From Rhynochetos jubatus (taxonomy: Eukaryota > Chordata > Aves > Eurypygiformes > Rhynochetidae): a stretch of 64,000 bases of DNA. Both the position numbers and the translations under genes were made by a program. Where the stretch lies: NCBI GenBank assembly GCA_027574665.1, contig CM050659.1:16159001-16223000 (forward strand). Direction: 5' to 3'. Shown piece after piece: positions 1 through 64,000 of this stretch (its first letter is position 1; every line of letters begins with the position of its first letter). The notes under the pieces were generated by a model that did no database searches, was not told the DNA's origin, and worked only from the letters and a program-made list of their open reading frames with translations.

Positions 1-171
1 GCCCACAGCTCCAGGGATAATTGGGATTGCAAAGGCCTGCCAAGAGGAGCACGACACTGCACAGACATGGCTCCTTCCCCAGCTTTCCTAGCCAGAAGCC
101 GGGCGGGGCTGTGGCCAGAAACCGCGGTCGGCAACTTCTAGGGTTAGGGTTAGGGTCCGGAGAACCAGAAA

Positions 172-348
172 GCCCACAGCTCCAGGGATAATTGGGATTG
201 CAAAGGCCTGCCAAGAGGAGCACGACACTGCACAGACATGGCTCCTTCCCCAGCTTTCCTAGCCAGAACCCAGGGGGGGCCGTGGCCGGAAACCGCGGTC
301 GGCAACTTCTAGGGTTAGGGTTAGGGTTAGGGTCCGGAGAACCAGAAA
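172..348 (+). repeat. Representative 177-bp monomer
   Basis: This unit shows the parts in order. First comes a CpG-poor segment of about 50 bp from GCCCACAGCT through GGATAATTGGGATTG to CCAAGAGGAG, which hardly varies in the array. Next is GCACGACACTG and a CA[A/C/G]GACATGG site. Then follows TTCCCC[A/T]GCTTTCC, a main A/T subtype position. A poly-G tract lies in ACCC[A/G]GGGGGGGCC. A CpG-dense segment contains GCCGTGGCCGG and the palindrome ACCGCGGT. Then GGCAA[C/G]TTCTAGGG leads into the telomeric hexamers, and TCCGGAGAACCAGAAA closes the unit. This copy has CTAGGG plus three TTAGGG, the commonest state, and seven CpG sites; two more sites are CpG in other subtypes. The unit length is 59 x 3 bases, so reading frame is preserved across units. 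Confidence 0.95.
309..332 (+). other. Telomere-repeat block, canonical G-quadruplex motif (typical copy)
   Basis: The block is CTAGGG followed by three TTAGGG, so it has four GGG runs separated by three-base loops. That is the minimal human-telomere-type G-quadruplex pattern. It also contains YTAGGGTTA sites of the kind bound by the Myb domains of TRF1 and TRF2. The same four-hexamer block recurs in most units, about every 177 bp, so the array holds a few hundred evenly spaced motifs. Folding or shelterin binding is inferred from motif identity only. Confidence 0.9.
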
Positions 349-1015
349 GCCCACAGCTCCAGGGATAATTGGGATTGCAAAGGCCTGCCAAGAGGAGCAT
401 GACACTGCACAGACATGGCTCCTTCCCCTGCTTTCCTAGCCAGAACCCAGGGGGGGCTGTGGCCGGAAACCATGGTTGGCAACTTCTAGGGTTAGGGTTA
501 GGGTTAGGGTCCGGAGAACCAGAAAGCCCACAGCTCCAGGGATAATTGGGATTGCAAAGGCCTGCCAAGAGGAGCATGACACTGCACAGACATGGCTCCT
601 TCCCCAGCTTTCCTAGCCAGAACCCAGGGGGGGCCGTGGCCGGAAACCGCGGTCGGCAACTTCTAGGGTTAGGGTTAGGGTTAGGGTCCAGAGAACCAGA
701 AAGCCCACAGCTCCAGGGATAATTGGGATTGCAAAGGTCTGCCAAGAGGAGCACGACACTGCACAGACATGGCTCCTTCCCCAGCTTTCCTAGTCAGAAC
801 CCGGGGGGGGCCGTGGCCGGAAACCGCGGTCGGCAACTTCTAGGGTTAGGGTTAGGGTTAGGGTCGGGAGAACCAGAAAGCCCACAGCTCCAGGGATAAT
901 TGGGATTGCAAAGGCCTGCCAAGAGGAGCACGACACTGCACAGACATGGCTCCTTCCCCTGCTTTCCTAGCCAGAACCCGGGGGGTCTGTGGCCGGAAAC
1001 CGCGGCCGGCAACTT

Positions 1016-1027
1016 CTAGGGTTAGGG
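1016..1027 (+). repeat. Shortest telomeric block, two hexamers
   Basis: Only CTAGGG plus one TTAGGG remain, giving a 165-bp unit. It is followed by GGGTCCGAAG in place of GGGTCCGGAG and preceded by a CGCGGCCGGC variant. The same three-part signature occurs at 10878, within the duplicated block at 9.7-12.1 kb. Confidence 0.95.
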
Positions 1028-3424
1028 TCCGAAGAACCAGAAAGCCCACAGCTCCAGGGATAATTGGGATTGCAAAGGCCTGCCAAGAGGAGCACGACAC
1101 TGCACCGACATGGCTCCTTCCCCTGCTTTCCTAGCCAGAACCCGGGGGGGGCCGTGGCTGGAAACCGCGGTCGGCAACTTCTAGGGTTAGGGTTAGGTTT
1201 AGGGTCTGGAGAACCAGAAAGCCCACAGCTCCAGGGATAATTGGGATTGCAAAGGCCTGCCAAGAGGAGCACGACACTGCACCGACATGGCTCCTTCCCC
1301 TGCTTTCCTAGCCAGAACCCGGGGGGTCCGTGACCGGAAACCGCGGTCGGCAACTTCTAGGGTTAGGGTTAGGGTCCGGAGAACCAGAAAGCCCACAGCT
1401 CCAGGGATAATTGGGATTGCAAAGGCCTGCCAAGAGGAGCACGACACTGCACAGACATGGCTCCTTCCCCTGCTTTCCTAGCCAGAACCTAGGGGGGGCC
1501 GTGGCCGGAAACCGCGGTCGGCAACTTCTAGGGTTAGGGTTAGGGTTAAGGTCCGGAGAACCAGAAAGCCCACAGCTCCAGGGATAATTGGGATTGCAAA
1601 GGCCTGCCAAGAGGAGCACGACACTGCACCGACATGGCTCCTTCCCCAGCTTTCCTAGCCAGAACCCAGGGGGGGCCGTGGCCGGAAACCGCGGTCGGCA
1701 ACTTCTAGGGTTAGGGTTAGGGTTAGGGTCCGGAGAACCAGAAAGCCCACAGCTCCAGGGATAATTGGGATTGCAAAGGCCTGCCAAGAGGAGCACGACA
1801 CTGCACAGACATGGCTCCTTCCCCTGCTTTCCTAGCCAGAACCTAGGGGGGGCCGTGGCCGGAAACCGCGGTCGGCAACTTCTAGGGTTAGGGTTAGGTT
1901 TAGGGTCCGGAGAACCAGAAAGCCCACAGCTCCAGGGATAATTGGGATTGCAAAGGCCTGCCAAGAGGAGCACGACACTGCACCGACATGGCTCCTTCCC
2001 CTGCTTTCCTAGCCAGAACCCGGGGGGTCTGTGGCCGGAAACCGCGGTCGGCAACTTCTAGGGTTAGGGTTAGGGTTAGGGTCCGGAGAACCAGAAAGCC
2101 CACAGCTCCAGGGATAATTGGGATTGCAAAGGCCTGCCAAGAGGAGCACGACACTGCACAGACATGGCTCCTTCCCCAGCTTTCCTAGCCAGAACCCTTG
2201 GGGGGCCATGCCCAGAAACCGCGGTCAGGAACTTCTAGGGTTAGGGTTAAGGTTAGGGTCCGGAGAACCAGAAAGCCCACAGCTCCAGGGATAATTGGGA
2301 TTGCAAAGGCCTGCCAAGAGGAGCACGACACTGCACAGACATGGCTCCTTCCCCTGCTTTCCTAGCCAGATCCCAGGGGGGGCCGTGGCCGGAAACCGCG
2401 GTCGGCAACTTCTAGGGTTAGGGTTAGGGTTAGGGTCCGGAGAACCAGAAAGCCCACAGCTCCAGGGATAATTGGGATTGCAAAGGCCTGCCAAGAGGAG
2501 CACGACACTGCACCGACATGGCTCCTTCCCCTGCTTTCCTAGCCAGAACCCGGGGGGGGCCATGGCCGGAAACCGCGGTCGGCAACTTCTAGGGTTAGGG
2601 TTAGGGTCCGGAGAACCAGAAAGCCCACAGCTCCAGGGATAATTGGGATTGCAAAGGCCTGCCAAGAGGAGCACGACACTGCACCGACATGGCTCCTTCC
2701 CCAGCTTTCCTAGCCAGAACCCGGGTGGGGCCGTGGCCGGAAACCGCGGTCGGCAACTTCTAGGGTTAGGGTTAGGGTTAGGGTCCGGAGAACCAGAAAG
2801 CCCACAGCTCCAGGGATAATTGGCATTGCAAAGGCCTGCCAAGAGGAGCACGACACTGAACAGACATGGCTCCTTCCCCAGCTTTCCTAGCCAGAACCCG
2901 GGGGGGGCCGTGGTCGGAAACCGCGGTCGGCAACTTCTAGGGTTAGGGTTAGGGTTAGGGTCCGGAGAACCAGAAAGCCCACAGCTCCAGGGATAATTGG
3001 GATTGCAAAGGCCTGCCAAGAGGAGCACGACACTGCACCGACATGGCTCCTTCCCCAGCTTTCCTAGCCAGAACCCGGGGGGGGCCATTCCCAGAAACCG
3101 CGGTCGGCAACTTCTAGGGTTAGGGTTAGGGTCCGGAGAACCAGAAAGCCCACAGCTCCAGGGATAATTGGGATTGCAAAGGCCTGCCAAGAGGAGCACG
3201 ACACTGCACAGACATGGCTCCTTCCCCAGCTTTCCTAGCCAGAACCCAGGGGGGGCCATGCCCAGAAACCGCGGTCGGCAACTTCTAGGGTTAGGGTTAG
3301 GGTTAGGGTCCGGAGAACCAGAAAGCCCACAGCTCCAGGGATAATTGGGATTGCAAAGGCCTGCCAAGAGGAGCACGACACTGCACAGACATGGCTCCTT
3401 CCCCAGGTTTCCTAGCCAGAACCC

Positions 3425-3433
3425 GGGGGGGGG
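3425..3433 (+). repeat. Longest poly-G tract, nine G
   Basis: The G tract after AACCC is usually seven or eight bases (CCCA + 7 G or CCC + 8 G). It reaches nine here and near 8724, 16999, 34102, 56637 and 62439. Six-base and shorter forms occur in TCTGTGG and GACCGTGG units. These 1-bp changes are what shift or end the long spurious open frames. Confidence 0.9.
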
Positions 3434-4170
3434 CCTTGGCCGGAAACCGCGGTCGGCAACTTCTAGTGTTAGGGTTAGGGTTAGGGTCCGGAGAACCAGA
3501 AAGCCCACAGCTCCAGGGATAATTGGGATTGCAAAGGCCTGCCAAGAGGAGCACGACACTGCACAGACATGGCTCCTTCCCCAGCTTTCCTAGCCAGAAC
3601 CCAGGGGGGGCCGTGGCCGGAAACCGCGGTCGGCAAGTTCTAGGGTTAGGGTTAGGGTTAGGGTCCGGAGAACCAGAAAGCCCACAGCTCCAGGGATAAT
3701 TGGGATTGCAAAGGCCTGCCAAGAGGAGCACGACACTGCACCGACATGGCTCCTTCCCCAGCTTTCCTAGCCAGAACCCAGGGGGGGCCATGGCCGGAAA
3801 CCGCGGTCGGCAACTTCTAGGGTTAGGGTTAGGGTTAGGGTCCGGAGAACCAGAAAGCCCACAGCTCCAGGGATAATTGGGATTGCAAAGGCCTGCCAAG
3901 AGGAGCACGACACTGCACCGACATGGCTCCTTCCCCAGCTTTCCTAGCCAGAACCCGGGGGGGGCCGTGGCCGGAAACCGCGGTCGGCAACTTCTAGGGT
4001 TAGGGTTAGGGTTAGGGTCCGGAGAACCAGAAAGCCCACAGCTCCAGGGATAATTGGGATTGCAAAGGCCTGCCAAGAGGAGCACGACACTGCACCGACA
4101 TGGCTCCTTCCCCTGCTTTCCTAGCCAGAACCCGGGGGGGGCCGTGGCCGGAAACCGTGGTCGGCAACTT

Positions 4171-4200
4171 CTAGGGTTAGGGTTAGGGTTAGGGTTAGGG
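4171..4200 (+). repeat. Expanded telomeric block, five hexamers
   Basis: CTAGGG plus four TTAGGG, one of four expanded blocks seen. It gives a 183-bp unit. A unit with the same expansion and the same CCGTGG and CGTGGTCGG markers lies 7915 bp downstream at 12086, which suggests the two are copies of one ancestral expansion. Confidence 0.95.
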
Positions 4201-4216
4201 TCCGGAGAACCAGAAA

Positions 4217-5807
4217 GCCCACAGCTCCAGGGATAATTGGGATTGCAAAGGCCTGCCAAGAGGAGCACGACACTGCACAGACATGGCTCCTTCCCCAGCT
4301 TTCCTAGCCAGAACCCAGGGGGGGCCGTCGCCGGAAATCGCGGTCGGCAACTTCTAGGGTTAGGGTTAGGGTTAGGGTCCGGAGAACCAGAAAGCCCACA
4401 GCTCCAGGGATAATTGGGATTGCAAAGGCCTGCCAAGAGGAGCACGACACTGCACCGACATGGCTCCTTCCCCTGCTTTCCTAGCCAGAACCCGGGGGGT
4501 CTGTGGCCGGAAACCGCGGTCGGCAACTTCTAGGGTTAGGGTTAGGGTTAGGGTCCGGAGAACCAGAAAGCCCACAGCTCCAGGGATAATTGGGATTGCA
4601 AAGGCCTGCCAAGAGGAGCACGACACTGCACAGACATGGCTCCTTCCCCAGCTTTCCTAGCCAGAACCTGCGGGGGGCCGTGGCCGGAAACCGCGGTCGG
4701 CAACTTCTAGGGTTAGGGTTAGGGTTAGGGTCCGGAGAACCAGAAAGCCCACAGCTCCAGGGATAATTGGGATTGCAAAGGCCTGCCAAGAGGAGCACGA
4801 CACTGCACAGACATGGCTCCTTCCCCTGCTTTCCTAGCCAGAACCCAGGGGGGGCCGTGGCCGGAAACCGTGGTCGGCAACTTCTAGGGTTAGGGTTAGG
4901 GTTAGGGTCCGGAGAACCAGAAAGCCCACAGCTCCAGGGATAATTGGGATTGCAAAGGCCTGCCAAGAGGAGCAAGACACTGCACAGACATGGCTCCTTC
5001 CCCTGCTTTCCTAGCCAGAACCCGGGGGGACCGTGGCCGGAAACCGCGGTCGGCAACTTCTAGGGTTAGGGTTAGGGTTAGGGTCCGGAGAACCAGAAAG
5101 CCCACAGCTCCAGGGATAATTGGGATTGCAAAGGCCTGCCAAGAGGAGCACGACACTGCACAGACATGGCTCCTTCCCCAGCTTTCCTAGCCAGAACCCA
5201 GGGGGGGCCATGCCCAGAAACCGCGGTCAGCAACCATTAGGGTTAGGGTTAGGGTTAGGGTCCGGAGAACCAGAAAGCCCACAGCTCCAGGGATAATTGG
5301 GATTGCAAAGGCCTGCCAAGAGGAGCACGACACTGCACAGACATGGCTCCTTCCCCTGCTTTCCTAGCCAGAACCCAGGGGGGGCCGTCGCCGGAAACCG
5401 CGGTCGGCAACTTCTAGGGTTAGGGTTAGGGTTAGGGTCCGGAGAACCAGAAAGCCCACAGCTCCAGGGATAATTGGGATTGCAAAGGCCTGCCAAGAGG
5501 AGCACGACACTGCACAGACATGGCTCCTTCCCCTGCTTTCCTAGCCAGAACCCAGGGGGGGCCGTGGCCGGAAACCGCGGTCGGCAACTTCTAGGGTTAG
5601 GGTTAGGGTTAGGGTCCGGAGAACCAGAAAGCCCACAGCTCCAGGGATAATTGGGATTGCAAAGGCCTGCCAAGAGGAGCACGACACTGCACCGACATGG
5701 CTCCTTCCCCTGCTTTCCTAGCCAGAACCCGGGGGGGGCCGTGGCCGGAAACCGTGGTCGGCAACTTCTAGGGTTAGGGTTAGGGTTAGGGTCCGGAGAA
5801 CCAGAAA
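4217..5807 (+). repeat. Left higher-order repeat, copy 1 (nine units, 1591 bp)
   Basis: Nine monomer subtypes occur in a fixed order. They are a GTCGCCGGAAATCG unit (4331), a six-G TCTGTGG unit, an ACCTGCGGGG unit (about 4666), a CCGTGG/CGTGGTCGG unit, an AGCAAGACAC unit with GGGGGGACCG (about 5023), an ATGCCCAG unit with CAACCATTAGGG (5231), a GTCGCCGG unit, a CCGTGGCCGG unit and a further CGTGGTCGG unit. The next copy begins exactly 1591 bp on, two bases short of nine 177-bp units because two units have short G tracts. Confidence 0.88.
5231..5240 (+). repeat. CAACCATTAG junction variant 1
   Basis: The usual CAACTTCTAG leading into the telomeric block is replaced by CAACCATTAG, together with GGTCAGC in place of GGTCGGC. 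This removes the CTAGGG first hexamer and makes it ATTAGGG, so the telomeric block has one more perfect TTAGGG. The others are at 8933, 12970, 13678 and 16153. Confidence 0.95.
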
Positions 5808-7392
5808 GCCCACAGCTCCAGGGATAATTGGGATTGCAAAGGCCTGCCAAGAGGAGCACGACACTGCACAGACATGGCTCCTTCCCCAGCTTTCCTAGCC
5901 AGAACCCAGGGGGGGCCGTCGCCGGAAATCGCGGTCGGCAACTTCTAGGGTTAGGGTTAGGGTTAGGGTCCGGAGAACCAGAAAGCCCACAGCTCCAGGG
6001 ATAATTGGGATTGCAAAGGCCTGCCAAGAGGAGCACGACACTGCACCGACATGGCTCCTTCCCCTGCTTTCCTAGCCAGAACCCGGGGGGTCTGTGGCCG
6101 GAAACCGCGGTCGGCAACTTCTAGGGTTAGGGTTAGGGTTAGGGTCCGGAGAAGCAGAAAGCCCACAGCTCCAGGGATAATTGGGATTGCAAAGGCCTGC
6201 CAAGAGGAGCACGACACTGCACAGACATGGCTCCTTCCCCAGCTTTCCTAGCCAGAACCTGCGGGGGGCCGTGGCCGGAAACCGCGGTCGGCAACTTCTA
6301 GGGTTAGGGTTAGGGTTAGGGTCCGGAGAACCAGAAAGCCCACAGCTCCAGGGATAATTGGGATTGCAAAGGCCTGCCAAGAGGAGCACGACACTGCACA
6401 GACATGGCTCCTTCCCCTGCTTTCCTAGCCAGAACCCAGGGGGGGCCGTGGCCGGAAACCGTGGTCGGCAACTTCTAGGGTTAGGGTTAGGGTTAGGGTC
6501 CGGAGAACCAGAAAGCCCACAGCTCCAGGGATAATTGGGATTGCAAAGGCCTGCCAAGAGGAGCAAGACACTGCACAGACATGGCTCCTTCCCCTGCTTT
6601 CCTAGCCAGAACCCGGGGGGACCGTGGCCGGAAAGCGCGGTCGGCAACTTCTAGGGTTAGGGTTAGGGTTAGGGTCCGGAGAACCAGAAAGCCCACAGCT
6701 CCAGGGATAATTGGGATTGCAAAGGCCTGCCAAGAGGAGCACGACACTGCACCGACATGGCTCCTTCCCCTGCTTTCCTAGCCAGAACCCAGGGGGGGCC
6801 ATGCCCAGAAACCGCGGTCAGCAACTTCTAGGGTTAGGGTTAGGGTTAGGGTCCGGAGAACCAGAAAGCCCACAGCTCCAGGGATAATTGGGATTGCAAA
6901 GGCCTGCCAAGAGGAGCACGACACTGCACAGACATGGCTCCTTCCCCTGCTTTCCTAGCCAGAACCCAGGGGGGGCCGTCGCCGGAAACCGCGGTCGGCA
7001 ACTTCTAGGGTTAGGGTTAGGGTTAGGGTCCGGAGAACCAGAAAGCCCACAGCTCCAGGGATAATTGGGATTGCAAAGGCCTGCCAAGAGGAGCACGACA
7101 CTGCACAGACATGGCTCCTTCCCCTGCTTTCCTAGCCAGAACCCAGGGGGGGCCGTGGCCGGAAACCGCGGTCGGCAACTTCTAGGGTTAGGGTTAGGGT
7201 TAGGGTCCGGAGAACCAGAAAGCCCACAGCTCCAGGGATAATTGGGATTGCAAAGGCCTGCCAAGAGGAGCAAGACACTGCACAGACATGGCTCCTTCCC
7301 CTGCTTTCCTAGCCAGAACCCGGGGGGGGCCGTGGCCGGAAACCGCGGTCGGCAACTTCTAGGGTTAGGGTTAGGGTCCGGAGAACCAGAAA
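5808..7392 (+). repeat. Left higher-order repeat, copy 2 (nine units, 1585 bp)
   Basis: The same subtype order as the preceding copy: AAATCG at 5922, ACCTGCGGGG at about 6257, GGGGGGACCG at about 6614. Private changes include GAGAAGCAG at about 6150, AAAGCGCGG at about 6632, and reversion of the CAACCATT site to CAACTTC near 6823 while the neighbouring GGTCAGC variant is kept. The copy is 6 bp shorter because one telomeric block lost a hexamer near 7.37 kb. Confidence 0.88.
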
Positions 7393-8950
7393 GCCCACAG
7401 CTCCAGGGATAATTGGGATTGCAAAGGCCTGCCAAGAGGAGCACGACACTGCACAGACATGGCTCCTTCCCCAGCTTTCCTAGCCAGAACCCAGGGGGGG
7501 CCGTCGCCGGAAATCGCGGTCGGCAACTTCTAGGGTTAGGGTTAGGGTTAGGGTCCGGAGAACCAGAAAGCCCACAGCTCCAGGGATAATTGGGATTGCA
7601 AAGGCCTGCCAAGAGGAGCACGACACTGCACCGACATGGCTCCTTCCCCTGCTTTCCTAGCCAGAACCCGGGGGGTCTGTGGCCGGAAACCGCGGTCGGC
7701 AACTTCTAGGGTTAGGGTTAGGGTTAGGGTCCGGAGAACCAGAAAGCCCACAGCTCCAGGGATAATTGGGATTGCAAAGGCCTGCCAAGAGGAGCACGAC
7801 ACTGCACAGACATGGCTCCTTCCCCAGCTTTCCTAGCCAGAACCTGCGGGGGGCCATGGCCGGAAACCGCGGTCGGCAACTTCTAGGGTTAGGGTTAGGG
7901 TTAGGGTCCGGAGAACCAGAAAGCCCACAGCTCCAGGGATAATTGGGATTGCAAAGGCCTGCCAAGAGGAGCACGACACTGCACAGACATGGCTCCTTCC
8001 CCAGCTTTCCTAGCCAGAACCTGCGGGGGGCCATGGCCGGAAACCGCGGTCGGCAACTTCTAGGGTTAGGGTTAGGGTTAGGGTCCGGAGAACCAGAAAG
8101 CCCACAGCTCCAGGGATAATTGGGATTGCAAAGGCCTGCCAAGAGGAGCACGACACTGCACAGACATGGCTCCTTCCCCTGCTTTCCTAGCCAGAACCCA
8201 GGGGGGGCCGTGGCCGGAAACCGTGGTCGGCAAATTCTAGGGTTAGGGTTAGGGTTAGGGTCCGGAGAACCAGAAAGCCCACAGCTCCAGGGATAATTGG
8301 GATTGCAAAGGCCTGCCAAGAGGAGTATGACACTGCACAGACATGGCTCCTTCCCCAGCTTTCCTAGCCAGAACCCAGGGGGGGCCATGGCCGGAAACCG
8401 CGGTCGGCAACTTCTAGGGTTAGGGTTAGGGTCCGGAGAACCAGAAAGCCCACAGCTCCAGGGATAATTGGGATTGCAAAGGCCTGCCAAGAGGAGCACG
8501 ACACTGCACAGACATGGCTCCTTCCCCTGCTTTCCTAGCCAGAACCTGGGGGGACCGTGGCCGGAAACCGCGGTCGGCAACTTCTAGGGTTAGGGTTAGG
8601 GTTAGGGTCCGGAGAACCAGAAAGCCCACAGCTCCAGGGATAATTGGGATTGCAAAGGCCTGCCAAGAGAAGCACGACACTGCACAGACATGGCTCCTTC
8701 CCCAGCTTTCCTAGCCAGAACCCGGGGGGGGGCCGTGGCCGGAAACCGCGGTCGGCAACTTCTAGGGTTAGGGTTAGGGTTAGGGTCCGGAGAACCAGAA
8801 AGCCCACAGCTCCAGGGATAATTGGGATTGCAAAGGCCTGCCAAGAGGAGCACGACACTGCACCGACATGGCTCCTTCCCCTGCTTTCCTAGCCAGAACC
8901 CAGGGGGGGCCATGCCCAGAAACCGCGGTCAGCAACCATTAGGGTTAGGG
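7393..8950 (+). repeat. Left higher-order repeat, copy 3, rearranged
   Basis: It begins in register with copies 1 and 2: AAATCG at 7507, the six-G TCTGTGG unit near 7.67 kb, then ACCTGCGGGG. The ACCTGCGGGG unit is duplicated in tandem, near 7.84 and 8.02 kb, both with CCATGG. Extra units follow, including one with GAGTATGACAC near 8.32 kb, before the terminal CAACCATTAGGG unit at 8933. Local unit duplication inside a higher-order copy is the simplest reading. Confidence 0.75.
8933..8942 (+). repeat. CAACCATTAG junction variant 2
   Basis: Same linked GGTCAGC plus CAACCATTAG change, in an ATGCCCAG unit. Confidence 0.95.
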
Positions 8951-9462
8951 TTAGGGTTAGGGTCCGGAGAACCAGAAAGCCCACAGCTCCAGGGATAATT
9001 GGGATTGCAAAGGCCTGCCAAGAGGAGCACGACACTGCACAGACATGGCTCCTTCCCCTGCTTTCCTAGCCAGAACCCAGGGGGGGCCGTGGCCGGAAAC
9101 CGCGGTCGGCAACTTCTAGGGTTAGGGTTAGGGTCCGGAGAACCAGAAAGCCCACAGCTCCAGGGATAATTGGGATTGCAAAGGCCTGCCAAGAGGAGCA
9201 CGACACTGCACAGACATGGCTCCTTCCCCTGCTTTCCTAGCCAGAACCCAGGGGGGGCCGTGGCCGGAAACCGTGGTCGGCAACTTCTAGGGTTAGGGTT
9301 AGGGTTAGGGTCGGGAGAACCAGAAAGCCCACAGCTCCAGGGATAATTGGGATTGCAAAGGCCTGCCAAGAGGAGCACGACACTGCACAGACATGGCTCC
9401 TTCCCCTGCTTTCCTAGCCAGAACCTGGGGGGTCTGTGGCCGGAAACCGCGGTCGGCAACTT

Positions 9463-9492
9463 CTAGGGTTAGGGTTAGGGTTAGGGTTAGGG
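9463..9492 (+). repeat. Expanded telomeric block, five hexamers
   Basis: CTAGGG plus four TTAGGG. The unit carries a GGGGGGTCTGTGG subtype mark just upstream, unlike the other expanded units, so this expansion may be independent. Confidence 0.95.
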
Positions 9493-9594
9493 TCCGGAGA
9501 ACCAGAAAGCCCACAGCTCCAGGGATAATTGGGATTGCAAAGGCCTGCCAAGAGGAGCACGACACTGCACAGACATGGCTCCTTCCCCAGCTTT

Positions 9595-9610
9595 CCTATG
9601 CAGAACTCAG
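9595..9610 (+). repeat. Singleton variant CCTATGCAGAACTCAG
   Basis: In this unit the near-universal CCTAGCCAGAACCC reads CCTATGCAGAACTC. I saw no other copy in the window, so it is a recent or non-amplified variant. It lies just before copy A2 begins. Confidence 0.85.
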
Positions 9611-9685
9611 GGGGGGCCGTGGCCGGAAACCGCGGTCGGCAACTTCTAGGGTTAGGGTTAGGGTTAGGGTCCGGAGAACCAGAAA

Positions 9686-12092
9686 GCCCACAGCTCCAGG
9701 GATAATTGGGATTGCAAAGGCCTGCCAAGAGGAGCACGACACTGCACAGACATGGCTCCTTCCCCAGCTTTCCTAGCCAGAAGCCGGGCGGGGCTGTGGC
9801 CAGAAACCGCGGTCGGCAACTTCTAGGGTTAGGGTTAGGGTCCGGAGAACCAGAAAGCCCACAGCTCCAGGGATAATTGGGATTGCAAAGGCCTGCCAAG
9901 AGGAGCACGACACTGCACAGACATGGCTCCTTCCCCAGCTTTCCTAGCCAGAACCCAGGGGGGGCCGTGGCCGGAAACAGCGGTCGGCAACTTCTAGGGT
10001 TAGGGTTAGGGTTAGGGTCCGGAGAACCAGAAAGCCCACAGCTCCAGGCATAATTGGGATTGCAAAGGCCTGCCAAGAGGAGCATGACACTGCACAGACA
10101 TGGCTCCTTCCCCTGCTTTCCTAGCCAGAAACCAGGGGGGGCTGTGGCCGGAAACCATGGTTGGCAACTTCTAGGGTTAGGGTTAGGGTTAGGGTCCGGA
10201 GAACCAGAAAGCCCACAGCTCCAGGGATAATTGGGATTGCAAAGGCCTGCCAAGAGGAGCATGACACTGCACAGACATGGCTCCTTCCCCAGCTTTCCTA
10301 GCCAGAACCCAGGGGGGGCCGTGGCCGGAAACCGCGGTCGGCAACTTCTAGGGTTAGGGTTAGGGTTAGGGTCCAGAGAACCAGAAAGCCCACAGCTCCA
10401 GGGATAATTGGGATTGCAAAGGTCTGCCAAGAGGAGCACGACACTGCACAGACATGGCTCCTTCCCCAGCTTTCCTAGTCAGAACCCGGGGGGGGCCGTG
10501 GCCGGAAACCGCGGTCGGCAACTTCTAGGGTTAGGGTTAGGGTTAGGGTCGGGAGAACCAGAAAGCCCACAGCTCCAGGGATAATTGGGATTGCAAAGGC
10601 CTGCCAAGAGGAGCACGACACTGCACAGACATGGCTCCTTTCCCTGCTTTCCTAGCCAGAACCCAGGGGGGGCCGTGGCCGGAAACCGCGGTCGGCAAGT
10701 TCTAGGGTTAGGGTTAGGGTCAGGGTCCGGAGAACCAGAAAGCCCACAGCTCCAGGGATAATTGGGATTGCAAAGGCCTGCCAAGAGGAGCACGACACTG
10801 CACAGACATGGCTCCTTCCCCTGCTTTCCTAGCCAGAACCCGGGGGGTCTGTGGCCGGAAACCGCGGCCGGCAACTTCTAGGGTTAGGGTCCGAAGAACC
10901 AGAAAGCCCACAGCTCCAGGGATAATTGGGATTGCAAAGGCCTGCCAAGAGGAGCACGACACTGCACAGACATGGCTCCTTCCCCTGCTTTCCTAGCCAG
11001 AACCCGGGGGGGGCCGTGGCTGGAAACCGCGGTCGGCAACTTCTAGGGTTAGGGTTAGGTTTAGGGTCTGGAGAACCAGAAAGCCCACAGCTCCAGGGAT
11101 AATTGGGATTGCAAAGGCCTGCCAAGAGGAGCACGACACTGCACCGACATGGCTCCTTCCCCTGCTTTCCTAGCCAGAACCCGGGGGGTCCGTGACCGGA
11201 AACCGCGGTCGGCAACTTCTAGGGTTAGGGTTAGGGTCCGGAGAACCAGAAAGCCCACAGCTCCAGGGATAATTGGGATTGCAAAGGCCTGCCAAGAGGA
11301 GCACGACACTGCACAGACATGGCTCCTTCCCCTGCTTTCCTAGCCAGAACCTAGGGGGGGCCGTGGCCGGAAACCGCGGTCGGCAACTTCTAGGGTTAGG
11401 GTTAGGGTTAAGGTCCGGAGAACCAGAAAGCCCACAGCTCCAGGGATAATTGGGATTGCAAAGGCCTGCCAAGAGGAGCACGACACTGCACCGACATGGC
11501 TCCTTCCCCTGCTTTCCTAGCCAGAACCCAGGGGGGGCCGTGGCCGGAAACCGCGGTCGGCAACTTCTAGGGTTAGGGTTAGGGTTAGGGTCCGGAGAAC
11601 CAGAAAGCCCACAGCTCCAGGGATAATTGGGATTGCAAAGGCCTGCCAAGAGGAGCACGACACTGCACCGACATGGCTCCTTCCCCTGCTTTCCTAGCCA
11701 GAACCCGGGGGGGGCCATGGCCGGAAACCGCGGTCGGCAACTTCTAGGGTTAGGGTTAGGGTCCGGAGAACCAGAAAGCCCACAGCTCCAGGGATAATTG
11801 GGATTGCAAAGGCCTGCCAAGAGGAGCACGACACTGCACCGACATGGCTCCTTCCCCAGCTTTCCTAGCCAGAACCCGGGTGGGGCCGTGGCCGGAAACC
11901 GCGGTCGGCAACTTCTAGGGTTAGGGTTAGGGTCCGGAGAACCAGAAAGCCCACAGCTCCAGGGATAATTGGCATTGCAAAGGCCTGCCAAGAGGAGCAC
12001 GACACTGAACAGACATGGCTCCTTCCCCAGCTTTCCTAGCCAGAACCCGGGGGGGGCCGTGGCCGGAAACCGTGGTCGGCAACTTCTAGGGT
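9686..12092 (+). repeat. Segmental copy A2 of the left block
   Basis: The partner of 1-2937 with the same order of private variants, including GAAGCCGGGCGGGG at about 9780, GGTCTGCC at 10421, the two-hexamer unit at 10878, GTGACCGG at about 11192 and ACTGAACAGAC at about 12004. A one-unit insertion (a CAAGTTC unit ending GGGTCAGGGTCC near 10.70 kb) and a four-unit deletion distinguish it. Scattered single-base differences show that the copies have diverged slightly. Confidence 0.88.
10878..10889 (+). repeat. Shortest telomeric block, two hexamers (duplicate copy)
   Basis: Identical in signature to the block at 1016: CGCGGCCGGC upstream, two hexamers, TCCGAAG downstream. The offset is 9862 bp, one unit (177 bp) more than the 9685-bp offset seen to the left of it. 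Confidence 0.95.
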
Positions 12093-12115
12093 TAGGGTTA
12101 GGGTTAGGGTTAGGG
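12086..12115 (+). repeat. Expanded telomeric block, five hexamers
   Basis: CTAGGG plus four TTAGGG, downstream of an ACCGTGGTCGG variant. It matches the block at 4171 in both expansion and flanking variants, within a longer duplicated stretch (offset 7915). Confidence 0.95.
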
Positions 12116-12969
12116 TCCGGAGAACCAGAAAGCCCACAGCTCCAGGGATAATTGGGATTGCAAAGGCCTGCCAAGAGGAGCACGACACTGCACAGACATG
12201 GCTCCTTCCCCAGCTTTCCTAGCCAGAAGCCGGGCGGGGCTGTGGCCAGAAACCGCGGTCGGCAACTTCTAGGGTTAGGGTTAGGGTTAGGGTCCGGAGA
12301 ACCAGAAAGCCCACAGCTCCAGGGATAATTGGGATTGCAAAGGCCTGCCAAGAGGAGCACGACACTGCACCGACATGGCTCCTTCCCCAGCTTTCCTAGG
12401 CAGAACCCGGGGGGTCTGTGGCCGGAAACCGCGGTCGGCAACTTCTAGGGTTAGGGTTAGGGTTAGGGTCCGGAGAACCAGAAAGCCCACAGCTCCAGGG
12501 ATAATTGGGATTGCAAAGGCCTGCCAAGAGGAGCACGACACTGCACAGACATGGCTCCTTCCCCAGCTTTCCTAGCCAGAACCTGCGGGGGGCCGTGGCC
12601 GGAAACCGCGGTCGGCAACTTCTAGGGTTAGGGTTAGGGTTAGGGTCCGGAGAACCAGAAAGCCCACAGCTCCAGGGATAATTGGGATTGCAAAGGCCTG
12701 CCAAGAGGAGCACGACACTGCACAGACATGGCTCCTTCCCCTGCTTTCCTAGCCAGAACCCAGGGGGGGCCGTGGCCGGAAACCGTGGTCGGCAACTTCT
12801 AGGGTTAGGGTTAGGGTTAGGGTCCGGAGAACCAGAAAGCCCACAGCTCCAGGGATAATTGGGATTGCAAAGGCCTGCCAAGAGGAGCACGACACTGCAC
12901 CGACATGGCTCCTTCCCCTGCTTTCCTAGCCAGAACCCAGGGGGGGCCATGCCCAGAAACCGCGGTCAG

Positions 12970-12979
12970 CAACCATTAG
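12970..12979 (+). repeat. CAACCATTAG junction variant 3
   Basis: Same linked change, 708 bp (four units) before the next example, consistent with a local four-unit duplication. Confidence 0.95.
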
Positions 12980-13677
12980 GGTTAGGGTTAGGGTTAGGGT
13001 CCGGAGAACCAGAAAGCCCACAGCTCCAGGGATAATTGGGATTGCAAAGGCCTGCCAAGAGGAGCACGACACTGCACAGACATGGCTCCTTCCCCTGCTT
13101 TCCTAGCCAGAACCCAGGGGGGGCCGTCGCCGGAAACCGCGGTCGGCAACTTCTAGGGTTAGGGTTAGGGTTAGGGTCCGGAGAACCAGAAAGCCCACAG
13201 CTCCAGGGATAATTGGGATTGCAAAGGCCTGCCAAGAGGAGCACGACACTGCACAGACATGGCTCCTTCCCCTGCTTTCCTAGCCAGAACCCAGGGGGGG
13301 CCGTGGCCGGAAACCGCGGTCGGCAACTTCTAGGGTTAGGGTTAGGGTTAGGGTCCGGAGAACCAGAAAGCCCACAGCTCCAGGGATAATTGGGATTGCA
13401 AAGGCCTGCCAAGAGGAGCAAGACACTGCACAGACATGGCTCCTTCCCCTGCTTTCCTAGCCAGAACCCGGGGGGGGCCGTGGCCGGAAACCGCGGTCGG
13501 CAACTTCTAGGGTTAGGGTTAGGGTTAGGGTCCGGAGAACCAGAAAGCCCACAGCTCCAGGGATAATTGGGATTGCAAAGGCCTGCCAAGAGGAGCACGA
13601 CACTGCACCGACATGGCTCCTTCCCCTGCTTTCCTAGCCAGAACCCAGGGGGGGCCATGCCCAGAAACCGCGGTCAG

Positions 13678-13687
13678 CAACCATTAG
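13678..13687 (+). repeat. CAACCATTAG junction variant 4
   Basis: Same linked change. The following GTCGCC unit also repeats what follows variant 3. Confidence 0.95.
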
Positions 13688-14254
13688 GGTTAGGGTTAGG
13701 GTTAGGGTCCGGAGAACCAGAAAGCCCACAGCTCCAGGGATAATTGGGATTGCAAAGGCCTGCCAAGAGGAGCACGACACTGCACAGACATGGCTCCTTC
13801 CCCTGCTTTCCTAGCCAGAACCCAGGGGGGGCCGTCGCCGGAAACCGCGGTCGGCAACTTCTAGGGTTAGGGTTAGGGTTAGGGTCCGGAGAACCAGAAA
13901 GCCCACAGCTCCAGGGATAATTGGGATTGCAAAGGCCTGCCAAGAGGAGCACGACACTGCACAGACATGGCTCCTTCCCCTGCTTTCCTAGCCAGAACCC
14001 AGGGGGGGCCGTGGCCGGAAACCGCGGTCGGCAACTTCTAGGGTTAGGGTTAGGGTTAGGGTCCGGAGAACCAGAAAGCCCACAGCTCCAGGGATAATTG
14101 GGATTGCAAAGGCCTGCCAAGAGGAGCACGACACTGCACAGACATGGCTCCTTCCCCAGCTTTCCTAGCCAGAACCCGGGGGGGGCTGTGGCCGGAAACC
14201 GCGGTCGGCAACTTCTAGGGTTAGGGTTAGGGTTAGGGTCCGGAGAACCAGAAA

Positions 14255-15314
14255 GCCCACAGCTCCAGGGATAATTGGGATTGCAAAGGCCTGCCAAGAG
14301 GAGCACGACACTGCACAGACATGGCTCCTTCCCCAGCTTTCCTAGCCAGAACCCAGGGGGGGCCGTCGCCGGAAATCGCGGTCGGCAACTTCTAGGGTTA
14401 GGGTTAGGGTTAGGGTCCGGAGAACCAGAAAGCCCACAGCTCCAGGGATAATTGGGATTGCAAAGGCCTGCCAAGAGGAGCACGACACTGCACAGACATG
14501 GCTCCTTCCCCTGCTTTCCTAGCCAGAACCCGGGGGGTCTGTGGCCGGAAACCGCGGTCGGCAACTTCTAGGGTTAGGGTTAGGGTTAGGGTCCGGAGAA
14601 CCAGAAAGCCCACAGCTCCAGGGATAATTGGGATTGCAAAGGCCTGCCAAGAGGAGCACGACACTGCACAGACATGGCTCCTTCCCCAGCTTTCCTAGCC
14701 AGAACCTGCGGGGGGCCGTGGCCGGAAACCGCGGTCGGCAACTTCTAGGGTTAGGGTTAGGGTTAGGGTCCGGAGAACCAGAAAGCCCACAGCTCCAGGG
14801 ATAATTGGGATTGCAAAGGCCTGCCAAGAGGAGCACGACACTGCACAGACATGGCTCCTTCCCCTGCTTTCCTAGCCAGAACCCAGGGGGGGCCGTGGCC
14901 GGAAACCGTGGTCGGCAACTTCTAGGGTTAGGGTTAGGGTTAGGGTCCGGAGAACCAGAAAGCCCACAGCTCCAGGGATAATTGGGATTGCAAAGGCCTG
15001 CCAAGAGGAGCAAGACACTGCACAGACATGGCTCCTTCCCCTGCTTTCCTAGCCAGAACCCGGGGGGACCGTGGCCGGAAACCGCGGTCGGCAACTTCTA
15101 GGGTTAGGGTTAGGGTTAGGGTCCGGAGAACCAGAAAGCCCACAGCTCCAGGGATAATTGGGATTGCAAAGGCCTGCCAAGAGGAGCAAGACACTGCACA
15201 GACATGGCTCCTTCCCCTGCTTTCCTAGCCAGAACCCGGGGGGGGCCGTGGCCGGAAACCGCGGTCGGCAACTTCTAGGGTTAGGGTTAGGGTTAGGGTC
15301 CGGAGAACCAGAAA
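14255..15314 (+). repeat. Left higher-order repeat, shortened copy 4 (six units, 1060 bp)
   Basis: It opens with the GTCGCCGGAAATCG unit (14369) and runs through the TCTGTGG, ACCTGCGGGG, CGTGGTCGG and two AGCAAGACAC units. It then restarts at another AAATCG unit at 15429, so the repeat length here is six units rather than nine. Confidence 0.82.
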
Positions 15315-16160
15315 GCCCACAGCTCCAGGGATAATTGGGATTGCAAAGGCCTGCCAAGAGGAGCACGACACTGCACAGACATGGCTCCTTCCCCAGCTTT
15401 CCTAGCCAGAACCCAGGGGGGGCCGTCGCCGGAAATCGCGGTCGGCAACTTCTAGGGTTAGGGTTAGGGTTAGGGTCCGGAGAACCAGAAAGCCCACAGC
15501 TCCAGGGATAATTGGGATTGCAAAGGCCTGCCAAGAGGAGCACGACACTGCACAGACATGGCTCCTTCCCCTGCTTTCCTAGCCAGAACCCGGGGGGTCT
15601 GTGGCCGGAAACCGCGGTCGGCAACTTCTAGGGTTAGGGTTAGGGTTAGGGTCCGGAGAACCAGAAAGCCCACAGCTCCAGGGATAATTGGGATTGCAAA
15701 GGCCTGCCAAGAGGAGCACGACACTGCACAGACATGGCTCCTTCCCCAGCTTTCCTAGCCAGAACCCGGGGGGGGCCATGGCCGGAAACCGCGGTCGGCA
15801 ACTTCTAGGGTTAGGGTTAGGGTTAGGGTCCGGAGAACCAGAAAGCCCACAGCTCCAGGGATAATTGGGATTGCAAAGGCCTGCCAAGAGGAGCACGACA
15901 CTGCACAGACATTGCTCCTTCCCCTGCTTTCCTAGCCAGAACCCAGGGGGGGCCGTCGCCGGAAACCGCGGTCGGCAACTTCTAGGGTTAGGGTTAGGGT
16001 TAGGGTCCGGAGAACCAGAAAGCCCACAGCTCCAGGGATAATTGGGATTGCAAAGGCCTGCCAAGAGGAGCATGACACTGCACCGACATGGCTCCTTCCC
16101 CTGCTTTCCTAGCCAGAACCCAGGGGGGGCCATGCCCAGAAACCGCGGTCAGCAACCATT
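15315..16160 (+). repeat. Left higher-order repeat, partial copy 5
   Basis: It restarts with the AAATCG unit (15429) and TCTGTGG unit (about 15598). It then departs into CCATGG, ACATTGCTCC (about 15910) and GTCGCC units, and ends with the last CAACCATTAGGG unit at 16153. Confidence 0.7.
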
Positions 16161-16162
16161 AG
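16153..16162 (+). repeat. CAACCATTAG junction variant 5
   Basis: The last example in the window. Its telomeric block ends in TTAGTGTCC and is followed by GAACAAGAAAG, both private changes. Confidence 0.95.
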
Positions 16163-17049
16163 GGTTAGGGTTAGGGTTAGTGTCCGGAGAACAAGAAAGC
16201 CCACAGCTCCAGGGATAATTGGGATTGCAAAGGCCTGCCAAGAGGAGCACGACACTGCACAGACATGGCTCCTTCCCCTGCTTTCCTAGCCAGAACCCAG
16301 GGGGGGCCATCGCCGGAAACCGCGGTCGGCAACTTCTAGGGTTAGGGTTAGGGTTAGGGTCTGGAGAACCAGAAAGCCCACAGCTCCAGGGATAATTAGG
16401 ATTGCAAAGGCCTGCCAAGAGGAGCACGACACTGCACAGACATGGCTCCTTCCCCAGCTTTCCTAGCCAGAACCCGGGGGGGGCCGTGGCCGGAAACCGC
16501 GGTCGGCAACTTCTAGGGTTAGGGTTAGGGTTAGGGTCCGGAGAACCAGAAAGCCCACAGCTCCAGGGATAATTGGCATTGCAAAGGCCTGCCAAGAGGA
16601 GCACGACACTGCACCGACATGGCTCCTTCCCCAGCTTTCCTAGCCAGAACCCAGGGGGGGCCATGCCCAGAAACCGCGGTCGGCAACTTCTAGGGTTAGG
16701 GTTAGGGTCCGGAGAACCAGAAAGCCCACAGCTCCAGGGATAATTGGGATTGCAAAGGCCTGCCAAGAGGAGCACGACACTGCACAGACATGGCTCCTTC
16801 CCCAGCTTTCCTAGCCAGAACCCGGGGGGGGCCATTCCCAGAAACCGCGGTCGGCAACTTCTAGGGTTAGGGTTAGGGTTAGGGTCCGGAGAACCAGAAA
16901 GCCCACAGCTCCAGGGATAATTGGGATTGCAAAGGCCTGCCAAGAGGAGCACGACACTGCACAGACATGGCTCCTTCCCCAGCTTTCCTAGCCAGAACCC
17001 GGGGGGGGGCCGTGGCCGGAAACCGCGGTCGGTAACTTCTAGGGTTAGG

Positions 17050-18400
17050 GTTAGGGTTAGGGTCCGGAGAACCAGAAAGCCCACAGCTCCAGGGATAATT
17101 GGGATTGCAAAGGCCTGCCAAGAGGAGCACGACACTGCACAGACATGGCTCCTTCCCCAGCTTTCCTAGCCAGAACCCGGGGGGGGCCGTGGCCGGAAAC
17201 CGCGGTCGGCAAGTTCTAGGGTTAGGGTTAGGGTTAGGGTCCGGAGAACCAGAAAGCCCACAGCTCCAGGGATAATTGGGATTGCAAAGGCCTGCCAAGA
17301 GGAGCACGACACTGCACCGACATGGCTCCTTCCCCAGCTTTCCTAGCCAGAACCCAGGGGGGGCCATGGCCGGAAACCGCGGTCGGCAACTTCTAGGGTT
17401 AGGGTTAGGGTCCGGAGAACCAGAAAGCCCACAGCTCCAGGGATAATTGGGATTGCAAAGGCCTGCCAAGAGGAGCACGACACTGCACCGACATGGCTCC
17501 TTCCCCAGCTTTCCTAGCCAGAACCCGGGGGGGGCCGTGGCCGGAAACCGCGGTCGGCAACTTCTAGGGTTAGGGTTAGGGTTAGGGTCCGGAGAACCAG
17601 AAAGCCCACAGCTCCAGGGATAATTGGGATTGCAAAGGCCTGCCAAGAGGAGCACGACACTGCACAGACATGGCTCCTTCCCCAGCTTTCCTAGCCAGAA
17701 CCCAGGGGGGGCCGTCGCCGGAAATCGCGGTCGGCAACTTCTAGGGTTAGGGTTAGGGTTAGGGTCCGGAGAACCAGAAAGCCCACAGCTCCAGGGATAA
17801 TTGGGATTGCAAAGGCCTGCCAAGAGAAGCACGACACTGCACAGACATGGCTCCTTCCCCAGCTTTCCTAGCCAGAACCCAGGGGGGGCCGTGGCTGGAA
17901 ACCGCGGTCGGCAACTTCTAGGGTTAGGGTTAGGGTTAGGGTCCGGAGAACCAGAAAGCCCACAGCTCCAGGGATAATTGGGATTGCAAAGGCCTGCCAA
18001 GAGGAGCAAGACACTGCACAGACATGGCTCCTTCCCCTGCTTTCCTAGCCAGAACCCGGGGGGACCGTGGCCGGAAACCGCGGTCGGCAACTTCTAGGGT
18101 TAGGGTTAGGGTTAGGGTCCGGAGAACCAGAAAGCCCACAGCTCCAGGGATAATTGGGATTGCAAAGGCCTGCCAAGAGGAGCACGACACTGCACAGACA
18201 TGGCTCCTTCCCCTGCTTTCCTAGCCAGAACCCAGGGGGGGCCATGCCCGGAAACCGCGGTCGGCAACTTCTAGGGTTAGGGTTAGGGTTAGGGTCCGGA
18301 GAACCAGAGAGCCCACAGCTCCAGGGATAATTGGGATTGCAAAGGCCTGCCAAGAGGAGCACGACACTGCACAGACATGGCTCCTTCCCCTGCTTTCCTA
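17050..18400 (+). repeat. Segmental copy B1
   Basis: Markers CAAGTTCTAGG (about 17211), AAATCG (17718), GAGAAGCACGAC (about 17825), GTGGCTGG (about 17892), GGGACCGTGG (18061) and GAACCAGAGAGCCC (18301) recur in order at 21.8-23.2 kb. Offsets are 4758, 4764 and 4770 bp; each 6-bp step is one telomeric hexamer gained in the right copy. Confidence 0.85.
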
Positions 18401-19090
18401 GCCAGAACCCAGGGGGGGCCGTGGCCGGAAACCGCGGTCGGCAACTTCTAGGGTTAGGGTTAGGGTTAGGGTCTGGAGAACCAGAAAGCCCACAGCTCCA
18501 GGGATAATTGGGATTGCAAAGGCCTGCCAAGAGGAGCACGACACTGCACCGACATGGCTCCTTCCCCAGCTTTCCTAGCCAGAACCCAGGGGGGGCCATG
18601 CCCAGAAACCGCGGTCGGCAACTTCTAGGGTTAGGGTTAGGGTTAGGGTCCGGAGAACCAGAAAGCCCACAGCTCCAGGGATAATTGGGATTGCAAAGGC
18701 CTGCCAAGAGGAGCAAGACACTGCACAGACATGGCTCCTTCCCCTGCTTTCCTAGCCAGAACCCGGGGGGACCGTGGCCGGAAACCGCGGTCGGCAACTT
18801 CTAGGGTTAGGGTTAGGGTTAGGGTCCGGAGAACCAGAAAGCCCACAGCTCCAGGGATAATTGGGATTGCAAAGGCCTGCCAAGAGGAGCACGACACTGC
18901 ACAGACATGGCTCCTTCCCCTGCTTTCCTAGCCAGAACCCAGGGGGGGCCATGCCCGGAAACCGCGGTCGGCAACTTCTAGGGTTAGGGTTAGGGTTAGG
19001 GTCCGGAGAACCAGAGAGCCCACAGCTCCAGGGATAATTGGGATTGCAAAGGCCTGCCAAGAGGAGCACGACACTGCACAGACATGGCTC

Positions 19091-21090
19091 CTTCCCCAGC
19101 TTTCCTAGCCAGAACCCAGGGGGGGCCATGCCCAGAAACCGCGGTCGGCAACTTCTAGGGTTAGGGTTAGGGTTAGGGTCCGGAGAACCAGAAAGCCCAC
19201 AGCTCCAGGGATAATTGGGATTGCAAAGGCCTGCCAAGAGGAGCACGACACTGCACCGACATGGATCCTTCCCCTGATTTCCTAGACAGAACCCAGGGGG
19301 GGCCGTGGCCGGAAACCGCGGTCGGCAACTTCTAGGGTTAGGGTTAGGGTTAGGGTCTGGAGAACCAGAAAGCCCACAGCTCCAGGGATAATTGGGATTG
19401 CAAAGGCCTGCCAAGAGGAGCACGACACTGCACAGACATGGCTCCTTCCCCAGCTTTCCTAGCCAGAACCCGGGGGGGGCCGTGGCCGGAAACCGCGGTC
19501 GGCAACTTCTAGGGTTAGGGTTAGGGTTAGGGTCTGGAGAACCAGAAAGCCCACAGCTCCAGGGATAATTGGGATTGCAAAGGCCTGCCAAGAGGAGCAC
19601 GACACTGCACCGACATGGCTCCTTCCCCAGCTTTCCTAGCCAGAACCCAGGGGGGGCCATGCCCAGAAACCGCGGTCGGCAACTTCTAGGGTTAGGGTTA
19701 GGGTTAGGGTCTGGAGAACCAGAAAGCCCACAGCTCCAGGGATAATTGGGATTGCAAAGGCCTGCCAAGAGGAGCACGACACTGCACAGACATGGCTCCT
19801 TCCCCAGCTTTCCTAGCCAGAACCCGGGGGGGGCCGTGGCCGGAAACAGCGGTCGGCAAGTTCTAGGGTTAGGGTTAGGGTTAGGGTCCGGAGAACCAGA
19901 AAGCCCACAGCTCCAGGGATAATTGGGATTGCAAAGGCCTGCCAAGAGGAGCACGACACTGCACCGACATGGCTCCTTCCCCAGCTTTCCTAGCCAGAAC
20001 CCAGGGGGGGCCGTGGCCGGAAACCGCGGTCGGCAACTTCTAGGGTTAGGGTTAGGGTCCGGAGAACCAGAAAGCCCACAGCTCCAGGGATAATTGGGAT
20101 TGCAAAGGCCTGCCAAGAGGAGCACGACACTGCACAGACATGGCTCCTTCCCCAGCTTTCCTAGCCAGAACCCAGGGGGGGCCATGCCCAGAAACCGCTG
20201 TCGGCAACTTCTAGGGTTAGGGTTAGGGTTAGGGTCCGGAGAACCAGAAAGCCCACAGCTCCAGGGATAATTGGGATTGCAAAGGCCTGCCAAGAGGAGC
20301 ACAACACTGCACAGACATGGCTCCTTCCCCAGCTTTCCTAGCCAGAACCCGGGGGGGCCATGCCCAGAAACCGCGGTCGGCAAGTTCTAGGGTTAGGGTT
20401 AGGTTTAGGGTCCGGAGAACCAGAAAGCCCACAGCTCCAGGGATAATTGGGATTGCAAAGGCCTGCCAAGAGGAGCACGACACTGCACAGACATGGCTCC
20501 TTCCCCTGCTTTCCTAGCCAGAACCCAGGGGGGGCCGTGGCCGGAAACCGCGGTCGGCAACTTCTAGGGTTAGGGTTAGGGTTAGGGTCCGGAGAACCAG
20601 AAAGCCCACAGCTCCAGGGATAATTGGGATTGCAAAGGCCTGCCAAGAGGAGCACGACACTGCAGAGACATGGCTCCTTCCCCTGCTTTCCTAGCCAGAA
20701 CCCAGGGGGGGCCGTGGCCGGAAACCGCGGTCGGCAACTTCTAGGGTTAGGGTTAGGGTTAGGGTCTGGAGAACCAGAAAGCCCACAGCTCCAGGGATAA
20801 TTGGGATTGCAAAGGCCTGCCAAGAGGAGCACGACACTGCACCGACATGGCTCCTTCCCCTGCTTTCCTAGCCAGAACCCAGGGGGGGCCATGCCCAGAA
20901 ACCGCGGTTGGCAACTTCTAGGGTTAGGGTTAGGGTTAGGGTCCGGAGAACCAGAAAGCCCACAGCTCCAGGGATAATTGGGATTGCAAAGGCCTGCCAA
21001 GAGGAGCACGACACTGCACAGACATGGCTCCTTCCCCTGCTTTCCTAGCCAGAACCCGGGGGGGGCCGTGGCCGGAAACCGCGGTCGGCA
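19091..21090 (+). repeat. Segmental copy C1 (offset 4240 bp)
   Basis: About 2 kb that reappears at 23331-25330 at a constant offset of 4240 bp, 24 units. Exact partners include ATGGATCCTT (19261/23501), GGAAACAGC (19842/24082), the GGTTTAGGG unit (20403/24643) and TGCAGAGACA (20661/24901). The left limit is set by GAACCAGAGAGCC at 19008, which has no partner at 23248. The right limit is a hexamer-number difference near 21.1 kb. Confidence 0.9.
19195..19371 (+). repeat. Rare monomer with ATGGATCC, CTGATTTCC and AGACAGAAC
   Basis: Three linked changes, all C to A, mark this 177-bp unit: ATGGATCC for ATGGCTCC, CCTGATTTCC for CCTGCTTTCC, and CTAGACAGA for CTAGCCAGA (19261-19290). The only other copy seen is at 23435-23611, exactly 4240 bp on. 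Confidence 0.92.
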
Positions 21091-21807
21091 ACTTCTAGGG
21101 TTAGGGTTAGGGTCCGGAGAACCAGAAAGCCCACAGCTCCAGGGATAATTGGGATTGCAAAGGCCTGCCAAGAGGAGCACGACACTGCACAGACATGGCT
21201 CCTTCCCCAGCTTTCCTAGCCAAAACCCAAGGGGAGCCATGCCCAGAAACCGCGGTTGGCAACTTCTAGGGTTAGGGTTAGGGTTAGGGTCCGGAGAACC
21301 AGAAAGCCCACAGCTCCAGGGATAATTGGGATTGCAAAGGCCTGCCAAGAGGAGCACGACACTGCACAGACATGGCTCCTTCCCCTGCTTTCCTAGCCAG
21401 AACCCGGGGGGGGCCGTGGCCGGAAACCGCGGTCGGCAACTTCTAGGGTTAGGGTTAGGGTTAGGGTCCGGAGAACCAGAAAGCCCACAGCTCCAGGGAT
21501 AATTGGGATTGCAAAGGCCTGCCAAGAGGAGCACGACACTGCACAGACATGGCTCCTTCCCCAGCTTTCCTAGCCAGAACCCGGGGGGGGCTGTGGCCGG
21601 AAACCGCGGTCGGCAACTTCTAGGGTTAGGGTTAGGGTTAGGGTCCGGAGAACCAGAAAGCCCACAGCTCCAGGGATAATTGGGATTGCAAAGGCCTGCC
21701 AAGAGGAGCACGACACTGCACAGACATGGCTCCTTCCCCTGCTTTCCTAGCCAGAACCCGGGGGGGGCCATGGCCGGAAACCGCGGTCGGCAACTTCTAG
21801 GGTTAGG

Positions 21808-23170
21808 GTTAGGGTTAGGGTCCGGAGAACCAGAAAGCCCACAGCTCCAGGGATAATTGGGATTGCAAAGGCCTGCCAAGAGGAGCACGACACTGCACCG
21901 ACATGGCTCCTTCCCCAGCTTTCCTAGCCAGAACCCAGGGGGGGCCGTGGCCGGAAACCGCGGTCGGCAAGTTCTAGGGTTAGGGTTAGGGTTAGGGTCC
22001 GGAGAACCAGAAAGCCCACAGCTCCAGGGATAATTGGGATTGCAAAGGCCTGCCAAGAGGAGCACGACACTGCACCGACATGGCTCCTTCCCCAGCTTTC
22101 CTAGCCAGAACCCAGGGGGGGCCATGGCCGGAAACCGCGGTCGGCAACTTCTAGGGTTAGGGTTAGGGTTAGGGTCCGGAGAACCAGAAAGCCCACAGCT
22201 CCAGGGATAATTGGGATTGCAAAGGCCTGCCAAGAGGAGCACGACACTGCACCGACATGGCTCCTTCCCCAGCTTTCCTAGCCAGAACCCGGGGGGGGCC
22301 GTGGCCGGAAACCGCGGTCGGCAACTTCTAGGGTTAGGGTTAGGGTTAGGGTCCGGAGAACCAGAAAGCCCACAGCTCCAGGGATAATTGGGATTGCAAA
22401 GGCCTGCCAAGAGGAGCACGACACTGCACAGACATGGCTCCTTCCCCAGCTTTCCTAGCCAGAACCCAGGGGGGGCCGTCGCCGGAAATCGCGGTCGGCA
22501 ACTTCTAGGGTTAGGGTTAGGGTTAGGGTCCGGAGAACCAGAAAGCCCACAGCTCCAGGGATAATTGGGATTGCAAAGGCCTGCCAAGAGAAGCACGACA
22601 CTGCACAGACATGGCTCCTTCCCCAGCTTTCCTAGCCAGAACCCAGGGGGGGCCGTGGCTGGAAACCGCGGTCGGCAACTTCTAGGGTTAGGGTTAGGGT
22701 TAGGGTTAGGGTCCGGAGAACCAGAAAGCCCACAGCTCCAGGGATAATTGGGATTGCAAAGGCCTGCCAAGAGGAGCAAGACACTGCACAGACATGGCTC
22801 CTTCCCCTGCTTTCCTAGCCAGAACCCGGGGGGACCGTGGCCGGAAACCGCGGTCGGCAACTTCTAGGGTTAGGGTTAGGGTTAGGGTCCGGAGAACCAG
22901 AAAGCCCACAGCTCCAGGGATAATTGGGATTGCAAAGGCCTGCCAAGAGGAGCACGACACTGCACAGACATGGCTCCTTCCCCTGCTTTCCTAGCCAGAA
23001 CCCAGGGGGGGCCGTCGCCGGAAACCGCGGTCGGCAACTTCTAGGGTTAGGGTTAGGGTTAGGGTCCGGAGAACCAGAGAGCCCACAGCTCCAGGGATAA
23101 TTGGGATTGCAAAGGCCTGCCAAGAGGAGCACGACACTGCACAGACATGGCTCCTTCCCCTGCTTTCCTA
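21808..23170 (+). repeat. Segmental copy B2
   Basis: The partner of 17.05-18.40 kb: CAAGTTCTAGG at about 21969, AAATCG at 22482, GAGAAGCACGAC near 22589, GGGACCGTGG at 22831 and GAACCAGAGAGCCC at 23071. One unit differs (GTCGCCGG here, ATGCCCGG in B1). Confidence 0.85.
22682..22711 (+). repeat. Expanded telomeric block, five hexamers
   Basis: CTAGGG plus four TTAGGG. The otherwise matching unit about 4764 bp upstream, near 17921, has only four hexamers. The extra hexamer therefore arose, or was lost, after that duplication. It shifts the copy offset from 4764 to 4770. Confidence 0.95.
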
Positions 23171-23330
23171 GCCAGAACCCAGGGGGGGCCATGCCCAGAA
23201 ACCGCGGTCGGCAACTTCTAGGGTTAGGGTTAGGGTTAGGGTCTGGAGAACCAGAAAGCCCACAGCTCCAGGGATAATTGGGATTGCAAAGGCCTGCCAA
23301 GAGGAGCACGACACTGCACCGACATGGCTC

Positions 23331-25330
23331 CTTCCCCAGCTTTCCTAGCCAGAACCCAGGGGGGGCCATGCCCAGAAACCGCGGTCGGCAACTTCTAGGG
23401 TTAGGGTTAGGGTTAGGGTCCGGAGAACCAGAAAGCCCACAGCTCCAGGGATAATTGGGATTGCAAAGGCCTGCCAAGAGGAGCACGACACTGCACCGAC
23501 ATGGATCCTTCCCCTGATTTCCTAGACAGAACCCAGGGGGGGCCGTGGCCGGAAACCGCGGTCGGCAACTTCTAGGGTTAGGGTTAGGGTTAGGGTCTGG
23601 AGAACCAGAAAGCCCACAGCTCCAGGGATAATTGGGATTGCAAAGGCCTGCCAAGAGGAGCACGACACTGCACAGACATGGCTCCTTCCCCAGCTTTCCT
23701 AGCCAGAACCCGGGGGGGGCCGTGGCCGGAAACCGCGGTCGGCAACTTCTAGGGTTAGGGTTAGGGTTAGGGTCTGGAGAACCAGAAAGCCCACAGCTCC
23801 AGGGATAATTGGGATTGCAAAGGCCTGCCAAGAGGAGCACGACACTGCACCGACATGGCTCCTTCCCCAGCTTTCCTAGCCAGAACCCAGGGGGGGCCAT
23901 GCCCAGAAACCGCGGTCGGCAACTTCTAGGGTTAGGGTTAGGGTTAGGGTCTGGAGAACCAGAAAGCCCACAGCTCCAGGGATAATTGGGATTGCAAAGG
24001 CCTGCCAAGAGGAGCACGACACTGCACAGACATGGCTCCTTCCCCAGCTTTCCTAGCCAGAACCCGGGGGGGGCCGTGGCCGGAAACAGCGGTCGGCAAC
24101 TTCTAGGGTTAGGGTTAGGGTTAGGGTCCGGAGAACCAGAAAGCCCACAGCTCCAGGGATAATTGGGATTGCAAAGGCCTGCCAAGAGGAGCACGACACT
24201 GCACCGACATGGCTCCTTCCCCAGCTTTCCTAGCCAGAACCCAGGGGGGGCCGTGGCCGGAAACCGCGGTCGGCAACTTCTAGGGTTAGGGTTAGGGTCC
24301 GGAGAACCAGAAAGCCCACAGCTCCAGGGATAATTGGGATTGCAAAGGCCTGCCAAGAGGAGCACGACACTGCACAGACATGGCTCCTTCCCCAGCTTTC
24401 CTAGCCAGAACCCAGGGGGGGCCATGCCCAGAAACCGCTGTCGGCAACTTCTAGGGTTAGGGTTAGGGTTAGGGTCCGGAGAACCAGAAAGCCCACAGCT
24501 CCAGGGATAATTGGGATTGCAAAGGCCTGCCAAGAGGAGCACAACACTGCACAGACATGGCTCCTTCCCCAGCTTTCCTAGCCAGAACCCGGGGGGGCCA
24601 TGCCCAGAAACCGCGGTCGGCAAGTTCTAGGGTTAGGGTTAGGTTTAGGGTCCGGAGAACCAGAAAGCCCACAGCTCCAGGGATAATTGGGATTGCAAAG
24701 GCCTGCCAAGAGGAGCACGACACTGCACAGACATGGCTCCTTCCCCTGCTTTCCTAGCCAGAACCCAGGGGGGGCCGTCGCCGGAAACCGCGGTCGGCAA
24801 CTTCTAGGGTTAGGGTTAGGGTTAGGGTCCGGAGAACCAGAAAGCCCACAGCTCCAGGGATAATTGGGATTGCAAAGGCCTGCCAAGAGGAGCACGACAC
24901 TGCAGAGACATGGCTCCTTCCCCTGCTTTCCTAGCCAGAACCCAGGGGGGGCCGTGGCCGGAAACCGCGGTCGGCAACTTCTAGGGTTAGGGTTAGGGTT
25001 AGGGTCTGGAGAACCAGAAAGCCCACAGCTCCAGGGATAATTGGGATTGCAAAGGCCTGCCAAGAGGAGCACGACACTGCACCGACATGGCTCCTTCCCC
25101 TGCTTTCCTAGCCAGAACCCAGGGGGGGCCATGCCCAGAAACCGCGGTTGGCAACTTCTAGGGTTAGGGTTAGGGTTAGGGTCCGGAGAACCAGAAAGCC
25201 CACAGCTCCAGGGATAATTGGGATTGCAAAGGCCTGCCAAGAGGAGCACGACACTGCACAGACATGGCTCCTTCCCCTGCTTTCCTAGCCAGAACCCGGG
25301 GGGGGCCGTGGCCGGAAACCGCGGTCGGCA
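23331..25330 (+). repeat. Segmental copy C2 (offset 4240 bp)
   Basis: The partner of 19091-21090 with all rare marks retained. Single differences include CAACTTC here against CAAGTTC near 19859 and GTCGCC here against GTGGCC near 24778. Its right part is itself duplicated 1586 bp further on. Confidence 0.9.
23435..23611 (+). repeat. Second copy of the rare ATGGATCC monomer
   Basis: Carries the same three linked C to A changes at 23501-23530. Its presence anchors the 4240-bp duplication. Confidence 0.92.
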
Positions 25331-27906
25331 ACTTCTAGGGTTAGGGTTAGGGTTAGGGTCTGGAGAACCAGAAAGCCCACAGCTCCAGGGATAATTGGGA
25401 TTGCAAAGGCCTGCCAAGAGGAGCACGACACTGCACCGACATGGCTCCTTCCCCAGCTTTCCTAGCCAGAACCCAGGGGGGGCCATGCCCAGAAACCGCG
25501 GTCGGCAACTTCTAGGGTTAGGGTTAGGGTTAGGGTCTGGAGAACCAGAAAGCCCACAGCTCCAGGGATAATTGGGATTGCAAAGGCCTGCCAAGAGGAG
25601 CACGACACTGCACAGACATGGCTCCTTCCCCAGCTTTCCTAGCCAGAACCCGGGGGGGGCCGTGGCCGGAAACAGCGGTCGGCAACTTCTAGGGTTAGGG
25701 TTAGGGTTAGGGTCCGGAGAACCAGAAAGCCCACAGCTCCAGGGATAATTGGGATTGCAAAGGCCTGCCAAGAGGAGCACGACACTGCACCGACATGGCT
25801 CCTTCCCCAGCTTTCCTAGCCAGAACCCAGGGGGGGCCGTGGCCGGAAACCGCGGTCGGCAACTTCTAGGGTTAGGGTTAGGGTCCGGAGAACCAGAAAG
25901 CCCACAGCTCCAGGGATAATTGGGATTGCAAAGGCCTGCCAAGAGGAGCACGACACTGCACAGACATGGCTCCTTCCCCAGCTTTCCTAGCCAGAACCCA
26001 GGGGGGGCCATGCCCAGAAACCGCTGTCGGCAACTTCTAGGGTTAGGGTTAGGGTTAGGGTCCGGAGAACCAGAAAGCCCACAGCTCCAGGGATAATTGG
26101 GATTGCAAAGGCCTGCCAAGAGGAGCACAACACTGCACAGACATGGCTCCTTCCCCAGCTTTCCTAGCCAGAACCCGGGGGGGCCATGCCCAGAAACCGC
26201 GGTCGGCAAGTTCTAGGGTTAGGGTTAGGTTTAGGGTCCGGAGAACCAGAAAGCCCACAGCTCCAGGGATAATTGGGATTGCAAAGGCCTGCCAAGAGGA
26301 GCACGACACTGCACAGACATGGCTCCTTCCCCTGCTTTCCTAGCCAGAACCCAGGGGGGGCCGTCGCCGGAAACCGCGGTCGGCAACTTCTAGGGTTAGG
26401 GTTAGGGTTAGGGTCCGGAGAACCAGAAAGCCCACAGCTCCAGGGATAATTGGGATTGCAAAGGCCTGCCAAGAGGAGCACGACACTGCAGAGACATGGC
26501 TCCTTCCCCTGCTTTCCTAGCCAGAACCCAGGGGGGGCCGTGGCCGGAAACCGCGGTCGGCAACTTCTAGGGTTAGGGTTAGGGTTAGGGTCTGGAGAAC
26601 CAGAAAGCCCACAGCTCCAGGGATAATTGGGATTGCAAAGGCCTGCCAAGAGGAGCACGACACTGCACCGACATGGCTCCTTCCCCTGCTTTCCTAGCCA
26701 GAACCCAGGGGGGGCCATGCCCAGAAACCGCGGTTGGCAACTTCTAGGGTTAGGGTTAGGGTTAGGGTCCGGAGAACCAGAAAGCCCACAGCTCCAGGGA
26801 TAATTGGGATTGCAAAGGCCTGCCAAGAGGAGCACGACACTGCACAGACATGGCTCCTTCCCCTGCTTTCCTAGCCAGAACCCGGGGGGGGCCGTGGCCG
26901 GAAACCGCGGTCGGCAACTTCTAGGGTTAGGGTTAGGGCCCGGAGAACCAGAAAGCCCACAGCTCCAGGGATAATTGGGATTGCAAAGGCCTGCCAAGAG
27001 GAGCACGACACTGCACAGACATGGCTCCTTCCCCAGCTTTCCTAGCCAAAACCCAAGGGGAGCCATGCCCAGAAACCGCGGTTGGCAACTTCTAGGGTTA
27101 GGGTTAGGGTTAGGGTCCGGAGAACCAGAAAGCCCACAGCTCCAGGGATAATTGGGATTGCAAAGGCCTGCCAAGAGGAGCACGACACTGCACAGACATG
27201 GCTCCTTCCCCTGCTTTCCTAGCCAGAACCCGGGGGGGGCCGTGGCCGGAAACCGCGGTCGGCAACTTCTAGGGTTAGGGTTAGGGTTAGGGTCCGGAGA
27301 ACCAGAAAGCCCACAGCTCCAGGGATAATTGGGATTGCAAAGGCCTGCCAAGAGGAGCACGACACTGCACAGACATGGCTCCTTCCCCAGCTTTCCTAGC
27401 CAGAACCCGGGGGGGGCTGTGGCCGGAAACCGCGGTCGGCAACTTCTAGGGTTAGGGTTAGGGTTAGGGTCCGGAGAACCAGAAAGCCCACAGCTCCAGG
27501 GATAATTGGGATTGCAAAGGCCTGCCAAGAGGAGCACGACACTGCACAGACATGGCTCCTTCCCCTGCTTTCCTAGCCAGAACCCGGGGGGGGCCATGGC
27601 CGGAAACCGCGGTCGGCAACTTCTAGGGTTAGGGTTAGGGTTAGGGTCCGGAGAACCAGAAAGCCCACAGCTCCAGGGATAATTGGGATTGCAAAGGCCT
27701 GCCAAGAGGAGCACGACACTGCACCGACATGGCTCCTTCCCCAGCTTTCCTAGCCAGAACCCAGGGGGGGCCGTGGCCGGAAACCGCGGTCGGCAACTTC
27801 TAGGGTTAGGGTTAGGGTTAGGGTCCGGAGAACCAGAAAGCCCACAGCTCCAGGGATAATTGGGATTGCAAAGGCCTGCCAAGAGGAGCACGACACTGCA
27901 CAGACA
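25250..27906 (+). repeat. Composite copy of 19.42-22.08 kb (offset 5826 bp)
   Basis: GGAAACAGC (25667), GCCATGCCCAGAAACCGCTG (26007), GTTTAGGG (26229), TGCAGAGACA (26487), CAAAACCCAA (27047), GGGGGCTGTGG (about 27412) and a CCATGG unit (about 27594) match 19.8-21.8 kb at 5826 bp. That equals 4240 + 1586. The left part also matches 23.66-25.33 kb at 1586 bp, so this stretch was built by successive copying. Confidence 0.85.
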
Positions 27907-28300
27907 TGGCTCCTTCCCCAGCTTTCCTAGCCAGAACCCGGGGGGGTCCGTGGCCGGAAACCACGGTCGGCAACTTCTAGGGTTAGGGTTAGGGTTAGAG
28001 TCCGGAGAACCAGAAAGCCCACAGCTCCAGGGATAATTGGGATTGCAAAGGCCTGCCAAGAGGAGCACGACACTGCACAGACATGGCTCCTTCCCCAGCT
28101 TTCCTAGCCAGAACCCAGGGCTGGCCGTGGCCGGAAACCGCGGTTGGTAACTTCTAGTGTTAGGGTTAGGGTTAGGGTCCGGAGAACCAGAAAGCCCACA
28201 GCTCCAGGGATAATTGGGATTGCAAAGGCCTGCCAAGAGGAGCACGACACTGCACAGACATGGCTCCTTCCCCAGCTTTCCTAGCCAGAACCCAGGGGGG
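26007..28300 (+). repeat. 2294-bp tandem duplication, left copy
   Basis: Thirteen units directly followed by a near-identical copy. Paired marks are GCCATGCCCAGAAACCGCTG (26007/28301), GGTTTAGGG (26229/28523), TGCAGAGACA (26487/28781), CAAAACCCAA (27047/29340), a GGGGGGTCCG and ACCACGG unit (27941/30234) ending TTAGAGTCC, AGGGCTGGCC, and GTTGGTAACTTCTAGTG. Confidence 0.92.
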
Positions 28301-30573
28301 GCCATGCCCAGAAACCGCTGTCGGCAACTTCTAGGGTTAGGGTTAGGGTTAGGGTCCGGAGAACCAGAAAGCCCACAGCTCCAGGGATAATTGGGATTGC
28401 AAAGGCCTGCCAAGAGGAGCACAACACTGCACAGACATGGCTCCTTCCCCAGCTTTCCTAGCCAGAACCCGGGGGGGCCATGCCCAGAAACCGCGGTCGG
28501 CAAGTTCTAGGGTTAGGGTTAGGTTTAGGGTCCGGAGAACCAGAAAGCCCACAGCTCCAGGGATAATTGGGATTGCAAAGGCCTGCCAAGAGGAGCACGA
28601 CACTGCACAGACATGGCTCCTTCCCCTGCTTTCCTAGCCAGAACCCAGGGGGGGCCGTCGCCGGAAACCGCGGTCGGCAACTTCTAGGGTTAGGGTTAGG
28701 GTTAGGGTCCGGAGAACCAGAAAGCCCACAGCTCCAGGGATAATTGGGATTGCAAAGGCCTGCCAAGAGGAGCACGACACTGCAGAGACATGGCTCCTTC
28801 CCCTGCTTTCCTAGCCAGAACCCAGGGGGGGCCGTGGCCGGAAACCGCGGTCGGCAACTTCTAGGGTTAGGGTTAGGGTTAGGGTCTGGAGAACCAGAAA
28901 GCCCACAGCTCCAGGGATAATTGGGATTGCAAAGGCCTGCCAAGAGGAGCACGACACTGCACCGACATGGCTCCTTCCCCTGCTTTCCTAGCCAGAACCC
29001 AGGGGGGGCCATGCCCAGAAACCGCGGTTGGCAACTTCTAGGGTTAGGGTTAGGGTTAGGGTCCGGAGAACCAGAAAGCCCACAGCTCCAGGGATAATTG
29101 GGATTGCAAAGGCCTGCCAAGAGGAGCACGACACTGCACAGACATGGCTCCTTCCCCTGCTTTCCTAGCCAGAACCCGGGGGGGCCGTGGCCGGAAACCG
29201 CGGTCGGCAACTTCTAGGGTTAGGGTTAGGGCCCGGAGAACCAGAAAGCCCACAGCTCCAGGGATAATTGGGATTGCAAAGGCCTGCCAAGAGGAGCACA
29301 ACACTGCACAGACATGGCTCCTTCCCCAGCTTTCCTAGCCAAAACCCAAGGGGAGCCATGCCCAGAAACCGCGGTTGGCAACTTCTAGGGTTAGGGTTAG
29401 GGTTAGGGTCCGGAGAACCAGAAAGCCCACAGCTCCAGGGATAATTGGGATTGCAAAGGCCTGCCAAGAGGAGCACGACACTGCACAGACATGGCTCCTT
29501 CCCCTGCTTTCCTAGCCAGAACCCGGGGGGGGCCGTGGCCGGAAACCGCGGTCGGCAACTTCTAGGGTTAGGGTTAGGGTTAGGGTCCGGAGAACCAGAA
29601 AGCCCACAGCTCCAGGGATAATTGGGATTGCAAAGGCCTGCCAAGAGGAGCACGACACTGCACAGACATGGCTCCTTCCCCAGCTTTCCTAGCCAGAACC
29701 CGGGGGGGGCTGTGGCCGGAAACCGCGGTCGGCAACTTCTAGGGTTAGGGTTAGGGTTAGGGTCCGGAGAACCAGAAAGCCCACAGCTCCAGGGATAATT
29801 GGGATTGCAAAGGCCTGCCAAGAGGAGCACGACACTGCACAGACATGGCTCCTTCCCCTGCTTTCCTAGCCAGAACCCGGGGGGGGCCATGGCCGGAAAC
29901 CGCGGTCGGCAACTTCTAGGGTTAGGGTTAGGGTTAGGGTCCGGAGAACCAGAAAGCCCACAGCTCCAGGGATAATTGGGATTGCAAAGGCCTGCCAAGA
30001 GGAGCACGACACTGCACCGACATGGCTCCTTCCCCAGCTTTCCTAGCCAGAACCCAGGGGGGGCCGTGGCCGGAAACCGCGGTCGGCAACTTCTAGGGTT
30101 AGGGTTAGGGTTAGGGTCCGGAGAACCAGAAAGCCCACAGCTCCAGGGATAATTGGGATTGCAAAGGCCTGCCAAGAGGAGCACGACACTGCACAGACAT
30201 GGCTCCTTCCCCAGCTTTCCTAGCCAGAACCCGGGGGGGTCCGTGGCCGGAAACCACGGTCGGCAACTTCTAGGGTTAGGGTTAGGGTTAGAGTCCGGAG
30301 AACCAGAAAGCCCACAGCTCCAGGGATAATTGGGATTGCAAAGGCCTGCCAAGAGGAGCACGACACTGCACAGACATGGCTCCTTCCCCAGCTTTCCTAG
30401 CCAGAACCCAGGGCTGGCCGTGGCCGGAAACCGCGGTTGGTAACTTCTAGTGTTAGGGTTAGGGTTAGGGTCCGGAGAACCAGAAAGCCCACAGCTCCAG
30501 GGATAATTGGGATTGCAAAGGCCTGCCAAGAGGAGCACGACACTGCACAGACATGGCTCCTTCCCCAGCTTTC
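28301..30573 (+). repeat. 2294-bp tandem duplication, right copy
   Basis: Repeats the left copy through the GTTGGTAACTTCTAGTG unit near 30436. After about 29172 the offset is 2293 bp because one G is missing from a poly-G tract. GAGCACAACAC near 29295 against GAGCACGACAC in the left copy is a CpG-to-CpA difference. Divergence begins at the AGGGCTGGCC and AAATCG unit near 30.59 kb. Confidence 0.92.
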
Positions 30574-31719
30574 CTAGCCAGAACCCAGGGCTGGCCGTGG
30601 CCGGAAATCGCGGTCGGCAACTTCTAGGGTTAGGGTTAGGGTTAGGGTCCGGAGAACCAGAAAGCCCACAGCTCCAGGGATAATTGGGATTGCAAAGGCC
30701 TGCCAAGAGGAGCACGACACTGCACAGACATGGCTCCTTCCCCAGCTTTCCTAGCCAGAACCCAGGGGGGGCCGTGGCCGGAAACCGCGGTCGGCAACTT
30801 CTAGGGTTAGGGTTAGGGTTAGGGTCCGGAGAACCAGAAAGCCCACAGCTCCAGGGATAATTGGGATTGCAAAGGCCTGCCAAGAGGAGCACGACACTGC
30901 ACAGACATGGCTCCTTCCCCAGCTTTCCTAGCCAGAACCCAGGGGGGGCCATGCCCAGAAACCGCGGTCGGCAACTTCTAGGGTTAGGGTTAGGGTTAGG
31001 GTCCGGAGAACCAGAAAGCCCACAGCTCCAGGGATAATTGGGATTGCAAAGGCCTGCCAAGAGGAGCACGACACTGCACAGACATGGCTCCTTCCCCTGC
31101 TTTCCTAGCCAGAACCCGGGGGGGGCTGTGGCCGGAAACCGCGGTCGGCAACTTCTAGGGTTAGGGTTAGGGTCCGGAGAACCAGAAAGCCCACAGCTCC
31201 AGGGATAATTGGGATTGCAAAGGCCTGCCAAGAGGAGCACGACACTGCACAGACATGGCTCCTTCCCCAGCTTTCCTAGCCAGAACCCAGGGGGGGCCAT
31301 GCCCAGAAAGCGCGGTCGGCAACTTCTAGGGTTAGGGTTAGGGTTAGGGTCCGGAGAACCAGAAAGCCCACAGCTCCAGGGATAATTGGGATTGCAAAGG
31401 CCTGCCAAGAGGAGCACGACACTGCACAGACATGGCTCCTTCCCCTGCATTCCTAGCCAGAACCCAGGGGGGGCCGTGGCTGGAAACCGCGGTCGGCAAC
31501 TTCTAGGGTTAGGGTTAGGGTTAGGGTCCGGAGAACCAGAAAGCCCACAGCTCCAGGGATAATTGGGATTGCAAAGGCCTGCCAAGAGGAGCACGACACT
31601 GTACCGACATGGCTCCTTCCCCAGCTTTCCTAGCCAGAACCCGGGGGGGGCCGTGGCCGGAAACCGCGGTCGGCAACTTCTAGGGTTAGGGTTAGGGTTA
31701 GGGTCCGGAGAACCAGAAA

Positions 31720-32420
31720 GCCCACAGCTCCAGGGATAATTGGGATTGCAAAGGCCTGCCAAGAGGAGCACGACACTGCACAGACATGGCTCCTTCCCCA
31801 GCTTTCCTAGCCAGAACCCGGGGGGGGCCGTGGCCGGAAACCGCGGTCGGCAACTTCTAGGGTTAGGGTTAGGGTCCGGAGAACCAGAAAGCCCACAGCT
31901 CCAGGGATAATTGGGATTGCAAAGGCCTGCCAAGAGGAGCACGACACTGCACAGACATGGCTCCTTCCCCTGCTTTCCTAGCCAGAACCCAGGGGGGGCC
32001 GTGGCTGGAAACCGCGGTCGGCAACTTCTAGGGTTAGGGTTAGGGTTAGGGTCCGGAGAACCAGAAAGCCCACAGCTCCAGGGATAATTGGGATTGCAAA
32101 GGCCTGCCAAGAGGAGCACAACACTGCACAGACATGGCTCCTTCCCCAGCTTTCCTAGCCAGAACCCGGGGGGGCCATGCCCAGAAACCGCGGTCGGCAA
32201 GTTCTAGGGTTAGGGTTAGGTTTAGGGTCCGGAGAACCAGAAAGCCCACAGCTCCAGGGATAATTGGGATTGCAAAGGCCTGCCAAGAGGAGCACGACAC
32301 TGCACAGACATGGCTCCTTCCCCTGCTTTCCTAGCCAGAACCCAGGGGGGGCCATGCCCGGAAACCGCGGTCGGCAACTTCTAGGGTTAGGGTTAGGGTT
32401 AGGGTCCGGAGAACCAGAAA
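31720..32420 (+). repeat. Right-family module, four-unit version
   Basis: Order: a CCGTGG unit with three hexamers (171 bp), a GTGGCTGG unit, a unit with CACAACACTG, ATGCCCAG, CAAGTTC and GGTTTAGGG (32220), and an ATGCCCGG unit. It lacks the AAAGCGCGG unit of the full module seen at 38583. The total of 701 bp includes one short G tract. Confidence 0.8.
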
Positions 32421-35400
32421 GCCCACAGCTCCAGGGATAATTGGGATTGCAAAGGCCTGCCAAGAGGAGCACGACACTGCACTGACATGGCTCCTTCCCC
32501 TGCTTTCCTAGCCAGAACGTGGGGGGGGCCGTGGCCGGAAACCGCGGTCGGCAACTTCTAGGGTTAGGGTTAGGGTTAGGGTCCGGAGAACCAGAAAGCC
32601 CACAGCTCCAGGGATAATTGGGATTGCAAAGGCCTGCCAAGAGGAGCACGACACTGCACAGACATGGCTCCTTCCCCTGCTTTCCTAGCCAGAACCCAGG
32701 GGGGGCCGTCGCCGGAAACCGCGGTCGGCAACTTCTAGGGTTAGGGTTAGGGTTAGGGTCTGGAGAACCAGAAAGCCCACAGCTCCAGGGATAATTGGGA
32801 TTGCAAAGGCCTGCCAAGAGGAGCACGACACTGCACCGACATGGCTCCTTCCCCAGCTTTCCTAGCCAGAACCCAGGGGGGGCCATGCCCAGAAACCGCG
32901 GTCGGCAACTTCTAGGGTTAGGGTTAGGGTTAGGGTCCGGAGAACCAGAAAGCCCACAGCTCCAGGGATAATTGGGATTGCAAAGGCCTGCCAAGAGGAG
33001 CACGACACTGCACAGACATGGCTCCTTCCCCTGCTTTCCTAGCCAGAACCCGGGGGGGGCCGTGGCCGGAAACCGCGGTCGGCAACTTCTAGGGTTAGGG
33101 TTAGGGTCCGGAGAACCAGAAAGCCCACAGCTCCAGGGATAATTGGGATTGCAAAGGCCTGCCAAGAGGAGCACGACACTGCACAGACATGGCTCCTTCC
33201 CCAGCTTTCCTAGCCAAAACCCAGGGGGGGCCATGCCCAGAAACCGCGGTTGGCAACTTCTAGGGTTAGGGTTAGGGTTAGGGTCCGGAGAACCAGAAAG
33301 CCCACAGCTCCAGGGATAATTGGGATTGCAAAGGCCTGCCAAGAGGAGCACAACACTGCACAGACATGGCTCCTTCCCCTGCTTTCCTAGCCAGAACCCG
33401 GGGGGGGCCGTGGCCGGAAACCGCGGTCGGCAACTTCTAGGGTTAGGGTTAGGGTCCGGAGAACCAGAAAGCCCACAGCTCCAGGGATAATTGGGATTGC
33501 AAAGGCCTGCCAAGAGGAGCACGACACTGCACAGACATGGCTCCTTCCCCAGCTTTCCTAGCCAAAACCCAGGGGGGGCCATGCCCAGAAACCGCGGTTG
33601 GCAACTTCTAGGGTTAGGGTTAGGGTTAGGGTCCGGAGAACCAGAAAGCCCACAGCTCCAGGGATAATTGGGATTGCAAAGGCCTGCCAAGAGGAGCACA
33701 ACACTGCACAGACATGGCTCCTTCCCCAGCTTTCCTAGCCAGAACCCGGGGGGGGCCGTGGCCGGAAACCGCGGTCGGCAACTTCTAGGGTTAGGGTTAG
33801 GGTTAGGGTCTGGAGAACCAGAAAGCCCACAGCTCCAGGGATAATTGGGATTGCAAAGGCCTGCCAAGAGGAGCACGACACTGCACCGACATGGCTCCTT
33901 CCCCTGCTTTCCTAGCCAGAACCCAGGGGGGGCCATGCCCAGAAACCGCGGTCGGCAACTTCTAGGGTTAGGGTTAGGGTTAGGGTCTGGAGAACCAGAA
34001 AGCCCACAGCTCCAGGGATAATTGGGATTGCAAAGGCCTGCCAAGAGGAGCACGACACTGCACAGACATGGCTCCTTCCCCTGCTTTCCTAGCCAGAACC
34101 CGGGGGGGGGCCGTGGCCGGAAACCGCGGTCGGCAACTTCTAGGGTTAGGGTTAGGGTCCGGAGAACCAGAAAGCCCACAGCTCCAGGGATAATTGGGAT
34201 TGCAAAGGCCTGCCAAGAGGAGCACGACACTGCACAGACATGGCTCCTTCCCCAGCTTTCCTAGCCAAAACCCAGGGGGGGCCATGCCCAGAAACCGCAG
34301 TTGGCAACTTCTAGGGTTAGGGTTAGGGTTAGGGTCCGGAGAACCAGAAAGCCCACAGCTCCAGGGATAATTGGGATTGCAAAGGCCTGCCAAGAGGAGC
34401 ACGACACTGCACAGACATGGCTCCTTCCCCTGCTTTCCTAGCCAGAACCCGGGGGGGGCCGTGGCCGGAAACCGCGGTCGGCAACTTCTAGGGTTAGGGT
34501 TAGGGTTAGGGTCCGGAGAACCAGAAAGCCCACAGCTCCAGGGATAATTGGGATTGCAAAGGCCTGCCAAGAGGAGCACGACACTGCACCGACATGGCTC
34601 CTTCCCCAGCTTTCCTAGCCAGAACCCGGGGGGGGCCGTGGCCGGAAACCGCGGTCGGCAACTTTTTAGGGTTAGGGTTAGGGTTAGGGTCTGGAGAACC
34701 AGAAAGCCCACAGCTCCAGGGATAATTGGGATTGCAAAGGCCTGCCAAGAGGAGCACGACACTGCACCGACATGGCTCCTTCCCCAGCTTTCCTAGCCAG
34801 AACCCAGGGGGGGCCATGCCCAGAAACCGCTGTCGGCAACTTCTAGGGTTAGGGTTAGGTTTAGGGTCCGGAGAACCAGAAAGCCCACAGCTCCAGGGAT
34901 AATTGGGATTGCAAAGGCCTGCCAAGAGGAGCACGACACTGCACAGACATGGCTCCTTCCCCTGCTTTCCTAGCCAGAACCCTGGGGGGGCCGTCGCCGG
35001 AAACCGCGGTCGGCAACTTCTAGGGTTAGGGTTAGGGTTAGGGTCCGGAGAACCAGAAAGCCCACAGCTCCAGGGATAATTGGGATTGCAAAGGCCTGCC
35101 AAGAGGAGCACGACACTGCACAGACATGGCTCCTTCCCCTGCTTTCCTAGCCAGAACCCAGGGGGGGCCATGCCCGGAAACCGCGGTCGGCAACTTCTAG
35201 GGTTAGGGTTAGGGTTAGGGTCCGGAGAACCAGAAAGCCCACAGCTCCAGGGATAATTGGGATTGCAAAGGCCTGCCAAGAGGAGCACGACACTGCACAG
35301 ACATGGCTCCTTCCCCAGCTTTCCTAGCCAGAACCCAGGGGGGGCCGTCGCCGGAAACCGCGGTCGGCAACTTCTAGGGTTAGGGTTAGGGTTAGGGTCT

Positions 35401-37703
35401 GGAGAACCAGAAAGCCCACAGCTCCAGGGATAATTGGGATTGCAAAGGCCTGCCAAGAGGAGCACGACACTGCACCGACATGGCTCCTTCCCCAGCTTTC
35501 CTAGCCAGAACCCAGGGGGGGCCATGCCCAGAAACCGCGGTCGGCAAGTTCTAGGGTTAGGGTTAGGGTTAGGGTCCGGAGAACCAGAAAGCCCACAGCT
35601 CCAGGGATAATTGGGATTGCAAAGGCCTGCCAAGAGGAGCACGACACTGCACCGACATGGCTCCTTCCCCTGCTTTCCTAGCCAGAACCCAGGGGGGGCC
35701 ATGCCCAGAAACCGCGGTTGGCAACTTCTAGGGTTAGGGTTAGGGTTAGGGTCCGGAGAACCAGAAAGCCCACAGCTCCAGGGATAATTGGGATTGCAAA
35801 GGCCTGCCAAGAGGAGCACGACACTGCACAGACATGGCTCCTTCCCCTGCTTTCCTAGCCAGAACCCGGGGGGGGCCGTGGCCGGAAACCGCGGTCGGCA
35901 ACTTCTAGGGTTAGGGTTAGGGTTAGGGTCCGGAGAACCAGAAAGCCCACAGCTCCAGGGATAATTGGGATTGCAAAGGCCTGCCAAGAGGAGCACGACA
36001 CTGCACAGACATGGCTCCTTCCCCAGCTTTCCTAGCCAGAACCCGGGGGGGGCTGTGGCCGGAAACCGCGGTTGGCAACTTCTAGGGTTAGGGTTAGGGT
36101 TAGGGTCCGGAGAACCAGAAAGCCCACAGCTCCAGGGATAATTGGGATTGCAAAGGCCTGCCAAGAGGAGCACGACACGGCACAGACATGGCTCCTTCCC
36201 CTGCTTTCCTGGCCAGAACCCGGGGGGGGCCGTGGCCGGAAACCGCGGTCGGCAACTTCTAGGGTTAGGGTTAGGGTCCGGAGAACCAGAAAGCCCACAG
36301 CTCCAGGGATAATTGGGATTGCAAAGGCCTGCCAAGAGGAGCACGACACTGCACAGACATGGCTCCTTCCCCAGCTTTCCTAGCCAGAACCCAGGGGGGG
36401 CCGTGGCCGGAAACCGCGGTCGGCAACTTCTAGGGTTAGGGTTAGGGTTAGGGTCCGGAGAACCAGAAAGCCCACAGCTCCAGGGATAATTGGGATTGCA
36501 AAGGCCTGCCAAGAGGAGCACGACACTGCACAGACATGGCTCCTTCCCCAGCTTTCCTAGCCAGAACCCGGGGGGGTCCGTGGCCGGAAACCACGGTCGG
36601 CAACTTCTAGGGTTAGGGTTAGGGTTAGGGTCCGGAGAACCAGAAAGCCCACAGCTCCAGGGATAATTGGGATTGCAAAGGCCTGCCAAGAGGAGCACGA
36701 CACTGCACAGACATGGCTCCTTCCCCTGCTTTCCTAGCCAGAACCCAGGGGGGGCCGTGGCCGGAAACCGCGGTCGGCAACTTCTAGGGTTAGGGTTAGG
36801 GTTAGGGTCCGGAGAACCAGAAAGCCCACAGCTCCAGGGATAATTGGGATTGCAAAGGCCTGCCAAGAGGAGCACGACACTGCACAGACATGGCTCCTTC
36901 CCCAGCTTTCCTAGCCAGAACCCAGGGCTGGCCGTGGCCGGAAATCGCGGTCGGCAACTTCTAGGGTTAGGGTTAGGGTTAGAGTCCGGAGAACCAGAAA
37001 GCCCACAGCTCCAGGGATAATTGGGATTGCAAAGGCCTGCCAAGAGGAGCACGACACTGCACAGACATGGCTCCTTCCCCTGCTTTCCTAGCCAGAACAC
37101 GGGGGGGGCCGTGGCCGGAAACCGCGGTCGGCAACTTCTAGGGTTAGGGTTAGGGTCCGGAGAACCAGAAAGCCCACAGCTCCAGGGATAATTGGGATTG
37201 CAAAGGCCTGCCAAGAGGAGCACGACACTGCACAGACATGGCTCCTTCCCCAGCTTTCCTAGCCAGAACCCAGGGGGGGCCATGCCCATAAATCGCGGTC
37301 GGCAACTTCTAGGGTTAGGGTTAGGGTTAGGGTCCGGAGAACCAGAAAGCCCACAGCTCCAGGGATAATTGGGATTGCAAAGGCCTGCCAAGAGGAGCAC
37401 GACACTGCACCGACATGGCTCCTTCCCCAGCTTTCCTAGCCAGAACCCAGGGGGGGCCGTGGCCGGAAACCGCGGTCGGCAACTTCTAGGGTTAGGGTTA
37501 GGGTTAGGGTCCGGAGAACCAGAAAGCCCACAGCTCCAGGGATAATTGGGATTGCAAAGGCCTGCCAAGAGGAGCACGACACTGCACAGACATGGCTCCT
37601 TCCCCAGCTTTCCTAGCCAGAACCCAGGGGGGGTCCGTGGCCGGAAACCGCGGTCGGCAACTTCTAGGGTTAGGGTTAGGGTTAGGGTCCGGAGAACCAG
37701 AAA

Positions 37704-38228
37704 GCCCACAGCTCCAGGGATAATTGGGATTGCAAAGGCCTGCCAAGAGGAGCACGACACTGCACAGACATGGCTCCTTCCCCTGCTTTCCTAGCCAGAA
37801 CCCGGGGGGGGCCGTGGCCGGAAACCGCGGTCGGCAACTTCTAGGGTTAGGGTTAGGGTCCGGAGAACCAGAAAGCCCACAGCTCCAGGGATAATTGGGA
37901 TTGCAAAGGCCTGCCAAGAGGAGCACGACACTGCACAGACATGGCTCCTTCCCCAGCTTTCCTAGCCAGAACCCAGGGGGGGCCATGCCCAGAAAGCGCG
38001 GTCGGCAACTTCTAGGGTTAGGGTTAGGGTTAGGGTCCGGAGAACCAGAAAGCCCACAGCTCCAGGGATAATTGGGATTGCAAAGGCCTGCCAAGAGGAG
38101 CACGACACTGCACAGACATGGCTCCTTCCCCTGCTTTCCTAGCCAGAACCCAGGGGGGGCCGTGGCTGGAAACCGCGGTCGGCAACTTCTAGGGTTAGGG
38201 TTAGGGTTAGGGTCCGGAGAACCAGAAA
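37704..38228 (+). repeat. Right-family module, first three units only
   Basis: A three-hexamer CCGTGG unit, an ATGCCCAGAAAGCGCGG unit (37987) and a GTGGCTGG unit are present. The array then departs to an ATAACTGGG unit (near 38247) with CACCGAC. 171 + 177 + 177 bp. Confidence 0.8.
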
Positions 38229-38500
38229 GCCCACAGCTCCAGGGATAACTGGGATTGCAAAGGCCTGCCAAGAGGAGCACGACACTGCACCGACATGGCT
38301 CCTTCCCCAGCTTTCCTAGCCAGAACCCGGGGGGGGCCGTGGCCGGAAACCGCGGTCGGCAACTTCTAGGGTTAGGGTTAGGGTTAGGGTCCGGAAAACC
38401 AGAAAGCCCACAGCTCCAGGGATAATTGGGATTGCAAAGGCCTGCCAAGAGGAGCACGACACTGCACAGACATGGCTCCTTCCCCAGCTTTCCTAGCCAG

Positions 38501-40441
38501 AACCCAGGGCTGGCCGTGGCCGGAAACCGCGGTCGGCAACTTCTAGGGTTAGGGTTAGGGTTAGGGTCCGGAGAACCAGAAAGCCCACAGCTCCAGGGAT
38601 AATTGGGATTGCAAAGGCCTGCCAAGAGGAGCACGACACTGCACCGACATGGCTCCTTCCCCTGCTTTCCTAGCCAGAACCCGGGGGGGGCCGTGGCCGG
38701 AAACCGCGGTCGGCAACTTCTAGGGTTAGGGTTAGGGTCCGGAGAACCAGAAAGCCCACAGCTCCAGGGATAATTGGGATTGCAAAGGCCTGCCAAGAGG
38801 AGCACGACACTGCACAGACATGGCTCCTTCCCCAGCTTTCCTAGCCAGAACCCAGGGGGGGCCATGCCCAGAAAGCGCGGTCGGCAACTTCTAGGGTTAG
38901 GGTTAGGGTTAGGGTCCGGAGAACCAGAAAGCCCACAGCTCCAGGGATAATTGGGATTGCAAAGGCCTGCCAAGAGGAGCACGACACTGCACAGACATGG
39001 CTCCTTCCCCTGCTTTCCTAGCCAGAACCCAGGGGGGGCCGTGGCTGGAAACCGCGGTCGGCAACTTCTAGGGTTAGGGTTAGGGTTAGGGTCCGGAGAA
39101 CCAGAAAGCCCACAGCTCCAGGGATAATTGGGATTGCAAAGGCCTGCCAAGAGGAGCACAACACTGCACAGACATGGCTCCTTCCCCAGCTTTCCTAGCC
39201 AGAACCCGGGGGGGGCCATGCCCAGAAACCGCGGTCGGCAAGTTCTAGGGTTAGGGTTAGGTTTAGGGTCCGGAGAACCAGAAAGCCCACAGCTCCAGGG
39301 ATAATTGGGATTGCAAAGGCCTGCCAAGAGGAGCACGACACTGCACAGACATGGCTCCTTCCCCTGCTTTCCTAGCCAGAACCCAGGGGGGGCCATGCCC
39401 GGAAACCGCGGTTGGCAACTTCTAGGGTTAGGGTTAGGGTTAGGGTCCGGAGAACCAGAAAGCCCACAGCTCCAGGGATAATTGGGATTGCAAAGGCCTG
39501 CCAAGAGGAGCACGACACTGCACAGACATGGCTCCTTCCCCTGCTTTCCTAGCCAGAACCCAGGGGGGGCCGTCGCCGGAAACCGCGGTCGGCAACTTCT
39601 AGGGTTAGGGTTAGGGTTAGGGTCTGGAGAACCAGAAAGCCCACAGCTCCAGGGATAATTGGGATTGCAAAGGCCTGCCAAGAGGAGCACGACACTGCAC
39701 AGACATGGCTCCTTCCCCAGCTTTCCTAGCCAGAACCCGGGGGGGGCCGTGGCCGGAAACCGCGGTCGGCAACTTCTAGGGTTAGGGTTAGGGTTAGGGT
39801 CCGGAGAACCAGAAAGCCCACAGCTCCAGGGATAATTGGGATTGCAAAGGCCTGCCAAGAGGAGCACGACACTGCACCGACATGGCTCCTTCCCCTGCTT
39901 TCCTAGCCAGAACCCAGGGGGGGCCATGCCCGGAAACCGCGGTCGGCAACTTCTAGGGTTAGGGTTAGGGTTAGGGTCCGGAGAACCAGAAAGCCCACAG
40001 CTCCAGGGATAATTGGGATTGCAAAGGCCTGCCAAGAGGAGCACGACACTGCACCGACATGGCTCCTTCCCCAGCTTTCCTAGCCAGAACCCAGGGGGGG
40101 CCATGCCCAGAAACCGCGGTTGGCAACTTCTAGGGTTAGGGTTAGGGTTAGGGTCCGGAGAACCAGAAAGCCCACAGCTCCAGGGATAATTGGGATTGCA
40201 AAGGCCTGCCAAGAGGAGCACGACACTGCACAGACATGGCTCCTTCCCCTGCTTTCCTAGCCAGAACCCGGGGGGGGCCGTGGCCGGAAACCGCGGTCGG
40301 CAACTTCTAGGGTTAGGGTTAGGGTTAGGGTCCGGAGAACCAGAAAGCCCACAGCTCCAGGGATAATTGGGATTGCAAAGGCCTGCCAAGAGGAGCACGA
40401 CACTGCACAGACATGGCTCCTTCCCCAGCTTTCCTAGCCAG
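38501..40441 (+). repeat. 11-unit tandem duplication, left copy (1941 bp)
   Basis: From the AGGGCTGGCC unit (38501) through the full module and six further units (GTCGCCGG with TCTGGAG, CCGTGG, ATGCCCGG, ATGCCCAG with GTTGGC, CCGTGG) the order repeats directly to the right. Matching marks: 38501/40442, 38866/40807 and 39261/41201. Confidence 0.87.
38583..39461 (+). repeat. Right-family module, full five-unit copy (879 bp)
   Basis: The complete order is as follows. Unit 1 has CCGTGG and three hexamers (38583). Unit 2 has ATGCCCAG plus AAAGCGCGG (38754). Unit 3 has CCGTGGCTGG (38931). Unit 4 has CACAACACTG, ATGCCCAG, CAAGTTC and GGTTTAGGG (39108). Unit 5 has ATGCCCGG and GTTGGC (39285). Lengths are 171 then four times 177 bp. 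The same five occur in the same order at 40524 and 44576. Confidence 0.9.
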
Positions 40442-42230
40442 AACCCAGGGCTGGCCGTGGCCGGAAACCGCGGTCGGCAACTTCTAGGGTTAGGGTTAGG
40501 GTTAGGGTCCGGAGAACCAGAAAGCCCACAGCTCCAGGGATAATTGGGATTGCAAAGGCCTGCCAAGAGGAGCACGACACTGCACCGACATGGCTCCTTC
40601 CCCTGCTTTCCTAGCCAGAACCCGGGGGGGGCCGTGGCCGGAAACCGCGGTCGGCAACTTCTAGGGTTAGGGTTAGGGTCCGGAGAACCAGAAAGCCCAC
40701 AGCTCCAGGGATAATTGGGATTGCAAAGGCCTGCCAAGAGGAGCACGACACTGCACAGACATGGCTCCTTCCCCAGCTTTCCTAGCCAGAACCCAGGGGG
40801 GGCCATGCCCAGAAAGCGCGGTCGGCAACTTCTAGGGTTAGGGTTAGGGTTAGGGTCCGGAGAACCAGAAAGCCCACAGCTCCAGGGATAATTGGGATTG
40901 CAAAGGCCTGCCAAGAGGAGCACGACACTGCACAGACATGGCTCCTTCCCCTGCTTTCCTAGCCAGAACCCAGGGGGGGCCGTGGCTGGAAACCGCGGTC
41001 GGCAACTTCTAGGGTTAGGGTTAGGGTTAGGGTCCGGAGAACCAGAAAGCCCACAGCTCCAGGGATAATTGGGATTGCAAAGGCCTGCCAAGAGGAGCAC
41101 AACACTGCACAGACATGGCTCCTTCCCCAGCTTTCCTAGCCAGAACCCGGGGGGGCCATGCCCAGAAACCGCGGTCGGCAAGTTCTAGGGTTAGGGTTAG
41201 GTTTAGGGTCCGGAGAACCAGAAAGCCCACAGCTCCAGGGATAATTGGGATTGCAAAGGCCTGCCAAGAGGAGCACGACACTGCACAGACATGGCTCCTT
41301 CCCCTGCTTTCCTAGCCAGAACCCAGGGGGGGCCATGCCCGGAAACCGCGGTTGGCAACTTCTAGGGTTAGGGTTAGGGTTAGGGTCCGGAGAACCAGAA
41401 AGCCCACAGCTCCAGGGATAATTGGGATTGCAAAGGCCTGCCAAGAGGAGCACGACACTGCACAGACATGGCTCCTTCCCCTGCTTTCCTAGCCAGAACC
41501 CAGGGGGGGCCGTCGCCGGAAACCGCGGTCGGCAACTTCTAGGGTTAGGGTTAGGGTTAGGGTCTGGAGAACCAGAAAGCCCACAGCTCCAGGGATAATT
41601 GGGATTGCAAAGGCCTGCCAAGAGGAGCACGACACTGCACAGACATGGCTCCTTCCCCTGCTTTCCTAGCCAGAACCCGGGGGGGGCCGTGGCCGGAAAC
41701 CGCGGTCGGCAACTTCTAGGGTTAGGGTTAGGGTTAGGGTCCGGAGAACCAGAAAGCCCACAGCTCCAGGGATAATTGGGATTGCAAAGGCCTGCCAAGA
41801 GGAGCACGACACTGCACCGACATGGCTCCTTCCCCTGCTTTCCTAGCCAGAACCCAGGGGGGGCCATGCCCGGAAACCGCGGTCGGCAACTTCTAGGGTT
41901 AGGGTTAGGGTTAGGGTCCGGAGAACCAGAAAGCCCACAGCTCCAGGGATAATTGGGATTGCAAAGGCCTGCCAAGAGGAGCACGACACTGCACCGACAT
42001 GGCTCCTTCCCCAGCTTTCCTAGCCAGAACCCAGGGGGGGCCATGCCCAGAAACCGCGGTTGGCAACTTCTAGGGTTAGGGTTAGGGTTAGGGTCCGGAG
42101 AACCAGAAAGCCCACAGCTCCAGGGATAATTGGGATTGCAAAGGCCTGCCAAGAGGAGCACGACACTGCACAGACATGGCTCCTTCCCCTGCTTTCCTAG
42201 CCAGAACCCGGGGGGGGCCGTGGCCGGAAA
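40442..42230 (+). repeat. 11-unit tandem duplication, right copy
   Basis: Direct repeat of 38501-40441. It ends near 42.23 kb, where the right copy has a three-hexamer block and is followed by a CAAAACCCAGG unit instead of AGGGCTGGCC. One A/T difference in TTCCCC[A/T]GC near 41.66 kb separates the copies. Confidence 0.85.
40524..41401 (+). repeat. Right-family module, full five-unit copy (878 bp)
   Basis: Same order as 38583-39461, 1941 bp downstream. One G is missing from the poly-G tract of the fourth unit. GGTTTAGGG lies at 41201. Confidence 0.9.
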
Positions 42231-42988
42231 CCGCGGTCGGCAACTTCTAGGGTTAGGGTTAGGGTCCGGAGAACCAGAAAGCCCACAGCTCCAGGGATAA
42301 TTGGGATTGCAAAGGCCTGCCAAGAGGAGCACGACACTGCACAGACATGGCTCCTTCCCCAGCTTTCCTAGCCAAAACCCAGGGGGGGCCATGCCCAGAA
42401 ACCGCGGTTGGCAACTTCTAGGGTTAGGGTTAGGGTTAGGGTCCGGAGAACCAGAAAGCCCACAGCTCCAGGGATAATTGGGATTGCAAAGGCCTGCCAA
42501 GAGGAGCACGACACTGCACAGACATGGCTCCTTCCCCTGCTTTCCTAGCCAGAACCCGGGGGGGGCCGTGGCCGGAAACCGCGGTCGGCAACTTCTAGGG
42601 TTAGGGTTAGGGTTAGGGTCCGGAGAACCAGAAAGCCCACAGCTCCAGGGATAATTGGGATTGCAAAGGCCTGCCAAGAGGAGCACGACACTGCACCGAC
42701 ATGGCTCCTTCCCCTGCTTTCCTAGCCAGAACCCGGGGGGGGCTGTGGCCGGAAACCGCGGTCGGCAACTTCTAGGGTTAGGGTTAGGGTTAGGGTCCGG
42801 AGAACCAGAAAGCCCACAGCTCCAGGGATAATTGGGATTGCAAAGGCCTGCCAAGAGGAGCACGACACTGCACAGACATGGCTCCTTCCCCAGCTTTCCT
42901 AGCCAGAACCCAGGGCTGGCCGTGGCCGGAAACCGCGGTCGGCAACTTCTAGGGTTAGGGTTAGGGTTAGGGTCCGGAGAACCAGAAA

Positions 42989-43690
42989 GCCCACAGCTCC
43001 AGGGATAATTGGGATTGCAAAGGCCTGCCAAGAGGAGCACGACACTGCACCGACATGGCTCCTTCCCCAGCTTTCCTAGCCAGAACCCGGGGGGGGCCGT
43101 GGCCGGAAACCGCGGTCGGCAACTTCTAGGGTTAGGGTTAGGGTCCGGAGAACCAGAAAGCCCACAGCTCCAGGGATAATTGGGATTGCAAAGGCCTGCC
43201 AAGAGGAGCACGACACTGCACAGACATGGCTCCTTCCCCAGCTTTCCTAGGAAGAGCCCAGGGGGGGCCATGCCCAGAAACCGCGGTCGGCAACTTCTAG
43301 GGTTAGGGTTAGGGTTAGGGTCCGGAGAACCAGAAAGCCCACAGCTCCAGGGATAATTGGGATTGCAAAGGCCTGCCAAGAGGAGCACAACACTGCACAG
43401 ACATGGCTCCTTCCCCAGCTTTCCTAGCCAGAACCCAGGGGGGGCCATGCCCAGAAACCGCGGTCGGCAAGTTCTAGGGTTAGGGTTAGGTTTAGGGTCC
43501 GGAGAACCAGAAAGCCCACAGCTCCAGGGATAATTGGGATTGCAAAGGCCTGCCAAGAGGAGCACGACACTGCACAGACATGGCTCCTTCCCCTGCTTTC
43601 CTAGCCAGAACCCAGGGGGGGCCATGCCCGGAAACCGCGGTCGGCAACTTCTAGGGTTAGGGTTAGGGTTAGGGTCCGGAGAACCAGAAA
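42989..43690 (+). repeat. Right-family module, four-unit variant (702 bp)
   Basis: Units 1, 2, 4 and 5 of the module are present. Unit 3 (GTGGCTGG) is missing, and unit 2 carries CTAGGAAGAGCCC (43247) with normal AAACCGCGG in place of AAAGCGCGG. GGTTTAGGG lies at 43490. Confidence 0.85.
43247..43259 (+). repeat. Rare CTAGGAAGAGCCC variant, copy 1
   Basis: CTAGCCAGAACCC is changed at several positions to CTAGGAAGAGCCC. The only other instance seen is at 55916, 12669 bp away, in a different sequence context. Confidence 0.9.
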
Positions 43691-44575
43691 GCCCACAGCT
43701 CCAGGGATAATTGGGATTGCAAAGGCCTGCCAAGAGGAGCACGACACTGCACAGACATGGCTCCTTCCCCTGCTTTCCTAGCCAGAACCCGGGGGGGGCC
43801 GTGGCCGGAAACCGCGGTCGGCAACTTCTAGGGTTAGGGTTAGGGTTAGGGTCCGGAGAACCAGAAAGCCCACAGCTCCAGGGATAATTGGGATTGCAAA
43901 GGCCTGCCAAGAGGAGCACGACACTGCACAGACATGGCTCCTTCCCCAGCTTTCCTAGCCAAAACCCAGGGGGGGCCATGCCCAGAAACCGCGGTTGGCA
44001 ACTTCTAGGGTTAGGGTTAGGGTTAGGGTCCGGAGAACCAGAAAGCCCACAGCTCCAGGGATAATTGGGATTGCAAAGGCCTGCCAAGAGGAGCACGACA
44101 CTGCACAGACATGGCTCCTTCCCCTGCTTTCCTAGCCAGAACCCGGGGGGGGCCGTGGCCGGAAACCGCGGTCGGCAACTTCTAGGGTTAGGGTTAGGGT
44201 TAGGGTCCGGAGAACCAGAAAGCCCACAGCTCCAGGGATAATTGGGATTGCAAAGGCCTGCCAAGAGGAGCACGACACTGCACAGACATGGCTCCTTCCC
44301 CAGCTTTCCTAGCCAGAACCCGGGGGGGGCTGTGGCCGGAAACCGCGGTCGGCAACTTCTAGGGTTAGGGTTAGGGTTAGGGTCCGGAGAACCAGAAAGC
44401 CCACAGCTCCAGGGATAATTGGGATTGCAAAGGCCTGCCAAGAGGAGCACGACACTGCACAGACATGGCTCCTTCCCCAGCTTTCCTAGCCAGAACCCGG
44501 GGGGGTCCGTGGCCGGAAACCGCGGTCGGCAACTTCTAGGGTTAGGGTTAGGGTTAGGGTCCGGAGAACCAGAAA

Positions 44576-45454
44576 GCCCACAGCTCCAGGGATAATTGGG
44601 ATTGCAAAGGCCTGCCAAGAGGAGCACGACACTGCACCGACATGGCTCCTTCCCCTGCTTTCCTAGCCAGAACCCGGGGGGGGCCGTGGCCGGAAACCGC
44701 GGTCGGCAACTTCTAGGGTTAGGGTTAGGGTCCGGAGAACCAGAAAGCCCACAGCTCCAGGGATAATTGGGATTGCAAAGGCCTGCCAAGAGGAGCACGA
44801 CACTGCACAGACATGGCTCCTTCCCCAGCTTTCCTAGCCAGAACCCAGGGGGGGCCATGCCCAGAAAGCGCGGTCGGCAACTTCTAGGGTTAGGGTTAGG
44901 GTTAGGGTCCGGAGAACCAGAAAGCCCACAGCTCCAGGGATAATTGGGATTGCAAAGGCCTGCCAAGAGGAGCACGACACTGCACAGACATGGCTCCTTC
45001 CCCTGCTTTCCTAGCCAGAACCCAGGGGGGGCCGTGGCTGGAAACCGCGGTCGGCAACTTCTAGGGTTAGGGTTAGGGTTAGGGTCCGGAGAACCAGAAA
45101 GCCCACAGCTCCAGGGATAATTGGGATTGCAAAGGCCTGCCAAGAGGAGCACAACACTGCACAGACATGGCTCCTTCCCCAGCTTTCCTAGCCAGAACCC
45201 AGGGGGGGCCATGCCCAGAAACCGCGGTCGGCAAGTTCTAGGGTTAGGGTTAGGTTTAGGGTCCGGAGAACCAGAAAGCCCACAGCTCCAGGGATAATTG
45301 GGATTGCAAAGGCCTGCCAAGAGGAGCACGACACTGCACAGACATGGCTCCTTCCCCTGCTTTCCTAGCCAGAACCCAGGGGGGGCCATGCCCGGAAACC
45401 GCGGTCGGCAACTTCTAGGGTTAGGGTTAGGGTTAGGGTCCGGAGAACCAGAAA
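44576..45454 (+). repeat. Right-family module, full five-unit copy (879 bp)
   Basis: Five units in order: AAAGCGCGG from 44865, GTGGCTGG near 45031, CACAACACTG near 45151, GGTTTAGGG at 45254, and the ATGCCCGG unit near 45388. It differs from the 38583 copy by CCCAGGG against CCCGGGG in unit 4 and GTCGGC against GTTGGC in unit 5. Confidence 0.9.
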
Positions 45455-46162
45455 GCCCACAGCTCCAGGGATAATTGGGATTGCAAAGGCCTGCCAAGAG
45501 GAGCACGACACTGCACAGACATGGCTCCTTCCCCTGCTTTCCTAGCCAGAACCCGGGGGGGGCCGTGGCCGGAAACCGCGGTCGGCAACTTCTAGGGTTA
45601 GGGTTAGGGTTAGGGTCTGGAGAACCAGAAAGCCCACAGCTCCAGGGATAATTGGGATTGCAAAGGCCTGCCAAGAGGAGCACGACACTGCACCGACATG
45701 GCTCCTTCCCCAGCTTTCCTAGCCAGAACCCAGGGGGGGCCATGCCCAGAAACCGCGGTCGGCAACTTCTAGGGTTAGGGTTAGGGTTAGGGTCCGGAGA
45801 ACCAGAAAGCCCACAGCTCCAGGGATAATTGGGATTGCAAAGGCCTGCCAAGAGGAGCACGACACTGCACAGACATGGCTCCTTCCCCTGCTTTCCTAGC
45901 CAGAACCCGGGGGGGGCCATGGCCGGAAACCGCGGTCGGCAACTTCTAGGGTTAGGGTTAGGGTTAGGGTCCGGAGAACCAGAAAGCCCACAGCTCCAGG
46001 GATAATTGGGATTGCAAAGGCCTGCCAAGAGGAGCACGACACTGCACCGACATGGCTCCTTCCCCAGCTTTCCTAGCCAGAACCCAGGGGGGGCCATGCC
46101 CAGAAACCGCGGTCGGCAACTTCTAGGGTTAGGGTTAGGGTTAGGGTCCGGAGAACCAGAAA

Positions 46163-46870
46163 GCCCACAGCTCCAGGGATAATTGGGATTGCAAAGGCCT
46201 GCCAAGAGGAGCACGACACTGCACAGACATGGCTCCTTCCCCAGCTTTCCTAGCCAGAACCCAGGGGGGGCCATGCCCAGAAAGCGCGGTCGGCAACTTC
46301 TAGGGTTAGGGTTAGGGTTAGGGTCCGGAGAACCAGAAAGCCCACAGCTCCAGGGATAATTGGGATTGCAAAGGCCTGCCAAGAGGAGCACGACACTGCA
46401 CAGACATGGCTCCTTCCCCTGCTTTCCTAGCCAGAACCCAGGGGGGGCCGTGGCTGGAAACCGCGGTCGGCAACTTCTAGGGTTAGGGTTAGGGTTAGGG
46501 TCCGGAGAACCAGAAAGCCCACAGCTCCAGGGATAATTGGGATTGCAAAGGCCTGCCAAGAGGAGCACAACACTGCACAGACATGGCTCCTTCCCCAGCT
46601 TTCCTAGCCAGAACCCAGGGGGGGCCATGCCCAGAAACCGCGGTCGGCAAGTTCTAGGGTTAGGGTTAGGTTTAGGGTCGAGAGAACCAGAAAGCCCACA
46701 GCTCCAGGGATAATTGGGATTGCAAAGGCCTGCCAAGAGGAGCACGACACTGCACAGACATGGCTCCTTCCCCTGCTTTCCTAGCCAGAACCCAGGGGAG
46801 GCCATGCCCGGAAACCGCGGTCGGCAACTTCTAGGGTTAGGGTTAGGGTTAGGGTCCGGAGAACCAGAAA
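46163..46870 (+). repeat. Right-family module, units 2-5 (708 bp)
   Basis: The AAAGCGCGG (from 46281), GTGGCTGG, CACAACACTG/GGTTTAGGG (46670) and ATGCCCGG units are all 177 bp. The preceding unit is of ATGCCCAG type rather than the three-hexamer unit 1. Private changes: GGTCGAGAG after the GGTTTAGGG and GGGGAGGCC near 46796. Confidence 0.88.
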
Positions 46871-47329
46871 GCCCACAGCTCCAGGGATAATTGGGATTGC
46901 AAAGGCCTGCCAAGAGGAGCACGACACTGCACAGACATGGCTCCTTCCCCTGCTTTCCTAGCCAGAACCCGGGGGGGGCCGTGGCCGGAAACCGCGGTCG
47001 GCAACTTCTAGGGTTAGGGTTAGGGTTAGGGTCCGGAGAACCAGAAAGCCCACAGCTCCAGGGATAATTGGGATTGCAAAGGCCTGCCAAGAGGAGCATG
47101 ACACTGCACAGACATGGCTCCTTCCCCTGCTTTCCTAGCCAGAACCCGGGGGGGTTCGTGGCCGGAAACAGCGGTCGGCAACTTCTAGGGTTAGGGTTAG
47201 GGTTAGGGTCCGGAGAACCAGAAAGCCCACAGCTCCAGGGATAATTGGGATTGCAAAGGCCTGCCAAGAGGAGCACGACACTGCACAGACATGGCTCCTT
47301 CCCCTGCTTTCCTAGCCAGAACCCGGGGG

Positions 47330-48740
47330 GGGCCATGGCCGGAAACCGCGGTCGGCAACTTCTAGGGTTAGGGTTAGGGTTAGGGTCCGGAGAACCAGAA
47401 AGCCCACAGCTCCAGGGATAATTGGGATTGCAAAGGCCTGCCAAGAGGAGCACGACACTGCACAGACATGGCTCCTTCCCCAGCTTTCCTAGCCAGAACC
47501 CGGGGGGGGTCCGTGGCCGGAAACCGCGGTCGGCAACTTCTAGGGTTAGGGTTAGGGTTAGGGTCCGGAGAACCAGAAAGCCCACAGCTCCAGGGATAAT
47601 TGGGATTGCAAAGGCCTGCCAAGAGGAGCACGACACTGCACAGACATGGCTCCTTCCCCTGCTTTCCTAGCCAGAACCCTGGGGGGGCCGTGGCTGGAAA
47701 CCGCGGTTGGCAACTTCTAGGGTTAGGGTTAGGGTTAGGGTCCGGAGAACCAGAAAGCCCACAGCTCCAGGGATAATTGGGATTGCAAAGGCCTGCCAAG
47801 AGGAGCACGACACTGCACAGACATGGCTCCTTCCCCAGCTTTCCTAGCCAGAACCCAGGGCTGGCCGTGGCCGGAAATCGCGGTCGGCAACTTCTAGGGT
47901 TAGGGTTAGGGTTAGGGTCCGGAGAACCAGAAAGCCCACAGCTCCAGGGATAATTGGGATTGCAAAGGCCTGCCAAGAGGAGCACGACACTGCACAGACA
48001 TGGCTCCTTCCCCTGCTTTCCTAGCCAGAACCCGGGGGGGGCCGTGGCCGGAAACCGCGGTCGGCAACTTCTAGGGTTAGGGTTAGGGTCCGGAGAACCA
48101 GAAAGCCCACAGCTCCAGGGATAATTGGGATTGCAAAGGCCTGCCAAGAGGAGCACGACACTGCACAGACATGGCTCCTTCCCCAGCTTTCCTAGCCAGA
48201 ACCCAGGGGGGGCCATGCCCAGAAAGCGCGGTCGGCAACTTCTAGGGTTAGGGTTAGGGTTAGGGTCCGGAGAACCAGAAAGCCCACAGCTCCAGGGATA
48301 ATTGGGATTGCAAAGGCCTGCCAAGAGGAGCACGACACTGCACAGACATGGCTCCTTCCCCAGCTTTCCTAGCCAGAACCCAGGGGGGGCCATGCCCAGA
48401 AAGCGCGGTCGGCAACTTCTAGGGTTAGGGTTAGGGTTAGGGTCCGGAGAACCAGAAAGCCCACAGCTCCAGGGATAATTGGGATTGCAAAGGCCTGCCA
48501 AGAGGAGCACGACACTGCACAGACATGGCTCCTTCCCCTGCTTTCCTAGCCAGAACCCAGGGGGGGCCGTGGCTGGAAACCGCGGTCGGCAACTTCTAGG
48601 GTTAGGGTTAGGGTTAGGGTCCGGAGAACCAGAAAGCCCACAGCTCCAGGGATAATTGGGATTGCAAAGGCCTGCCAAGAGGAGCACGACACTGCACCGA
48701 CATGGCTCCTTCCGCAGCTTTCCTAGCCAGAACCCGGGGG
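47330..48740 (+). repeat. Eight-unit tandem duplication, left copy (1411 bp)
   Basis: Paired marks are CCATGG (about 47333/48745), a GGGTCCGTGG unit (about 47508/48919), ACCCTGGGGGGG (47677/49088), AGGGCTGGCC with AAATCG, and AAAGCGCGG (gccc at 48217/49628). The repeat unit is eight monomers, and the first follows the last without a gap. Confidence 0.88.
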
Positions 48741-50151
48741 GGGCCATGGCCGGAAACCGCGGTCGGCAACTTCTAGGGTTAGGGTTAGGGTTAGGGTCCG
48801 GAGAACCAGAAAGCCCACAGCTCCAGGGATAATTGGGATTGCAAAGGCCTGCCAAGAGGAGCACGACACTGCACAGACATGGCTCCTTCCCCAGCTTTCC
48901 TAGCCAGAACCCAGGGGGGGTCCGTGGCCGGAAACCGCGGTCGGCAACTTCTAGGGTTAGGGTTAGGGTTAGGGTCCGGAGAACCAGAAAGCCCACAGCT
49001 CCAGGGATAATTGGGATTGCAAAGGCCTGCCAAGAGGAGCACGACACTGCACAGACATGGCTCCTTCCCCTGCTTTCCTAGCCAGAACCCTGGGGGGGCC
49101 GTGGCTGGAAACCGCGGTTGGCAACTTCTAGGGTTAGGGTTAGGGTTAGGGTCCGGAGAACCAGAAAGCCCACAGCTCCAGGGATAATTGGGATTGCAAA
49201 GGCCTGCCAAGAGGAGCACGACACTGCACAGACATGGCTCCTTCCCCAGCTTTCCTAGCCAGAACCCAGGGCTGGCCGTGGCCGGAAATCGCGGTCGGCA
49301 ACTTCTAGGGTTAGGGTTAGGGTTAGGGTCCGGAGAACCAGAAAGCCCACAGCTCCAGGGATAATTGGGATTGCAAAGGCCTGCCAAGAGGAGCACGACA
49401 CTGCACAGACATGGCTCCTTCCCCTGCTTTCCTAGCCAGAACCCGGGGGGGGCCGTGGCCGGAAACCGCGGTCGGCAACTTCTAGGGTTAGGGTTAGGGT
49501 CCGGAGAACCAGAAAGCCCACAGCTCCAGGGATAATTGGGATTGCAAAGGCCTGCCAAGAGGAGCACGACACTGCACAGACATGGCTCCTTCCGCAGCTT
49601 TCCTAGCCAGAACCCAGGGGGGGCCATGCCCAGAAAGCGCGGTCGGCAACTTCTAGGGTTAGGGTTAGGGTTAGGGTCCGGAGAACCAGAAAGCCCACAG
49701 CTCCAGGGATAATTGGGATTGCAAAGGCCTGCCAAGAGGAGCACGACACTGCACAGACATGGCTCCTTCCCCAGCTTTCCTAGCCAGAACCCAGGGGGGG
49801 CCATGCCCAGAAAACGCGGTCTGCAACTTCTAGGGTTAGGGTTAGGGTTAGGGTCCGGAGAACCAGAAAGCCCACAGCTCCAGGGATAATTGGGATTGCA
49901 AAGGCCTGCCAAGAGGAGCACGACACTGCACAGACATGGCTCCTTCCCCTGCTTTCCTAGCCAGAACCCAGGGGGGGCCGTGGCTGGAAACCGCGGTCGG
50001 CAACTTCTAGGGTTAGGGTTAGGGTTAGGGTCCGGAGAACCAGAAAGCCCACAGCTCCAGGGATAATTGGGATTGCAAAGGCCTGCCAAGAGGAGCACGA
50101 CACTGCACCGACATGGCTCCTTCCCCTGCTTTCCTAGCCAGAACCCGGGGG
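48741..50151 (+). repeat. Eight-unit tandem duplication, right copy (1411 bp)
   Basis: Direct repeat of the preceding block. In the doubled AAAGCG pair the second unit reads AAAACGCGGTCTGC near 49811, a private change. TTCCGCAGC appears at about 49592. Confidence 0.88.
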
Positions 50152-53100
50152 GGGCCGTGGCCGGAAACCGCGGTCGGCAACTTCTAGGGTTAGGGTTAGG
50201 GTTAGGGTCCGGAGAACCAGAAAGCCCACAGCTCCAGGGATAATTGGGATTGCAAAGGCCTGCCAAGAGGAGCACGACACTGCACAGACATGGCTCCTTC
50301 CCCTGCTTTCCTAGCCAGAACCCAGGGGGGGCCTTCGCCGGAAACCGCGGTCGGCAACTTCTAGGGTTAGGGTTAGGGTTAGGGTCCGGAGAACCAGAAA
50401 GCCCACAGCTCCAGGGATAATTGGGATTGCAAAGGCCTGCCAAGAGGAGCACGACACTGCACCGACATGGCTCCTTCCCCTGCTTTCCTAGCCAGAACCC
50501 GGGGGGGGCCGTGGCCGGAAACCGCGGTCGGCAACTTCTAGGGTTAGGGTTAGGGTCCGGAGAACCAGAAAGCCCACAGCTCCAGGGATAATTGGGATTG
50601 CAAAGGCCTGCCAAGAGGAGCACGACACTGCACAGACATGGCTCCTTCCCCAGCTTTCCTAGCCAGAACCCAGGGGGGGCCATGCCCAGAAAGCGCGGTC
50701 GGCAACTTCTAGGGTTAGGGTTAGGGTTAGGGTCCGGAGAACCAGAAAGCCCACAGCTCCAGGGATAATTGGGATTGCAAAGGCCTGCCAAGAGGAGCAC
50801 GACACTGCACAGACATGGCTCCTTCCCCTGCTTTCCTAGCCAGAACCCAGGGGGGGCCGTGGCTGGAAACCGCGGTCGGCAACTTCTAGGGTTAGGGTTA
50901 GGGTTAGGGTCCGGAGAACCAGAAAGCCCACAGCTCCAGGGATAATTGGGATTGCAAAGGCCTGCCAAGAGGAGCACGACACTGCACAGACATGGCTCCT
51001 TCCCCTGGTTTCCTAGCCAGAACCCAGGGGGGGCCGTGGCCGGAAACCGCGGTCGGCAACTTCTAGGGTTAGGGTTAGGGTTAGGGTCCGGAGAACCAGA
51101 AAGCCCACAGCTCCAGGGATAATTGGGATTGCAAAGGCCTGCCAAGAGGAGCACGACACTGCACCGACATGGCTCCTTCCCCAGCTTTCCTAGCCAGAAC
51201 CCAGGGGGGGCCATGCCCAGAAACCGCGGTCGGCAACTTCTAGGGTTAGGGTTAGGGTTAGGGTCCGGAGAACCAGAAAGCCCACAGCTCCAGGGATAAT
51301 TGGGATTGCAAAGGCCTGCCAAGAGGAGCACGACACTGCACAGACATGGCTCCTTCCCCTGCTTTCCTAGCCAGAACCCAGGGGGGGCCGTGGCCGGAAA
51401 CCGCGGTCGGCAACTTCTAGGGTTAGGGTTAGGGTTAGGGTCCGGAGAACCAGAAAGCCCACAGCTCCAGGGATAATTGGGATTGCAAAGGCCTGACAAG
51501 AGGAGCACGACACTGCACAGACATGGCTCCTTCCCCTGCTTTCCTAGCCAGAACCGAGGGGGGGCCGTGGCCGGAAACCGCGGTCGGCAACTTCTAGGGT
51601 TAGGGTTAGGGTTAGGGTCCGGAGAACCAGAAAGCCCACAGCTCCAGGGATAATTGGGATTGCAAAGGCCTGCCAAGAGGAGCACGACACTGTACCGACA
51701 TGGCTCCTTCCGCAGCTTTCCTAGCCAGAACCCAGGGGGGGCCATGCCCAGAAAGCGCGGTTGGCAACTTCTAGGGTTAGGGTTAGGGTTAGGGTCCGGA
51801 GAACCAGAAAGCCCACAGCTCCAGGGATAATTGGGATTGCAAAGGCCTGCCAAGAGGAGCACGACACTGCACCGACATGGCTCCTTCCCCTGCTTTCCTA
51901 GCCAGAACCCGGGTGGGGCCGTGGCCGGAAACCGCGGTCGGCAACTTCTAGGGTTAGGGTTAGGGTCCGGAGAACCAGAAAGCCCACAGCTCCAGGGATA
52001 ATTGGGATTGCAAAGGCCTGCCAAGAGGAGCACGACACTGCACAGACATGGCTCCTTCCCCTGCTTTCCTAGCCAGAACCCAGGGGGGGCCGTGGCCGGA
52101 AACCGCGGTCGGCAACTTCTAGGGTTAGGGTTAGGGTCCGGAGAACCAGAAAGCCCACAGCTCCAGGGATAATTGGGATTGCAAAGGCCTGCCAAGAGGA
52201 GCACGACACTGCACAGACATGGCTCCTTCCCCTGCTTTCCTAGCCAGAACCCAGGGGGGGCCGTGGCCGGAAACCGCGGTCGGCAACTTCTAGGGTTAGG
52301 GTTAGGGTTAGGGTCCGGAGAACCAGAAAGCCCACAGCTCCAGGGATAATTGGGATTGCAAAGGCCTGCCAAGAGGATCACGACACTGCACCGACATGGC
52401 TCCTTCCCCAGCTTTCCTAGCCAGGACCCAGGGGGGGCCGTGGCCGGAAACCGCGGTCGGCAACTTCTAGGGTTAGGGTTAGGGTTAGGGTCCGGAGAAC
52501 CAGAAAGCCCACAGCTCCAGGGATAATTGGGATTGCAAAGGCCTGCCAAGAGGAGCACGACACTGCACAGACATGGCTCCTTCCCCTGCTTTCCTAGCCA
52601 GAACCCAGGGGGGGCCGTGGCCGGAAACCGCGGTCGGCAACTTCTAGGGTTAGGGTTAGGGTTAGGGTCCGGAGAACCAGAAAGCCCACAGCTCCAGGGA
52701 TAATTGGGATTGCAAAGGCCTGCCAAGAGGAGCACGACACTGCACAGACATGGCTCCTTCCCCAGCTTTCCTAGCCAGAACCCAGGGGGGGCCATGCCCA
52801 TAAACCACGGTCGGCAACTTCTAGGGTTAGGGTTAGGGTTAGGGTCCGGAGAACCAGAAAGCCCACAGCTCCAGGGATAATTGGGATTGCAAAGGCCTGC
52901 CAAGAGGAGCACGACACTGCACAGACATGGCTCCTTCCCCAGCTTTCCTAGCCAGGACCCAGGGGGGGCCGTGGCCGGAAACCGCGGTCGGCAACTTCTA
53001 GGGTTAGGGTTAGGGTTAGGGTCCGGAGAACCAGAAAGCCCACAGCTCCAGGGATAATTGGGATTGCAAAGGCCTGCCAAGAGGAGCACGACACTGCACC

Positions 53101-53190
53101 GACATGGCTCCTTCCGCAGCTTTCCTAGCCAGAACCCGGGGGGGGCCGTGGCCGGAAACCGCGGTCGGCAACTTCTAGGGTTAGGGTTAG

Positions 53191-54418
53191 GCTTAGGGTC
53201 CGGAGAACCAGAAAGCCCACAGCTCCAGGGATAATTGGGATTGCAAAGGCCTGCCAAGAGGAGCACGACACTGCACCGACATGGCTCCTTCCCCAGCTTT
53301 CCTAGCCAGAACCTGCGGGGGGGCCATGCCCAGAAACCGCGGTGGGCAACTTCTAGGGTTAGGGTTAGGGTCCGGAGAACCAGAAAGCCCACAGCTCCAG
53401 GGATAATTGGGATTGCAAAGGCCTGCCAAGAGGAGCACGACACTGCACAGACATGGCTCCTTCCCCTGCTTTCCTAGCCAGAACCCAGGGGGGGCTGTGG
53501 CCGGAAACCGCGGTCGGCAACTTCTAGGGTTAGGGTTAGGGTTAGGGTCCGGAGAACCAGAAAGCCCACAGCTCCAGGGATAATTGGGATTGCAAAGGCC
53601 TGCCAAGAGGAGCACGACACTGCACCGACATGGCTCCTTCCCCAGCTTTCCTATCCAGAACCCGGGGGGGGCCGTGGCCGGAAACCGCGGTCGGCAACTT
53701 CTAGGGTTAGGGTTAGGGTCCGGAGAAACAGAAAGCCCACAGCTCCAGGGATAATTGGGATTGCAAAGGCCTGCCAAGAGGAGCACGACACTGCACAGAC
53801 ATGGCTCCTTCCCCTGCTTTCCTAGCCAGAACCCAGGGGGGGTCGTGGCCGGAAACCGCGGTCGGCAACTTCTAGGGTTAGGGTTAGGGTTAGGGTCCGG
53901 AGAACCAGAAAGCCCACAGCTCCAGGGATAATTGGGATTGCAAAGGCCTGCCAAGAGGAGCACGACACTGCACCGACATGGCTCCTTCCCCAGCTTTCCT
54001 AGCCAGAACCCGGGGGGGGCCGTGGCCGGAAACCACGGTCGGCAACTTCTAGGGTTAGGGTTAGGGTTAGGGTCCGGAGAACCAGAAAGCCCACAGCTCC
54101 AGGGATAATTGGGATTGCAAAGGCCTGCCAAGAGGAGCACGACACTGCACCGACATGGCTCCTTCCCCAGCTTTCCTAGCCAGGACCCAGGGGGGGCCGT
54201 GGACGGAAACCGCGGTCGGCAACTTCTAGGGTTAGGGTTAGGGTTAGGGTCCGGAGAACCAGAAAGCCCACAGCTCCAGGGATAATTGGGATTGCAAAGG
54301 CCTGCCAAGAGGAGCACGACACTGCACCGACATGGCTCCTTCCGCAGCTTTCCTAGCCAGAACCCGGGGGGGGCCGTGGCCGGAAACCGCGGTCGGCAAC
54401 TTCTAGGGTTAGGGTTAG
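53191..54418 (+). repeat. Seven-unit amplification marked by TTAGGCTTAGGG
   Basis: The degenerate hexamer TTAGGC occurs only at 53191, 54419 and 55115 (position of GCTTAG). The first interval is 1228 bp, seven units. GGTGGGCAAC at 53341, 54568 and 55264 follows at the same spacing. The shared context starts before 52.95 kb with a CAGGACCCAG unit. Confidence 0.85.
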
Positions 54419-55114
54419 GCTTAGGGTCCGGAGAACCAGAAAGCCCACAGCTCCAGGGATAATTGGGATTGCAAAGGCCTGCCAAGAGGAGCACGACACT
54501 GCACCGACATGGCTCCTTCCCCAGCTTTCCTAGCCAGAACCCAGGGGGGGCCATGCCCAGAAACCGCGGTGGGCAACTTCTAGGGTTAGGGTTAGGGTCC
54601 GGAGAACCAGAAAGCCCACAGCTCCAGGGATAATTGGGATTGCAAAGGCCTGCCAAGAGGAGCACGACACTGCACAGACATGGCTCCTTCCCCTGCTTTC
54701 CTAGCCAGAACCCAGGGGGGGCTGTGGCCGGAAACCGCGGTCGGCAACTTCTAGGGTTAGGGTTAGGGTTAGGGTCCGGAGAACCAGAAAGCCCACAGCT
54801 CCAGGGATAATTGGGATTGCAAAGGCCTGCCAAGAGGAGCACGACACTGCACCGACATGGCTCCTTCCCCAGCTTTCCTAGCCAGAACCCGGGGGGGGCC
54901 GTGGCCGGAAACCGCGGTCGGCAACTTCTAGGGTTAGGTTTAGGGTCCGGAGAACCAGAAAGCCCACAGCTCCAGGGATAATTGGGATTGCAAAGGCCTG
55001 CCAAGAGGAGCACGACACTGCACCGACATGGCTCCTTCCGCAGCTTTCCTAGCCAGAACCCGGGGGGGGCCGTGGCCGGAAACCGCGGTCGGCAACTTCT
55101 AGGGTTAGGGTTAG
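54419..55114 (+). repeat. Four-unit tandem duplication (696 bp), left copy
   Basis: TTAGGCTTAGGG, GGTGGGCAAC, GGGGGCTGTGG and a three-hexamer GGGTTAGGTTTAGGG unit (54931) repeat exactly 696 bp on, at 55115, 55264, about 55415 and 55627. A TTCCGCAGC unit closes the left copy; in the right copy the corresponding unit reads TTCCCCAGC. Confidence 0.87.
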
Positions 55115-55810
55115 GCTTAGGGTCCGGAGAACCAGAAAGCCCACAGCTCCAGGGATAATTGGGATTGCAAAGGCCTGCCAAGAGGAGCACGACACTGCAC
55201 CGACATGGCTCCTTCCCCAGCTTTCCTAGCCAGAACCCAGGGGGGGCCATGCCCAGAAACCGCGGTGGGCAACTTCTAGGGTTAGGGTTAGGGTCCGGAG
55301 AACCAGAAAGCCCACAGCTCCAGGGATAATTGGGATTGCAAAGGCCTGCCAAGAGGAGCACGACACTGCACAGACATGGCTCCTTCCCCTGCTTTCCTAG
55401 CCAGAACCCAGGGGGGGCTGTGGCCGGAAACCGCGGTCGGCAACTTCTAGGGTTAGGGTTAGGGTTAGGGTCCGGAGAACCAGAAAGCCCACAGCTCCAG
55501 GGATAATTGGGATTGCAAAGGCCTGCCAAGAGGAGCACGACACTGCACCGACATGGCTCCTTCCCCAGCTTTCCTAGCCAGAACCCGGGGGGGGCCGTGG
55601 CCGGAAACCGCGGTCGGCAACTTCTAGGGTTAGGTTTAGGGTCCGGAGAACCAGAAAGCCCACAGCTCCAGGGATAATTGGGATTGCAAAGGCCTGCCAA
55701 GAGGAGCACGACACTGCACCGACATGGCTCCTTCCCCAGCTTTCCTAGCCAGAACCCGGGGGGGGCCGTGGCCGGAAACCGCGGTCGGCAACTTCTAGGG
55801 TTAGGGTTAG
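55115..55810 (+). repeat. Four-unit tandem duplication (696 bp), right copy
   Basis: Partner of 54419-55114. It ends where the terminal unit has a normal TTAGGGTTAGGG in place of TTAGGCTTAGGG. Confidence 0.85.
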
Positions 55811-55915
55811 GGTCCGGAGAACCAGAAAGCCCACAGCTCCAGGGATAATTGGGATTGCAAAGGCCTGCCAAGAGGAGCACGACACTGCACCGACATGGCT
55901 CCTTCCCCAGCTTTC

Positions 55916-55928
55916 CTAGGAAGAGCCC
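55916..55928 (+). repeat. Rare CTAGGAAGAGCCC variant, copy 2
   Basis: Same cluster of changes as at 43247. This unit also has CCGTGCCCAG, CGCTGTCGG and GGGAACTTC and is followed by TCTGGAG, so the flanking variants differ from copy 1. Confidence 0.9.
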
Positions 55929-57153
55929 AGGGGGGGCCGTGCCCAGAAACCGCTGTCGGGAACTTCTAGGGTTAGGGTTAGGGTTAGGGTCTGGAGAACC
56001 AGAAAGCCCACAGCTCCAGGGATAATTGGGATTGCAAAGGCCTGCCAAGAGGAGCACGACACTGCACAGACATGGCTCCTTCCCCTGCTTTCCTAGCCAG
56101 AACCCAGGGGGGGCCGTGGCCGGAAACCGCGGTCGGCAACTTCTAGGGTTAGGGTTAGGGTTAGGGTCCGGAGAACCAGAAAGCCCACAGCTCCAGGGAT
56201 AATTGGGATTGCAAAGGCCTGCCAAGAGGAGCACGACACTGCACCGACATGGCTCCTTCCCCAGCTTTCCTAGCCAGAACCCGGGGGGGGCCGTGGCCGG
56301 AAATCACGGTCGGCAACTTCTAGGGTTAGGGTTAGGGTTAGGGTCCGGAGAACCAGAAAGCCCACAGCTCCAGGGATAATTGGGATTGCAAAGGCCTGCC
56401 AAGAGGAGCACGACACTGCACAGACATGGCTCCTTCCCCTGCTTTCCTAGCCATAACCCGGGGGGGGCCGTGGCCGGAAACCGCGGTCGGCAACTTCTAG
56501 GGTTAGGGTTAGGGTTAGGGTCCGGAGAACCAGAAAGCCCACAGCTCCAGGGATAATTGGGATTGCAAAGGCCTGCCAAGAGGAGCACGACACTGCACAG
56601 ACATGGCTCCTTCCCCTGCTTTCCTAGCCAGAACCCGGGGGGGGGCCGTGGCCGGAAACCGCGGTCGGCAACTTCTAGGGTTAGGGTTAGGGTCTGGAGA
56701 ACCAGAAAGCCCACAGCTCCAGGGATAATTGGGATTGCAAAGGCCTGCCAAGAGGAGCACGACACTGCACAGACATGGCTCCTTCCCCTGCTTTCCTAGC
56801 CAGAACCCAGGGGGGGCCGTGGCCGGAAACCGCGGTCGGCAACTTCTAGGGTTAGGGTTAGGGTTAGGGTCCGGAGAACCAGAAAGCCCACAGCTCCAGG
56901 GATAATTGGGATTGCAAAGGCCTGCCAAGAGGAGCACGACACTGCACAGACATGGCTCCTTCCCCAGCTTTCCTAGCCAGAACCCAGGGGGGGCCATGCC
57001 CAGAAACCGCGGTCGGCAACTTCTAGGGTTAGGGTTAGGGTTAGGGTCCGGAGAACCAGAAAGCCCACAGCTCCAGGGATAATTGGGATTGCAAAGGCCT
57101 GCCAAGAGGAGCACGACACTGCACAGACATGGCTCCTTCCCCAGCTTTCCTAG

Positions 57154-57177
57154 CCATAACCCAGGGGGGTCCGTGTC
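57154..57177 (+). repeat. CCATAACCCAGG / CCGTGTCCGG linked variant
   Basis: CCATAACCC for CCAGAACCC is joined to a short G tract and CCGTGTCCGG. The same combination recurs at 58563 and 59094, spaced 1409 bp (eight units) and 531 bp (three units). A partial form (CCATAACCC without CCGTGTCC) occurs near 56452 and 63836. Confidence 0.88.
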
Positions 57178-57983
57178 CGGAAACCGCGGTCGGCAACTTC
57201 TAGGGTTAGGGTTAGGGTCCGGAGAACCAGAAAGCCCACAGCTCCAGGGATAATTGGGATTGCAAAGGCCTGCCAAGAGGAGCACGACACTGCACCGACA
57301 TGGCTCCTTCCCCTGCTTTCCTAGCCAGAACCCAGGGGGGGCCGTGGCCGGAAACCGCGGTCGGCAACTTCTAGGGTTAGGGTTAGGGTTAGGGTCCGGA
57401 GAACCAGAAAGCCCACAGCTCCAGGGATAATTGGGATTGCAAAGGCCTGCCAAGAGGAGCACGACACTGCACCGACATGGCTCCTTCCCCAGCTTTCCTA
57501 GCCAGAACCCAGGGGGGGCCGTGGCCGGAAACCGCGGTCGGCAACTTCTAGGGTTAGGGTTAGGGTTAGGGTCCGGAGAACCAGAAAGCCCACAGCTCCA
57601 GGGATAATTGGGATTGCAAAGGCCTGCCAAGAGGAGCACGACACTGCACCGACATGGCTCCTTCCCCAGCTTTCCTAGCCAGAACCCGGGGGGGGCCGTG
57701 GCCGGAAACCGCGGTCGGCAACTTCTAGGGTTAGGGTTAGGGTTAGGGTCCGGAGAACCAGAAAGCCCACAGCTCCAGGGATAATTGGGATTGCAAAGGC
57801 CTGCCAAGAGGAGCACGACACTGCACAGACATGGCTCCTTCCCCAGCTTTCCTAGCCAGAACCCAGGGGGGGCCATGCCCAGAATCCGTGGTCGGCAAGT
57901 TCTAGGGTTAGGGTTAGGGTTAGGGTCCGGAGAACCAGAAAGCCCACAGCTCCAGGGATAATTGGGATTGCAAAGGCCTGCCA

Positions 57984-57991
57984 AGAATAGC
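57984..57991 (+). repeat. AGAATAGC variant 1
   Basis: CCAAGAATAGCACG replaces CCAAGAGGAGCACG. The preceding unit is ATGCCCAG with CAAGTTC (here also AGAATCCGTGG), and the unit carrying the variant has a short G tract (GGGGGGTCATGG). Confidence 0.93.
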
Positions 57992-58417
57992 ACGACACTG
58001 CACCGACATGGCTCCTTCCCCAGATTTCCTAGCCAGAACCCAGGGGGGTCATGGCCGGAAACCGCGGTCGGCAACTTCTAGGGTTAGGGTTAGGGTTAGG
58101 GTCCGGAGAACCAGAAAGCCCACAGCTCCAGGGATAATTGGGATTGCAAAGGCCTGCCAAGAGGAGCACGACACTGCACCGACATGGCTCCTTCCCCTGC
58201 TTTCCTAGCCAGAACCCGCGGGGGGCCGTGGCCGGAAACCGCGGTCGTCAACTTCTAGGGTTAGGGTTAGGGTTAGGGTCCGGAGAACCAGAAAGCCCAC
58301 AGCTCCAGGGATAATTGGGATTGCAAAGGCCTGCCAAGAGGAGCACGACACTGCACAGACATGGCTCCTTCCCCTGCTTTCCTAGCCAGAACCCGGGGGG
58401 GGCCGTGTCCGGAAACC

Positions 58418-58460
58418 GCAGTCGGCAACTTCTAGGGTTAGGGTTAAGGTTAGGGTCCGG
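58418..58460 (+). repeat. CGCAGTCGG plus TTAAGG linked variant
   Basis: The CCGCGG palindrome is lost (CCGCAG) and the telomeric block contains TTAAGG. The pair recurs near 62113 and 62639 (526 bp apart, three units). The TTAAGG itself is also seen near 1546, 2248 and 11408, without the CGCAG change. Confidence 0.88.
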
Positions 58461-59575
58461 AGAACCAGAAAGCCCACAGCTCCAGGGATAATTGGGATTG
58501 CAAAGGCCTGCCAAGAGGAGCACGACACTGCACAGACATGGCTCCTTCCCCAGCTTTCCTAGCCATAACCCAGGGGGGTCCGTGTCCGGAAACCGCGGTC
58601 GGCAACTTCTAGGGTTAGGGTTAGGGTTAGGGTCCGGAGAACCAGAAAGCCCACAGCTCCAGGGATAATTGGGATTGCAAAGGCCTGCCAAGAGGAGCAC
58701 GACACTGCACCGACATGGCTCCTTCCCCTGCTTTCCTAGCCAGAACCCAGGTGGGGCCGTGGCCGGAAACCGCGGTCGGCAACTTCTAGGGTTAGGGTTA
58801 GGGTTAGGGTCCGGAGAACCAGAAAGCCCACAGCTCCAGGGATAATTGGGATTGCAAAGGCCTGCCAAGAGGAGCACGACACTGCACAGACATGGCTCCT
58901 TCCCCAGCTTTCCTAGCCAGAACCCAGGGGGGGCCATGCCCAGAAACCGCGGTTGGCAACTTCTAGGGTTAGGGTTAGGGTTAGGGTCCGGAGAACCAGA
59001 AAGCCCACAGCTCCAGGGATAATTGGGATTGCAAAGGCCTGCCAAGAGGAGCACGACACTGCACAGACATGGCTCCTTCCCCAGCTTTCCTAGCCATAAC
59101 CCAGGGGGGTCCGTGTCCGGAAACCGCGGTCGGCAACTTCTAGGGTTAGGGTTAGGGTTAGGGTCCGGAGAACCAGAAAGCCCACAGCTCCAGGGATAAT
59201 TGGGATTGCAAAGGCCTGCCAAGAGGAGCACGACACTGCACAGACATGGCTCCTTCCCCTGCTTTCCTAGCCAGAACCCAGGGGGGGCCGTGGCCGGAAA
59301 CCGCGGTCGGCAACTTCTAGGGTTAGGGTTAGGGTTAGGGTCCGGAGAACCAGAAAGCCCACAGCTCCAGGGATAATTGGGATTGCAAAGGCCTGCCAAG
59401 AGGAGCACGACACTGCACCGACATGGCTCCTTCCCCAGCTTTCCTAGCCAGAACCCAGGGGGGGCCATGCCCAGAAACCGCGGTCGGCAAGTTCTAGGGT
59501 TAGGGTTAGGGTTAGGGTCCGGAGAACCAGAAAGCCCACAGCTCCAGGGATAATTGGGATTGCAAAGGCCTGCCA

Positions 59576-59583
59576 AGAATAGC
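59576..59583 (+). repeat. AGAATAGC variant 2
   Basis: Same variant, 1592 bp (nine units) after variant 1, again following an ATGCCCAG/CAAGTTC unit and carrying GGGGGGTCGTGG. Confidence 0.93.
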
Positions 59584-60447
59584 ACGACACTGCACCGACA
59601 TGGCTCCTTCCCCAGCTTTCCTAGCCAGAACCCAGGGGGGTCGTGGCCGGAAACCGCGGTCGGCAACTTCTAGGGTTAGGGTTAGGGTCCGGAGAACCAG
59701 AAAGCCCACAGCTCCAGGGATAATTGGGATTGCAAAGGCCTGCCAAGAGGAGCACGACACTGCACCGACATGGCTCCTTCCCCAGCTTTCCTAGCCAGAA
59801 CCCGGGGGGGGCCGTGGCCGGAAACCGCGGTCGGCAAATTCTAGGGTTAGGGTTAGGGTCCGGAGAACCAGAAAGCCCACAGCTCCAGGGATAATTGGGA
59901 TTGCAAAGGCCTGCCAAGAGGAGCACGACACTGCACCGACATGGCTCCTTCCCCAGCTTTCCTAGCCAGAACCCAGGGGGGGCCGTGGCCGGAAACCGCG
60001 GTCGGCAACTTCTAGGGTTAGGGTTAGGGTTAGGGTCTGGAGAACCAGAAAGCCCACAGCTCCAGGGATAATTGGGATTGCAAAGGCCTGCCAAGAGGAG
60101 CACGACACTGCACAGACATGGCTCCTTCCCCAGCTTTCCTAGCCAGAACGCGGGGGGGGCCGTGGCCGGAAACCGCGGTCGGCAACTTCTAGGGTTAGGG
60201 TTAGGGTTAGGGTCCGGAGAACCAGAAAGCCCACAGCTCCAGGGATAATTGGGATTGCAAAGGCCTGCCAAGAGGAGCACGACACTGCACAGACATGGCT
60301 CCTTCCCCAGCTTTCCTAGCCAGAACCCAGGGGGGGCCATGCCCAGAAACCGCGGTCGGCAAGTTCTAGGGTTAGGGTTAGGGTTAGGGTCCGGAGAACC
60401 AGAAAGCCCACAGCTCCAGGGATAATTGGGATTGCAAAGGCCTGCCA

Positions 60448-60455
60448 AGAATAGC
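60448..60455 (+). repeat. AGAATAGC variant 3
   Basis: Same context, 872 bp (five units) after variant 2. This copy alone reads AGCCAAAACCC downstream. Confidence 0.93.
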
Positions 60456-61679
60456 ACGACACTGCACCGACATGGCTCCTTCCCCAGCTTTCCTAGCCAA
60501 AACCCAGGGGGGTCGTGGCCGGAAACCGCGGTCGGCAACTTCTAGGGTTAGGGTTAGGGTTAGGGTCCGGAGAACCAGAAAGCCCACAGCTCCAGGGATA
60601 ATTGGGATTGCAAAGGCCTGCCAAGAGGAGCACGACACTGCACCGACATGGCTCCTTCCCCAGCTTTCCTAGCCAGAACCCAGGGGGGGTCGTGGCCGGA
60701 AACCGCGGTCGGCAACTTCTAGGGTTAGGGTTAGGGTTAGGGTCCGGAGAACCAGAAAGCCCACAGCTCCAGGGATAATTGGGATTGCAAAAGCCTGCCA
60801 AGAGGAGCACGACACTGCACAGACATGGCTCCTTCCCCTGCTTTCCTAGCCAGAACGCAGCAGGGGCCGTGGCCGGAAACCGCGGTCGGCAACTTCTAGG
60901 GTTAGGGTTAGGGTCCGGAGAACCAGAAAGCCCACAGCTCCAGGGATAATTGGGATTGCAAAGGCCTGCCAAGAGGCGCATGACACTGCACCGACATGGC
61001 TCCTTCCCCAGCTTTCCTAGCCAGAACCCAGGGGGGGCCGTGCCCAGAAACAGCGGTCGGCAACTTCTAGGGTTAGGGTTAGGGTTAGGGTCCGGAGAAC
61101 CAGAAAGCCCACAGCTCCAGGGATAATTGGGATTGCAAAGGCCTGCCAAGAGGAGCACGACACTGCACCGACATGGCTCCTTCCCCAGCTTTCCTAGCCA
61201 GAACCCGGGCGGGGCCGTGGCCGGAAACCGCGGTCGGCAACTTCTAGGGTTAGGGTTAGGGTTAGGGTCCGGAGAACCAGAAAGCCCACAGCTCCAGGGA
61301 TAATTGGGATTGCAAAGGCCTGCCAAGAGGAGCACGACACTGCACCGACATGGCTCCTTCCCCAGCTTTCCTAGCCAGAACCCGGGGGGGGCCGTGGCCG
61401 GAAACCGCGGTCGGCAACTTCTAGGGTTAGGGTTAGGGTTAGGGTCCGGAGAACCAGAAAGCCCACAGCTCCAGGGATAATTGGGATTGCAAAGGCCTGC
61501 CAAGAGGAGCACGACACTGCACAGACATGGCTCCTTCCCCAGCTTTCCTAGCCAGAACCCAGGGGGGGCCATGCCCAGAAACCGCGGTCGGCAAGTTCTA
61601 GGGTTAGGGTTAGGGTTAGGGTCCGGAGAACCAGAAAGCCCACAGCTCCAGGGATAATTGGGATTGCAAAGGCCTGCCA

Positions 61680-61687
61680 AGAATAGC
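61680..61687 (+). repeat. AGAATAGC variant 4
   Basis: Same context, 1232 bp (seven units) after variant 3. The four copies define a pair of linked units spread through 57.9-61.9 kb. Confidence 0.93.
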
Positions 61688-64000
61688 ACGACACTGCACC
61701 GACATGGCTCCTTCCCCAGCTTTCCTAGCCAGAACCCAGGGGGGTCGTGGCCGGAAACCGCGGTCGGCAACTTCTAGGGTTAGGGTTAGGGTTAGGGTCC
61801 GGAGAACCAGAAAGCCCACAGCTCCAGGGATAATTGGGATTGCAAAGGCCTGCCAAGAGGAGCACGACACTGCACCGACATGGCTCCTTCCCCTGCTTTC
61901 CTAGCCAGAACCCAGGGGGGGCCGTGGCCGGAAACCGCGGTCGGCAACTTCTAGGGTTAGGGTTAGGGTTAGGGTCCGGAGAACCAGAAAGCCCACAGCT
62001 CCAGGGATAATTGGGATTGCAAAGGCCTGCCAAGAGGAGCACGACACTGCACCGACATGGCTCCTTCCCCTGCTTTCCTAGCCAGAACCCGGGGGTGGCC
62101 GTGGCCGGAAACCGCAGTCGGCAACTTCTAGGGTTAGGGTTAAGGTTAGGGTCCGGAGAACCAGAAAGCCCACAGCTCCAGGGATAATTGGGATTGCAAA
62201 GGCCTGCCAAGAGGAGCACGACACTGCACCGACATGGCTCCTTCCCCCGCTTTCCTAGCCAGAATTCAGGGGGGGCCATACCCAGAAACCGCGGTCGGCA
62301 ACTTCTAGGGTTAGGGTTAGGGTCCGGAGAACCAGAAAGCCCACAGCTCCAGGGATAATTGGGATTGCAAAGGCCTGCCAAGAGGAGCACGACACTGCAC
62401 CGAAATGGCTCCTTCCCCAGCTTTCCTAGCCAGAACCCGGGGGGGGGCCGTGGCCGGAAACCGCGGTTGTCAACTTCTAGGGTTAGGGTTAGGGTTAGGG
62501 TCCGGAGAACCAGAAAGCCCACAGCTCCAGGGATAATTGGGATTGCAAAGGCCTGCCAAGAGGAGCACGACACTGCACAGACATGGCTCCTTCCCCTGCT
62601 TTCCTAGCCAGAACCCGGGGGGGGCCGTGTCCGGAAACCGCAGTCGGCAACTTCTAGGGTTAGGGTTAAGGTTAGGGTCCGGAGAACCAGAAAGCCCACA
62701 GCTCCAGGGATAATTGGGATTGCAAAGGCCTGCCAAGAGGAGCACGACACTGCACCGACATGGCTCCTTCCCCTGCTTTCCTAGCCAGAACCCGGGGGGG
62801 GCCGTGCCCAGAAACCGCGGTCGGCAACTTCTAGGGTTAGGGTTAGGGTCCGGAGAACCAGAAAGCCCACAGCTCCAGGGATAATTGGGATTGCAAAGGC
62901 CTGCCAAGAGGAGCACGACACTGCACAGACATGGCTCCTTCCCCAGCTCTCCTAGCCAGAACCCAGGGTGGGCCATGCCCAGAAACCGCGGTTGGCAACT
63001 TCTAGGGTTAGGGTTAGGGTTAGGGTCCGGAGAACCAGAAAGCCCACAGCTCCAGGGATAATTGGGATTGCAAAGGCCTGCCAAGAGGAGCACAACACTG
63101 CACAGACATGGCTCCTTCCCCTGCTTTCCTAGCCAGAAACCAGGGGGGGCCGTGGCCGGAAACTGGGGTTGGCAAATTCTAGGGTTAGGGTTAGGGTTAG
63201 GGTCCGGAGAACCAGAAAGCCCACAGCTCCAGGGATAATTGGGATTGCAAAGGCCTGCCAAGAGGAGCACGACACTGCACCGACATGGCTCCTTCCCCAG
63301 CTTTCCTAGCCAGAACGCAGGGGGGGCCGTGGCCGGAAACCGCGGTCGGCAACTTCTAGGGTTAGGGTTAGGGTTAGGGTCCGGAGAACCAGAAAGCCCA
63401 CAGCTCCAGGGATAATTGGGATTGCAAAGGCCTGCCAAGAGGAGCACGACACTGCACAGACATGGCTCCTTCCCCAGCTTTCCTAGCCAGAACCCGGGGG
63501 GGGCCGTGGCCGGAAACCGCGGTCGGCAACTTCTAGGGTTAGGGTTAGGGTCCGGAGAACCAGAAAGCCCACAGCTCCAGGGATAATTGGGATTGCAAAG
63601 GCCTGCCAAGAGGAGCACGACACTGCACCGACATGGCTCCTTCCCCAGCTTTCCTAGCCAGAACCCAGGGGGGGCCATGCCCAGAAACCGCGGTCGGCAA
63701 CTTCTAGGGTTAGGGTTAGGGTTAGGGTCCGGAGAACCAGAAAGCCCACAGCTCCAGGGATAATTGGGATTGCAAAGGCCTGCCAAGAGGAGCACGACAC
63801 TGCACAGACATGGCTCCTTCCCCAGCTTTCCTAGCCATAACCCAGGGGGGGCCGTCGCCGGAAACCGCGGTCGGCAACTTCTAGGGTTAGGGTTAGGGTT
63901 AGGGTCCGGAGAACCAGAAAGCCCACAGCTCCAGGGATAATTGGGATTGCAAAGGCCTGCCAAGAGGAGCACGACACTGCACCGACATGGCTCCTTCCCC

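Follow-up and report, generated by a model that had tools for sequence, protein, structure and literature searches.

Satellites with telomeric hexamers inside the repeated unit are already known in birds as a kind. The chaffinch (Fringilla coelebs) is reported to have a satellite whose monomers contain short TTAGGG clusters (Liangouzov et al. 2002, Russ J Genet 38:1359; cited in PMC10887557, PMC7348932, PMC12111239). For rodents and marsupials, two papers describe heterochromatic satellite DNA in which telomeric repeats are a constituent and not a fusion scar (PMC9693754, PMC7348932). CNM-type satellites (chicken CNM, turkey TM, quail CJA-BglII and others) lie mainly on microchromosomes and are taken as homogenised between them in the account of PMC6435179, and great bustard Cen191, as outlined in PMC10354230, has a 191-bp unit at one end of microchromosomes.

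The satellite analysed here shares features with each of these systems. Like the chaffinch repeat it has short TTAGGG clusters within the monomer, and the two, compared by description rather than by sequence, may be the same satellite. Like the CNM-type satellites of the cited account, it is concentrated on small chromosomes and homogenised between them, whereas chicken CNM is a 41-bp repeat and the present unit has 177 bp with TTAGGG. As in the heterochromatic interstitial telomeric sequences reported for rodents and marsupials, the telomeric DNA is a native part of the satellite, here as a ~23-bp tract once per 177-bp unit, with no long TTAGGG block in the window (the whole 64,000-nucleotide stretch of DNA that was analysed). 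Cen191 and the present unit are both of nucleosome length, a likeness again drawn from description, but Cen191 is given for 38 of 40 bustard chromosomes whereas the present satellite has no large array on the largest contigs. Six substrings of the unit were without match in the literature text searched, and no published description was found for the shared polarity, the near-invariant 60-bp block or the pattern of GGG runs set out below.

The array in the window and its 177-bp unit

Tandem Repeats Finder returned one row for the window (1-64000; period 177, 363.5 copies, 95% matches, 1% indels), and a split anchored on the telomeric tract gave 362 units of 150-200 bp; a single head-to-tail array, made of ~362 copies of a 177-bp unit that are 95% alike, fills the window from end to end, which bears out an earlier note that had counted ~360 units of ~177 bp and no other DNA. 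TTAGGG occurs 1013 times on the + strand, compared with ~13 expected from base composition alone, CCCTAA occurs 0 times, and the longest pure TTAGGG run found by the same program has 5 copies, in keeping with the single orientation and the lack of a long pure tract reported before. In a first split (n=353), 259 intervals contained three full TTAGGG, 74 two, eight four and four one, and the remaining eight covered two or three units, with 6 or 8 TTAGGG; by these interval counts, the two to five hexamers per unit claimed earlier are correct provided that the leading TAGGG is counted. Such fused units made up 8 of 353 intervals in one first split and 11 of 348 in another, which left 337 units there; this set was used for the lag, CpG/base-variation and column tests, and the 362-unit split resolves the fused units. 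The average difference between units in the window is ~4%; the means at lags 1-40 all lie within 3.75-4.3%, giving no sign of a higher-order period. The window thus contains the long head-to-tail array of one homogenised unit that defines satellite DNA and the short clusters inside the monomer that mark a TTAGGG-bearing bird satellite, and the earlier description holds as regards a large block of vertebrate-type satellite whose unit includes a TTAGGG cluster. The features of the window are:

1..64000, + strand: satellite array segment of ~362 units (G000:C14:16159001-16223000), within a ~1.42 Mb array
162..338, + strand: example 177-bp unit in consensus register (GAACCAG... = position 1), by direct reading and consensus
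162..221, + strand: near-invariant block, unit positions 1-60 (mean minor-base frequency 0.0014, 362 units)
222..306, + strand: variable half, unit positions 61-145 (mean minor-base frequency 0.0235 at 61-100, 0.0486 at 101-145)
310..332, + strand: telomeric tract TAGGG(TTAGGG)3, four GGG runs, by direct reading

The near-invariant block adjoins the telomeric tract, so that a joint conserved stretch of ~92 bp is followed by a variable half of ~85 bp. With CpG excluded, columns with at least three variant units number 2 of 60 at positions 1-60 and 25 of 73 at positions 61-145 (337 units; Fisher p 6e-6). Variation was likewise lower at positions 1-60 and 146-177 than in either part of 61-145 in five further samples of the same contig, among 74 units of other contigs and among 21 of dispersed arrays. 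The low value for positions 146-177 in the 362-unit split is favoured by the anchoring of that split on the tract; in the 337-unit alignment, which was anchored on positions 1-45, variation is 0.0086 at 146-177 and 0.0008 at 1-60. The conserved stretch is most simply a putative protein-binding site, of which the telomeric tract, presumably a set of TRF-type Myb sites, may be one part. A local conversion hotspot could be an alternative source of the low variation at positions 1-60. As a separate observation, positions 1-60 are not much better preserved than 61-100 between the youngest and oldest subfamily consensus (44 of 60 and 26 of 40 positions kept, respectively).

The string GGG(TTAGGG)3 occurs 278 times in the window. 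Genome-wide, a tally of tract sizes from n = 0 to n = 3 between exact flanks found exactly TAGGG(TTAGGG)3 (n = 3) in 36,096 units, n = 2 in 3,388, n = 1 in 50 and n = 0 in none, so these tracts mostly have four GGG runs and never just one. This centring on n = 3 belongs with the reading of a telomere-coded centromere given below. The earlier term CpG-rich fits the consensus, which has 7 CpG per unit, and does not fit the observed/expected ratio of only 0.44 in the window (2461 vs 5632); among window units, CpG sites change faster, with transitions at 7.0% vs 0.3% at other G/C.

Searches of the unit for other functions gave little. With motifs that we take to be the CENP-B core and NFI sites, no CENP-B core box was found at up to 2 mismatches (one had 3), and there was no full NFI site, the half-site TGCCAA occurring once per unit. 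A structured RNA was left without support by Rfam, which had no match in the first 3 kb of the window, and the single-strand DNA fold of one unit is ordinary (z = 0.41). Minus-strand open reading frames of up to 2166 aa were set aside as coding sequence; they are most simply mechanical, because 177 = 3 x 59 preserves the frame.

Distribution, homogenisation and polarity

The block is larger than the 64 kb first described: the window lies within an array of ~1.42 Mb on C14, a contig of 26 Mb in an assembly of 1.33 Gb, and is separated from the two contig ends by 16.2 and 9.7 Mb. As judged from the window and samples, this array starts at C14:16.1011 Mb, ends between 17.5149 and 17.5250 Mb (a bracket rather than a base-by-base edge) and has one 1.1-kb gap near its edge. 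At its left edge the array gives way to diverged units and then to unique DNA. The left end of the contig has 5 kb of N, a TTAGGG/TTCGGG telomere and then a different subtelomeric repeat, and the 177-bp unit was absent from the 5 kb read there. The window was rejected as a true telomere, given a longest run of 5 hexamers and a nearest contig end 9.7 Mb away.

A 28-mer of the unit matched the whole genome 54,337 times exactly and 99,328 times with up to 3 mismatches, with 0 matches of a reversed-pattern control both times; ~99,000 units make up roughly 1.3% of the assembly. The places listed for the mismatch-tolerant search exclude exact matches, and that listing served for the counts and for the places that it gives. 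The largest contig has 148.6 Mb and the small ones a few Mb or less, and, by the matches listed and a census of a rare tract variant, large arrays occur only on those of up to 34.9 Mb, with none on the eight largest (C1-C8, 148.6 to 42.6 Mb). All 69 census matches fell on 12 placed contigs (C11, C13, C14, C16, C19, C20, C21, C22, C23, C24, C27, C28) and four small ones (C55, C122, C125, C128), and 0 of 69 on C1-C10; among the exact 28-mer matches listed (the first 100 in contig order), 11 preceded C11, scattered over C2, C4, C6 and C8. Among contigs sampled, large arrays on small and not on large chromosomes are thus the pattern of a microchromosome-restricted avian centromeric satellite. Presence on every small chromosome is not established, since 200-bp samples taken 150 kb inside each end of ten contigs (C12, C15, C17, C18, C25, C26, C29, C30, C32, C35) were free of satellite; these contigs were at zero in the census as well.

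Large single-orientation arrays form one region on nine of the 12 placed contigs and two on C11, C19 and C22. A rule of ‘one array, one centromere’ is not clean, in that both ends of C19 carry + arrays, C22 combines an internal array with satellite at 10 kb, and the two blocks of C11 are separated by a sample that is not satellite. Second-subtype units recur at array edges on C14, C20, C22, C23 and C28; isolated single copies of this subtype at C16:11.97 and C19:6.52 Mb were left out of the array count.

Units differ by 3.3% within a contig and 3.6% between contigs (165 units, with at most 15 per sample and the window represented by its first 20 kb), the mark of homogenisation between non-homologous chromosomes. 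Samples from C11 (5.5 and 5.9%), C22 (6.8%) and one of two from C16 (6.1%) stand apart. Samples from other contigs were mostly placed beside rare long-tract units, which biases their unit lengths. The TTAGGG strand is directed to the nearer contig end throughout 11 of 12 contigs, the twelfth being mixed, and at 13 of 14 array places, a polarity noticed and tested in the same data; genuine telomeres have this orientation too.

Diverged members of the family also occur in short arrays dispersed over the large contigs. The earlier note would have counted dispersed single-copy loci against its reading, and the outcome is mixed, with large arrays on one hand and these short, scattered, diverged arrays on the other. 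Among 11 loci picked by TTAGGGTTAGGG (L034-L044), eight have the unit and three (L041, L043, L044) do not, L041 having what we take to be a CR1-like tail; none of eight partly overlapping loci (L001-L008) matched the unit at 1e-5. In an unbiased set chosen by the 28-mer, TTAGGG was present at 8 of 8 loci, and diverged family members already carry the tract between units. The occurrence of such arrays on large chromosomes suggests an old family that already bore telomeric sequence before its present amplification. The tract is better preserved than the remaining unit sequence in the oldest dispersed group (majority frequency 0.905 vs 0.811) but not in the other two (0.731 vs 0.873 and 0.817 vs 0.838), so selection on the tract is not claimed from these arrays. 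Target-site duplications follow no general rule: 13 arrays with both flanks gave one clear case of 27 bp (25/27 identical) and one 10-bp candidate, and two further arrays had one flank only.

Centromeric and other readings of the arrays

The satellite is probably (peri)centromeric and common to the smaller chromosomes of a bird-like genome, a reading to which we give a probability of about 0.65 and in which the centromere role is judged from position, array size and sequence. Assembly size, contig range, the TTAGGG telomere and the CR1-like tail are the features considered for a bird as the probable host, and a search by mitochondrial COX1 gave no match. On the same grounds, the arrays would be CpG-methylated heterochromatin at or beside centromeres, built of a unit of roughly nucleosome length to which the telomeric tract natively belongs. 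They would be homogenised as non-homologous small chromosomes exchange sequence, a process with an avian precedent in the repeats that PMC6435179 describes as homogenised among microchromosomes. If exchange proceeded by crossing-over, a single orientation relative to the chromosome arm would be permitted, because the opposite one yields dicentrics, and the direction of the TTAGGG strand, toward the nearer end, would follow from this limit. A stronger version, a telomere-coded centromere in which TAGGG(TTAGGG)3 and the 60-bp block are selected as a putative TRF/shelterin platform or four-run G-quadruplex, and in which small-chromosome centromeres depend on a polarity toward the short-arm end for exchange and pairing, appears doubtful.

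It is possible, though unlikely, that the arrays are instead short-arm or subtelomeric heterochromatin and not the kinetochore site. The family would then have arisen beside the telomeres of acrocentric chromosomes and for that reason kept a telomere-like polarity, and the internal arrays (C11, C13, C14, C16, C22, C24, C27) would reflect later short-arm gain or inversion. This proposal accommodates a polarity equal to that of a real telomere, a motif that is itself the chromosome-end motif, matches and samples on C20, C21, C23, C28 and both ends of C19 that are no more than ~0.7 Mb away from a contig end, and satellite already found at ~6 kb on C20 and ~10 kb on C22; a subtelomere, one of the settings named in the earlier note, fits the arrays close to contig ends on C19, C20, C21, C23 and C28 but not the window. 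It is at odds with the arrays of seven contigs that lie 2.6-9.8 Mb from the nearer end (13.7 Mb for the second block of C11), with 1.42 Mb of satellite at an internal place on C14, and with the left end of that contig, where a telomere and a different subtelomeric repeat were read without the unit.

Internal TTAGGG on several chromosomes could also recall chromosome fusion, an interstitial telomere at a fusion point having later been amplified with its flanking DNA. This is very improbable: the window has no head-to-head telomeres (0 CCCTAA in 64 kb) and no run beyond 5 hexamers, an identical type of complex 177-bp unit is found on 12 placed contigs, and the diverged members had the tract between units already. 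The structure of the tract likewise disfavours a fusion scar or latent telomere. Least probable is an assembly artefact, with reads collapsed or expanded and arrays put on wrong chromosomes, as arrays at both ends of C19 and several on small unplaced contigs might hint; the mean unit-to-unit difference of 4%, the grading of the C14 left edge through diverged units into unique DNA, and the repeated second-subtype units at array edges on five contigs all argue against it.

If the (peri)centromeric reading is true, the small chromosomes of a bird-like genome have a common satellite with two to three full telomere hexamers per unit, and ~99,000 units would amount to the order of 0.2-0.3 million interstitial hexamers. 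These could sequester telomere-binding proteins on a large scale and mislead measurements of telomeres by FISH or qPCR in such species. The common direction and constant core are features worth pursuing beyond the known satellite of the chaffinch kind. Polarity and the near-invariant block make it testable how microchromosome centromeres remain alike and whether interstitial telomeric DNA has any function.

The satellite on C14 and across the assembly

A single tandem array (period 177, 363.5 copies, 95% matches) fills all 64,000 bases of the window, and splitting it on the telomeric tract, TAGGG followed by n TTAGGG hexamers, gives 362 units whose commonest lengths are 177, 171, 176 and 178; the ladder of 171, 177 and 183 is mostly one hexamer gained or lost. 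On the + strand of these 64 kb, TTAGGG occurs 1013 times against about 13 predicted from composition, CCCTAA is absent, and GGG(TTAGGG)3, with its four GGG runs, occurs 278 times. Because 177 is a multiple of three, the minus strand holds a mechanical ORF of 2166 aa (41136-47636), a trap for gene finders.

On this 25.96-Mb contig (C14) the array extends well beyond the window (16159001-16223000); 16.1 Mb of the contig precede the array and 8.4 Mb follow it. Its length is estimated at about 1.42 Mb, from the satellite start and the samples that do or do not contain it:

From about 16.1011 Mb, 1.4 kb: first satellite block, 83-99% identity to consensus, then 1.1 kb without satellite, units of 79-86% identity and the homogeneous part
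16.149-17.5149 Mb, + strand: satellite in the window and nine samples
17.525 Mb and further right: satellite absent from the samples

The left end of C14 consists of 5 kb of N, a TTAGGG/TTCGGG telomere and a subtelomeric repeat unrelated to the satellite. In the stretch read there (L023), the mixed telomere is printed as CCCTAA/CCCGAA at 5001-6400, and the tandem repeat at 6400-7770 has GC-rich units with GCATGCCGGGAACTGTAGT, which we take to resemble a ZNF143/THAP11 site.

Across the assembly (1,331,379,947 bases, 148 contigs), a 28-mer taken from the unit has 54,337 exact copies and 99,328 at up to three mismatches (controls 0); at 177 bp per unit the larger count corresponds to about 17.6 Mb, 1.3% of the total. 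Within the window the exact 28-mer occurs 357 times among about 362 units. A rare variant with at least five TTAGGG has 69 matches genome-wide, every one on four small contigs and 12 placed ones.

Placed contigs with the rare variant, by TTAGGG strand and array position
Minus strand, array in left half: C11, C13, C16, C20, C22, C24
Plus strand, array in right half: C14, C21, C23, C27, C28
Plus strand, arrays at both contig ends (0.01-0.29 Mb and 20.47-20.60 Mb): C19

None of the 69 lies on C1-C8 (148.6 down to 42.6 Mb), where only 11 scattered exact 28-mers occur among the matches listed; C9 and C10 are themselves small (0.32 and 0.24 Mb), and on ten further contigs the satellite is absent from samples 150 kb from either end. 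A second subtype has a 36-mer of its own with 18,045 exact copies; among the matches listed, these sit within the arrays of C13 and C14 and in clusters on C20. Array edges on C14, C20, C22, C23 and C28 also hold units of this subtype, at 0 or 1 mismatch. The start of C20 (L105, 1-300) is a GC-0.77 minisatellite of GGCGGGGCTTAAGGGGCGAGGG type, not telomere.

Units differ on average by 3.3% within contigs and 3.6% between them (165 units, drawn from the C14 samples and from 18 samples taken in other arrays), and near neighbours in the window are not more alike than distant units (3.75-4.3% difference at lags 1-40). This homogenisation resembles the 'chromosome size-correlated' pattern that one paper describes for bird microchromosome repeats (PMC6435179). 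Among the matches listed, C11 has two blocks (8.76-9.02 and 13.73-13.81 Mb), with a satellite-free sample between them at 11.0 Mb; they differ by 4.1% from each other and by 5.5 and 5.9% from other contigs. GGCATTGC occurs in four of five unit copies sampled from the first block (L065) and in none of five from the second (L067).

Variation along the unit and its tract

Mean minor-base frequency per site across the 362 units is 0.0014 at positions 1-60, 0.0235 at 61-100, 0.0486 at 101-145 and 0.0065 at 146-177, the last segment containing the tract on which this split was anchored; when alignment is anchored on positions 1-45 instead, 146-177 gives 0.0086 and 1-60 gives 0.0008. With CpG excluded, columns that are variant in three or more units number 2/60 in positions 1-60 versus 25/73 in 61-145 (p 6e-6), and 7/30 in 146-177. 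Both conserved segments are less variable than both variable ones in all further unit sets (five other C14 samples, 74 units of other contigs and 21 of dispersed arrays), and the order within each pair shifts, 146-177 being lowest in two C14 samples and 61-100 exceeding 101-145 on other contigs. Comparison of subfamily consensuses, including that of another stretch, L042, indicates that positions 101-145 are the segment turning over in the long term:

Identity of the young consensus to the middle, L042 and oldest consensuses
Positions 1-60: 60/60, 49/60, 44/60
Positions 61-100: 36/40, 32/40, 26/40
Positions 101-145: 41/44, 17/45, 18/45

Either a binding-site constraint or a local conversion hotspot would suffice to explain the low variation of the conserved segments. 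Transitions reach 7.0% at CpG sites, versus 0.3% at other G/C, an excess that suggests germline methylation.

Units with exact flanks, which take in less than half of the 99,328, were counted genome-wide for n=0 to 3: 50 have one extra hexamer, 3,388 two and 36,096 three, and none (0) is cut down to bare TAGGG, so the tract in these units centres on four GGG runs. In the second-subtype units that were read, the tract is degenerate (CTAGGG, AGCG), so not every unit keeps an intact four-run G-quadruplex.

Older dispersed relatives

C1 and C2 hold scattered short arrays at about 68-90% identity, and more occur on C4, C6 and C8. Those on C1 and C2 were found through TTAGGG, so its presence in them proves nothing; since all eight loci found by the 28-mer instead (C2, C4, C6, C8) also contain TTAGGG, the family was probably telomere-bearing before its amplification, and it also occurs in the form of small pieces. 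Most dispersed arrays lack a flanking direct duplication. One of about four units (L035, C1:58635001-58636200), with a telomeric tract at both ends, is flanked by a duplication of 27 bp (25/27 identical), which gives it the look of an insertion into a staggered break. L041 (C2:6239201-6240100) is another kind of TTAGGG-rich tandem repeat, which matches the unit only in the telomeric motif and adjoins an element tail that is presumably CR1-like.

Polarity and chromosomal setting

Given these strands and array halves, 11 of the 12 contigs have a G-rich strand that points to their nearer end, a measure independent of how a contig is turned. The sole exception, the mixed C19, is possibly a misjoin or carries a second array. 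A two-sided sign test, run on the same data that suggested the polarity, gives 0.001 without C19 and 0.006 with C19 scored as a miss; the 46 units with one extra hexamer on placed contigs agree in strand, on the same contigs and no new ones. A simple cause of common polarity would be that non-homologous chromosomes survive a crossover between their arrays only if these match in polarity relative to the centromere; a satellite descended from chromosome ends would show the same polarity.

We favour, at a probability of about 0.65, a (peri)centromeric satellite common to smaller chromosomes of a bird-like genome; its role at the centromere, its methylation and its binding of proteins are predictions. 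Genome size, contig sizes and the presumed CR1-like tail at L041 suggest a bird. That the arrays are subtelomeric or short-arm heterochromatin rather than a kinetochore site seems unlikely, and the balance shifts slightly toward it because C22, too, carries satellite at a contig end.

Satellites of the TTAGGG-bearing kind are known, being already in print: the motif is sometimes part of a larger satellite in birds (PMC7348932, citing Liangouzov et al. and a 2004 source), and in some rodents and marsupials it is regarded as belonging natively to the satellite (PMC9693754). Six substrings of the unit occur in none of the papers covered, a largely open-access set, and among the titles and abstract openings listed from it no comparable satellite with a 177-bp unit was noticed for a bird; we make no claim of novelty for the sequence itself. 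The polarity of the arrays and the constraint along the unit are the results that might surprise a specialist.
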